Positions 1 to 64,000 of a stretch of 64,000 nucleotides of DNA are shown piece by piece. The position numbers and the translations under genes are program-made. A model generated the notes under the pieces. That model saw only the letters and a list, made by a program, of their open reading frames with translations. It searched no databases and had not been told where the DNA came from. Every line of letters begins with the position of its first letter. Positions within the stretch are counted from its first letter, which is position 1. The stretch covers positions 6,450,501 to 6,514,500 of the forward strand of contig OX359200.1 of NCBI GenBank assembly GCA_947172415.1, written 5' to 3'. This DNA is from Chondrosia reniformis (Eukaryota; Porifera; Demospongiae; Chondrillida; Chondrillidae).

Positions 1-133
1 AAATATATAACTCACCAAATGCTAAAATCAAGCATTTCGCCAAATACGCATATTGCCCGCCAAATATTCCCACTATATGGTCTTATCAATTCCTATATAT
101 AGATATAGGTCTACATATATATTTGATATTCAC

Positions 134-3100
134 CTCCATACTTGCGACCATTAAGAGCATTAATGACAGCGGCAGCCACTTGGGGGGTCTGGCATTTGAG
201 ATAGACACTTCCTTTGGGGGAGGAGATGTCCACGTGAATATGATGCACCAAACCAAACTTGTTAGCCTCTCCAAGCACATCATCCCTAATATCCTGAGAC
301 CACGATAGTCCTGACTCACTAGTGGAGGGGGAATTGACCATCAGTGATTATGAAATAAACCTTACATATTTCAAGGTATACTGAAAGTTGATAATAATAG
401 GAATCAGCAGCATTGCATTAAAATTACACATTAAAGGTCAAAGGTGCTCCCATTGGCTTACAAGATGCCTTTACAAACTACTACATACGTACATACACAG
501 TTCTACAAAAGTGGGTGGCCGATGAACAGTTTAAGGTGAACAAACATCAGTACGCACGTGAATAGTGTTTGATGTGAATAGTGTTTGATGTGAATAGTGC
601 GCTTGCTACTTACTTTGAGGGATCAAACATGTTGTTTAGCACCAGACAAGAAGACACTGGTCCAGTTCCCTGAGGCAAACCAGGAACTGACAAACCTGTG
701 AAAGAAGGAGCAGGCATTGTGAAGACGTAAAATTAGACAGAGAGAAAGTGTTGTGTTGTAACAAACCAGCTTTGTGTCCTTCAGACAACTTTGCCATGAG
801 AGCAGCTCTGGATGTCCGTGACATCCCAATGCCAACATCAATATCCTCTCCGTCCAATGTAAGCATGTCGTCAGCCCGCTCTGTCACATAGTTGACCTTG
901 ATTCCTTGGCCAGCGAGCTCAAATCCATTCATGTGTTTCATGGCATTCTCCGCACTGTCTGATATACGGAACTCTATGAAGCCGTAGCCTTTGGAAATAC
1001 CATTACTCTCCCTCTGAATCTTGCATTGTTCAACCTGTGGGGCAACAGTGCGAATTATTAGTTGAGTTAACTGGTATTATTATTAAAGTTACATATTCAT
1101 TAATAATCATGTACAATGGAAGCTGCATAAACAGTCACCTGTCTGGGACAGTTATTTGCTTAAAAAACGGTCACCTGGAGCAAGTACCAAAAATTTACAT
1201 TACACTTCGTATATACATTTATAAGCCAGTCACCTGTCTAATGCAGCCAGATAAATAGAGTCCCATAGGTGACCGGATTAGACAGGTTCTACTGTACATA
1301 TGCATACGCATGTACATATCATAAAAATGTACATACGTATTTATGTGCAGCGCCATTACCTGGCCAAATGGTTCAAAGACTGCCTTGAGCATAATCTCAT
1401 TGATGTTGTTGTTAAGGTTTCCCACATAGAGCTTCCTTGGACCTTCCGCTTTCTTTAAATTCTCTGCATTCATGGCAGCTCTAAGAAGGGGAAGACGGAG
1501 GATCAAGTAATTACAGATTCTAGCCAAATTAATTAAATATGCTGTTTACTGTCAAACTTCCTATTACTAGCTTACATACGTATGTACGTATGCATGTACG
1601 TATGTAGGTATGTCCAATACAGACAAGTTGAACATCAAACTTCTGTCACCAAAAAAACAGTACTAGTGAGGTTATCATTGCTGAGGGGGAGGGGTCAAGT
1701 GGTCAACCTCAATTAAGGGTTTTACTCATAATTCAAACATACATAGCTCTACACCCTATTCCAGACATTTTGCTATTGTTTCTATTCTGTAGATTGACCA
1801 ATGCCCTCATCTAAGACTTTAATCATTTCTTTCTTTTCTTGAAGAGGAAACACTTTCTTTGTTAAAGTCATTCTTAATTCTTCCATGAAATTCTTTATCC
1901 GAAAATATGTAAGAAATATTTCACAATGACCACAGTATAAACTATAGAAACTCTATATAGCGACAATTGGGACTGCAAGGAAAGTTCATCTTTAACTTGC
2001 TTATACCTGTATGTACGTATGTGTGTCACTGTGCATAGCTGACCTGTTCTTCTCTGCCATGGTCGGCTGGACCATTATAGGCTTCCCCTGGATTCTTGTC
2101 CCACTCATCTGCAGTGCCTGTATGAGGATGGAGATACGTACTCACCATTCTTACATGTCAGTATGCTTCAGAGTATAGGTTTCAAGTGTTTCAAGAGTGC
2201 AACTTACTGCTGGCACAGAAGTTTCATCCTCAAACTCAATGTAAGCTATCCCTTTAGATCTTCGTGAGTTCTTGTCCTGTATAACCTTTGCACTTATAAT
2301 CTACATACGCAAGTACATGAACAATCAAACATTTTACAACATGCTACACTTTAGAGTAAAAGGCCTGTACGTACGTAGGTAACTAATCATACATACCAAG
2401 GATTCACAAAAGATCAAGATAAAGAAAAAGACAAAGACTCCCAGGATCACTGATGAAGGGTGGAATTCCCAAAAACAGTTGTCTGCCCAGTGGAGAATAA
2501 GATGAAAGAAAGGAAAAGAAGAAAGAAAAGACTCCTGTATCTTCATCCAAAGCTCTCTTCAGGTTTAGTTCCCCTATAGGCTTTTTTACAGAATAGGCAT
2601 AGCATGTAGGAAAATGGTATCATAGATTTTTCATACATACATAGGTATACATAAACAGGTAACTTATACAACATATCCAAGTAGTGTTGCTGATGTTTAA
2701 ATCAACTCTCTACTATGAATGCAACAAGTACTTCTTACTATTTCATACATACATACATGTGTAGGTATAGGTACAAAAATATTATGTAGAAAAGCATCTT
2801 CCATTACCTACCTTGCCAGCCTTCCCAAAGACATCCTCAAGGTCACGATTACTTACAAACTGCCCCAACTGCATCACAAACACAGTTCTCCTGTCTCTTG
2901 TCTCATCTGGTATTTCCGGCTCCGGAGACTTCTGACGCCTATATATGGAAATAATAACACAATGCATAAAGTGTACATACGTACGTACGTATATGCACTA
3001 ATTGAGTATGGAGGACTTCAGATGTAGAGCTCAATAAGGACACGTCATCACGGCTGCCATCAAGGAGCCTGAAGATTGGGTAGCAGAAGTATTCAAAGAC

Positions 3101-5149
3101 AGCTTACCCCTTCTCAGCTACAGGTGGCTGTTCTTTAGGTTTTCTACATGAAGCATTCGGCATGGATTAATAGTACAGCTAGTAATGTCAGGTTAAAAGC
3201 ATCGGCAGAACAAAAGGGGCTTCAATCAGATTTGACAATTTGACAAATCATAAACTAGCTAACAATAACAAGCTTTTCAGGGCTTAGAACTCAACAGCCA
3301 CACATGTACAGTATGCAAGCAAAAATCTTGACTCTTCATTACTTCATTCACAACTTGCTACGTACTTTGAGAATGAATTCATAACTTCAAAGGTCAGGAT
3401 TTTTGCGTGTGCACCGTAGGTATAATATTCAATACATGCTCTACTTCACATCTTTGTAACTTCAAAGGTCAGGATTTTTGCGTGCGCACCGTACGCAGGT
3501 ATAATATTCAATACATGCTCTACTTCACATCTTTGTAACTTTAAAGGTCAGGATTTTTGCATGCGCACCGCAGGTATAATATTCAATACATGCTCTACTT
3601 CACATCTTTGTAACTTCAAAGGTCAAGATTTTTGCGTGCGCACCGCAGGTATAATATTCAATACATGTTCTACTTCAAGTCACCAGCTTACAGAGGGGAT
3701 ATTGAGCGGTCCCTGGGGTATCTTCCTCTTCCACCACCATAGTACCTTCCTCGGAAGGATCCTCTTAGAGGAGACCGCCACCTTTCCCTCGAGCGAGATC
3801 TGGACCTACGTCTTTCTCTTGAGCGAGATCTGGACCTACGCCTTTCCCTCGAGCAAGATCTGGACCGGCGCCTCTCTCTTGAATTTGACCTGGACCTTCT
3901 ACCTCGCCGGCGATCTCTAGAACGTGACCGAGATCTTCTTCTCCTTTTCTTATGTCTATCTCTGCTGGAACTTCTGTACAGCATACAACATACACATGTA
4001 TAGAGAAAAAAACAATAAGGTAAACAAATTAAAAGGTAAACAAAACAAATAAACAATAAGGTAAACAAATACCAAACATATTAGATTTGAGTTCAAGATC
4101 AACTTGCATACCTGCTGGAACTTCTGGATTTGGAATGAGACCTCCTCTTCTTATGCTTCTTCCTGCGACTATCAAAACCAACATCTTATGACATACTTAC
4201 GTAGGCCATAAATATACAACCTGATAATTGTTTACCTTTTAGATTTTTCAGGACTTGGAGACTTCCTATCTCTGCTGCTAGCACTCTGAGGTGTGGCACA
4301 GAGGAGATGGGAGGAGGGCAACAAGTGCATGTGTGTGTGTGTGTGTGGAGAGGAAAAAGAAAAGAAAAGTGACAAACTCATACTTGAGGGATACTTTGAC
4401 ATAAACATATTTCCATTTAAAACTATGTATGAATAAAAGGAAAAGCTGTTTCCATGTAAACATATTTACTAAATATATTTTCACCTAAAATTATAAAAGG
4501 AGAAGTGGCTTCCAAGGAACATATTTACTTGAAATAATGGCCTATTTTTGTTAGAATGAAAATTGGTCTATGTATTCCTCCAATAGATTATTAATACTCT
4601 GATATATTATAGGAGTAAGTAAAGAGGAAATCATATATTCAAACTTTAAATATAACCAAAAACTTCATTAACAGAGAATTTGATTTCGAAATTATTCAGT
4701 CTTTTCAGCTCATATTTTATACAAGAGTGGAGCTATATAGTTGAGATGCATGTTTTCTATACACAAGCGGTCTTCTTCATGACTCGCAACACGAAGGTAG
4801 CACATACCAAGCTATACTGTACTTCAGGCTGACCAAGTCAGCCTTAGGCAAAGCGGCCAACCTGTAGAGAATCTAAGATATTATGTACTACATGCATGCG
4901 TGAGTGTGGGTTGAGGTTCTAGCTCCCGATACGGCCTTCCGCATACTGAAGAACCTGAATTGGAAGAAGGGCCACAGTCGTTACTATTACAGTAGCCCAC
5001 ACCAAACGACCAATGTATGATGGCATACAACATAATGCAGATTTGGGCTGTGAACCACACAGAGATTACAACTATACTTTGCGCCTTAAACCATCGCTAA
5101 CCTCGTCCGAAAACGCGGCCTCCAACATCGCGTCAACGTCTTCAGCCAT
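134..5149 (-). CDS. RBM39: RBM39/CAPER-like SR-type splicing factor, 3' end outside window
   Basis: Nuclear RNA-binding splicing factor and coactivator of the RBM39 (CAPERalpha) family. Twelve exons are visible: 5102-5149, 4236-4285, 4112-4168, 3692-3973, 3108-3143, 2812-2938, 2208-2300, 2044-2117, 1360-1480, 767-1034, 614-695, 134-318. The protein starts MAEDVDAMLEAAFSDE, like the vertebrate N-terminus. It continues with a long Arg/Ser repeat (exons 2-4), RRM1 (RTVFVMQL ... SKGIAYIEFED), RRM2 (RKLYVGNLNNNI ... GYGFIEF) and a linker ending LNNMFDPSN. The last domain is the non-canonical third RRM (UHM type; DDVLGEANKFGLVHHIHVD, then AAAVINALNGRKYGG). All phases agree across the junctions. The final exon (vertebrate AAYVPLPTYHNLFP region) is not seen and should lie left of base 1. 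Intron repeats are listed separately. Family assignment is firm; exact exon ends are read by eye. Confidence 0.93.
2395..2640. mobile_element. dispersed repeat, family R1, copy 1
   Basis: This segment (caaggattcacaaaagatca ... cttcatccaaagctctc ... gtttagttcccctatagg) is nearly repeated at 60678-60915. More diverged copies in the opposite orientation lie at 35425-35580, 38080-38275 and 61460-61655. It is intronic in the RBM39 gene. No open frame or clear terminal repeats are seen, so it is called a non-autonomous interspersed repeat without class. Confidence 0.75.
3383..3678. repeat. four tandem copies of a ~75-79 bp unit in an RBM39 intron
   Basis: Copies begin near 3383, 3458, 3537 and 3612, each starting aacttcaaaggtcaggattt (or close) and ending near ctacttcacatctttg. 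They lie immediately 3' (in gene orientation) of the RS-domain exon 3692-3973. Copies differ by small insertions such as gtacgcag. No coding capacity is inferred; plus-strand open frames here are shadows. Confidence 0.9.
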
Positions 5150-5511
5150 TGTGTTCTGAAAATCTCCTAACTGCAAAGTGACGTCTAGTGAATCTTCGAG
5201 ACAAGATGGTGAAAGTAGTATACGTAATAAGCACGTTTCAGTGTATGGATACGCCTACTTAATTATAAAGGGTATCCCTCTTTAATCCACGTGCTCGACG
5301 GGTGTGGCAGGCCGAGGCAGGCCCCACAGTTGGGAACTCCTCTAAGCGGGTGTGATATAAACATGACTCACTTGGGGAGTTCTACGAATTCGAATTTTCG
5401 ATTTCCCCCTTCACAGTCATATTCGACTAGGATTTCTGGGAAATTTGATTTATTGTACACATTTAGGGTTCGTACAAAGAAAGCAGCTAAATTGTGTCTA
5501 CTACATGAAGG
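5150..5511. other. intergenic, RBM39 5' side
   Basis: This stretch lies between the RBM39 start codon (minus strand) and the first OAS relic. It should hold the RBM39 promoter. I see no clear gene or TATA element; short open frames on the plus strand have no recognisable content. Confidence 0.5.
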
Positions 5512-5645
5512 GAGTCATACCTTATTGACCCATCCAACTCATTTGGCAACTTGTGTATTACTGGGGTTGCCAAGTATGTACATATCAAATGAACCATGTG
5601 GTGAGCATGTGTCAGGAAAAGGAATTGGATTCTCTTATAATGAGT
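5512..5645 (+). pseudogene. OAS-like last-exon relic 1
   Basis: In the frame starting at 5512 the sequence reads ESYLIDPSNSFGNLCITGVAKY and then hits a stop. It aligns with the last exon of gene A (EPYVLDPANPFNNLYITGVARY). Degraded homology continues to about 5645 (the GNRNWVPLA region). No upstream exons remain. The same relic, with similar downstream sequence, recurs at 7818-7945, so it predates the duplication that produced genes A and B. Confidence 0.8.
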
Positions 5646-6024
5646 TTGCTAAACTAAGCCCATGTATCAATTGCACTGAAGCAAGCAGTTTATGTATATA
5701 ATCATGCATCTTAAATGTATTATAGCAACATTGTAGTGTAAGAATATAATTGATCTAGCAGTTTTGAAAAAAAAACTCATTTTAACTCTCCAAGATTTAT
5801 GTGCCATAATGAATTCTTTCTTCTAATAGATATGCATTCGTACTGATGCTCATATATGTATATAGGTTGTTATCATGACCTTCCTAGAATTGTTTACATT
5901 ATACATTCTTTGTTACCCTCATTTTAATTCATTTGTTAGTATCTGCAGAGGAGAAGGAAATATATTGTCTGAATTAGGGAATTTGTAAGGGTTTCTAATA
6001 GACTGTGACTCAATACCTATTTCC

Positions 6025-6032
6025 CATAAATA
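6025..6032 (+). promoter_or_regulatory. degenerate TATA-like box of OAS gene A
   Basis: The sequence cataaata lies 67 bases upstream of the gene A start. It corresponds to tataaata in the duplicated promoter of gene B (8471-8478), so the first T has become C in this copy, or the reverse. Confidence 0.45.
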
Positions 6033-6091
6033 CAGCTTAGGTAAAGTTTTTATCTCTAACTGCAGCAGTGGAAGCAGTGATTCCAAGTCAA

Positions 6092-7604
6092 ATGGCGAGT
6101 AGTAACCCCATCAAGGTCAGTGACGCCGGGGAAGCTATTGGAAAGATTGTCAAAATCTTGCAAGTATGTTACACATGCCTATTGCTTGCACGTGCTACAC
6201 CAAAAGTGAATGTACATACTACTGCAGGGTATACCACCTTGTATAGGAATCTGAAGGCAATGTTATACTCACTATAATATCTATTGGTATAACCCCTCAC
6301 TGTATTGATGGGGCTATATATATGTACATATGTGTCTATACGCTAGTCTATACGTATATTACAGATATTGATAATTTATTTTAGAAATGCCCTTTCTTGA
6401 AAGTTAATGATGTGATCAAAGGAGGTTCCCTAGGGTCTGGAGTTACAGTTCCTGGAGACTTTGACGCTGACATTGTACTACGTTCAGACAGTGTGTCCAT
6501 CTGATATGAATTTAGCATTGGCTAATACTTCCTATGAATAATAGCACTCTGTTGATATATGTAGGTTTGGGAGATAATGATATGAAGCCAGAAAATGCTG
6601 CCAGATGGTGTAGAAAGTTTGATGATTATCTTGGGAAGTCTCTGCATGGTGACTATGTACTGCAGTACAAGAAACCAAAGGTAGCTGCCGGAAGTCTTTC
6701 CTTTACAATAATATTCTTGAATAAAGGCAAGCAGATTAAGTTTGATTTCCTGCCAAAGCCGTTCTTCAAAACCGAAAAAGAATTTGTAGATCATCTAGCT
6801 ACTTTGTATAATGACAAGGAAAATAAACATCTACTATCACAGTGAGACTATATAGAGAATATTATCCTTTAAGTGGTGTTAATTGTGTCAATATCGGCAT
6901 TATGTAGATATACTGCAGCTGCTGCCAAGTGGCAGGTGAAATTTATCAGCACAAAGCCAGGCAGAGTATGAATCTATATAATAATCTAGTACAGAATTGC
7001 CTCCCTTTTGATGCAATACATCATCACAGGTCCAGGATTTAATAAAGCGAGCAAAGAAGTGGAGAAATGAGAAATTCCCTAAAGGTCAAAAAAGTGATGG
7101 AAGACCAAAGTCTTATCTGATTTCAATCCTAGTCATTTCAGCTAGCTATGATTACATGGAAGAGCTTGGCTTGAAAGATATTATGGAATTAGATGGAAAA
7201 AACGTTAATATTGATGACATGGCAAAGAGGTATAGATCTTTCAGGGAATTTTTTTAAGTATGTAGAAGTATATATTTTTAACTGTAGGGTCACTGAAATT
7301 CTGATTGCAGACATACAATCTCACCATGAATTGACGTAAGATTATATACATGTCTCACAATGTTGCATTAGGATGTGTTTCCTTATGCAGGGTTTGTTGG
7401 AATGATCAGGAAAAGCATCCAAACTGTATAAATGATTGGGAACCATACGTTCTTGATCCAGCCAACCCATTCAACAACTTGTACATTACTGGAGTTGCCA
7501 GGTACATACCTGATGAACCATTTGGTGATTATGTGGAAGGAAACAGGAATTGGGTTCCTCTGGCTAGGCAGATTGAAACTTTGGATCTCACAAAGTCATT
7601 GTAA
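6092..7604 (+). CDS. OAS-like nucleotidyltransferase, gene A
   Basis: Predicted 324-aa 2'-5'-oligoadenylate synthetase family protein; the family makes 2'-5'-linked oligoadenylates from ATP. Exons: 6092-6163, 6385-6490, 6565-6841, 6908-6965, 7030-7229, 7288-7335, 7391-7604. The nucleotidyltransferase core is intact: GGSLGSG at residues 37-43, DAD at 51-53, and the third acidic residue at about D120 (IKFDFLPKPFF). The C-terminal OAS signature reads LDPANPFNNLYITG. The ATG at 6092 is chosen because it begins the short N-terminal exon shared by all paralogues; an in-frame GTG lies upstream. The 58- and 48-nt exons match the other copies exactly. It is diverged from B, D, F and G and is closest to relic 36650-38480. 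Whether it needs dsRNA cannot be told from sequence; some sponge OAS enzymes are known to work without it. Confidence 0.88.
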
Positions 7605-7775
7605 AACTGAACAGTGTTCAGAACTTGCAATAGGACTTTAATATATAGCTGTTATAGGATGTGCACTTTATTAGTATAATGAAAAGCCGTTTGTAATTTA
7701 GTTTAGCTTTTAATAAAACAATGCCTCCTGGTACTCTCAAATCCTTGAGGTGTAAAACTGCTAGTAAAATATAAC

Positions 7776-7817
7776 CTTTTGCATCTCCTTGGCACACTCA
7801 AAGTGTCTCATACCTTC
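7776..7817. repeat. short segment shared with the left flank of the satellite array
   Basis: About 34 bases (ttttgcatctccttggcaca, running on through ctcaaagtgtctca) recur at about 11407-11440, just before the 170-bp array starts. The match marks a duplicated breakpoint linking the 3' flank of gene A and the array edge. Confidence 0.75.
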
Positions 7818-7945
7818 GAGTCATACCTTATTGACCCATCCAACTCATTTGGCAACTTGTGTATTACTGGGGTTGCCAAGTATGTACATATCAAATGAAC
7901 CATGTGTCAGGAAAAGGAATTGGATTCTCTTGTTGGAGAAAGTGA
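7818..7945 (+). pseudogene. OAS-like last-exon relic 2
   Basis: Second copy of the decayed last exon (ESYLIDPSNSFGNLCITGVAKY, then stop), about 2.3 kb from relic 1. The following ~600 bp up to the promoter of gene B also matches the ~450 bp following relic 1. The block (relic plus promoter plus synthase gene) was therefore duplicated as a unit. Confidence 0.8.
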
Positions 7946-8470
7946 AGAGTTATTATAAGTCTTTTGTAACATGCACTTTGCTTAGTGTGACTAGATGTAA
8001 TAATTCTGCTTTACTATAAATAAATGTTTTGGTATCTATAATGAAGGTTGCTAAATTAAGCCCATGTATAAATTGCACTGAAACAATAAGTAATGAGCAG
8101 TTAATGTATATAATCATACATCTATTGTAGCAACATTGTAGTGTAAGAATAGAATTAATCTAGCAGCTTTGAAAAACTTCTTTTAACTCTTCTCTTCTCT
8201 CCAAGATATATGTGCCATAATGAATTCTTTAGAAATATTTATTCTAAAGAATTCATATATATGCATTCTTACTGACTCACCACTTTATACATATACTATG
8301 TAGGTTGTGACCTTTCTAGAATTGTTTACATTATACATTCTTTGTGACTAAGTCCCAAGTTACCCACATTAATTCCTTTGTTAGTATCTGCATAGGAGAA
8401 GAAAAATATTTTTTCTGAATTAGGGAATTTTTAAGGGTTTTCTAGTAAATGTGACTCAGTACTTTTTTCC

Positions 8471-8478
8471 TATAAATA
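8471..8478 (+). promoter_or_regulatory. TATA box of OAS gene B
   Basis: The sequence tataaata lies 94 bases upstream of the ATG at 8565. The aligned position in the gene A promoter carries cataaata. Confidence 0.6.
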
Positions 8479-8564
8479 CGGTTGTTTTTTTTTGTTATAA
8501 ATCATCTCTTGCTACAACTTCTCTGTGTCTTAATTTTGCACTCCTTGAAGATTGACCAAAAGAA

Positions 8565-10848
8565 ATGGCAGCAGAAGCAGAACATGAAATAAATGTTGAA
8601 ACAGCTGATAAGGCCATAGACTTAATTATTAAAAAGCTGCATGTAAGTTGCTTATATTAATTAACATGATCACCTAACTATATATTGTACTGTGAAGGTG
8701 ATTTATTCATATGTAAACATGACATATATATATACACTTAGAATGACTAATATTGTATCGAATACAGAAATTTGGAGAACTAAACTCAAGAGAATGGCCC
8801 TGCCTCTCAAAGAGTGTACCTGCTGAAGTTGTCAAAGGAGGTTCACTTGGACATGGAACTACAGTCCCTGGAAACTTTGATGTTGACCTCATTCTGTTAT
8901 CAAGAGGTAAATTATAGAAATAAATGTATACAGTGAAACCTCAGATAAAGACTATCCCTAAGAAGGTTCACTCTGATCATGAGGCAATTGCTCTTTCAAT
9001 TTTAGCTGATATGCAGTTAAATTAAGGATCACCTCTTCCTATTTTAAGGTGATCTGAAATGATATATTAATTATCATTTTTCTTGGCATTGGAAAAAGAA
9101 CACTTTATTAGGCTGAATTATATGACTTAAGAACCTAACACTACCTCATATTCCTTAAAGATACACATGTATTGTATATAAGTTCTACAGTCAAAGCCTG
9201 GAAAAGATGGTGCTTTTAGTTTATTCTAACTTTATATTCTCATATATAGGTATATGTCAACCATATATCTTTTAATTATAGGAAAGTGATGTTTAAAAGT
9301 TTTAATATGTACATTAACTGTAAGAAGCAGTATTCCCTGTTTATCATCAAATATTATATCAATGACATTGCATGTGCATACATGTATATGCAAAAAACTG
9401 ACCTTTGTAAACTGGTATAATGTGTTCATTCAGGGATCACACCTGAAATGTTTTTGGATCCCAAAAAACCTGGACATGCAGAAGAAATCCTAAGAGAACT
9501 GAATATCTACCTCAACCGAGAATTTGCAAGCTACCAAGAACAGACAACTACCCATCACTCTGTTCAGTTCTCTATTGATGTCAGAGGGATTAAGGTGGAG
9601 ATAGATTTGCTGATTGGACCTTATTGGAAAGACACTCGTGCCTTCTTTACATACTTGAATCGCCTTAAACTACAACATGAACATGACTGGAGAAAATTTC
9701 GAACATTGTAAGTATAAATATATATCTCCACTTGGTTTAAGGAGCTTATAGCAGAATATTAATGCAGACAATGATGTGTGATGTACATACATGGCATGCA
9801 TTATATATACGTATGGCTGTTTGCTATAGGTTCTCGCCTTCTGCTGCAAAATGGCAAACTGAGTATATGTCCAGCAAACCAGACAGGGTAAGAAAAATAC
9901 TTGTGGAATTACACAGGCATTATCATTCATTCATATGTCCATTGATAATTATTGGATATTGCTATACATTTTACTAATTTGAAGCAGATTCTGGATCAAA
10001 ATTGTAAAATTTTAAGGTAAATTTTGATCATAAATATGTAGGTCAAGCAATTGGTGAAAAGGGTAAAGAAATGGGTCAAATCTGTGTATTCTTCTGATGC
10101 TCTTGGGGATGGTAAGCCAACATCCTACCTCATGGAAATTCTTATCATTGAAGCTTGTGAAAGATACTGTAAGAGGTATGGCTGGGATATGGAAAGACTA
10201 GATGTTATTGAAATTGACGATTTTGATAACTTTGCCAGAGAGTAAGTTAATGCAGTAACAGAACATAACTGGCCCAGGAATATTATACATGCATTTTGTG
10301 TGTCTGTATTCATTGTACATACATGTAGTGTTCAGAAAGAGTTGCAGCACATAATAGGAAACCACAGAGAGCTAAGGTATACTGTATTTTTTTACAATTG
10401 CATGGATATATTTATTACAAACTAAATTGTTTACAATTTTTATTGATAATAATATTATATATATATATGTGTAATGCAAGTGTATGCTAAATTGTATATT
10501 TTATGTATATATTCTTTGTATATATATTTGTAGCCTGGTTCTGAAAAATCCATGGTACCAAATGGGTGGAAATGGCCGGTAGGGTGTATGTTTGTACATA
10601 ATTTATTTTATTACCTTTTTATCTCTGTATTACATCCCATGCACAGCTACACCAGCCCTGACTTTGAGCAAGGAAAGCCATACATTCTGGACCCTTCCAA
10701 TCCTTATAACAACTTGTATCGCTCTGGTCTGAAGCCTTTTCAAGCCAGGAATGATTATTGCCACCAGGGGGTGGGGCAGGATAAGTGGGATGTCCTTGCA
10801 GCAAACATCAGAAGATTGGATCTAACCAAGTCTCTTTGGGATGAATAA
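8565..10848 (+). CDS. OAS-like nucleotidyltransferase, gene B
   Basis: Predicted 347 aa, close to the usual single-domain OAS1 length. Exons: 8565-8642, 8768-8906, 9434-9707, 9830-9887, 10042-10241, 10329-10376, 10534-10578, 10647-10848. The active site appears complete: GGSLGHGTTVPG at residues 50-61, D64 and D66 (FDVDLILLS), and a third Asp in VEIDLLIGPYW. The C-terminal signature is PYILDPSNPYNNLY, and the protein ends LDLTKSLWDE. It has one more intron near the 3' end than gene A (the KNPWYQMGG exon), like F and G. Exons of 58, 200 and 48 nt are identical in length to those of A and C. It lies downstream of A on the same strand, with its own TATA-type promoter. Activity and substrate are inferred from family residues only. 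Confidence 0.9.
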
Positions 10849-11493
10849 CAATTACTCTGTATAGTTTACTGGAAGAATGATTCAGCAATATGTTAAATAT
10901 AGAACGCTTGTATAATTACATAGCTAGGCCAAACTCTATAATGGGTTTATAGATGTATACTTACAATGTATACAATGTAGATGTATACTTAGCAACTAAA
11001 CTGGATAATAAATAAATCGTTTCAGCTTGCATGCAATATACAGATCACTTAATTAGGGTATATATATTTATATATATATATATGTCTACAGAGAACCTCC
11101 TAAGTATAATTTACAAAATGGCTTTTTTGGTTTCGCTAAATATTGACATGGTAGAAGGTAGTAAATCCTTTTCTTTTAATTATGCACAGTGAACTGAAGT
11201 TAAGGAAACCATATGCATTGGCACGACATGTAGAGCTTGTTAGTACTTACAAAATATAGACTATATATAGTAGCCAACTGGAATTAGGAAAGTTATTTTT
11301 AATATATACATATATACGTAGCTACTATATATGCCTGAATTACTGCAGGATGTACACATTATATACAGGTAATATATATATGTACTGCTAAATAAAACAT
11401 TGAGAAATCTTTTGCATCTCCTTGGCACACTCAAAGTGTCTCAGGGTACACCACGTGAAGGTGAGATGCATAGTACCCCATACCTGTAGGGAG
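10849..11493. other. intergenic between gene B and the satellite array
   Basis: AT-rich sequence with many TATATA runs. A 34-bp piece shared with 7776-7817 lies at about 11407-11440. No gene is seen. Confidence 0.6.
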
Positions 11494-14400
11494 ATAAAAG
11501 GAAATAAGCAGGATGAGGTGTCTTACACCATCTTTGGCTTCACTGGTTTTCTTATCTATATATAAGAGAAAATAGGAAAAAAACATTTAATGAAGATTAA
11601 TCATGTGGTTGTCGGACATCTTGCTTGCATCACTTCTGCTACAAGGAAAAAGAAGAAAAAGCAGGACGATGTGTCTAAAAAGGGCATATAGAATCATCTC
11701 ACACTATCTTTGGCTTTACTGCTTTTCTTATCTATAAGAGAAAATAGGAAAAACATTTAATGAAGATTAATAATGCGGTTGTCAGACATCTTGCTTGCAT
11801 CACTTCTGCTACAAGGAAAAAGAAGAAGAAGCAGGACGATGTGTCTAAAAAGAGCATATAGAATCATCTGACACTATCTTTGGCTTTACTGCTTTTCTTA
11901 TCTATCAGAGAAAATAGGAAAAACATTTAATGAAGATTAATAATGTGGTTGTCAGACATCTTGCTTGCATCACTTCTGCTACAAGGAAAAAGAAGAAGAA
12001 GCAGGACGATGTGTCTGAAATGGGCATGTACAATCATCTCACACCATCTTTGGCTTCACTGGTTTGCTTATCTATAAGAGAAAATAGGAAAAACATTTAA
12101 GAAAGATCTTAAATGTGGTTGTCAGACATCTTGCTTGCATCACTTCTGCTACAAGGAGAAAGAAGAAGAAGCAGGACGATGTGTCTAAAAAGGGCATATA
12201 GAATCATCTCACACTATCTTTGGCTTCACTGGTTTTCTTATCTATAAGAGAAAATAGGAAAAACATTTAATGAAGATTAATAATGTGGTTGTCAGACATC
12301 TTGCTTGCATCACTTCTGCTACAAGGAAAAAGAAGAAGAAGCAGGACGATGTGTCTGAAATGGGCAGGTACAATCATCTCACACCATCTTTGGCTTCACT
12401 GGTTTGCTTATCTATAAGAGAAAATAGGAAAAACATTTAAGGAAGATCTTAAATGTGGTTGTCAGACATCTTGCTTGCATCACTTCTGCTACAAGGAGAA
12501 AGAAGAAGAAGCAGGACGATGTGTCTAAAAAGGGCATATAGAATCATCTCACACTATCTTTGGCTTCACTGGTTTTCTTATCTATAAGAGAAAATAGGAA
12601 AAACATTTAATGAAGATTAATAATGTGGTTGTCGGACATCTTGCTTGCATCACTTCTGCTACAAGGAAAAAGAAGAAAAAGCAGGACGATGTGTCTAAAA
12701 AGGGCATATAGAATCATCTCACACCATCTTTGGCTTTACTGCTTTGCTTATCTATAAGAGAAAATAGGAAAAACATTTAATGAAGATTAATAATGTGGTT
12801 GTCAGACATCTTGCTTGCATCACTTCTGCTACAAGGAAAAAGAAGAAGAAGCAGGACGATGTGTCTGAAATGGGCATGTACAATCATCTCACACCATCTT
12901 TGGCTTCACTGGTTTTCTTATCTATAAGAGAAAATAGGAAAAACATTTAAGGAAGATCTTAAATGTGGTTGTCAGACATCTTGCTTGCATCACTTCTGCT
13001 ACAAGGAGAAAGAAGAAGAAGCAGGACGATGTGTCTAAAAAGGGCATATAGAATCATCTCACACTATCTTTGGCTTCACTGGTTTTCTTATCTATAAGAG
13101 AAAATAGGAAAAACATTTAATGAAGATTAATAATGTGGTTGTCGGACATCTTGCTTGCATCACTTCTGCTACAAGGAAAAAGAAGAAGAAGCAGGACGAT
13201 GTGTCTGAAATGGGCATGTACAATCATCTCACACCATCTTTGGCTTCACTGGTTTGCTTATCTATAAGAGAAAATAGGAAAAACATTTAAGGAAGATCTT
13301 AAATGTGGTTGTCAGACATCTTGCTTGCATCACTTCTGCTACAAGGAGAAAGAAGAAGAAGCAGGACGATGTGTCTAAAAAGGGCATATAGAATCATCTC
13401 ACACTATCTTTGGCTTCACTGGTTTTCTTATCTATAAGAGAAAATAGGAAAAACATTTAATGAAGATTAATAATGTGGTTGTCGGACATCTTGCTTGCAT
13501 CACTTCTGCTACAAGGAAAAAGAAGAAGAAGCAGGACGATGTGTCTGAAATGGGCATGTACAATCATCTCACACCATCTTTGGCTTCACTGGTTTGCTTA
13601 TCTATAAGAGAAAATAGGAAAAACATTTAAGGAAGATCTTAAATGTGGTTGTCAGACATCTTGCTTGCATCACTTCTGCTACAAGGAAAAAGAAGAAAAA
13701 GCAGGACGATGTGTCTAAAAAGGGCATATAGAATCATCTCACACCATCTTTGGCTTTACTGCTTTGCTTATCTATAAGAGAAAATAGGAAAAACATTTAA
13801 TGAAGATTAATAATGTGGTTGTCAGACATCTTGCTTGCATCACTTCTGCTACAAGGAAAAAGAAGAAGAAGCAGGACGATGTGTCTGAAATGGGCATGTA
13901 CAATCATCTCACACCATCTTTGGCTTCACTGGTTTTCTTATCTATAAGAGAAAATAGGAAAAACATTTAAGGAAGATCTTAAATGTGGTTGTCAGACATC
14001 TTGCTTGCATCACTTCTGCTACAAGGAAAAAGAAGAAAAAGCAGGACGATGTGTCTAAAAAGGGCATATAGAATCATCTCACACCATCTTTGGCTTTACT
14101 GCTTTGCTTATCTATAAGAGAAAATAGGAAAAACATTTAATGAAGATTAATAATGTGGTTGTCAGACATCTTGCTTGCATCACTTCTGCTACAAGGAAAA
14201 AGAAGAAGAAGCAGGACGATGTGTCTGAAATGGGCATGTACAATCATCTCACACCATCTTTGGCTTCACTGGTTTTCTTATCTATAAGAGAAAATAGGAA
14301 AAACATTTAAGGAAGATCTTAAATGTGGTTGTCAGACATCTTGCTTGCATCACTTCTGCTACAAGGAGAAAGAAGAAGAAGCAGGACGATGTGTCTAGAA

Positions 14401-17400
14401 AGGATATGTACAATCATCTCACTACATCTTTGGCTTCACTGCTTTTCTTATCTATAAGAGAAAATAGGAAAAACATTTAATGAAGATTAATCAACGTGGT
14501 TGTCAGACATCTTGCTTGCATCACTTCTGCTACAAGGAAAAAGAAGAAGAAGCAGGACGATGTGTCTGAAATGGGCATGTACAATCATCTCACACCATCT
14601 TTGGCTTCACTGGTTTGCTTATCTATAAGAGAAAATAGGAAAAACATTTAAGAAAGATCTTAAATGTGGTTGTCAGACATCTTGCTTGCATCACTTCTGC
14701 TACAAGGAGAAAGAAGAAGAAGCAGGACGATGTGTCTGAAATGGGCATGTACAATCATCTCACACTATCTTTGGCTTCACTGGTTTTCTTATCTATCAGA
14801 GAAAATAGGAAAAACATTTAAGGAAGATCTTAAATGTGGTTGTCAGACATCTTGCTTGCATCACTTCTGCTACAAGGAGAAAGAAGAAGAAGCAGGACGA
14901 TGTGTCTAGAAAGGATATGTACAATCATCTCACTACATCTTTGGCTTCACTGCTTTTCTTATCTATAAGAGAAAATAGGAAAAACATTTAATGAAGATTA
15001 ATCAACGTGGTTGTCAGACATCTTGCTTGCATCACTTCTGCTACAAGGAAAAAGAAGAAGAAGCAGGACGATGTGTCTGAAATGGGCATGTACAATCATC
15101 TCACACCATCTTTGGCTTCACTGGTTTGCTTATCTATAAGAGAAAATAGGAAAAACATTTAAGAAAGATCTTAAATGTGGTTGTCAGACATCTTGCTTGC
15201 ATCACTTCTGCTACAAGGAGAAAGAAGAAGAAGCAGGACGATGTGTCTAAAAAGGGCATATAGAATCATCTCACACTATCTTTGGCTTCACTGGTTTTCT
15301 TATCTATAAGAGAAAATAGGAAAAACATTTAATGAAGATTAATAATGTGGTTGTCAGACATCTTGCTTGCATCACTTCTGCTACAAGGAAAAAGAAGAAG
15401 AAGCAGGACGATGTGTCTGAAATGGGCAGGTACAATCATCTCACACCATCTTTGGCTTCACTGGTTTGCTTATCTATAAGAGAAAATAGGAAAAACATTT
15501 AAGGAAGATCTTAAATGTGGTTGTCAGACATCTTGCTTGCATCACTTCTGCTACAAGGAGAAAGAAGAAGAAGCAGGACGATGTGTCTAAAAAGGGCATA
15601 TAGAATCATCTCACACTATCTTTGGCTTCACTGGTTTTCTTATCTATAAGAGAAAATAGGAAAAACATTTAATGAAGATTAATAATGTGGTTGTCGGACA
15701 TCTTGCTTGCATCACTTCTGCTACAAGGAAAAAGAAGAAAAAGCAGGACGATGTGTCTAAAAAGGGCATATAGAATCATCTCACACCATCTTTGGCTTTA
15801 CTGCTTTGCTTATCTATAAGAGAAAATAGGAAAAACATTTAATGAAGATTAATAATGTGGTTGTCAGACATCTTGCTTGCATCACTTCTGCTACAAGGAA
15901 AAAGAAGAAGAAGCAGGACGATGTGTCTGAAATGGGCATGTACAATCATCTCACACCATCTTTGGCTTCACTGGTTTTCTTATCTATAAGAGAAAATAGG
16001 AAAAACATTTAAGGAAGATCTTAAATGTGGTTGTCAGACATCTTGCTTGCATCACTTCTGCTACAAGGAGAAAGAAGAAGAAGCAGGACGATGTGTCTAA
16101 AAAGGGCATATAGAATCATCTCACACTATCTTTGGCTTCACTGGTTTTCTTATCTATAAGAGAAAATAGGAAAAACATTTAATGAAGATTAATAATGTGG
16201 TTGTCGGACATCTTGCTTGCATCACTTCTGCTACAAGGAAAAAGAAGAAGAAGCAGGACGATGTGTCTGAAATGGGCATGTACAATCATCTCACACCATC
16301 TTTGGCTTCACTGGTTTGCTTATCTATAAGAGAAAATAGGAAAAACATTTAAGGAAGATCTTAAATGTGGTTGTCAGACATCTTGCTTGCATCACTTCTG
16401 CTACAAGGAGAAAGAAGAAGAAGCAGGACGATGTGTCTAAAAAGGGCATATAGAATCATCTCACACTATCTTTGGCTTCACTGGTTTTCTTATCTATAAG
16501 AGAAAATAGGAAAAACATTTAATGAAGATTAATAATGTGGTTGTCGGACATCTTGCTTGCATCACTTCTGCTACAAGGAAAAAGAAGAAGAAGCAGGACG
16601 ATGTGTCTGAAATGGGCATGTACAATCATCTCACACCATCTTTGGCTTCACTGGTTTGCTTATCTATAAGAGAAAATAGGAAAAACATTTAAGGAAGATC
16701 TTAAATGTGGTTGTCAGACATCTTGCTTGCATCACTTCTGCTACAAGGAAAAAGAAGAAGAAGCAGGACGATGTGTCTGAAATGGGCATGTACAATCATC
16801 TCACACCATCTTTGGCTTCACTGGTTTGCTTATCTATCAGAGAAAATAGGAAAAACATTTAAGGAAGATCTTAAATGTGGTTGTCAGACATCTTGCTTGC
16901 ATCACTTCTGCTACAAGGAAAAAGAAGAAGAAGCAGGACGATGTGTCTAAAAAGGGCATATAGAATCATCTCACACTATCTTTGGCTTCACTGGTTTTCT
17001 TATCTATAAGAGAAAATAGGAAAAACATTTAATGAAGATTAATAATGTGGTTGTCGGACATCTTGCTTGCATCACTTCTGCTACAAGGAAAAAGAAGAAG
17101 AAGCAGGACGATGTGTCTGAAATGGGCATGTACAATCATCTCACACCATCTTTGGCTTCACTGGTTTGCTTATCTATAAGAGAAAATAGGAAAAACATTT
17201 AAGGAAGATCTTAAATGTGGTTGTCAGACATCTTGCTTGCATCACTTCTGCTACAAGGAAAAAGAAGAAGAAGCAGGACGATGTGTCTGAAATGGGCATG
17301 TACAATCATCTCACACCATCTTTGGCTTCACTGGTTTGCTTATCTATAAGAGAAAATAGGAAAAACATTTAAGGAAGATCTTAAATGTGGTTGTCAGACA

Positions 17401-18020
17401 TCTTGCTTGCATCACTTCTGCTACAAGGAAAAAGAAGAAGAAGCAGGACGATGTGTCTAAAAAGAGCATATAGAATCATCTCACTCCATCTTTGGCTTCA
17501 CTGGTTTTCTTATCTATAAGAGAAAATAGGAAAAACATTTAATGAAGATTAATAATGTGGTTGTCGGACATCTTGCTTGCATCACTTCTGCTACAAGGAA
17601 AAAGAAGAAGAAGCAGGACGATGTGTCTGAAATGGGCATGTACAATCATCTCACACCATCTTTGGCTTCACTGGTTTGCTTATCTATAAGAGAAAATAGG
17701 AAAAACATTTAAGGAAGATCTTAAATGTGGTTGTCAGACATCTTGCTTGCATCACTTCTGCTACAAGGAAAAAGAAGAAGAAGCAGGACGATGTGTCTGA
17801 AATGGGCATGTACAATCATCTCACACCATCTTTGGCTTCACTGGTTTGCTTATCTATAAGAGAAAATAGGAAAAACATTTAAGGAAGATCTTAAATGTGG
17901 TTGTCAGACATCTTGCTTGCATCACTTCTGCTACAAGGAAAAAGAAGAAGAAGCAGGACGATGTGTCTAAAAAGAGCATATAGAATCATCTCACTCCATC
18001 TTTGGCTTTACTGCTTTTTT
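11494..18020. repeat. satellite-like tandem array, 170-bp unit, ~38 copies, with higher-order structure
   Basis: A unit of 170 bp (occasionally 171) recurs from about 11494 to 18020. Two main monomer types exist. T-type has tgaagattaataatgtggtt, often followed by gaaatgggcatgtacaatc. G-type has ggaagatcttaaatgtggtt, mostly with aaaaagggcatatagaatc. They mostly alternate, giving a 340-bp higher-order unit with occasional TT or GG neighbours. A ~1.5 kb stretch near 12.1-13.6 kb recurs 3062 bp later (15.16-16.69 kb), shown by shared rare variants such as gggcaggtac at 12362 and 15424. A 511-bp trimer (atcaacg variant) is also duplicated (~14.4 and ~14.9 kb). Open frames inside are read-through of the repeat, not genes. 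Confidence 0.97.
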
Positions 18021-18627
18021 TAACTTTTCTGCTACAAGGAAATTAAAGAGAAGAAACAGAATATGTCTAGAAGGGCCATGTACATTCATCTGACATCATT
18101 TATTATATTCCCATCTGCAATAAGTAAGAAAACAAAGATGCATAATACATATATATATATTTATGAAAGAGAGCCTTACTGCAGATCCAGTTATAATGGA
18201 AAATCAGAACACATCTCAGATCATCATATAGGAAATCCAATCACTGTAATCTGTATTTCTAAATATAAGTTTAAGAAAACAATTTTGAATAGCTTAAAAT
18301 AATTATATTTGACCTGTTTACGACATCTATGAATATGAAGGTTCATGAACTTTTGTAGTTTACATGTAAAACTGTCAACAACTTGAGAGCCAATTATGAA
18401 TCTATAATTACCAACCAAATACAGCCTACAATTTCTATGTAGCCATGCACTAATGTTCACAATGAAAAATTTAAAAAACTTAAGTCTCAAATCTAAGTAT
18501 CAAAGCAGATAACAGGCAGGACACTTACGATAAAGTGCATACCAATGGTTAGCATTTGATTGCGATTGTTAGTCTAAAGGCAACATACCTACCGGTTGCC
18601 GAATAATAAAGTTGCAGAACGAAGCAT
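18021..18627. other. unassigned sequence right of the array
   Basis: AT-rich, no recognisable gene. The small open frames (e.g. 18063-18302) have no family features. Confidence 0.5.
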
Positions 18628-18754
18628 TTATTGAAAGTTGTTCTTTGCTTCACGCAGGCTGTATTCATCGGATGCCTCATCATTATTCCGGCGATTCTCT
18701 AGCAAGAACAAGACACGCTTTGCAGTCACGGAACTAGCAGCATCTTCCCACCAC
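18628..18754 (-). CDS. possible last exon of an unidentified minus-strand gene
   Basis: On the minus strand a CTACAG acceptor precedes an open segment. It starts WWEDAASSVTAKRVLFLLEN, ends REAKNNFQ and has a TAA at 18628-18630. Codon use and charge pattern look protein-like. I could not identify the family, nor a matching upstream exon between 18755 and 19211, where gene C's promoter begins. It could be the 3' end of a small gene overlapping the gene C promoter, a relic, or a chance open frame. Confidence 0.3.
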
Positions 18755-19114
18755 CTGTAGAAAGGAATATTTGTAAAAGCTAAATGGATAAACTGAACAA
18801 CTCAGCCGCGAGCGTCGCTTTTTGAGGCGCTATATCAAGCCACGTCGCGGAATAGCGACAACGGAAGTCTGATAACGTCAGTTCCTTCTATGTATCGGAA
18901 ATGTAAATATAAGGGATACGCTTAATTTTGCAAATGGCGGCTTAATTTCCTTTTTCTATCATTTCTCTTATAATTTTAAGGATAATTAAAGATCAGAATC
19001 GTTAATATTTATGAATATGTATAACTCTAACAAATTTTCCAGGTAATTGGAGAGTGAGGTCGATAACTTTATGAGTTTTAATAACTTGTTCCTTTTTCGA
19101 CCTGCTAATTAAAA

Positions 19115-19228
19115 ATGGGCACCTATATCGTCCGCGACAGTAGCGAAAGCAAACGAGGAAATATCTTTACAGGTATAACGAAATCTTGGTATATTGGTCA
19201 TCCACTCTTCGATGGCCGAATGTTTTGA
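19115..19228 (+). promoter_or_regulatory. upstream ORF overlapping the gene C start codon
   Basis: An ATG at 19115 opens a 37-codon frame that runs across the gene C start (19212) in another frame and stops at 19226-19228. If it is in the mRNA it would reduce initiation at the gene C ATG. The region lacks the TATA box seen before B, D, F and G. The transcript start is unknown. Confidence 0.4.
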
Positions 19229-22200
19229 AACCCCAATTAATGTTCCCTCCGGTATGGACAACGTGATCGCCAAAATAGAGGAGACAGTGCGAGTAAGTAT
19301 CCGCTCAGAGAAATAAGGATACCATTGTTAAAGCGGCTATATGTCATGGAATGAAACGATTTTAGTGACTGGCGTTAAACAGAACTACACAGTGACTCTC
19401 TTAGATTTTCTCTTGTTATATGTAGAAATGGGAACATTTGAAGCCCTTACAACCTCAAGAAGACTTTAGGATTATAACGACCGGAGTGCTAGAGCACGGA
19501 GCGGAGGCGCTGCACGAGTCAGATATAGATGTGGTCTTGTTGGCTGGAAGTGAGACCTGGCACTAATATGGACCCCTTATAGAATATTGTACAGTTTACC
19601 AGCGAGGGGCCTCGAGTTAGAGGTACTGGGTTGATGTGGTACAGGGGCGGATTTAGGAGGGCTTTGGGTACTAAAACAATCCCTCTGAGTTTGACTTAGT
19701 GATAGCCATATTCTTACATTATGCCTAATTCTATTGCTCCCTTATAACTCCTTCTTCCAGACCCACCCCATAGGTGGTGGGTGGTGTAGAGTAATCCATT
19801 GGAGGCGTGTCTCTGAGACATGCTACTACAGGGGCGGGGCTCAGTTTGAGGTCTTAAGGGATGTCATTGTACGTACAGATATCTTGTCACTGTTAGTGTC
19901 CTTTGCTTGGAGTGAGTAAGAGGAGCTCGGAGTGAGTAAGAGGAGCTCGGAGTGAGTAAGAGGAGTTCGGAGTGAGTAAGAGGAGCACGGAGTGAGTAAG
20001 AGGAGCTCGGAGTGAGTAAGAGGAGCTCGGAGTGAGTAAGAGGAGCTCGGAGTGAGTAAGAGGAGCTCGGAGTGAGTAAGAGGAGCTCGGAGTGAGTAAG
20101 AGGAGCTCGGAGTGAGTAAGAGGAGCTCGGAGTGAGTAAGAGGAGCTCGGAGTGAGTAAGAGGAGCTCGGAGTGAGTAAGAGGAGCTCGGAGTGAGTAAG
20201 AGGAGCTCGGAGTGAGTAAGAGGAGCTCGGAGTGAGTAAGAGGAGCTCGGAGTGAGTAAGAGGAGCTCGGAGTGAGTAAGAGGAGCTCGGAGTGAATAAG
20301 AGGAGCTCGGAGTGAGTAAGAGGAGCTCGGAGTGAGTAAGAGGAGCTCGGAGTGAGTAAGAGGAGCTCGGAGTGAGTAAGAGGAGCTTGGAGTGAGTAAG
20401 AGGAGCTCGGAGTGAGTATACGATGTACATTTGGTGTTGCTGGTGGATGGATAGAGTTAGGTAATGCAATGTATAAAGTGTGAGTTAAGGTCTATGGCTA
20501 AAAATGTTCCTGTGAGCTTCATGATTGACATATTGTGTGGCCCATAACAGTAATTCAGTGATATATACAGTCAGTAGCTGCTCAAACTGATTAGATAGGC
20601 ATAAGATACATACATACGTAGGTGTGTGGTGAAATAGGTTGTTTGTTCAGTGTATGAGATGTATAGTGCTGTACATAATGGATTGTCTTTAACTTTGTTT
20701 ACATTTTCAATCCCTTTCAACTCCACTTTGTTTCATTTCCTTCGTTCTGACTTTGCAAGAATTTAAAACTTTTAAAGAGCCTCCTTTTTATGTTGACAAA
20801 CAGGATAAGCACAATTGTATGTATATTAATAAGGAAAATAGTGGAATTTAAGGTATAAAACCAATATGTAAAGCTTTGAATGTCAAAATTACAGTCAGAT
20901 GATGTATTTCTTAGTACTTGTGTATAAATACTATTTATATGGTTTTTATGTTTACAGACATAACAACTGACATGCTGTTAGATAAAAAGGAATCGACCAA
21001 ATTAGCAGAGAACCTGGCAGAGCATATTAAATCTTCTCTTGACCAGGAAAAGGAAGAAGGATCATTGACAAATCTTGTGTTTAAAGAAAGACAGCACTCA
21101 AATGTGTGCCCCGGAGTGACATTTGTGATGTCAAATCCAAGTAGTGGCCGCTCAACTGGTTTTAGTGTACTTCTCTGTCCTTTCTGGAAGATCCAAAAGA
21201 ATTTCTTTGATTTTCTATCAGATTTAAAGAGGAAAGGTGACGGAGAGTGGGAATATTATCAAAGCTTGTGAGTGTTACATACAGTTAAAGAGTATGTGTG
21301 GCCTATAGGTGTAGATAACTCTAGTAACTCTAGATGACTCCTTTATCCTCCACTAAAGCTCTCACTAGGTTTAGTTCCCTATGAGCCCTTTACTATAGAA
21401 TGTAGTACGTACGTAAGAGTTTAAATTAGATTACTCATGTAGTAAAGTGAAGCTAAAAATGGCAACCATATTCCAATGTACAGTGAAACCAGTCTAATTT
21501 GGTCAGCTTGGGGACAGCTAAACTTGGCCTTATTAGAGAGGTGGCTGTATTATAGAAAGCTATCTTTGGAAAGGGTCATCCTTCGGCTTTGGGAGTGTCT
21601 AGAGATGCAGTTTTTTGGTTCTTCTTTCTGCCAAAAGTTTTGACCCTGGGGGTCTTCTTCAGTGACTGGCAGAAAGAAGAACCAAAAAAACTACGTCTCT
21701 AGACACTCCCAAAGTCGAAGGATGACCCTTTCCAAAGATAAGTTTAACGCAGTTAGAAGAAATCCTTATATATGTATAGGCCATTATATACGTATATATA
21801 TAATTTTTTTGGACTTTAAGAAACCACTGTTGAGACATTATTACACTATTGCCCATTATTTGAAGGTGATTATCAATTATTATGTATCATTTGATTAATT
21901 TTATTGTTCAGGTTTTCTCCATCGGCTGCCTTATCTCAAGTCCAGTACATTCTGGATCAGCCAGACCAGGTACAAAATGGTGGATTGGTGGCTACAATAT
22001 ACAGTGTACTATCTCTTTGTGTATCAAGTGATGTTAAAACACAACGGTTTGCTTTAGCCCTTGAACCTAAACCTTTACATAAAGCCAAAACAGTTTTAGT
22101 ATTTCAAATGTTAATTACAGCTAACAGTAATTTAATTATTTAAATCAAATCCACTTAGTGTCATTAAGCCAGGTTATGCATGGGATTATTTATTGAAAGT

Positions 22201-23418
22201 ATTACACTGTTCAGGTCCTGTTTTAAGGTTTTGTCCCTATGTACATATACTGTATGTATAGGTTGGTAGTAGCTACATTATTCCATATACACATGCTGTA
22301 CGTATGTACTTCCCTAACATTGGAGGGAGTTGCTACATACACATTCCTAAAGTCATGCTAATATTGTCCTTGCACTCCATTTTATGGTTTCCATAGCAAC
22401 ATATGAATATGGGAGAAGCATCCAGTGATGTACATATGTTGTGTTACTTTGGTGTGTAGGTGAAGAGGCTTATTAAAGGAATAATTAAATGGAGGAATGA
22501 TCAATGGCCTGCAAGGTCTGGCTGCTCTGATCGTCCAACTACCTACCTCCTCTCTGTCCTGGTAGTGTCTGCCTGCGAAGTGTTTGCTGTTGAGCAGGAT
22601 CTCTCAGACACAGAAGATTTGGACGGAGATCTGGTGGTGTACCACGAACTGGCAGAGAGGTGAGTTAATGTGATCTACATCAGAATCACAGTACTGTAGT
22701 GTAGTATAGTAATTATATCATATATACAAGTAATATACGTAGTTGTGGAATAGTTACTACATATATTATATGAGTATCATAGAATAGTTACTATATTATA
22801 TGAGTATAGTTGATGTTTAACTATATAGCAATGACTGCATTGTATATTTGTATGATCTCATCACAGAGTTACGGATATCATCAGAGAAGGAGTTATTAAT
22901 CATAAGGCATTCAAGTAAGTTCGTTATTAAGTATGGGACCTTCTCAATTAAGAAATGCAGCCTTCCTTTTTATATGAATAATCTAATATACCATTTTTCA
23001 ACATGCCACATCTACTTAAGAGTAAAAGGCCCATAGGGAACCTATAGTGAGAGGTTTGCATGAATTATACATTAATAATATACATGTGCAAAGTCCCATC
23101 AAATAATTACAGAAATCCAAGAAATATATTATGTTATTCCTCCCAGATTAATTTAAGGTTACCTCACATTCAATTGAATTGGATTTTCCACTTTTGTGTG
23201 TTAGGATTGATTTGGAAGAACATCTAGGTGACTATCCAACTGCTGATATCAACGGTCCCTACATACTTGATCCTGCCAATCCTTTCAACAACCTGTACGT
23301 GTCAGGTGTTGTCAGATGTGACCCCGAGCATCACTTTGGTGACTATGGAAACGGGAATGGCAACTGGCAATCATTTGTAGATAAAATCCACACTTTGGAT
23401 CTTACCAAATCAGAATGA
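19212..23418 (+). CDS. OAS-like protein with lost catalytic residues, gene C (probable pseudoenzyme)
   Basis: Predicted 344 aa. Exons: 19212-19292, 19426-19549, 20958-21267, 21912-21969, 22460-22659, 22867-22914, 23205-23418. Phases and the 58/200/48-nt exons match active paralogues, and the OAS C-terminus is conserved (PYILDPANPFNNLYVSG). The nucleotidyltransferase core has decayed. Where the others have GGSLG, this has TGVLE (residues 46-50), so the nucleotide-binding Ser is replaced by Val. D60 and D62 (SDIDVVLL) remain. The third acidic residue is replaced by Ser (GFSVLLCPFW against VEIDLLIGPYW). There are no internal stops or frameshifts, which argues for a maintained non-catalytic protein rather than a dead gene. 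Intron 2 carries a 20-bp minisatellite. Its last exon and 3' flank are duplicated at 35.5-36.5 kb. Confidence 0.85.
19914..20420. repeat. 20-bp minisatellite, ~25 copies, in intron 2 of gene C
   Basis: The unit agtaagaggagctcggagtg repeats without gaps about 25 times with very few substitutions (e.g. gttcgg, gcacgg, gaataag, gcttgg). Because 20 is not a multiple of 3 it gives a 20-residue periodic open frame on the minus strand, which is not taken as a gene. Each unit contains ggagtgagt, close to a 5' splice-site consensus. Confidence 0.97.
20421..20957. other. rest of gene C intron 2
   Basis: AT-rich intronic sequence between the minisatellite and exon 3. I see nothing else recognisable. 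Confidence 0.6.
21555..21745. mobile_element. foldback MITE-like element in gene C intron 3
   Basis: Arms of roughly 75 bp (ctatctttggaaagggtcat ... and its reverse complement ending ccctttccaaagata) flank a short centre with ttttgaccctgggggtcttc. Related termini and centres occur at 37715-37890 and 52725-52870. Non-autonomous; no transposase frame. Confidence 0.8.
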
Positions 23419-24596
23419 ACATTGGAAACCAGCTACCACAACACTTCTTTAGCTGTTCAATAAATCCTCTCAATTTGTATTAATTCTAACTTTTTTTCAT
23501 ATTGTATTTGTATCTTTTCAGTATGTTGGGTCTATATTGCACTGGTTATTTAGTTAAAATTAAGTCCAACCTAAAACAGGTACAGCTGGCTGATCATGAC
23601 TGTATTTCAAATGAAGGGACAAATGTCTTCTCATATACAGAAATATATGAGACTTTAAGATCTAAATTGGTCAATATCAAAGCTTTGATAATCATTTGAT
23701 TTTACCCACCCCATTCATGTCTCCTGAGGATCACATGAGCCAATGGGAGTAGCCACAGAACGAGACTTCCATCATATGCCATACTGATGAGTCCTAATAA
23801 AACAGCTGTCTATGGCTTGACCATCTTTTTGAATGACTAGAAGGGGAGACTCTTGCTCCAGTTAACTTTAATTCCACCCATAATTAGTTGTGCTCCTCAG
23901 GAGTATAAATCAATGCATGATGATATACTACTACTTATATTTATTATATTAGTTAAGTATATTGTATGCAAAAATGTGCTTAGTCACCTGACCTTGTTTA
24001 CATAACCTGGCTGCAAGGAATGTGTTGTCACTGTATATGATGTTTCACTGTGGCTATTCTTAAGAATAAGTAGTACGTACTGGGAAAACCAGAATCAAAA
24101 CCAGAAAGTACATAAACTTACAACATCTGGAATGAGCTAAGCAATTCAATTTTAGAGAAATGTTTGTTTACCCTGAGCTAGCATCCAAATATTTTGTCAA
24201 TTGTTATAAAATTCTTAGAATGCATCATATATGCTGGTTTATCATATTCACTATATACTGCAGTCTTTCATTAAAAATGTACAATGTAAAAGCAACCCTG
24301 CCCAATATGCAAGCCTTACTGGAGCTAGTACCCTTTGCAAAGAATTGCACAGGCTTGATCTACTGACAGCATGCATGCCCTAAAGTTGAAAAATGACCTC
24401 GCCTTCTATAGGTATCTATACACCATGCACTTTGGAATCTATATGCGAACCCCGATATATAAACCGGAATCTGGGCGAATTCGCAGAACTCGCTGTAAGT
24501 GGCACTGTAAGTAGATCGCTTGTATCCACCGAACCATTTAATAAGGCATGATGCCTAACCTCACCTCACTGTCACGCACCATATAGAGCTACCTGC
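23419..24596. other. intergenic C-D, partly duplicated at 35.9-36.5 kb
   Basis: The first ~600 bp after the gene C stop (to about 24014) is repeated with moderate divergence downstream of the exon copy at 35705-35926. A TATA-like tatataaa at 24456-24463 lies 134-141 bases before gene D. No gene is seen. Confidence 0.65.
24456..24463 (+). promoter_or_regulatory. TATA-like box of OAS gene D
   Basis: The sequence tatataaa lies upstream of the gene D start, in a locally less AT-rich context (cccga before, ccgg after), which makes it stand out. Confidence 0.45.
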
Positions 24597-26157
24597 ATGA
24601 TGGCATCTCCAGTGAAGAAAAATCCAGATCTTACGGTGGCGAAGGCTCGGGAAGTTGTAAAGCACATTGTTGCTAAATTACACGTACGTTCATTATATTA
24701 AACCCAACTTCATGTACTGAAAAGACCTTTAGGTTAATTCTCCACGTATAATTTACTATAGAAATTACCTAGATCTAGAAGAGACTTTCCACTCTTGTCT
24801 GGTATAAATGTGAGCGAAGTTGTGGAAGGAGGATCACTGGGTCACGGAACTGTTGTTCCAGGCTACTTTGACGTCGACTTGATAATCCTATCCCGAGGTA
24901 TATACCTATACACATTTTATTTTTTTCAAATATGTTTACAAAGTTAACAAACCAATGTTTATTATATGCATGTATATCGATATTTAGCTGTCTGCATAAG
25001 TTTGTTTCAATTTCTGATGTCTTTGCTTGCAGACATTCATCCAGAGATGGTGATTTATCCAGAAAAGAAAGGTCATTCCAGTGATATACTCAGAGAATTG
25101 GATAGGTTTCTCAATGAAAAATTAAATACCTACTCCAGAGTTGATAATATGACAACACGTTCAATAACATTTTTTGTGGAAGCCCATAGTGAAGAAAAGA
25201 CATTTAAAGTTGATGTTGATCTTCTTATTAGTCCTTTCTGGGACAACACCACCGAGATGTTTGCATTTATTTCAGATTTTAAAAGTAGACATGAAGAAAA
25301 CTGGAGCAGCCTACGTACAGTGTGAGTATCTTTATGCATCTATATTTCATAGATCTTATATAATAGTATATAGTCTATTACAGTACTTCTGATTCTACAG
25401 TTTTTCCCCAGCTGCCTCAAAGTGGCAAACAGAGTTCATTAGAAAGAAACCCAATTGTGTATGTTGCATGTTTGTATTTTTGATTATGTAATATGTACTT
25501 GTGCATACCTACTGGTTTATACGTAGGTAAAGGAACTAATAAGAAGAACAAAGACTTGGAAATTGACAAGATTCAAAGAAAGTGATTTGAAACCAAAGTC
25601 TTACCTTCTGGAAGTGCTGGTCATTGAAGCCTGTAATCGATATTGTGATAAACATGGCACCAACTTAGAGGACTTTCGTGATAACCAATTAGAGGAGTCA
25701 TTTGTCCTAGAGTAAGTTTAATGAGAAGTTTATTATGTCCTAGAATAAGTTTAATGAGAAGTTTATATATATATATATAATTAGGGTACAAGATATTCTA
25801 AAAGACCTATTCCACGATCATCAATCATTGAGGTAAGTGAAAAAGCTGACTACATGTAAAATTATTCAACTATAAATTTAGATGAGTATGATGTCATCTA
25901 TTAATAGATTGATGATTAAAAATCCATGGTATGTATATGGTGATTGGAACGGTAATCCTCTCAGGAATTGTGACTTTAAGAGTGAAGAGCCATACATAAT
26001 GGACCCTGCTAATCCTTACAACAACCTCTATCAATCTGGATTGTCAAATGTCTCAGTTATGGGGGCTGGCAGGACAAAGGAATCCATGTGGGACAGTTTG
26101 GGAGCTAAAATCAAAACTCTGGATCTTACAAAGTCTGTTCAAGCCTATGACTATTAA
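24597..26157 (+). CDS. OAS-like nucleotidyltransferase, gene D
   Basis: Predicted 350 aa (or one less if the second of two adjacent ATGs is used). Exons: 24597-24683, 24762-24897, 25033-25321, 25401-25458, 25527-25711, 25785-25832, 25908-26157. The core is intact: EGGSLGHGTVVPG, then FDVDLIILS with both aspartates, and KVDVDLLISPFW with the third. The C-terminus has PYIMDPANPYNNLYQSG. The last exon must use the acceptor at 25907 (ttaatag), because the nearer tttag at 25881 would give an immediate stop. The exon corresponding to KNPWY in B, F and G is here fused to the last exon, so one 3' intron has been lost or not gained. It lies 1.2 kb after C on the same strand. Confidence 0.9.
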
Positions 26158-26239
26158 GAGACACATTATAATGATGTTATGTAGTACTTTAAAGAGGTTA
26201 TATTATGCATGTATATTAGTTGTAACTTTTTGTACTATA

Positions 26240-26390
26240 TCAATAATTGAAGTGATAATCAAACTACAATAATCACAAGAGGGAAAATTATGAAAGGAAC
26301 ATGTAATTGCTGGGAAAATGTGCTGATATGATGATCACCATACAGTGAGTGCACATGCTCTGCCACTGAGCTACAGTTATAACACAATTG
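26240..26390 (-). mobile_element. tRNA-derived SINE, minus-strand copy
   Basis: On the minus strand the segment has tgtagctcagtggcagagca, a good tRNA-type A box. A degraded ttcccagcaatt B-box region follows, then a tail with tagtttgattatcacttc. The same tail and B-box region recur at 41395-41530 and 54060-54235. Confidence 0.7.
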
Positions 26391-26744
26391 GCCCAGTGGA
26401 GAAAAGGAAGACCTGTATCCTCATACAAGGTTCTATGTATATATAATTTGTCCTAAGTAATTAGTCTTAGAAGATTGTCTTAGACTATTCTACTATTCTC
26501 CTTATATATGTTTCCTAGGCATGGGAATATGGTGGTTTGTTGTACACACAAGTAGTACCTCAAGTCATGAATATCTTTAAAACTTAGCACTATATTGGCA
26601 TTGACATTACATTAGGTGATTGGATGACATCAACACTATATGTAATACTATAGCTTACCAACATAATTCATGGAAAATGAAAATTCCTCTTAGACTAACC
26701 GTTTACTTCTATTGTATTCGAATATTTTTTGCTAAAGGGACATC

Positions 26745-26754
26745 TATATATAAG
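26745..26754 (+). promoter_or_regulatory. TATA box of the death-domain-Kelch gene
   Basis: The sequence tatatataag, followed by tgcaca, lies 46 bases before the proposed ATG at 26800. The motif tataaaagtgca upstream of OAS gene F is similar, suggesting related core promoters. Confidence 0.5.
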
Positions 26755-26799
26755 TGCACAGCTAACACAAATAACGAACTTTACCTTTATTCAAGTACA

Positions 26800-29040
26800 A
26801 TGGCTACATCCACTAACAGTCACTCTCCGAAAGAACCACAATATCTTAGGTTAGTGCAGGAAATGCCTATTTCTGAACTGGATACCAATAATTAATTGAA
26901 CCTTCAGCAACTGTTAACTTAGAGTTTAAAAGAGTTTCAAGCAGACAATGAGAGACAACTAGAGCGAATCATCATGATATTTACGCGATGTAAGAAAAGA
27001 AGTTAGACATTTGAAGAGTTTAAGTTTAAGAAGTTGAAAAGTAGTGCATGTGAATCTCGGGCGGTATACTCGCATACACTTTAAGAGAAATTTCATATAG
27101 TATGCAGTTAAGTCGAGGACGTATAGCGAGTGTTGCCTTAAATCTTAAATTTCAGTGACAGACTGCCATTTGTCAGTGCACTTTTGATACGACCTTTTCC
27201 ATCTTTGTTTACAGTGTTTCTCTCACAAGTATGGACTTGGATATCCTTCAAAAACACATTGTGGATGAAGTATCCTTCAAATGGAAGGAGATCGCAACTG
27301 CTTTGGGATGTTATCCTAATAAAATAGAGACAGTTAACGCGAACCATGTTAAGACGGGAGATAGCATGTTGAAAATTTTAACTGATTGGCTAAGAGAAAG
27401 CAAAGGAACAGGAGACAAACCTAGAACACTCAAAACTCTATATGATGTGTTGATTGACCGAGATTGTAGAGAAGAAGCAGAGAGGATGCTTCAAGCAGTA
27501 GCAGAACGTGGTGAGCTAATTAAAGATTAGGCATGTAAATGTGTATATGACTTGCATGTATATAATTGATATAGGAGTGGACATGAATCTCTTTTTTAGT
27601 ATATATTACAACTGCTTGACAATATTAATGTTCTGTTCTATATATACCATTCATGCAGATGCACAGAGCAGCACATCAACTGATACCATCAATTCCCACA
27701 CCACAGACCATTCTCATGTCCAGAGTATGATGGTGAGTCTTTACTATTTGCCATTGGTATACATTGATATTCTAATACATGCATTTTTCATATTTTATAT
27801 ATATTGACACTGTAAGACACTTTTTATTTTCGCACGAGTACAGTTTAATTTCCTTTTTCCTTCTCACTTAAATGATTATATATATATGTCATAAAAACAA
27901 ATAACACCTTAATTGCACTGCAAGGTATATTTTGTTTCATTGTTTTCTTTAAACAGTATCTACTTGAATGTACATGTGTACTGTGCATATTCCTCAGGGA
28001 ATAGTTTATATAGTATATATAAGTTGTATACATTTTTGATGTTCTAATATTATATACATGATATAATAATGAAATATCTATTATTATAGAGAATTGGCAC
28101 CACAATGAAGCCAAATGACATCTGGAGTCTCCCTGATATGAAGATTGCAGTTTCTCATGCCACTGCTATTTTGGGAAAAAGAAAAATCTTTCTCTGTGGA
28201 GGCAAATGTAATTATGACAAAAATGCTAATGAAAAGATAGTTCAAGTGTTTTGCATCGATAAAATGTTATGGGATACATTGCCCCCAGCACCAATCAAGC
28301 TTTGCACAGCATTTTTTGCTCAGGAAAAGTTGACACTCTTAGGAGGAATTGAATGTTCTATTAATAGACTCACCAACAAGCTGTTCACATTTCTGGAGCA
28401 TGAAAATAAATGGGAAAATATCTATCCAGCTATGGATTTGGCAAGGCATCGTCCAGGTGTAGTACAGCATGATAATCTACTCATTGTCGCAGGGGGAAAG
28501 GATGGGGTGACAGTTCATGGTACGATAGAAGTGTTGAATGTAGATACCAAGCAGTGGTTTAGACCAACATTCCAACTGCCATCTTCAATGTGGATCATTA
28601 ACTTTTCGATTATCCGTGGCTTTGTGTACATTTGTGGTGAGGATAAAAATGATAATGATCCAAAACCTTGTGCTTGGAGATTACCATGGAGCAATTTTCA
28701 AAATGTAGCTAGAAATGATGCACGCAATGATCCTGAAAAATGGGAAAATATTAAAGAAGAAATGCCATTAACTATGCCTTGTCTCCCATTTAACAATGGC
28801 ACTGCAGATCGAGTAATTGTAATCGGTGGGCGTGATTCTAAACGTACACCGCAGTCAGATATATATTCCTATGACCCCAACCGGGATGAATGGCTGCAAG
28901 TAGGTGCTTTATCTGTAGCAAGGCTGAGGATGTGTGCCGCTCATATTTCCAAGAACCTCATTTTTGTTGCCGGTGGATACACAAACCCAAAGAAAGCCAG
29001 TGAAACATTAAAAACAGCAGAGATTGTCTGCATCCAGTAA
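26800..29040 (+). CDS. death-domain plus Kelch-repeat protein
   Basis: Predicted 456 aa. Exons: 26800-26849, 27215-27510, 27659-27732, 28090-29040; all phases agree. Residues ~24-112 look like a death-fold domain (FKWKEIATALGC ... MLKILTDWLRES ... LKTLYDVL ... AERMLQAVAE), the adaptor type used in apoptotic and innate-immune signalling. A short Ser/Thr/His linker follows. The rest is a Kelch beta-propeller with about five or six blades: FLCGG, LTLLGG, LLIVAGG, VYICGE, VIVIGGR and IFVAGG strands with W/Y positions between. The Kelch part is in one exon and is closely similar, even at nucleotide level, to that of the kinase-Kelch gene at 38975-40774. The first exon is inferred from the TATA box and phase. 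A start at 27231 inside exon 2 is the alternative. Ligand and partners are unknown. Confidence 0.82.
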
Positions 29041-29671
29041 AACAAACACTTTTTGTTATACAACTTTATGGCTAAGACATATTACATTTAGTTTGGAAAT
29101 TAAATTGCATGGCTTTATATACAATTGTTGTTACAGTAATTATATGTATTTCATTGTTGCGCATGTATATGCATTATATCAAACCTTCCGCTGCCGTGAG
29201 CTGCCTGCATGGTCCCATCATACAAATGCAAGTTGGACATGCTACACAGTACATTGCATGTGCTTATAGACACTGTCTGACAGGACTTTCTAATATAGTA
29301 TCTGCATTATACATTTATTGTATATATATATATATATAGACATCAAGACTATATACGTACATATATTTACATATACACACATACAGTATGTGTACGTACG
29401 TATATAGATGGTCAAAATGTGACTTCAGTTAAGTTGCAAGCTTTGCACAATTCACAATTGCCAAGCTGTTACTTTTAATTTTATTCATGACCTGATCATG
29501 AGGTGTTGATTTTCATGGAAAACAAGATTCTTCTCATAGTTACTATTTCCAAGTACTACAATAGGTTTCAAGTTCAGGACCAACACCTATAAAAGTGCAT
29601 GACTTACCCATTGATTTGTTTCCAAATATTAAGGGTTACTTTCCATTGTACCACAAACTTGAAGAACTACT
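29041..29671. other. intergenic E-F
   Basis: AT-rich with TACGTA and TATATA simple stretches; the gene F core promoter is at its end. No gene is seen. Confidence 0.6.
29588..29595 (+). promoter_or_regulatory. TATA box of OAS gene F
   Basis: The sequence tataaaag lies 84 bases before the ATG at 29672, a canonical TATA sequence and spacing for a short 5' UTR. Confidence 0.65.
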
Positions 29672-31830
29672 ATGGCTACAAAGACTAAAGAAGAAGAAAA
29701 ACAAAAATTAAAGGAAAGCAAAGCTAGAGAGGCTGTGTACAATGTTTCAGAGGAGCTGAAAACGGTATATAATAGGTTTCACTAGCTATTTAACATAATC
29801 TTTTACTTTAGGTCTTTCCGTATCAATTTTAAAGGGTCTAAAGGATGTGAGGAAGCTCCAGAGAAGTGAATATCCTGAGCTTTCACAAGTCAAACCTTCT
29901 GAGATAGTTGTGGGAGGTTCCTTAGGACATGGAACCATTGTTCCTGGAAATTTTGATGTTGACTTGGTAATCTTGTCAAGAGGTACGTTATAGTTTCAAT
30001 TGATCATGAGGCATACCTTTATACATGTACATACGTATATAAATATTACCTGTATACATACGTACATTATTTACATTATACTAACTTCAGAGATACATGA
30101 TCAATGTTTTATTTTGTAATCATGAATTCAGAATAATAAAAATAGCTACATATTTACTGTATATATATATAATCCTATATATATATAGCTCAAATTACTC
30201 TGTAATTCATATATACTCTTACATATTCTACATGCAGATCTAACCATGGAAGACTTTCTTCCAAAAGATGGAGATACACGAGCAAAAAGAGTTCTTAAAG
30301 AACTTCAGAAATTCATTGAAAGAAATCTGAAAGTGCAGACTAAGATGAAAAGTGTTCGTACCATATTCTTCACTAAAGAGGAAGACGGGGTCCCTGTTGA
30401 AATAGATTTACTAATATCCCCCTACTATGAGGATCCAGACGACCTCTTCATGTGTCTATGTAAATTTCGACTGAATAACCAAGATGTAGAATGGGATTTC
30501 TTTTATCGTACTTTGTAAGTTAGAATCCCAGAATCAAATCTCAGGTTTCATTGAACATGAAACCTGAGATTTGGTCCTGTGAATATGTTCAGCTTAGTGT
30601 GCATACATGCATATGTATGCATGTAATATATATATATACCTCTAAGACTGGTACCTTGAGGTACCATAATAATAATAATTACATACATATGGTGGAATCA
30701 TTCTTTGTATATATGTACATCACAGGATTAAATGTTTTCAGAAGGCATGAAACCTATTTGAAACTCTTTGTGCTAATAGATTAATTTCACGGCTTTCAAA
30801 TTTTAACAGCCCCCTTCCAAATTTTATACATACCTTGAAACCTGGCTGTTCACATATACTTGAGCACCCTTGGAAACCTGGCTGTTCTAATATATTTCAT
30901 GCCATATGAAACCTGAAATTCGATCCTGTGATATACCTACATAAAATGTATACGCAGGCTCTCCCCTTCTGCTACAAAATGGCAAACCAGTTACATTAGT
31001 GATCAGCCTAACAGAGTGAGTTATATATATAAGAAAAAGGTATCCTTATTCTTTATGTATATAATTTTTTTAATCTTCTGGGTATATTACAAAAAGGCAT
31101 TAGAAATAGTTAAACGTGTGAAGAAATGGAAGAAGAGCACCCTTTTCAAGGGGGGAAATGGCTGTCCCACATCCTACCTTTTGGAAGTACTGGTAGTTGA
31201 AGCATGCAAAAACTACTGTGAGGAAAATGAGATTAAAAATCTTGATGAAGTTGACATGTCTAAAACTGATTTCAAAGAATTTGCGAGAAAGTATGACCAA
31301 TATACAGATATGTTACACTGTATATGTATAGTGCATAATTATCACATGTCATTGAGTACAGCTTATTTGAACTTTCTATTTATTTTATATAGCATTCAGG
31401 CCAGGCTTACAAAATTTATAAAATCTGGCCGTGGAGATTACAAACCATTAAAGTACAGTTTACATTCAAAATTATTTACCTGGGCCCACAATGAATATAT
31501 AAATCCTGCTACGTTTATGCTTCCAATAGGATATACCCTAAAAATCCATGGTATCATCCGGCAGGCCCAAATGAAGAAGGGAGGTATAGCCAGCTGATTT
31601 GAAGGGAAACATGCATGCTGTTTTATGGTTAATACTTTACATCCATCAGATATAAGAAAGCTGATATGGAGTTGCCATATATTCTTGATCCTGCTAACCT
31701 CTACAATAACCTGTATCAATCAGGAATAAAAGCATGGGATATCACTGTTGAAGAAGCTTGGAAAATATTTGCTGATAAATTTACTTCACCAGAAACAAGT
31801 CCTGACCTGACTGAGTCCCTCTTTAATTAA
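29672..31830 (+). CDS. OAS-like nucleotidyltransferase, gene F
   Basis: Predicted 354 aa. Exons: 29672-29764, 29835-29982, 30238-30514, 30958-31015, 31097-31290, 31393-31452, 31530-31583, 31650-31830. Catalytic residues are intact: VGGSLGHGTIVPG, FDVDLVILS and VEIDLLISPYY. The C-terminus reads PYILDPANLYNNLYQSG, with Leu in place of the usual Pro. It is most similar to gene G, sharing the 148/277/54-nt exons and the phrase DFLPKDGDT. A 190-bp piece covering intron 2 end and exon 3 is copied without change at 33738-33927. The 240-bp-arm palindrome begins 155 bases after the stop. The exon 5 acceptor (ttacaaaaag) is weak but is supported by phase and length. Confidence 0.88.
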
Positions 31831-31985
31831 AAAAATAAGAAGTTTAATTTAACTTGGCTTTCTCCAAGTTAACTCATGATGCATAAGTTTATAACATTTA
31901 TTAGCTAGGGTATATACATACATACAGTTATAATGTTAACAATTTTGTTAGCTTCAGTGTATGAATAACAGATCATATATATATA

Positions 31986-32483
31986 CGCCAAGAAAACTTT
32001 CAAATCAATTTAAAACAAGTAATATTAAGAGGAAAAAAGGGGGAATACAAGTAAATAAAAAACATTTACAAAAATGATGTTAGAAGTAGTAATGGCAGTG
32101 TTCACTAATACATCTGCAAAAAGTATCGAAACAAGACACTGATTATATGATAAGGCTAATCATACAGAAGTTGCATATACTGAAATTTAAGTAACTTAAC
32201 CATACACTTCTGTGTTTGGGCGCACTAACCTTAAGTAGGAATGGTGCGCCCAAACACAGAAGTGTATGGTTAAGTTACTTAAATTTCAGTATATGCAACT
32301 TCTGTATGATTAGCCTTATCATATAATCAGTGTCTTGTTTCGATACTTTTTGCAGATGTATTAGTGAACACTGCCATTACTACTTCTAACATCATTTTTG
32401 TAAATGTTTTTTATTTACTTGTATTCCCCCTTTTTTCCTCTTAATATTACTTGTTTTAAATTGATTTGAAAGTTTTCTTGGCG
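31986..32483. repeat. long palindrome: 240-bp arms, 18-bp spacer
   Basis: Left arm 31986-32225 (starts cgccaagaaaactttcaaat) and right arm 32244-32483 are reverse complements over their full length with no mismatch or gap that I could find. The spacer is taaccttaagtaggaatg. Transcribed from either strand it would fold into a ~240-bp RNA hairpin. It lies just 3' of gene F. An aataaa motif (~32054) is inside the left arm. No transposase frame or clear target-site duplication is seen at the ends. It could be a foldback element, a hairpin-RNA locus or, less likely, an assembly artefact. Confidence 0.95.
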
Positions 32484-33623
32484 AAGATCTCAAAATAACG
32501 TCTTAGACAAGAGAAATTTGCCGAAAACCATGATCTCTTAATTAAAAAATGGCGTCCGAGAAGACCACAATTTTCGCTCTTCACAATTAACATGCTTATT
32601 GTAGAGCGCATTCAGATTTAGGGCTGTCTATTCCCTAGTTCCGAAATATTTATGACGATTTATAACTAGTACGTGCCCGCATAAGTTCGCATATTAGCGC
32701 TAGTCTATTCAATAAAAGAAGAAGAAGAAGAACAAGAAGAAGAAGAAGAAGAAAAAATGAATTTTGGAAGTGGGTCTATTCCTAGTTAGCCGCTTTTTGA
32801 ACGCTATAGAGCGTGTAGAGCGTCGAAACATGTTTTGACATTTAGGAAAGCGTGCATTAATCGCTGCAAATAACCGAATATAACCGAAAATCGCTTCGTT
32901 GGCGATTTATGAGGTGTTAATTGCTAATACATTGGATAGGGCGGCCATTTTTTTTCCCGGCCATTCCTACTTAGAGAGTACTACCGTACTCTCTGATATA
33001 TTGTGTACAAGTTACAAAATGGTCTCTAACCCTGTTGATTATGCCAATGCATGCAACCAACCGTCGGTGTTCTTAGCTCCCTCACAAGGCAAATCAAATC
33101 TGCTGTGGTTATTAGCTGAGACCCCTTTAATACTGAAGCCTTTGTTGATATATGGCATGCAGATGCATCATCTTCAGTCTATACTAAGGTGTGAAAAGGT
33201 AATTGGTAGGCCATGTGTTCTACCTTGCAATTGGATGATCTGTATCAACTACTACTCTCTATGCAGTAGTTGAGGATTTCAAAGCCTGCAACAGTACTAG
33301 TGTGACTAAAGTCTTGTACTGTTTAAAATACTGATTATCCTAGGGGTCACTTGGATCTCTTTAAATTTGTAACTTGCACTGTGTAGCTAGTACTTGATTG
33401 TAATTTTAATATTACATAGTCACTTGGATCTCTTAAATTTGTAACTTGTACTGTGTAGTACTTGATTGTAATTTAATATTTTATATATTTGCTAGTAACT
33501 TGCACTGTGTAGTGTACTTGAGTGTAATTAGCTAACAAAGTATTTCACTATACTTATAGACATTCGCTATAAGCAATTTCGTTACTGTATGTAGTACACA
33601 TGGAAAACGTACTAACATGGATA
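32484..33623. other. unassigned region with a (GAA)n stretch and an unknown 124-codon frame
   Basis: A GAA-rich microsatellite lies at about 32715-32757. An open frame at 32899-33273 has no recognisable domain, and its neighbours show no matching splice structure. Two near-repeats of gtcacttggatctcttaaat with downstream similarity lie at about 33348 and 33418. I see no supported gene. Confidence 0.5.
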
Positions 33624-34091
33624 AGAATAAAGCCTAGTTGAAAGTCAGCAATATGAATTTACTAATTCTGGACGTTTCGACCCAGAGGTCTTCATGCATC
33701 AGCAATATATGAGGAGTGGGAATACAATTCAGTATAAATATATACTCTTACATATTCTACATGCAGATCTAACCATGGAAGACTTTCTTCCAAAAGATGG
33801 AGATACACGAGCAAAAAGAGTTCTTAAAGAACTTCAGAAATTCATTGAAAGAAATCTGAAAGTGCAGACTAAGATGAAAAGTGTTCGTACCATATTCTTC
33901 ACTAAAGAGGAAGACGGGGTCCCTGTTAGAATAAAGCCTAGTTGAAAGTCAGCAATATGAATTTACTAATTCTGGACGTTTCGACCCAGAGGTCTTCATG
34001 CATCAGCAATATATGAGGAGTGGGAATACAATTCAGTATAAATAGGAAATTAGTAAATTCATGTTGCTGACACTCAACAAAGCTTTATTCT
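33624..34091. mobile_element. terminal-inverted-repeat MITE carrying a captured piece of OAS gene F
   Basis: The right part (33928-34091) is a MITE-like element with ~45-bp imperfect terminal inverted repeats (agaataaagcctagttgaaa against the reverse of the right end). Its first 117 bp also occur, identically, at 33624-33740. Between the two copies lies 33738-33927, identical to 30209-30398 of gene F. The centre contains cgtttcgacccagaggtctt; a related motif is at ~63455-63475. Confidence 0.85.
33738..33927 (+). pseudogene. captured fragment of OAS gene F (intron 2 end plus 5' part of exon 3)
   Basis: 190 bp identical to 30209-30398, including the splice acceptor and the coding sequence from LTMEDFLPKDGDT to EEDGVPV. 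It stops before the third catalytic Asp. Three bases (ata) are shared at the left junction. It is a fragment only and cannot encode an enzyme. The lack of any difference indicates a very recent copy, or a sequence-assembly effect. Confidence 0.9.
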
Positions 34092-35110
34092 CGTAATGAT
34101 CGCAACAAACACTCCTAATTCCTACACATGGACAAGTAAAAATATTAACAGATAACGTAAGAAGAGAAGGCAGAGCTTAAATTACCAAAGTAATACGGTC
34201 GACCAAACGAATCCAGTCTTTCGCATCAATATAGGAACAACTCTGCCTCAAACTTGACGGGAACGTATACAAAAACGCTTTATCTAACCTTCGCTACAAC
34301 TCGCCTGTTCGGTAGCTCCTTCTCGTAGGAGAGCGTCGACTTGTCATAGCCGTTCTCGAAGGATGATCTTCTTTAGCAACGAGTCGGTGACGTTTACGCA
34401 ACGTCACATGATTCACAAAATGTGTGTACGGAGCGACATACGAAGGTGTTGGTGACGCATTAGAAAAACATCACAATACATCACCAGCTTGCGCAATCGT
34501 AACTTTGAATTCTTCATTATATCTTGATTATTTTGCTCATTTAATTAAGCAAAACTTCGTCAGACGTTTCTTATACACATGTACCATGATATATGTTGAT
34601 TTCACAGTTATCTGACAAATTGAAATTTTTTATCAATATAACACATTGTTTGCATATAAATTTCCCATAGGTTTTCTATAGTCCTATGGCCTTTTATATG
34701 CAAACTTTGTCCTCCGTTTTCTAACAAACGGAGACCTGAATAAAAAATCCCTTCTTTTAAAACGAGTTTTATACCCTAATCTTTATGATGATATGCCCAT
34801 TTTGTTTCTAAGTCCTTTCTTGGAGCCATATGAATTAATTATATTATATTATTTATATTATATTAGATTACCTTAGTATATTGTAACTTGAACTGTATAT
34901 ATATATATGCGTATACGTAGTTGTGGTATAATAGATTTATAAGTGACATTTTTAATAAACATTGTGTTTATGGTGGGCAAAAATCAACAAATGTATAGCA
35001 AACAGGAGAGTGACGTTCACTCTAAAGACAAGGTGTGACAGATTGTTCCTATATACATGGTGTGATTGTTATACTAAAAATATTAAAAAATTTCTACAAA
35101 AATAGTAAAG
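34092..35110. other. intergenic, no gene seen
   Basis: Moderately GC-richer between 34200 and 34450, AT-rich after. I see no conserved frame. Confidence 0.5.
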
Positions 35111-35350
35111 ATGTAGGGATGGCATAAAAAGTAGAGAAACAAGAAAGGGATGTTACACAGTGAAGCATTAGCTGTGCATGAATCATACAACACCCTTGCT
35201 TGTAGGATTCATGTATAGTTAATGCTTCACTGTGTAACATCCCTTTCTTGTTTATACATAGCCTTGTTTTGTCGATTTTCGGCCTATTTCGGGATTTCGC
35301 TCCTATACCAATGTATGGGGAAAACGAAAAAAACCGTGTCATCCCTACAT
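35111..35350. mobile_element. foldback MITE
   Basis: Outer inverted repeats atgtagggatggca (35111-35124) and tgtcatccctacat (35337-35350) enclose a second inverted repeat of about 34 bp (35138-35170 against 35220-35253; aaacaagaaagggatgttac). No coding frame; non-autonomous. Confidence 0.75.
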
Positions 35351-35424
35351 AGGGTGTATAAGTATATATGGTGTGATCATCACACTATTTTTAACAGTAC
35401 TGTTTCTGTGTCTTCGTCAGTGAC

Positions 35425-35580
35425 CCTGGGAATCTTTGATCTTCTGTGAACCCCTGGCTCATACACATATGAATAATCTAATAAACCATGTTTCAACATG
35501 CTACATCTATGTACACTTTAGAATAAAAGGCCCATAGGGAATCTATACGTATGTATAGTGAGAGCTTTGGATGAAGATAA
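35425..35580. mobile_element. dispersed repeat, family R1, reverse copy
   Basis: It contains gtgaccctgggaatctttgatc and, further on, ggcccatagggaatctat ... gagctttggatgaagata. This is the reverse orientation relative to the copies at 2395 and 60678. It overlaps the left end of the segment duplicated from the gene C 3' region. Confidence 0.65.
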
Positions 35581-35639
35581 CAAATAATATATACAGGTGC
35601 AAAGTCCCACCAAAGAGTAATTACAATCCAGAAATCTAC

Positions 35640-36518
35640 CAGTTATTCCTCCCAGATTAATTTAAGGTTACCATTCACATTCAATTAATGGGATTTTCCA
35701 ATTTTTGTGTGTTAGGATTGATTTGGAAGAACATCTAAGTGACTATCCAATGGCTAATACAAATGGTCCCTACATACTTGACCCTGCCAATCCTTTCAAC
35801 AACCTGTACGTGTCAGGTGTTGTGAGATGTGACCCCGAGCATCACTTTGGTGACTATGGAAACGGAAATGGCAACTGGCAATCATTTGTAGATAAAGTCA
35901 CTTTGGATCTTACAAAATCAGAATGAACATTGGAACCAGCTACCACAACACTTCTTTAGCTGTTCAATAAATCATCCCACTTTGTATTCTAACTTTTTTC
36001 ATATTGTATTTGTACCTTTTCAGTATATCAGGTTTATATATTGCACAGGTTATATATTTAGGTAAATTAAGTCTAAGCTAAATTAGGTACACTTGGTGTA
36101 TTTCGAATGAAGGACACATGTCTTCTCATACAGAAGTACATATGAGATTAATCAACGTCAACGCTTTGATAATCATCATTTGATTTTACCCGCCCCATTC
36201 AAGTCTCCTGAGGATCACATGAGCTAATGGGAGCTAGTAAATGTATTATAAACAGAGTAGCACACTCAGACTTCCATCATATACCATACTGATGCGTCCT
36301 AATAAGAAAGAAACAGCTGTCTATGGCTTGATCATCATGAATGACTAGAAGAGGAGACTTATGCTCCAGTTAACTTTAGTTCCACCCACACATTGTGCTC
36401 CTCAGGGGTAAATCAATGCATGATGACAGTCTTCTCGTATATATATATAATACACTAACTACATATATTATATTAGATGCAGAAATGTGCTGAGTCACCT
36501 GACACTGTTTACATAACC
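35640..36518 (+). pseudogene. duplicate of the last exon and 3' flank of OAS gene C
   Basis: The acceptor (ttag at ~35716) and the exon through 35926 match gene C exon 7 (PYILDPANPFNNLYVSG ... LDLTKSE), with three bases missing in the FVDK-TLDL region, so the frame stays open. Homology continues 3' to about 36518 and 5' to about 35466, pairing with about 22972-24014. No upstream OAS exons accompany it, so it is a dispersed exon copy rather than a gene. Confidence 0.85.
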
Positions 36519-37551
36519 ACTGATTCACAGAATTCCAATATATATATATATCCTCTTCACCTACGTATATATCTCTAATACATCACCATCATACAACATT
36601 ATAAAGTTATATACACATGGACTTGTGTAGACTTATAAAAGTTTATTAATTGCAGGCCTAACAGAAAGTGATACAAGTCTCAGCAGGTTCATAAAGCTCT
36701 AGACAGCTATCTCAAACAACGCTTTGGAAGCTCTGAATATATATACACTTGTGAACAAGTAAACCATCATAGCATCAGTTTCAAGCTAACTGACAGATAT
36801 GGGCCGAAGGAAATAAAGTTTGACCTTCTTGCCCGACCTTACTTTGATTCAGAGAGGGGATTAAACAGCTTCCTGAACACTCTGCAAAGAAGAAGCCACA
36901 TCTGATGTCACAGTAAGTACAGTCCTAACATACATATGTATATGTATATAAATCCTTGTTACAGTATAGTACATATATATGGACACGTAATATTAATCTA
37001 ATAGATATACAGCAGCTGCAGCCTATTTTCAAAGAGAATTCATTAAAGAAACCCCAGATGACGTAATTCCTATCAACAAATGCATAATAACTATTATTTG
37101 GATTATTTAGAATAGAATATTTCTGAAACTTATTGGTATAGAGCTTTGTCATTAACATTCTTTTTTCCATAGGGCCAGATAGCTGTTTCTGGTAATTCTA
37201 CCAACAAATCTTGCAATATTCTCAATTGTATTACTCTCTAAGTCCTTAACTCTAAGTACTATATAACTTGCACTGTATATACGTAGGTGTCATGTGTGCA
37301 CTTGTATAAACATTGACATACATATATACGTATATACTTGGGTTATTACAAGTGAACCACAAGTGTTTTGTTTTTATTACTCTTCATTTAAATAGATTTA
37401 ACAAACCTATTCTAGTAGGGTTGACTAGAAAGGTGCAATGACACCCCAATAGTTACCCTGTACTGCAGCTGCATACTGAGCTCTGCTTCTGAGTGATGGA
37501 TTCAATGTGCTTTAACTCATATGCCATGGTCCAGAAGTCCTAATAGGCTTC

Positions 37552-37680
37552 ATATTAAAAAATAAAAAAAATAAAAAAAAACAGAAAAAGTAAAAAAAAA
37601 CAGAAAAAATAGAAAAACTAAAAAAAGGAAAAAAAAAGAAAAACTTTTTCAGCCCAAGGAAAAAGTTTTTTTGTTTTCAA
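37552..37680. repeat. A-rich low-complexity tract ending in a small hairpin
   Basis: Runs of A broken by single T, C or G (e.g. aaaaaacagaaaaagt), followed by aaactttttcagcccaagga and aaaagttt, which can fold back. No function is assigned. Confidence 0.7.
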
Positions 37681-37714
37681 AGTGTTCTTGCCTATAGTGT
37701 TTTAAGATATTTTC

Positions 37715-37890
37715 TACCACTACTATGGATAAGGAATCGCAGATGGTTCATCTTTAGTCTTTTGAGCGTCTAGAGACACAGTTTTGTTTCTTGAAAATCG
37801 GACATTTTAACCCTGGGGTCTTCTTTAGCAACTACATGATACGTGTGTCTCTATACACTGAAAAGACTAAAGATAAACCATCTCAAAGAT
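37715..37890. mobile_element. MITE with gatggttcatctttagtctt termini
   Basis: Inverted termini (gatggttcatctttagtctt and its reverse complement near 37865-37890) enclose ttttaaccctggggtcttct. Half-elements with the same terminus lie at 42620-42692 and 43175-43235, and a relative at 52725-52870. Confidence 0.75.
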
Positions 37891-38079
37891 AACAATAGTT
37901 ATAATTCATATGCATACAAACAGATATATACACAGTATAGCATTGTTAAGTACAAAGGTGATATACTATATTACGCCAAACCCAGCAAAACCTTTAATTG
38001 TCCCTTGGCTGGTTTGGCATAATATACTCCAGAGATTTTATATATATAGTATACATATATGTATGATCATGAATAATCT

Positions 38080-38275
38080 AACATCACCTTTTTCCTACAT
38101 ACATCCTATGCCTACTCTGTAAAAGTCTATGAGAACTAAACCTGGAGAGAGCTTGAATGAAGCTGCTCCAGTGGGCCACTGGGCCAAACAGCTATTTCTG
38201 GGAATTCCACCCTTCATTAGTGACCCTGGGAATCTTTATCTTCTTCTTGATCTTTTGTGAATCCTTGCAATTGTA
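38080..38275. mobile_element. dispersed repeat, family R1, reverse copy
   Basis: Contains gggaattccacccttcatta and gtgaccctgggaatctttat, the reverse complement of the core of the copies at 2395-2640 and 60678-60915. Confidence 0.65.
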
Positions 38276-38974
38276 CGTATGTATACATGTCCATTTGCAA
38301 TTATTATAGGTAAAAGAACTCATCAAAAGGGCAAGCACTGGAGAAATAGGATCTTCCCCAAAGGAATGTCAGCTGATGGACGTCCTAAATCCTATCTGAT
38401 ATCAGTTTTAGTGATCTCATCTTGTTGGGACTAAACTTAAAAACCTTTCGGACCTGAGGCATCAGAACTTTGCATCCAAAGGTTGAATAATGACTTTTTA
38501 ATTAGTCTAATAGTATTAAAGGTTTCCATATATATACTCATAGATTAGTTAAACTCTAGAATCAAAATAACATTGTATTGTGAATAAATCTGGTGATATT
38601 GTTGCACTATTTATTCTACTGTTTGTATGTATCTCATTGCCAAATGTGATGTTTCTGTAATGAATGGAATTTCTGGTGATGCTTATGACTATTAGGATTT
38701 TCTAGAAGTTTTATACATACAGTGCAATAATGTATATACACATACACACATATATAAATGATGTCATCCAATCACCTGAACTGACCACAGATGGTCAGAG
38801 TGTCTGTTGTTTATTTTAGAGAAAACATAATAGGCAAAATGGGTCTTAAGATTCCTGGAAATAATTAGATTCATATGGGAATGCATTCTTACCAAGGATG
38901 CAGGTTACAAACTACAAGGAATCTGATATATATACCTAGGGCTGCATTATAGAAGATTCATTTTGCTAGTTTTG

Positions 38975-40774
38975 ATGGCAGAGAACAATCAAACTAGTTA
39001 CCAACTACCACAAGCACCACCTTCGTTGGAAATATCTGACACTGAACTTGGGCGAGGGGCTTATGGTGTAGTTTACAGAGGAACATTCGAAGGTCATCCA
39101 GTGGCAGTGAAATCTGTACATGATGAAATAGCTCGAGGGAAGCCACTCCAAGATTTTCTGCAGGAATGTCAGCTAATGAATTCACAGTTACTAGACCATC
39201 CCAACATTGTTAAATGCCGTGGTGCGTTCTTAGACAAAGCAAACAAGCCAATCTTGGTGATGGAACTCCTGGATCAAAACCTGAGGGATTATCTTGATCA
39301 ACATCGTGATGATGTGCCGTATGAGAGACAGATTGAAATTTGCCTTGCTATTACAGCAGCCCTTGAACACCTTCATCGCCGAGAGCTTGTTCATCGTGAC
39401 GCAAACGACAAGAATGTCCTAGTGACGGCTGACGGTAGGATAAAAGTTAGCGATTTCGGACAATTTTCTAAGCTATCCTACTCAGCAGAATATATGCATA
39501 CAGTGGCGCCTGGAAATATTCTGTATATGCCGCCTGAAGCCATGGATGGTGACGCCGAGTCTCGCTATAACAAGAAAATAGACGTGTTTTCCGTTGGCGT
39601 CCTTATGCTCCAAATTGCCACTCAAAGCCAACCCACAAGCGGCCTCATGAAAATCGGAAGCCAAGAAGAGCGCGAGCGACGTAAAAATGACTTGAAGAAG
39701 CTTGCAGATAATCATCCACTGAAGCCACTGATCATCAATTGTCTAAAGAATGATTATCATCAACGGCCCACCATGGAAGGGGTACATGCTCGTTTGTTGA
39801 AGATGGTAGACATGCCGGATCCTACTGGTTTACCGCAATCCAACGACTCAACACCATTAGTAGCTCCTAGCATGCCTATTCCCGTCTCCCACGCAACAGC
39901 TTCTGTCCATGAGGGTAAAGTCTTTGTGAGCGGAGGAATTGGTGGGACAGAGAAATCAAAGAGAACTGTTCAAATCTATTGCACACAAAATCACTCTTGG
40001 GACACTCTTCCTCCAGCACCAATGAAACTTTCTCCAGCAGCTGTTTTAGAAGGAAATCTAACTCTCCTAGGAGGCATTGACTGTTCAACTGATAACGTTA
40101 CTAATAAAGTGGTCACATACATAGAAAATAAGAGAGAATGGCGAGCAGATGTTTATCCAGCAATGCAGTTGGCAAGACACCGACCAGGTGTAATTCAGCA
40201 GGACAATCTGCTTGTTGTGGCTGGGGGAAGGGTTGAGGGTAAAGTCAGTGACAACATTGAAGTCATGAATACTGATGCCAAGCAGTGGTTTACTATTGCA
40301 CTCAAGCTTCCAGTTCCAATGTGGATCCCAAACATGACCATATGCAACAACTATGTGTATCTTTGTGGGAAAGATCAGTCCAACAACAGCCCAACCTCAG
40401 AATCCTGGAAGGTGCCATGGAACCGTTTTAACAGTGTTTCCGGATATAACACTGAAGTTGGTGTTACTCCATGGCAAAGCATTGCAAAGATGCCAGTAGT
40501 CCTGCCTTGCATTCCATACTGTAGTGGCATGACAGATCAGGTGATAATAGTTGGTGGGCGCAACATCGAGCATACCCCAATACGTGATATACACCGCTAT
40601 GACTCCAACCGGGATGAATGGCTGCCCATAGGTGCCCTATCTGTAGCAAGGCTGAGGATGTGCACCGCTCTTATTTCCAATGATACCATATTTGTTGCTG
40701 GTGGATACACAGATCCAGAGAATTGGAAGGAAAAGATAGATGTAGTAGAGTTTGCCACTCTAAACGAGATGTAG
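38975..40774 (+). CDS. TKL/RIPK-like protein kinase fused to a Kelch propeller
   Basis: 599 aa in a single uninterrupted exon; the ATG at 38975 is the first in frame. Residues ~19-285 form a protein kinase: glycine loop GRGAYGVVYRG, VAVK lysine, HRDANDKN catalytic loop, DFG, and MPPEA at the end of the activation segment. The catalytic Asp, Asn and metal-binding Asp are present, so activity is likely. The loop has AND where HRDLK kinases have a Lys, which is unusual. The C-terminal half is a Kelch propeller closely similar to that of the gene at 26800-29040 (e.g. NRDEWL, ALSVARLRMC, FVAGGYT). A tatatata stretch precedes the start by about 45 bases. It sits between the decayed OAS gene and OAS gene G on the same strand. 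TKL/RIPK placement is by general motif look only. Confidence 0.9.
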   Translation: MAENNQTSYQLPQAPPSLEISDTELGRGAYGVVYRGTFEGHPVAVKSVHDEIARGKPLQDFLQECQLMNSQLLDHPNIVKCRGAFLDKANKPILVMELLDQNLRDYLDQHRDDVPYERQIEICLAITAALEHLHRRELVHRDANDKNVLVTADGRIKVSDFGQFSKLSYSAEYMHTVAPGNILYMPPEAMDGDAESRYNKKIDVFSVGVLMLQIATQSQPTSGLMKIGSQEERERRKNDLKKLADNHPLKPLIINCLKNDYHQRPTMEGVHARLLKMVDMPDPTGLPQSNDSTPLVAPSMPIPVSHATASVHEGKVFVSGGIGGTEKSKRTVQIYCTQNHSWDTLPPAPMKLSPAAVLEGNLTLLGGIDCSTDNVTNKVVTYIENKREWRADVYPAMQLARHRPGVIQQDNLLVVAGGRVEGKVSDNIEVMNTDAKQWFTIALKLPVPMWIPNMTICNNYVYLCGKDQSNNSPTSESWKVPWNRFNSVSGYNTEVGVTPWQSIAKMPVVLPCIPYCSGMTDQVIIVGGRNIEHTPIRDIHRYDSNRDEWLPIGALSVARLRMCTALISNDTIFVAGGYTDPENWKEKIDVVEFATLNEM

Positions 40775-41245
40775 TACATTAACTAGTATATAAACTTTAC
40801 CTTTTAAGAACTATATAATGTATAGTGATATAAATTGAACTTTAATTCATATATATCTTAAAATGTAGTGTTTCAGTATACTATATATTTGTATACATTA
40901 TTTTAATGATATTCATGAGACTAATGAACACATTGGTGTTTAGAGTAGAATTTTTACTGTTAGCTATACATGGGATATGTACTTAATATACATGTGTGGG
41001 TATTTCAAGGAAACTGAACGGATTCAAATGTTTTAAATTTCCTTTCTGAGAATCACGCTATCATAACTATATAGTAATACAGTAGAAATTGAAATTCCAT
41101 GTAGCAATGCCAGTTCCTAAGAATCATGGGATGGGAGCACCTATAAAGGGATTTGTTTCTTGCTTTCTGTAAGCCTACTAACATTATAAGTACCTATATC
41201 AATACTCTGTACTTTCAAGACTAATACGTATATATATATACCACC
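40775..41245. other. intergenic, kinase-Kelch to gene G
   Basis: AT-rich; carries the gene G core promoter (tataaagg at 41142-41149). No gene is seen. Confidence 0.6.
41142..41149 (+). promoter_or_regulatory. TATA box of OAS gene G
   Basis: The sequence tataaagg lies 104 bases before the ATG at 41246. Confidence 0.55.
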
Positions 41246-43669
41246 ATGGATACGAAGGAACTCGAAGATAGTTATGAACTAACTGTAGGAGATGCAAAAA
41301 AAGCTGTCTGTAAAATATCAAAAGAATTGAAAACTGTAAGTAATAATCAGTGTAGGGCACATATACTGGTACAGTGTTATACTTTTCACATAGCCTATGC
41401 ATTAAGAGGGAGCAACTAGTGGTCATAACCAGCTGTCCTGGGTTCAATTCCCACTTTCATGTTTTTCCCTCTTCACTATGTTTGAGACTGATTACAATTA
41501 CTTGTGGTTTGATTAACACTTCGATTATTCATTAAATGTAACATGTACAGTACTAGTGTATATATATATTCTATATATATTCAGCAGTGATCTACATGTG
41601 CATGTAAAACCTTATGTAGTTGTTGTATAAATACTTTAGTTAGCTAACTAGTCTATTATATACATACATATATACATACGTATATGTGACATTGTCTACA
41701 TATATGTATATATAGCTGTAATGAATATATATACGTACATAGATACATGTACAAGTACAAATATAAATGATTCTTTCCTTGTTCCTTGCAAGGATTTAAA
41801 GAAACTCAGGACAAATCAAAGTTTTCAGTATCCTGAGCTTTCACAAGTCACACCTTCTGAGATCGTTGTGGGAGGTTCCTTAGGACATAGAACAACTGTT
41901 CCTGGAAAATTTGATGTTGACATGGTAATCTTGTCAAGAGGTTGGTTTGTAAATCAAAAGGAAGGGTCAAGATCATGATTTAATTCATATTACCAAATAA
42001 ATTTCCCATTCACGTATAGACCTTAAAATGAATGACTTCCTTCCAAAGGATGGAGATACAAAAGCAAAAAAGGTTCTTCTAGAACTTAAGAAATACATTG
42101 AAAAACATCTGGGAGTGCAGCCTGAAATGAAAAGTCATCGTACTATCTTTTTCACCAAACAAGTAGGAGTCCCAAAGCCTGTTGAAATTGATCTGCTAAT
42201 ATCTCCTTACTTTGAGAATCCAGATGAAATGTACTTGTGCCTCAGTGATTACAGGCAGTGTAACAGTGTTGAGTGGGACTATTTTTATCGTACCCTGTTA
42301 GTGATAAAATTTAAACTGGTAATCTTGTTAGGGCTTAGCTGTATTTATAAAGAATACATAGCTGTATTCTTCAGGTTCGTAAACACAGACTATATATGTA
42401 AAATTAAACTAGCCTAGAACCATATATCACATGCAATAGGTTGTTTAGCTTCATAGGGCTATATTTTACTGTAGTTGCCATTTATAAGTCCTAGTTTTAA
42501 TATTATATTTTATGTTCTACAGGTTGTCACCTTCAGCAACTAAATGGCAAAAGGATTTTATTAGCAAGCATGTGAAGCCTGGAAAAGTGAAGAATATTCT
42601 AACTGCGTTAGATTTATCATTGAGATGGTTCATCTTTAGCCTGTGTCTCTAGATGCTCAAAAGACTAATTATAAGCCATCTCAAAGATATATGTATGTAA
42701 TTATATATAAAATCTTACACCTATAGGTGAAGGATTTGGTAATAAGCTTCAAAAAATGGAAAAAGATTGCTTATGAGGATGGCTTAGGAGAACCAGCATC
42801 TTATCTTTTGGAAGTGATCCTGATTGAAGCATGCCGCGAGTACTGCAAAGAGAATAAAATTAATGACCCTCATGAAGTACATATGTCTCCAACTGAAAAG
42901 AGAAAGTTTGCAGAAGAGTAAGTGATTTTAAGTTTTAGACAATAATGACATGCATAGATAATAAATCTTTTTATGCAATCACAGCATACAAGAAAGAGTA
43001 ACTGCCTTCATCATCCACCATAATACCCTGAGGTAAGAAATTATAATAAAGAGTAGTATATGTTCCCAGAAACATTTATACATATCTGGTCCAGTGGAGT
43101 AAAAAACAAAGACTAGACTGTCCTCAACCTCTAGTTCTAGAATATCGACTATCAGGGTTACATTTTAGGTATATCTTTGAGATGGTTCATCTTTTAGTCT
43201 TGTCTTTTAGAGCATCTAGAGTTGATTCTTTAGAAAAAATCCTTATCATGTAATGTTAATTTTATCCAAACAATCACTGTTTTAATATGTGTATTCTTTG
43301 AAATCATTATTGCAACATTTCTTCAGCCATATTACAGAGAATGAATGGTATTGTCAAGTCAAACCAGGAGAAAAAGGCAGGTATGAACATCATTGTGTAC
43401 TTTAATATAGACAAGTTTAAGCAATCAATTATATAATATAAATACATATATACGAGTTTGTGTCAATGACCATATGTAGGTATAAGAAGTGTGATTTTGA
43501 TCATGAGCAACCATACATCCTTGATCCTTCAAATCCTTATAACAACCTGTATTATTCTGGAATAAAACCTATTAATGGCAGTTCTAGCAAAGCATGGAAT
43601 CTACTTGCTGAAAAAATGACCTCTCCAGAGTTGAAGCCAGATCTTACCAAATCTCCTTTTTCTGATTAA
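41246..43669 (+). CDS. OAS-like nucleotidyltransferase, gene G
   Basis: Predicted 353 aa. Exons: 41246-41335, 41793-41940, 42020-42296, 42523-42586, 42727-42917, 42985-43032, 43327-43380, 43480-43669. The ATG is in a good context (ccaccatgg). The core reads VGGSLGHRTTVPGKFDVDMVILS, so a Gly in the loop after the GS motif is Arg here (HRT against HGT elsewhere). Both DxD aspartates and the third one (VEIDLLISPYF) are present. Exon 4 is 64 nt rather than 58, adding two residues. The C-terminus has PYILDPSNPYNNLYYSG. It is the closest paralogue of gene F. The Gly-to-Arg change may lower activity. Intron 1 holds a SINE; introns 4 and 7 hold MITE pieces. Confidence 0.9.
41395..41530 (+). mobile_element. 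tRNA-derived SINE, plus-strand copy in gene G intron 1
   Basis: It contains actagtggtcataaccagct, then a clear B box in cctgggttcaattcccac. A tail follows with cttgtggtttgattaacact, matching the tails at 26240-26390 and 54060-54235. Confidence 0.75.
42620..42692. mobile_element. short MITE remnant in gene G intron 4
   Basis: tgagatggttcatctttagc and the reverse-complementary end taagccatctcaaagatat match the termini of the element at 37715-37890. Confidence 0.65.
43175..43235. mobile_element. MITE terminus in gene G intron 6
   Basis: tatctttgagatggttcatc followed by ttttagtctt matches one terminus of the element at 37715-37890; the other end is missing. Confidence 0.6.
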
Positions 43670-44167
43670 CTATATATGACTATATATACAGTACATATGT
43701 AGTATGTACGTATATGACTTCTTTATGGTCTTGTATGCTCTTAATTTAGTTGATAAATTATATAGCCCAATTGCATAAATTCTTTAAACAAGGTTATGTG
43801 CTTGAAGACATTTCCTAGGGTGTCTGAGGGTATGATTTCCACAATTTCTGTATTTTAGGCTTTCCATATAGATCTAAGATTGATTCTGATGTATAATCTA
43901 AAATCTAAAGATAACTATCATATTTCTTGAACCACAATTCCTAACTTGGTAGTAGCATGTATGCATATACTTATATACTTACTCAAACAATTAATATACT
44001 AATAAGCTAATTCTACATGCATTTTAATTCAAACAATTATATATTTTTCATTCTTTTATCACCATGATTTAGTCAGAATTATCAATAAAAATCATTAAAA
44101 GTCACACCACATAGTCTAATCATATACGAGCATACAAGTACAGAACAACGATTGCTTGACATATGAA

Positions 44168-47100
44168 TTAAGCTCTAGAACGGTTCTTTCTCTCCTTCAA
44201 CCATGAACTAAACAGTGCCCTATAAAATATGGATATGGAGAGGTACAAATGGCCACATATAAGATACGTGCTATTGTATATATGCAAACCTAATATTTAG
44301 AGAAAAGTGAGGTTCTAATATTATAAGGATTTTCAGGGTCATGCACTGCAAGGTAAAGGGGGCTGTATTCTCGGCATACATGGCCAACCAAGTGGAGTAG
44401 GGGAAAGAGGAGATTTATAGCCTTGTAATCATTCACAGCCCTCTATAGGTTTAATTCTCAGTTTCATACGTATACAGACTATTAGTCTAATGTCATGTGT
44501 ATATACTGTAGGAAAATAGTATGTCAGGTTATTCATGAGAAATCTTGTGCAGACAGTCAAAAAGCAATTTAGCTAAGCTTGGGGATTTTATCTCTGTAAT
44601 AAATTTAATACTCTTACACTAGAAGACATGCACATAATAATAGATAGTAAGTAGTCATTTAAAGACCAACTCACTTTGAATGTTGAATGCAGCATTCACT
44701 GCTACAATAATCTGGTCCTCTCTCTTCCGAAAAAACTGGAGGATTAAGACAGTTTTCCTTAGCACAAGTGACTACCTCATTTGAAGGTGCTTTTGTCTCT
44801 TCTTGTTTGATCCTCTTCACCTGAAACTGATTATTACCTCCTCCTGGCTCCTAACCCAAGAGAGGTGTGCACATATAGGTGCCACTCCTCTGGATATTAC
44901 CCCTGCCCACTGTGGCTGGGGGAGACTCTGGTTCCCATAAAGTGAACTTTGGTTCTGCCCTTTAGCTCATTGTGCTCCTCAGGAGACATGAGTGGGCGGG
45001 GTAATATCCAGAGTTCAATGATGATGAAATTTGAGCATTAAGGAGTTTAATAAACATATTTTAAAGTAAACTGTGTATTAAATAATTTGATACCTGATTA
45101 GAACTATAATGATTCATAAGGTTAAAGCCATTTCTACTTAAATACAGTTATAAGGCTCTTAGTATTCTCCCAGATAGTGTGTTGGTTAGTTGTATTATAT
45201 TGATACCACAATTAGGTGATGTCACTTCCTGTTTTTAAAATTCATTTACAATGTATACATTGAAAGATAAACATTCAAAAGCAGAAGGAATTTTGATAGT
45301 CTTATCATTTAAACTACTTTACAGGGACCGAAAAACAATCTATTTAAAGTCTATGTTATACATATATACGTATGTGCTTATAGTCTATAGTATATATACA
45401 TGCTCATCATTAGTTATAGTCTATGGTATACGTACATGTCTATATTCTATGGTACAGTGTATATAGGTATTCCTTTAGTATATTGCTTGTTATGTACAAT
45501 ACATACGTAGGTACCTGTACATGTAGTGATTGTTGTTGTTGTTGTTGTTGTTGTGTTTGTTGCTGATCAGCAAATTGTTTAGTCTGAGAAAAGGAATTCA
45601 AAATAAACAATTTTTATTTTGCTATTTTAGTCTGAGAGTAATGGGAAAAGAATATAAGCATTTCCATTAACTTGTAACTGTAAAGTCTTTTGGGAGTCCT
45701 TTCTAGGCCATTTGTAGGCATTATATGAATATTAAATGCACATATTATAAGGGGTTATATGTATAGAGGCATAAACACATTGAGTCAGTTTTTAGACCAG
45801 CTACGTAAGCGGAAAGGCTAAATGGCACAACTTACAGAAAATTGAAACATTTGCCATTAGCAGCTACTCACCATCAGTTGTTGAATGTCCATTGGCTCCC
45901 CTGACTGTATCTTTTGTTGAAGTGTTGATATAAGTGACTGCAGTATCTGATTAATAGGGTTTCCCCCACCACCTGCTGTGCCTACACTACCAGTAGTACC
46001 TGTAGCGGGTCCAGAGGTCACTGCCGAAGGGTGGAGGTTACCGCTTTGGGCTAGGATATTCTGAACTAGGGAATTTATACTCTGAGGGTGGGAACTTGAG
46101 GAGGGTGGGGCAGGGCTTGCTATGGGTGGGGTCATTGTTGAGTGTTGAGTGGCAGTGATGGGTGATGGGAAAGTGGGCGGAGTTACAGCAGAGGTTGGAG
46201 AAGGGGAATACCCAGGGATAGTGGGTACATATGGCTGCATGGAGGCTGGGTCATAGCTGGGCGTGCCAGTAGGAGTACCAGGGGGCGGGCACCCTGCCAT
46301 GGCATCAACCGGAGCCTCACTCTGTGCATTTTTTAGTGACATCTAACAGAAGAGAGAATTGAGACATGACTATTATAACCTGATGATGCTAAAGAATAGG
46401 ACAGTTCAAATACCATTACATGTTTTAGAAAGTGAACATAAAAACGATAATTCTCAATTCTCAATTGATTCAATGTAAGAATGAACCTTTATTCTTACTT
46501 AAACTTCAAAGCTTACTTCAGGTTGCTTTCTTATTTGCATGATCTGCTGAACAATGTCATAACTGACAGAGCTACTGGTCATCAGAGAGTGGAGCTGGTC
46601 CTGACTCAGCATACCCAGGGCCTCCTGTGAGACCTCCTGGGACACGCCCACAGGGACACCTCTCTCACTCATCAACTGTCTAGTTAGGTCTCTATACCAA
46701 AGAGGGAAACAGAAAGTAGTCTCCATGACAACTGATTTAAGAAAACAAAACACTTAGCAATCAATGAACTAAATAAAGAGCTTGATATAACACAAATTTT
46801 GAAACATTTATCACATGTTACCTTGTCTACAGGCTGCCTGTATCATGACTACGATGACTCCATGAGTATCAGCAACACTTAATTGAACAAGTTAATTTTA
46901 TAACATTTTGACCAGTAGTTAGGTCTTCATTAGCTATAACTTGTATCATATATACCACATATATGTTATAATCAAAGGAGCTTATTCTTGCAACTTCTAG
47001 AGCATTCAAAGATGCAAAGTCCTTGGTAAAAGATAATTCATTCAAACTATATATAAGTACATATATATATCCTTTTCTTGTACATTAGAAGTTTCACGTC

Positions 47101-47458
47101 CATGAACATATATATTGTTGGTAGAAGACAGAAATACAAATAAAGAGGAAATTTGAAACGCCTCCTCTTACGCTCGCAAAACAATACACTCACTTTAAAA
47201 GATTAATCACAAGTGTTTCTTTGGTGTCGCTCGTATGATTGAGATTAGTAAGTGAAGTTTGGTGGATCTCGTTTGAATCACCGTGCAATAAATCGGTCAA
47301 GTCAATCCCGTCTCCGCTCTACCAAAGTAGACAGAAAGGTAACGGATAAAGGTTCACCTCAAAAATAGGTCAAATAACACGACGCTACTCACTTTAGAAT
47401 AACTGTGTTCCTCAATGAAGTGACCATCAACATCTGTCAAGTTTACGACATCCGCCAT
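44168..47458 (-). CDS. TOX-C-terminus-like zinc-motif protein without HMG box
   Basis: Predicted 367 aa. Exons: 47393-47458, 47194-47318, 46517-46691, 45872-46342, 45515-45583, 44675-44820, 44168-44219. The last two exons encode CAKENCLNPP ... YCSSECCIQHSKALFSSWLKERKN. This matches the conserved C-terminus of vertebrate TOX family proteins (Cys-rich with YCSNEC, H, then a W-containing helix). The middle is Pro/Ser/Thr-rich (SYDPASMQPYVPTIPG), followed by a polyglutamine run (exon 5). The N-terminus is acidic (MADVVNLTDVDGHFIEEH, then GIDLTDLLHGD). No HMG box, which defines TOX proteins, is visible in exons or introns. A chromatin or transcription role is inferred from the C-terminal match only. 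Confidence 0.75.
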
Positions 47459-48144
47459 TTTTTCTTGATTTGGAAATATGTTGCATATATATAACAAGCC
47501 ACCAAACTCATTGATATACATAATATAAATACCATCTAGAAGTATTGTAGCAATTGTAGCAATGGACTGACAAATTACAATTACTGTTTAATGTCATTAA
47601 CAAACAGCTGTTTCTGCATGAAGGAACAAGGTCTTTACATATAGCTAGCTAGCTTGTAGAAAATAGAAAAATAATATTCTAAAGATGGATATCATTTATG
47701 GATGAGACAGGTATAATTAGATTCCTTTATAAAATATGTTAACCTTTGTATTACCATAAAACATATAATAACATGTTTATTATTCTATGTTTATGACCAA
47801 AGTGATAATCTATTTTATCCTATTTTTTATATTAAAAATTTAGAAACTTGTACACAAATTTAGCTACATGTATATATTGCTATATGTTTGTCTGTGTGTT
47901 TATCATGTTGACATAAGTATAAGTTAATGTAAACATGTTGATACTGTACGAACTTTACTATAAAGGATGTGAATATCACAAAATCTACACAAACTTATAA
48001 ATAGTGTAATCTTTTAAAAACTCCCTTCAATATAAATTATGTAAGCAGTTCAGAGAGACTATAAATAACAGCCAGTTGTATTAGCTGTAGTCAAGATAGT
48101 TAACTTGTAAAAGAACTAGACCCTATATTACTTAGAGGTGCAGT
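47459..48144. other. divergent intergenic region
   Basis: The 686 bp between the TOX-like gene (minus) and the VWA gene (plus) should carry both promoters. It is AT-rich; I see no clear TATA box at a fixed distance from either start. Confidence 0.5.
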
Positions 48145-50000
48145 ATGTTTGCTTATATCACCATTTTGATGTTTGGATTGGTATTCTTAAGAGGATCTTC
48201 CCTTCAGCTTGAATGTGGATCTGGACTTTGCCTTCAATTTCCCTCACTGTGTTCCCACTGCTCCTGTAGCTATGGCTCCTGGAGCAGCTGGGCTTATGAT
48301 AGCTATGGCTATACCAGTACTTCATGTTCCAGCCAAAAAGCTTACAGGTATCAAAGAACAAGACAGGCTTTACACAATGCTTGTTCACCCAATTCAGAGA
48401 CTGAATATAGATACACTTGTGAGTTATAATCTCTGTGTGTTATACTTGAATAATAAGAACAAGTAATATGTTAATGTTGCTTTTACACACATAATTCCCT
48501 TTCTTACTGATTTGTGAATATGAATCACATTTTATACCATAATTGGTACGTACGTATATTATGTATTTTTCATATAGGTGAACCTACTCTGGAGGATAAA
48601 GTGAGATTATTTGCACAGGAACTTAGTTTAGCAGGAGATGGAAGCAATAATGAGAGATCTTCTCTACATGTACCAACTACATATCAAGGAAATGTTGGAA
48701 CACAAACATCTCTGAATTACAATGGATTCACACTTCCTCTACCAGCATCTGATCATGATCCAAACCTAAACATACCAACTCAGGATCTGGTTGAGAGGAA
48801 CTATTGTCCAACTGAATCAGAACAATCTAACAATAAAATTTGTGAAAACAACTGTGATTTAAACATAGGTACGTAATTAGTAACAAAAATACATATATAC
48901 ATTTTATTATAATTTGCAGCTGTTTCTTGTACTAATGTATAAAGTTTTATATTGAAAGGGTACATATTTGTACACTTTGAATTTGTACAAGAAACAGCTT
49001 AAAATGACCTAAATTCTGAATAGCTTTTATGTAAGATTTTAAGGGTTTATACCAGTTTGTGTTACATGCATGATATATGTATATATGCATACGTTTATGT
49101 GTACACGTAAATTCTAATCATATTTTACTGACTGTTAGCATCACCTCTAAACTGTATTTATTGTAAGGGCGGTCTCCATCACTGGAGATCATGCCAGCAG
49201 AGTAATTCATTCATTCATTCAAATTCTACATATTAGGCAAAAGAAAAAGAGCTAATAATTTAGAAAAAGAAATACTAAAGACATTATTATCAGAATCTGA
49301 TAAATTTGTCGAGCCATTTGATCCTGATAATTACTTGAAAGACCGTAGAAGTAGACCTTGCAACAAACCAAGATATGTCCTCTTTATTGTTGATGTATCA
49401 GGCAGTATCGGAATAGATGATTTCATTGCCGTTCGGGACCTTTTGGGAAATATATCTTCCTATCTCTGTAGTCAAATTCAGGTTGCCATGATAACTTTTA
49501 GTGATGATATTAATCTGGAATTCTGCTTCAACTGTCACAGTAGTAGATCAGCAATCACAGATGCCATAAAACGAACTGTACGGAGAGGAGGGGCGACATA
49601 TACTTATAATGCAGTGAAATGTGCCTGTGATGAGATACTCCAACCGTCATGTGGACTGCCTAGTGACTCTGATGTAGATGTTATACTTCTAACTGATGGA
49701 CGCAACAATGGACCTTGCAGATCCCGGCTTGCAAGTCAAATTCAGTGTCTCCACAGTCGTCCCAAAACTAACACTTATGCAATTGGAATATCTGATTATG
49801 CAAGAGAAGCAGTGCAGCAGTTAGAAGATCCAGCAGACAGTCAACGCCCAAGTATCTTCAATGTTGCTGACTTTGATGAGCTTAAGCAATTTAATGTTCT
49901 ATTACAACAGCTCCTTACCTTGAGAGACGACAGTGGAAACTTGCTCAACACTTGTGCCCATATTCAGGCTGGACCTGGTGGATGTTACAATACCCCTTAA
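48145..50000 (+). CDS. secreted TSP1-VWA domain protein
   Basis: Predicted 442 aa. Exons: 48145-48418, 48578-48868, 49237-50000. It starts with a signal peptide (MFAYITILMFGLVFLRGSS). A short cysteine-rich module with YGSWSSW follows, typical of a thrombospondin type 1 repeat, then a low-complexity linker. The C-terminal domain is a von Willebrand factor A domain (YVLFIVDVSGSIG ... LLTDGRNNG) in which the metal-ion site appears complete: DxSGS, a Thr in RGGATYTY and the Asp in LLTDG. No membrane anchor follows, so it is probably an extracellular matrix or secreted adhesion protein. It converges on the RUSF1 gene. Confidence 0.88.
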
Positions 50001-50442
50001 ACCGGAAGTGATTTTCATAATACATTCAACTAGGTTATATTTTAAACACTATCAGTAATGCACGTCTTATTATTGTAATTGAATTTTTGATTCATGCATG
50101 TAACTGCATGCAGTACATTTTAACTTCTGGTCTGAGTTATTATGATCTTCAATGTGTAAACATTAATTTTGTATATACCTTGTGCACAAAGGCACTAAGG
50201 GTCTACAATGTAACCATCAAAATATTCAATTGGTCAAGCAACAAGTAACAGTAACAATAACAAATATCCTTTGACCATGCAGACACGGACATTATTGGAT
50301 ATAGAATATGTATGTTGATAGTAAACATTATATGTACATGCAAATAGTGAAGGACAATTAAGTCGAAAACATCTTTTTTGTCCAACAAATTTGGACAAAG
50401 AATAAACTCAAGGTATCTAAAATAACACATAGTATTGAAAGA
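50001..50442. other. convergent intergenic region
   Basis: 3' flanks of the VWA gene (plus) and the RUSF1 gene (minus). No further gene is seen. Confidence 0.6.
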
Positions 50443-53400
50443 TTAATAAAAGTCATTTTCTAGTTGGATGCCATCAGTCTCCCAGGAGTACCTCCATCCC
50501 CTGATAACCATCTGGCACTTCCGAATATCCCAACCAGCAATGAGCACTGCATTACTAAAGTGATGATAGTGGTTGAACACCAAGACTCCAACCATTTGGA
50601 CAAGACTGTTCTCCTCTTCGGGTGTTGCTAGACCATTATAACAAGCAGTAGCCACTGCATACGTACAAGAGAATATAAAGGTATGCCTATATGATCCTAT
50701 ATACTGCAAAGCGTTAGCTCATGCATTAATTATGAGTTGCTATATAATAAAGATTTCAGCTGTATGGCCACACTTGCTTGGATTGCATAATTTTTTCATT
50801 ATTTTAAAGTTAATTTTAGCCCTCCTGTCTTGTGGTTTATCAATCAGCTAAATATAGGTAGCCCTAATGTCAAACCTACATACTGTACACATATAGGATT
50901 CCACAACAGGAATATAATGAACTAAAAGTATGTTGCTCCATACATTCTATCATTCTTTTTGGCTGTGCCTTTCCAATACCCTCACTCAATATAACCTAAA
51001 GACATATCACAAGAGAGAAACAAAGATCCATGCATTCAAACAATTACTGGGATTACAGGGGGCAACCAACGTACCTCAGGAACACTTCTGTACCGTATGA
51101 CATATTCAATAATCTCCTTGTGGTAGAGAAATTTGAGAAGATCTACTTGATCATGCATCCTGCTCAGTGCAATATATACTAAATCAGGAAAAAATCTTCC
51201 TCACAAATCAATCATACATCAGTATTTAAATAATACAACAAAAATTGTTAAATTTCATAATGTGAACAAATGTGTCACTCTTCAGGCTACTGTAGCTTTA
51301 GGTCATCTGAGCACGCTCTACCACTACGACATTAAAACTATAACAACTCACTTGTACAAAACAGTATGGTATATGTACTGTATATAAAAAGCCTACATAC
51401 ACATCACATCATTTGACTCTGGATTTACTCCACTCATTCTGTCTCCTGAGGAGCTCGGTGAGCTAATGGGTGGAACTGTGTACATACATTAGACGACAAA
51501 CCTTACCTTTTCTAGCTTTGCAATCTAGTCTCAACATTCCCTTTGTTTTTATATGTTTAAAACTTTGAAATTCACTTAAAAAGTGTTGTTTACTGAAATA
51601 AAGTAAATATATTTTAAGCCATGATGTAATGAAGTAATGATGTAATGACAACATTGTATATAGACAAAGAAAGACACCAGGGCACTGTAACCATGGTAAC
51701 AAGCAGATACTTATAGGTATACAATAATACCACTGACCTGAAAAATATATCCTTTGCAGAAACTCCAATCTCGGCAGTCAAATAATCCACATTTTCTAAT
51801 ACAAGTAAAATGACTATTGTACTAAATTCTTTTCATACAAGCAAGTTAGGCTGATCAAACATATCATGCATTCATGTGACAGTCAGGTGCAAGTCACATG
51901 ACATGTCTACAGTAACTCCTCATACTGGGTATAATTGGTTCCATTGGATTAATCTTCTTTGGTGGGAGAGCTCCCTGGCCTTTGAGGAAGGCTTCAGTTA
52001 AATAGTGAAACCTATTTCTGTTTAGAGAATTCATAACTACTGATGTGACCGCAATATAATTGGCCAGAAGATGCAGCACGGTAAACACCACAAACAAGAA
52101 CCACACAACCCTAAAGAACAACAAGATATTGTGCAACATTTCAAATAGTATAGCCAAAGTAGACTATTGCATAATGGTTAAAAAGGTTATTTTGAAAGAA
52201 ACATGAATTAAAAATTGTTCAATAAAGATCTAAAAATATACTGTACAAGAAAGCAATAGCTCTGAGTACAATGAGTATATGCATTAACAGTGTATTGATA
52301 AACCGAATGAAATGATTGGCTCACACTGGTTTGTCTGCCACTGCGGGAGTCAGCACCAAGCCAACCAGAAGAGCTATAAAGTTCACCAATGTCTCCTACA
52401 GTCACAAAAATGTGAATGCATCTCAACTTTACAAATGTCAGAGTAAGAAATGTGAAACATGATAGCCACTTACTTGACTTCCATCCTTTGCTGACACGTC
52501 GGCCATGTTGTTCTTAAGGGCTTGATGCTCTGTAATAGCAGCCCTAGTAGCTCCACCTGCCACGCCCACTACAGCCTAACACACACCAGTAACAATACAA
52601 CACTCATCTAAAGACACTAGATTATTGAGGAAGTACAGTATAGATATATATATACTCCATACAGGGTTAAAAGTAAATGTTAAATATACATATATCCATA
52701 AAGATTATAATATATAGTGCTTATCTTTTGAATGGCTCATCTTTCAATTTTTTGACCATTTAAGGACTCAATTTGTTGTTAAATCTTTTGTAGAACACTT
52801 GGACCCTTCTTTATCATCCGTAGATGCTCAAAAAGTTAAAAGATGAACCATTCAAAAGAGAGGTTTGACGCAGTCAGAAGAAATCCTTTCCGTCAAAGTT
52901 TTAATATCCAGGAATATTAATAGAAATAGTTTTAATATCCAGGAATATTAATAGAAATAGTTTTAATATCCAGGAATATTAATAGAAATAGTTTTAATAT
53001 CCAGGAATATTAATAGAAATAGTTTTAATATCCAGGAATATTAATAGAAATAGTTTTAATATCCAGGAATATTAATAGAAATAGTTTTAATATCCAGGAA
53101 TATTAATAGAAATAGTTTTATTCCTGTTAGGATAAGTTTACAAATTCAATATGTCTCATTTTAGTACTATTGTAAATATGTTGTATAAATTGGTTCAAAC
53201 GCCACTATCCCCATGTAACTTGGCTTACCCTGGTTACTGAGGATATACACATGATCATTAGAAAGAGATGAGGAAAAAGAGGAGCCAGCAGGTCCATAAA
53301 GATGGCAACATCATTCAACATATCAGCCACCAATCTAAAAACAGAACAGTAACTGAGTAAGTAGTGAAACCACGAGGTGATAATCTAACCACAACCATTA

Positions 53401-54582
53401 CTATATAGAAACCCTATAAGTCTGGATAAACTGATTGGATCACCAGAGAGAGTCCAAAATTTAAGAGTTATAAGTTGACTTACTTGGATACCATGGTAAC
53501 TACAAAAAATTACGCATAAATCACACACCTCCATTGCTTGGCATTTGCATCCAATTCAGATCTATCAATTGGAAATGGAGATTGCCCAAATGGGAAGATG
53601 TAAAAAGATGGTTGATGTTATACACTCACCCTTTGAACCAAGCAAATAATATGCGTCCAATCATACCAGCTCCATCTTAAAAGAGAGAGGTCAAGGGTCA
53701 ATTAAAGATGCCCATGCAAGAGATTGTATACCATATGGTAGTGTTCACCTTTCAACATCCACGTTATTGTGGCAGCTAGCGGAGTTGCAGAGCTGTCACC
53801 CACACCAGCACCCTTCAGGACTGCATGTGTGGCCAGAGTGCCAGTGATGGAGGAACAGAATGCCTGTAAGTATGTGAATAAACATTGAGAATCACATGAC
53901 CACCATTCTGTAGCTGGTCTGGCTGTACCTGAATGGTATCCCATATTTGGTAGACCATGTAATCAGAACTAACTGATTGGGGATAACCCCTTGGCAGAAA
54001 CACATCCTAAAGTGTAGAGCATGGAATACATACTGTTAAACTCAAAATTAATGGAGGAAAAAGTATTACACGACAAATGAAGGTGATAACCAAACTACAA
54101 GTAGCTATAATCGTCCTCAAATATCATAAAGAGGGATAGTAGGAAAGAAGCAATTGCTGGGAATAAAACCCAGGACAACTGGTTATGACCACTGGGCTAT
54201 GATTACCACAGCAATGCTTCCCTCATATACTAACTACAAAGAAGTAATTAGCTGCAATTCACGAACATATGAACAATAATTGAAAACATAATAGACATTC
54301 TCTACATATCGCCAAACATGTTAATGTTAATTTGAATAATGTTTGAATGTTATTGCTGCTAATTGATACACTGGACCAACATGCCTTTAGAATATCCATC
54401 CGTGAGGTCTTCTTCTTAGAGACGACCTTGAGGTTACTGCTCTCATCTTCCCCATCAAAGTGATTAGTTGATGAGTTAGTCATATCCTCCTCTTCAATTT
54501 TGGGGAGGAAATTTTCCCGCTTCGGCCAATCAAACTCCCCATACCAGTCGGTATCAATTTCACTAGTACTGCTGGAAGCCAT
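50443..54582 (-). CDS. RUSF1: RUSF1-like DUF647 (root UVB sensitive family) membrane protein
   Basis: Predicted 451 aa, close to human RUSF1 (C16orf58). Exons: 54370-54582, 53929-54006, 53749-53863, 53630-53675, 53529-53561, 53229-53334, 52474-52575, 52325-52395, 51926-52110, 51738-51795, 51075-51159, 50944-50995, 50443-50654. The family core is clear: LPRGYPQSVSSDYMVYQIWD, GVGDSSATPLAATITWMLKD, GRILFAWFKG, DLLAPLFPHLFLMIMCISSV and GGATRAAITEHQA. The hydrophobic segments fit a multi-spanning membrane protein. The N-terminal ~70 residues are acidic and family-variable. RUS proteins are conserved from plants to animals; their biochemical role is poorly defined. Intron 6 holds a 31-bp minisatellite and intron 1 a SINE. 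Confidence 0.93.
52725..52870. mobile_element. MITE in a RUSF1 intron
   Basis: Inverted termini tatcttttgaatggctcatc and its reverse complement (gatgaaccattcaaaagaga) enclose a centre similar to the elements at 21555 and 37715. Confidence 0.7.
52898..53120. repeat. 31-bp minisatellite, ~7 copies, in a RUSF1 intron
   Basis: The unit agttttaatatccaggaata plus ttaatagaaat repeats about seven times with virtually no differences. It adjoins the MITE on its left and starts within 30 bp of that element's end. Confidence 0.95.
54060..54235 (-). mobile_element. tRNA-derived SINE, minus-strand copy in RUSF1 intron 1
   Basis: The reverse complement reads cccagtggtcataaccagtt, then gtcctgggttttattcccag, then a tail with cttgtagtttggttatcacc. 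It matches the copies at 41395 and 26240. Confidence 0.75.
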
Positions 54583-57094
54583 TTTTAATACTAGCCCCAC
54601 CTACCTAAAATTTTTACTCGACTTTTCACTAATTATTATGATAAAACTAGATCTTTGTTCATGATTTTTATATAATTTTTACTACTTGCGTTCCACAATT
54701 AATCGGATTATAATTATAATTCAATACAAGAAATAATATAATGGATCACCAAATCCATAATAATAAGTTCAAAAAAATGAATCAAGTTCATTGTTCCAAC
54801 TGAAAAGACCATGTTCGCATCGATGGATTGGTTTCAGTACTTCTCTTTGCATCACCTTTAATTGTAAGTGATCCCAGGGCACACCACGTGGAGGTAGAAG
54901 TACTTCGTGCCCCAAAAATTTTGAGCCGCCGGTATATAATATCAACTCCGTTTGACACTTCCACTACTTGCGTCGTAAGAGAAGTTGCACGGGAACGATC
55001 CGGCGTACCTGACCGCCCTATGACCAGTTACTAGACTTGCCCTGCACGCTACGAGCAGAAACAAGCCCGACCCTGGCGGACCACAAACTCCCACCAATGA
55101 GAATCATCATGTGCACACAACGTAGCTTGGGAACACTGCACACAGACTTTAGCTCATTGGGATCGGCCAGGCGCTTTAGAGTAGGGACCCATCAGTTCAA
55201 TGAACTACAGGAAAGAATTGAAAATACAGGATAAACAACAAGAAATGCAAAAACTGAATACAAATTCAAATGCCTTCCAAACCAACCTGAAGCTGCAGCC
55301 TACAACAGGGGTTCCTGACCGACTACGTAGTGGCACTGGACCCACGCTCCTCCAGGTACGGGTCGTATAGCAAGAATCCGCAAGTGCCAATTTAACACAC
55401 AAGCAGGATTAATAGTGAGATACATCTCCAGGCACTAACCCATGATAGAGAGACCACCCCACTATACGAACACCGATGACCCTTTGTCGCATGGTACCAT
55501 GGTCGTGCTCCTACCACGGTTTTCGCATCGGTCTCGGGAATTCACCGTCACAGACCTCCAGAGTTGATGACCAGTGGCTGATGACTGAACAGTTACTTGA
55601 TCTTTTGTAGGAAAATTTGGCGGGACAAGCGGACCCTGTTGTAGTCAAACTCGATATGACGTCATTTTTGTCTTATCCTACTTTGAGCCCAAGCTCTGGT
55701 CAATTCCATGAAGTATATGAAAGCTATAACACATCAGCTTGCTTCTCTAGCCAAACTACTGATTAGTAATCAATTAACAAACTACTAACCTGGCTCTAAA
55801 GACTACGTACGTACTTGCATTGCATGTACATCTTAGCAAACTCTTATATTGCCACACCACAGGTGTCAAGTTAATAACATTGTTCAATATTAACTACAAT
55901 TTATTTATTGGGTATTTCAACTCGAGTGCTCAATGCAAAAGGTAAGAATTAACATCACAAATCTATAGAAAGAGACAATCAATGCCTGCATGAATGGAAG
56001 TGAGATAAGTTGATGATTAAAATGGCAGCCGTCAAGTAAGTTGAGGACGAAACTTTTTTTAAAGCTTGTGCTTTTAAGATTAAGATTATTTAGTTCCCTT
56101 CTTGTTCACTTTAAGATTTATATTCCATGCAGCTTTGTATGTTTGTTTGTCTTGCCTATATGTTGACAATTCTGATTTTGACTAGCTAGCTCAGCACTAC
56201 ATTAATTTCATTCAGAATGCACTGTACACATTTTGTAGAATGAAACGTTTGATAGGGATATTGACAACATTAAAGATGATGGGAGATGCTTCATGCATGT
56301 GAAAGCAGCTTTGTGAGTTTTTGTATATAGAAAACGTGAATGTATATAGTTCATCTGTCTGTAGACTTCTGTCATATGCAGAAAGTTTAATTTAAGATGT
56401 TGAAGTAATATAACCATGCATCCAGTGGAAACATGAAATGATGAAACACTCTCAGTCTAGGCTTATGTGATCAGCTAAGTTAATTAATGTTTAATTGTTC
56501 AGTGTGTAAGTTAATGTTTTAATTGTTTCAGTTATAGCTTTAAGTTAATGTTTAATTGTTCAGTTGTATTATTTTAATGTTTAATTGTTCAGTTGTATTA
56601 TTTTAATGTTTTATTGTTCAGTTGTAGCCTTATTTTAATTGTTTATGCAGTTGTTAAATTACTGTTACCATGGCAATGTTGTTATTTAGGTGTAACCATG
56701 GTAATTTAAGTATTTTGACCCTAGAGTTCTTCATGGTCAGACAGTTTTCTTGACCCTATATGAAAGTTTAAGCTTCTGCATGGATTACAGTATAATTGCC
56801 TACTTACAATTGCTTACTAATTTATAGGGTCAATTAAGAGTTGATATGTAGAGTGCTTGAAGGATTACCTAGGTATATTATATATAGTATTCCTTTAGCC
56901 TCATATTGATATTAACCATGTCTGTATATACAAAGCTGCTATAGCTGTACACAACTATTCAGACAGTTACAATGATACAGAATACTGATAAGAGTCATAA
57001 TCAATGAAATATATATCAAGTACGTATAAGTTTATGCTGTGATTCTGTGTTATATGAGTATGTTTTAGGTGCAGAAGGAGAAAGTTAAGCAATA
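54583..57094. other. intergenic, RUSF1 to cadherin
   Basis: A GC-richer island at about 54830-55640 has no recognisable frame. Its start (tttgcatca ... cacaccacgtggaggtagaa) resembles 11410-11470 (tttgcatctcc ... caccacgtgaaggtgagat), so it may be an old repeat. A run of imperfect copies of tttaattgttcagttgta lies at 56480-56640. I see no gene. Confidence 0.5.
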
Positions 57095-60000
57095 TTACAA
57101 AAGTTTTGCTTGTTCGTTAGCAAAGCTATCAAGATTGTCTCCAAAATATGTAGTCTGAAACAGATCCTCATTGAAATCCTCTTCGACATCACTGCCAGAT
57201 AGCAACTCTGATGGTGGACGGCTTAACCGCAATTCACCATCACTCTCCATCCCAGCATCACTGTCTATACTTGCAAATACCTCTAACGTGGCTTCCTAAA
57301 TGTACACAGTACTCAAAGATAATGCTAACTCTATAAATGAATAACTAAGTATTATTGTATATACATAATATATTAAGCATGGCACTGTATGAAGTTGAAA
57401 TGGTTTGTAATTTGATATATATACAATGCCAATAATAAACTATATGCATATGCATTCTAACATGGGACATACTCCTCCACTTCCCCTGCCTACCCCCTTC
57501 CCTACTCCTCCACTTCTCTCACCTCCCCTCTTCCCTCCTCTCCCCTTTCCTAAGCCTCTGTTAGCCTGAGGCCATGTGAGCTATTGTACTTACTTGTTCT
57601 TCGTAAACCTTAGGTTTAGGTTTGCGAATGTGGACCAATTGAGGTGCTTTCTCTTCTGTGACTATGGTCTTCTCTCTGCTCAGAATGAATAATTTACTTA
57701 CTTATACGGATTGCATTTTATAATACACAAATATGAATAAAGACTAACTCTATCTTAGTTGCTTCTTTGCGTGTTTTTACATGTTCAATTCTGACTTCAG
57801 TCTTCGGCTCCTCTTCTTGAACCACGACTGGTACTTGCTACAATGTAAACAATTGTGGTTTTATTACATTCCTTATTATTACACTTTGTCATACAGATGG
57901 TCTATAATGGAGTCCAAATAATGCCCATCACCTAATCTAGCTAATGGCCTGTGTACAGCTACATTCATTTAATTCCCCCCTTTTATATGTACTGGTAAAG
58001 TATGACTATTAGTAAAATTACAGAGCAGTTTCATGCATAATTGATTAACTCACAACTTGCTGCTTGCGAACTGGAGGAGGTTGCCAATCCTGGTATTCTT
58101 CAAATTCTGTCTTCTTCCTCCTTAGCCACTCTGGAGGCTCATCCATCTTGAGCCATTCGGCCTCCTCTTCCTCTTCCTTGTCCATCTGGATTGCAATCTC
58201 TTGCGTATCAAACAGGACCTGTTTTCCAAGTTTTGCTCTAGTTAATTGAACAGCGATTAGTAAAGTAAATGAGTCACAAAAAATGAAAATTTGTTGTAAA
58301 AGACAACTCTCTTTACAATTTAGTTAAAGGGTGACTACTGAAGTGACCTTGCACATGTGAGTGTAATAAACGTACTCATCTTCATCAACGTCAGTTGTGA
58401 GCGGAGGAACGTATAGAGGATTTTGACTGGAGGGGAGGAGTAAGGGAGTGGCATACAAGTAAAGATGGTACATTGAAGCTGTGCATAAAATGATAAAAAA
58501 GAACTAACGTGATAAACTTTCCTTCATCAAATTGAAGGTAGGCCAATTTCTTCTTATAGCTTCTTCTCCTGTGAAGAAGAACCACAGGCAGATGGGATTA
58601 TAAAAAAATTAAAAAGGTCCTCTTGCAGAGACCATACCTTCTGAACTCCCAGCAGCACAACACACAACAACAACAACAAATCAACAGGATGATGATAGCA
58701 ATCACAATAATGGCAATAATAAGGCCTGGAATTTCAGTTTGATAAGTTTGAATTGGGAACGGGAACAACTACAATAAAAGGAATACAAATACAATGTAAT
58801 ACAACAGTACATATACGTACAATCATATATATACATACGTATACGTATACACTTGAAAGGGGAGTTTATTGCACTTGAGCCTGTGCTTATTATTAGCTTA
58901 TTATTTGCAACATATACACTTATACACACTTATAATGTATAGCATACACTTACAGCATATATAATGTGCTGTGATATACAGTAACTCACTCTAACAGATA
59001 CAAAGTAATGGAATTGATATCTTGTGTTCAGAAGTGGAAAATTGACATCCAAAAGACTACACAGAAAATACATTAATCAAACTACTTCTGTATTGTAATG
59101 GCAATTTTAAATAACAATAATTACTTGTTGTACTAAAATTATGAGAATCAATTGTGGTGACTTAAGGACATTAAGTATTTCTTGTTTATCCAAGTTAAGT
59201 GACACAGTGCAGTTAACAAAGTGTAAATTGGTAAACTTTTCTGTGTTGATGCAGCATATACTGTAGAATGGAGCTTACTATAGAATGATTTTTGGATCAG
59301 TAATCACGTCTTGATTCAACTCGACTGAATGGAAAATAACATCAGTTTCACTGGGATCAGCTATGGCTAAATCATCTGACTGAGCAACCCGAATTCTGTC
59401 TACCACTGTCACCCTACCAGTCACATTATTTACAATCCTAAACAGATAAGAAGAAATTTGTCACATGCCCATCATGTGACCATACCATGTTGATCATGTG
59501 ACAGTCACATGTACACATATTATACTCTATATTACTACTCACTGAACTATGGTGGCAATATCCCTCCTAACTTCATTCATTGGCCGATCAATTGTTAGAA
59601 TTAATCTTCTCTCATCAGCAGTCACCAAAGCCTATATTAATAACCAATTGGTACATTAATCACAAGTCATTCAAATCTTAGCAAACAAAATGATAACAGT
59701 TAATAGAATTAACATATTCCAAGTTTGACTTATAACCTCTGATATCAGCACTCAATAGTAATCAGTTGAAGAAAGTATTTTAGTTGGGACATTTTGGGGA
59801 AAAATAATTTTTCATATTTAATTGTACTCGAATAGTATATATGCAATACATCATACATACGTAGAGAAGGTCCTTCTTACTCTTATGTTAATAAAGTCAC
59901 TAAAGGTCACTGGTTGTAGGTCGTTGTCAAAAGCTTCAGCTGTAAAATTCCAAATCTGTCCAATCCTGTCTTGAAATGTAGCAGCTGTTTGTATTTCCCC

Positions 60001-63000
60001 GTCACCTCTGACTTCAAAGAAGAAAGGGTCTGGCGGATCAGACCTTTGAAAGAGGACCTTTCCAAAGTTACCAGAATCCTCGTCAGTGGCCTAAGGAAGG
60101 AAGAGCAAAATCAATGACAGACAGTCTTTAGCATTAAGGAGAATAAGTGATGATGGTACTTACAAAAAGAAAACTAATTGGTGATCCATACTCAAGTGAA
60201 TGTGTCACAGCTGGAAGAATAGATAGATGGTGGTTTGTGTTATGAATATCATTAGCCATATTCATGATACAACTAACACTATGTACTTATCTGTATTAGG
60301 GTTTCCTAGCAACTCACGAATAAGGAGATAGTCAGTTCCGGGTCTTGCATAGATGGCTGATTTGTCAATAACAGGCGGGTTATCATTAATGTCGATACAT
60401 CTAATGTTTACATTTAAAATTCCAGTTCCTGGAAACAGCAAAATAAAATGGAGTCACAATTAACGTACATATGTATCTACACATCAGTTAAGATTAGAAA
60501 GTGTCTGTTGTATAAATACTTACTTTGTAGTAGGGCCTTTATAGTTAATCCAGTTTCATAAAACAAAGAAATAGAGAGAAGGATAATTATATGCATTCAT
60601 GAGCCTATATTATTATGTATAAACTATATAGAGTATGTACGTATATAATATCTATGAATCTACATTATTATAACATGCCAAGGATTCACAGAAGATCAAG
60701 ATAAAGAAAAAGACAAAGACTCCCAGGATCACTGATGAAGGGTGGAATTCCCAGAAACGGCTGTCTGACCCAGTGGAGAAGAAGATGAAAGAAGGGAAAA
60801 GAAGGAAGAAAAGACTCCTGTATCTTCATCTAAAGCTCTCTTTAGGTTTAGTTCCCCTATAGGCTCTTTTTACAGAATAGGCATATAGCATGTAGGAAAA
60901 TGGTATCTTAGATTTTTCATGTATATATGTATATACAATACAAACTACTGTATATCACATCTGAACCTACGTACGTATATTATTGCATAATTACATTGAT
61001 GTATTATATGGATGTATGATATTTAATTAAATTAATTAAATTGATGTATGATATTAAACTTACAAAAGTGTTGGGAAATTCTTCGGTATTAATTACTCCA
61101 ATAGTTATAGCTTCTGAACAAGTCTCCTCATCTTCATAATCCTAAATGGTCATGCAATAAGGGAGGTGTCATGACAGTATAATGTGGCCAATTAAAGGTT
61201 ATGCCCACCATTGTATTCAATGGATCCAAAGTGATGACTCCAGAACGAGTGTCAACTTCAATGAAGCCAGGAGGATGCAACACATAAAAGTAAAATTCTC
61301 TGTTCTCTGGTAGAGTGTCCATATCATCGGCAACCAGTCTTAGGCTATCATAGAGTACTATCGGAGAGGAGGTATTCTCCGGAGGTTGCAGCAGAGGAAT
61401 CTAAGTAAGGAGAGGAGAGAATAAGGTAAGACTGAAATGAGGTCATGTCTGTGTACCTAACACACCATTTTCAACATGCTTCATCTACCTTAGACTTATA
61501 GGCCTATAAGGGATTAAACCTAGTGAGAGCTTTGGATGAGGATACAAGAGCTTTCTCCTTTTACTTTTCTTCTTCTCCACTGGACCAGACAGCCATTCCA
61601 TCCTTCATCAGTATACCTGGAAATCTTTATCTTCTTGATCTTTTGTTAGTCCTTATGCATAGTACATAATAATTATTGCTCAAATATGTATAACTACAGG
61701 TACACTCCTGAATGAGATCTGCTGCTTTCATAAGGCCCCAGTTTCACATCTCAGTTTTCTCAACTTAAATTTTTGGTGGATTACCTTTTTGTAAATATGT
61801 TTTTTTTATTGAAACACTTGTAATATACATATGTATGTACATGGCACATACGCACTTACCTCTCCAGCAAAGTGAGGCGGCCAATCATTAGTGTCAGTTA
61901 TGCAGATTGTGAGAACAGCATGGCCGCTCATCCGGCGAGCTTCAACAATTGCTTGATCAGTCGCTGTCATAACAACCTGCAGTTGTGCAAAAAGATTTGC
62001 TGAAGACACTAAACTGTGTCTCCTTTGTGGATGTTAAAGTGTTCACTACTCCATGAAATAAGCTTCCATAGGAAAACTTACACGATATTCCCTTGTGGTT
62101 TCATAATCTATATCACCATTTACTATGATTAGTGATGATCCATCTGGAATAATAAATGGCAGATCACTTGAAGGATCTTCAAAGCTGTACACAAGTTCTG
62201 CGTTAACGCCTTCATCTCTATCTGTAACAAGTCCCATAATGTCAAACACTACAGTACCAATTGCTGAATTCTAAAGATATTAAAAAGAAAGACAAACATT
62301 AATATTACTCGGTCCTTATTTAACTGTAGACTCTCTTTATAAACTGTGTCAACTTATCTCTTGGATAGTACATAAATAGACTCTCTGAGCATCCTGTTTG
62401 TTAATTAAGCTCCTCAAGGTAGGGTCAAAATTTTCAACCAAAAGATTTAAATCCAGAATGCGTGCAAAGTGTTAAAGATGTACCATCCAAAAGATCTTTT
62501 ACTTGATTATACGTTTTCTTACTTCTGGTGTTCCCTCATCCCCATTGGTGCCACAGTTGGTATAGTTTTCCGAGGAGAAGATCGGTGGGTTGTCGTTGAC
62601 ATCAACAACCTTTACACAGATTGCTAGTGTGTCCGTGTGAACACCGTCGCTGACAGTGAGGACAAGAGAGTATTCATCAGTAGCATGAGTCTCTACCAGG
62701 CTTTCTCTATCAAGAGGTTGAGTGATACGAAGGGAACCGTCACTGCTAATTTCAAAACCTGTAAAAAGAAATTACTCCATTTGATAGGATGTTTCTTATA
62801 AGGTGATGGTGTATCTAATAAGGTGAGGGTATAGCCAATTTGGATGAGGATATATCTAATTGGGTGAAGGTATATCTAATGAGGTGAGGGTATATCTAAC
62901 GGGGTGAGGGTATATCTAATGAGGTGAGGGTATATCTAATGGGGTGAGGGTATATCTAATGGGGTGAGGGTATATCTAACGGGGTGAGGGTATATCTAAT

Positions 63001-64000
63001 GGGGTGAGGGTATATCTAATGGGGTGAGGGTATATCTAATGGGGTGAGGGTATATCTAATGGGGTGAGGGTATATCTAATGAGGTGAGGGTATATTGACA
63101 TATATGTAGGTACCTGGGTCATCTGGCAAGACAGTAAAAGAGTAGGTTAGCACTGGATTGAGATCAGGATCATGAGCGGCCACATTTATAACAAGTTGTC
63201 CAGCTGTTGAATCTTCAGAAATGTCCAAACAGTCTGGAGGTACACCAGGGAATACTGGAGGCTCATCATTAATGTCATTAATACACACTGAAACCTTGAA
63301 AACAACAAACATAAGAGTGAGTGAAATAAACAACAGCTATATAGTTTAAAAAAGAATCCAACTGCAATGTATGTATACTGTATATACGTACATATATTTA
63401 TGAGTATACTAATTTATTGAGACTCAGCAACAATTGTATTTAAAAACAAATTGAACGTTTTGACCCGGAGGTCTTCACCAGCATTATATTCATTATGAAC
63501 GCAACAAAAACCCCTTATCACTTCATATATTTATGCTGGCTCAGTAGTGTGGTCTGGTGGCACCAGCAAAGGCCTATATACTCTCAGTCAGCTGGGCTGT
63601 GCACCTGGATGGACGGCCTGGTAGCCTTGCAAGTGAAGATGGTTTATACATGCCCAGGTGCAGCCCTCTGCCCCATAACCCAATACTGGTTGCCATCTTT
63701 TTATATGTCATACATGGGCACAATAATATTAATAACAATGATAATAATGAAAAATATGTATCGAGATCTTACTAACCACCATCATTGTAGATTGAATAGG
63801 ATTCTCTGTATCAGATACAACTATATGGACAAGATATTCATCTCTTATGGAGTCACCAATCTCCCTGTCAAACACTCCGATTGCCTCCACAGTACCGGAA
63901 TTACGAACTACTTGAAAGAGTCCGTTCAATGAAGGATCAGCTCCACCATTATGCACTTCAACCCTATCAATGGAGTAGATAAATTCGGGGTTCACTGGGT
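57095..64000 (-). CDS. cadherin, C-terminal part (ectodomain repeats, TM helix, cytoplasmic tail); 5' end outside window
   Basis: Calcium-dependent adhesion protein at the plasma membrane. Cadherin repeats are spread over many exons, with linker motifs DINDEPP (~63270), DVNDNPP (~62595), DTNDWPP (~61885) and DINDNPP (~60382). Other typical segments are ATDEDSGNFGKV, DPDLNPVLTYSF and DYETTREYR. Before the membrane there is a stretch (ADERRLILTIDRPMNEVRRD ... TDVIFHSVELN) that may be a membrane-adjacent domain like that of CDH23/PCDH15; this is a guess. The helix IPGLIIAIIVIAIIILLI is followed by a cysteine run (~58650-58730). The tail has NPLY (58411-58422), an acidic region (DKEEEEEAEWLK) and ends NEQAKLL at 57095. 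I see no classical catenin-binding tail. Confidence 0.88.
60678..60915. mobile_element. dispersed repeat, family R1, copy 2
   Basis: Nearly identical to 2395-2640 over about 230 bp (aaggattcacagaagatcaa ... cttcatctaaagctctc ... tatggtatcttagatttttc on the far side), in a cadherin intron. Confidence 0.8.
61460..61655. mobile_element. dispersed repeat, family R1, reverse copy
   Basis: Contains gagagctttggatgaggata, ctccactggaccagacagcc and atctttatcttcttgatctt, the reverse of the R1 copies at 2395 and 60678, in a cadherin intron. Confidence 0.7.
62800..63095. repeat. 20-bp minisatellite, ~14 copies, in a cadherin intron
   Basis: The unit ggggtgagggtatatctaat recurs about 14 times from 62800 to 63095, with diverged copies at the left end and single changes (gagg, aacg) inside. 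It lies between the exon ending near 63112 and the exon starting near 62761. Confidence 0.95.
63435..63520. mobile_element. MITE fragment in a cadherin intron
   Basis: It contains acgttttgacccggaggtct, then tattatgaacgcaac, which resembles the centre and right flank of the MITE at 33928-34100 (cgtttcgacccagaggtctt; gatcgcaacaaacac). Only part of the element is recognisable. Confidence 0.5.

What the first reader, a model, noticed from the sequence alone, without database searches (positions are those of the whole stretch)
5512..43669. OAS-like gene cluster with embedded death-domain-Kelch and kinase-Kelch genes: a candidate innate-immune locus
Seen: six OAS-like genes, all on the plus strand, and inside the cluster two genes on the same strand that share a closely related Kelch propeller fused to two different signalling modules, a death domain and a protein kinase. 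Known: OAS enzymes make 2'-5' oligoadenylates, which vertebrates sense through RNase L; death domains and RIPK/TKL kinases are immune signalling parts. Inference: the Kelch proteins could be partners, effectors or sensors in a sponge OAS pathway, in place of RNase L. I know of no described system with this combination.
Basis: partly seen in the sequence, partly recalled or inferred. Interest (0 to 1): 0.9.

Follow-up and report, generated by a model that had tools for sequence, protein, structure and literature searches.

The report
Sponge OAS array with Kelch signalling genes
The only place found in this sponge genome that encodes 2'-5' oligoadenylate synthetases (antiviral-type enzymes) also holds two related genes that join a propeller-shaped Kelch domain to an immune death domain or to a protein kinase; they are candidate partners for an enzyme whose receptor in sponges is unknown, but no functional link has been shown and a chance neighbourhood is still the likelier reading.

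Summary
The window is chromosome 12 of the sponge Chondrosia reniformis and holds the only OAS locus found in its genome: five full-length genes (324-354 aa) with intact catalytic aspartates, one diverged and one broken copy and stray exons, all on plus. Inside lie a spliced death-domain-Kelch gene (DDK) and an intronless kinase-Kelch gene (KK).

New evidence: the two Kelch domains are sisters (48%, support 99/97), each 0.5-0.6 kb upstream of one of two sister OAS genes (g5/g7, 58%). Collinear matches at an offset of about 12 kb show that a block with a Kelch and an OAS gene was duplicated. DDK's death domain is closest to the sponge's DEATH-NACHT (NLR) type; KK's kinase belongs to a large scattered kinase-Kelch family. 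No RNase L was found; the one KEN gene is IRE1.

Against a pathway: dozens of kinase-Kelch genes lie far from OAS, and 2.5% of random 38-kb windows hold a Kelch relative. Synteny in other sponges, expression and ligand binding could not be tested. I read it as an OAS array that captured and duplicated one immune-type Kelch gene; a 2-5A sensing role stays open at about 12%.

The parts
5509..5589 (+). stray OAS last-exon remnant
   Evidence: blastp with g1 last exon, 61% over 23 aa
6092..7604 (+). OAS gene g1, 324 aa, 7 exons (6092-6163, 6385-6490, 6565-6841, 6908-6965, 7030-7229, 7288-7335, 7391-7604)
   Evidence: spliced model, all GT-AG; GGSLG, DAD and the third D
7749..7895 (+). stray OAS last-exon remnant
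8565..10848 (+). OAS gene g2, 347 aa, 8 exons (8565-8642, 8768-8906, 9434-9707, 9830-9887, 10042-10241, 10329-10376, 10534-10578, 10647-10848)
19426..23415 (+). diverged OAS copy g3: weak P-loop exon 19426-19545, exon 3 in 20915-21268 without the third Asp (by eye), exons at 21913-21969, 22460-22657, 23233-23412; probably inactive
   Evidence: tblastn exon hits, reading by eye
24600..26157 (+). OAS gene g4, 349 aa, 7 exons
26800..29040 (+). DDK, death-domain-Kelch gene: exons 26800-26849 (tentative first exon), 27215-27510, 27659-27732, 28090-29040
   Evidence: in-frame splice chain with donors GTTAGT/GTGAGC/GTGAGT
27228..27510 (+). death domain of DDK
   Evidence: Pfam Death E 4.3e-6, 27.2 bits against cut-off 22.6, on 27228-27527; NLR-type
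28090..29040 (+). Kelch exon of DDK, predicted phase-0 acceptor as in kinase-Kelch genes elsewhere
29672..31830 (+). OAS gene g5, 354 aa, 8 exons
   Evidence: corrects
33769..33933 (+). stray copy of g5 exon 3 (98% protein, 99% DNA)
35467..36518 (+). duplicate of 22972-24007 (81% over 1104 aligned positions), including a copy of the last exon of g3 (35744-35920): left end of the duplicated block
36672..38431 (+). broken OAS copy g6 (exons 3, 4 and part of 5)
38975..40774 (+). KK, intronless kinase-Kelch gene, 599 aa; kinase about 39041-39796, Kelch about 39842-40771
   Evidence: one open frame; HRD and DFG present by eye
41246..43669 (+). OAS gene g7, 353 aa, 8 exons; sister of g5 (58%)

Best explanation
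This is the single OAS gene array found in Chondrosia reniformis, grown by tandem and block duplication. A Kelch gene from the sponge's large Kelch families came to lie between OAS genes. A block of about 12 kb holding that Kelch gene and a g5/g7-type OAS gene then duplicated. One Kelch copy now carries an NLR-type death domain, spliced on in front of the Kelch exon; the other carries a TKL-like kinase and has no intron. Working model: the OAS enzymes make 2'-5' oligonucleotides without needing dsRNA, as reported for other sponges. The two Kelch proteins are intracellular immune-type signalling proteins whose propeller binds a partner and whose death domain or kinase relays the signal. They sit with OAS through duplication and linkage, not because they are shown to share a pathway. 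Shown: gene content, sister Kelch pair, sister OAS pair, block collinearity, NLR-type death domain, scattered kinase family, no RNase L found. Inferred: direction of the module exchange, all functions, independence from OAS.
For: OAS matches only here (21 of 21; 23 of 23 at E<=10). Collinear matches between the two halves: 22972-24007 with 35467-36518 (81%), Kelch DNA 66%, g5/g7 exon 2 94%, exon 3 74%, exons 5 and 6 71%, offsets 11.6-12.5 kb. Kelch pair is a clade 99/97 in a tree of 35 rows; 53 residues are shared by the pair where over 70% of 27 other family rows have one other residue. 12 of the 15 best death-domain matches have a NACHT match 1.0-5.3 kb downstream on the same strand; 17 of the 40 best examined, out of 105. 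43 of 59 kinase matches have a Kelch match within 4 kb downstream. A phase-0 border before the Kelch exon is predicted in DDK, C1 and C14 genes.
Against: Random 38-kb windows hold a Kelch relative in only 2.5% of draws, two or more in 1.2%, and a related kinase in 1.0%, so even a single capture is mildly unlikely. The close death-domain-then-Kelch order was not seen elsewhere (0 of 105 within 4 kb; 8 of 105 within 8 kb). The Kelch genes stayed open and beside OAS through duplication and long divergence, which is also what selection for linkage would give. KK's kinase is 58% identical to a C14 kinase while its Kelch is only 33% (C1 against C14: 45% and 35%), which fits a more complex history than one captured gene.
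Confidence: 0.6

Rival explanations
1. The Kelch proteins are the sponge's 2-5A effectors: OAS makes 2'-5' oligonucleotides, the Kelch propeller binds them, and the death domain (DDK) assembles NLR-type signalling platforms while the kinase (KK) phosphorylates targets. They replace RNase L.
For: Only OAS locus found; no RNase L found, the one KEN gene matches IRE1; NLR-type death domain; close death-domain-Kelch order not seen elsewhere within 4 kb; Kelch-OAS pairs duplicated as a block; C. [quoted passage not shown]
Against: Kelch-kinase relatives are scattered far from OAS. The pair's Kelch domains show no shared basic character that a polyanionic ligand might need (pI 5.9 and 8.5; 27 relatives average 6.5, range 4.8-8.8), a weak test. 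No expression or binding data.
Confidence: 0.12
2. The Kelch proteins act on the OAS proteins themselves, as adaptors that bind or phosphorylate OAS and so switch enzymes that lack dsRNA control.
For: Sponge OAS is reported to act without dsRNA (PMC6307210 passage), so another control is conceivable; co-duplicated Kelch-OAS pairs DDK-g5 and KK-g7 would suit matched partners.
Against: No direct evidence; the same scattered family.
Confidence: 0.1
3. The Kelch genes have nothing to do with immunity; they are chance members of expanded sponge Kelch families with roles in cell adhesion, growth or turnover of proteins.
For: At least 125 Kelch matches outside the window; Kelch propellers are general protein-binding modules (recalled).
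Against: The death domain is closest to NLR-type death domains, and family expansion into arrays is typical of immune genes (recalled).
Confidence: 0.18

Closest known systems
Animal 2'-5' oligoadenylate synthetases (OAS1-type; sponge OAS subgroup)
   Same: P-loop GGS motif, catalytic aspartates, OAS1_C domain, one-domain length; PDB matches are OAS1, OAS2, OAS3 and OASL
   Different: 30-58% identical to each other; [quoted passage not shown]
Sponge NLRD receptors (DEATH-NACHT-LRR)
   Same: DDK's death domain is closest to death domains followed by NACHT
   Different: no NACHT match in the window; a Kelch propeller follows the death domain
Kinase-Kelch gene family of C. reniformis (arrays on C14 and C9, others on C4, C1 and elsewhere)
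   Same: KK has the same module order; its kinase is 58% identical to a C14 kinase
   Different: KK's Kelch groups with DDK, not with C14 Kelch (33%); KK has no intron between the modules, as have two other open frames on C6 and C13
Vertebrate OAS-RNase L pathway
   Same: the synthetase half
   Different: no RNase L found; the only KEN match is IRE1

Membership tests
OAS | OAS1_C domain above the curated cut-off | tested here: met
   4 of 5 drafts (g2, g4, g5, g7) above; incomplete g1 draft 16.0 against 19.9 bits; completed models were not rescanned
OAS | GGS P-loop and three catalytic Asp | tested here: met
   invariant GGSLG, FDxD and one further D in 5 of 5 aligned genes; which Asp are catalytic is recalled; g3 lacks the third by eye
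OAS | makes 2-5A | not testable with these tools
   activity of C. reniformis extracts is in the literature (PMC2852836 passage), not tied to these genes
OAS-RNase L pathway | RNase L present | tested here: not met
   one KEN place in the genome (2 candidates scored, exon-wise search, prokaryote controls silent); of 31 PDB rows at E<=10 for its sequence 16 are IRE1 (E 1.2e-26 to 2e-7), the other 15 unrelated (E 0.68 or worse), none RNase L
NLR (for DDK) | NACHT domain | tested here: not met
   0 of 101 NACHT matches lie in the window; Pfam on the two DDK pieces shows Death and Kelch-type families, plus two others below cut-off
NLR (for DDK) | NLR-type N-terminal death domain | tested here: met
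   12 of the 15 best matches are followed by NACHT within 5.3 kb
kinase-Kelch family (for KK) | kinase followed by Kelch | tested here: met
kinase-Kelch family (for KK) | Kelch of the same lineage as its kinase relatives | tested here: not met
   KK Kelch is sister to DDK (99/97, long branches), C14 Kelch 33%
   no RIPK among the best 60 of 1519 PDB rows (EGFR, Nek7, CDK4/6, B-raf, JAK2 and others); the rest were not shown

The most novel reading that the evidence does not exclude
The OAS locus of this sponge encodes an RNase-L-free 2-5A signalling system: a Kelch propeller lineage private to the locus reads OAS products (or the OAS proteins) and passes the signal through two interchangeable front ends, an NLR-type death domain and a TKL-like kinase, each paired with its own OAS gene.
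Probability: 0.12. Interest if true: 0.88.

Novelty: new variant of a known kind. Interest (0 to 1): 0.48.

Why it matters
Sponges have active OAS, yet no RNase L has been found in those examined, so what reads the products is open. C. reniformis is named in the literature as a sponge with very high OAS activity. The finding gives its OAS gene set and two concrete, genetically linked candidates, so the question becomes testable with two recombinant Kelch domains. It also shows one Kelch lineage fitted with two different signalling modules inside a duplicated block.

Tried and rejected
Family search PF10421 over the whole genome rang nowhere, controls included, so it was not used; Mab-21 likewise. 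Relatives of OAS in viral and prokaryote contigs and of KK in viral contigs: pattern matches (26, 57, 7) but none confirmed, so no stray sponge DNA helped with synteny. Promoter-type motifs in 600 bp upstream of seven genes: nothing consistent; ISRE-like sites one each for DDK and g7, none for the other five; no NF-kB-like site in any. A single-transcript reading of DDK-g5 and KK-g7 (no AATAAA in either gap) was not adopted; a rough estimate in my head, not run, says the absence is unremarkable. Death domain against PDB gave only weak, mixed hits. That KK is simply a member of the C14 array was rejected on the Kelch tree. Limits of that tree: 33 rows besides the pair, drawn from the loci fetched for the best-scoring matches only (not the C2, C7-array or C9 Kelch), six of them second cut-outs of one and the same gene; KK, DDK and the C1 row have long end branches (2.9, 3.0, 5.7). 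The random-window figures are post hoc, use some chromosome lengths rounded as in PMC12181767, and counts that the tool calls lower bounds: 73 of 552 candidates scored for KK, 127 of 224 for the DDK Kelch, 144 of 144 for the death domain, 101 of 139 for NACHT. I used 59 kinase, 125 Kelch, 105 death-domain and 101 NACHT rows (the window's own rows dropped); for the death-domain-NACHT count only the 40 best of 105.

Full report
Identity of the window. The window is G000:C12:6450501-6514500 of a 117,379,552-base genome in 15 contigs. Contig lengths seen (C1 10.41, C4 8.95, C7 8.46, C12 7.52, C14 6.75 Mb) match the chromosome table of the kidney sponge Chondrosia reniformis, assembly odChoReni1.1, to within 0.01 Mb (C4 is 8.96 there; PMC12181767, passages).

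OAS genes. Exon comparison inside the window and splice modelling give five full-length plus-strand OAS genes of 324-354 aa with GT-AG borders throughout: g1 6092-7604, g2 8565-10848, g4 24600-26157, g5 29672-31830, g7 41246-43669. The models rest on homology and splice consensus, not on transcripts. GGSLG, FDxD and one more Asp are invariant in the five. Pfam OAS1_C passes its cut-off in 4 of 5 drafts; g1's incomplete draft does not. A profile of the drafts matches only OAS chains in the PDB (7 of 7 at E<=0.01). g3 (19426-23415) is diverged and by eye lacks the third catalytic Asp; g6 (36672-38431) is broken; stray exons lie at 5509, 7749, 33769 and 35744. Two whole-genome searches with OAS proteins found 21 and 23 matches, all in this cluster.

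The two Kelch genes. DDK (26800-29040) joins a death domain (E 4.3e-6) to a Kelch propeller through in-frame splices; its first short exon is tentative. KK (38975-40774) is one open frame of 599 aa with a kinase (PK_Tyr_Ser-Thr 6.2e-45; HRD and DFG present by eye) and a Kelch propeller. The best 60 of 1519 PDB rows for KK are a mixed set (EGFR, Nek7, CDK4, B-raf, JAK2 and others) without RIPK, so RIPK is neither shown nor excluded; TKL-like is the most I can say. The Kelch domains are 48% identical to each other and at most 39% to any other Kelch match listed. In a tree of 35 rows, drawn from the best-scoring matches only, they form a clade with support 99/97, with long branches.

Block duplication. 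The order OAS end - OAS - DDK - OAS g5 is repeated as OAS end - broken OAS - KK - OAS g7 at an offset of 11.6-12.5 kb: 22972-24007 matches 35467-36518 (81%), the Kelch exons match at 66% DNA identity, g5/g7 exon 2 at 94% over 114 bp, exon 3 at 74%, exons 5 and 6 at 71%. g5 and g7 are sisters by identity (57.9%, all other pairs 30-44%). The gaps DDK-g5 and KK-g7 are 631 and 471 bp. The uneven identities suggest later conversion or unequal rates.

Where the modules come from. Of the 15 best death-domain matches elsewhere, 12 have a NACHT match 1.0-5.3 kb downstream on the same strand (17 of the 40 best examined, of 105), the DEATH-NACHT arrangement of sponge NLRD genes (PMC12909245, abstract and passages). 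A death domain followed by a Kelch match was found within 4 kb in 0 of 105 cases outside the window and within 8 kb in 8 of 105, seven on C2 and one on C5; on C2, 16 Kelch matches are followed by a death domain 3.5-6.6 kb downstream. Kinases related to KK are many: 59 matches outside the window, 43 with a Kelch match within 4 kb downstream; all lie away from the only OAS locus found. KK's kinase is 58% identical to a C14 kinase and 42% to a C1 kinase, but its Kelch is 33% and 35% to theirs; C1 against C14 gives 45% and 35%. So kinase and Kelch of KK do not tell the same history and a module exchange is likely; its direction is unresolved. A phase-0 border before the Kelch exon is predicted in DDK, C1 and C14 genes. 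Two other open frames, on C6 and C13, also hold kinase and Kelch without an intron.

Is the neighbourhood more than chance? In 200,000 random 38-kb windows, 2.5% held a Kelch match, 1.2% two or more, and 8.5e-5 held two Kelch, a kinase and a death domain; 5.2% held at least one match of the kinase, NACHT or death-domain sets. These figures are post hoc, rest on lower-bound counts, and the two Kelch genes are one entry plus a duplication. I read this as mild evidence at best.

RNase L. One place in the genome matches the KEN nuclease family. Of 31 PDB rows at E<=10 for two of its exon pieces, 16 are IRE1 (best E 1.2e-26), 15 unrelated (E 0.68 or worse), none RNase L. Four sponges examined earlier also lacked RNase L, and sponge OAS is reported to work without dsRNA (PMC6307210, abstract and passages). 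C. [quoted passage not shown]

Literature on the combination. Searches of the held library listed no paper that, from title and abstract start, describes a Kelch gene in an OAS locus. In the three papers whose text I searched for Kelch only PMC6208332 used the word, for Kelch-motif genes of two sponges that were down-regulated after microbial signals. PMC6993872, which holds Kelch, Amphimedon and kinase domain, I saw only in the listing. Most subscription papers are not in that library.

Verdict. The pathway claim is open: the parts are immune-type, linked and co-duplicated, but relatives are scattered and no functional evidence exists. I give 0.6 to an OAS array that captured and duplicated one Kelch signalling gene without a shown pathway, and 0.12 to the 2-5A effector reading.

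Noticed in passing
window 31981-32488: Near-perfect inverted repeat (245-nt arms, 99%, 18-nt loop) about 150 bp behind the stop of OAS g5; it is a young high-copy foldback element (39 other near-full-length places at 98-100%, with only 40 of 1390 candidates scored). If transcribed it would form long dsRNA next to an OAS gene.
   Followed up: partly
window 11521-18022: Satellite of 38 copies of a 170-bp unit inside the OAS array.
   Followed up: no
window 19905-20418: Minisatellite, 25.7 copies of a 20-bp unit at 98%, within the diverged OAS copy g3.
   Followed up: no
G000:C14:595362-1137392: Array of 27 kinase matches related to KK in about 0.54 Mb, many with a Kelch match downstream: an expanded sponge kinase-Kelch family.
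   Followed up: partly
G000:C2 about 1.87-3.1 Mb: Many Kelch and death-domain matches interleaved; 16 Kelch matches are followed by a death domain 3.5-6.6 kb downstream on the same strand. Whether these are single genes is unknown.
   Followed up: partly
G000:C5:4781021-4787800: Death domain, related kinase and Kelch in a row on the minus strand: possibly a death-domain-kinase-Kelch gene.
   Followed up: no
G000:C7 about 0.1-2.77 Mb: Large NACHT gene arrays.
   Followed up: no
window 26158-26799, 29041-29671, 40775-41245: The short same-strand gaps around DDK and behind KK lack AATAAA (the DDK-g5 gap has one ATTAAA), unlike the stretches behind g1, g2, g5 and g7; not tested for significance, but worth a look in RNA-seq for read-through transcripts.
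   Followed up: partly
window 29871-29984 and 41829-41942: P-loop exons of g5 and g7 are 94% identical in DNA while other exons are 71-74%: likely local gene conversion.
   Followed up: no
window flanks: Left: RBM39-like RRM gene on minus. Right: vWA gene at 49206-49997 on plus, cadherin-like exons (below cut-off) near 62502-63998 on minus.
   Followed up: no
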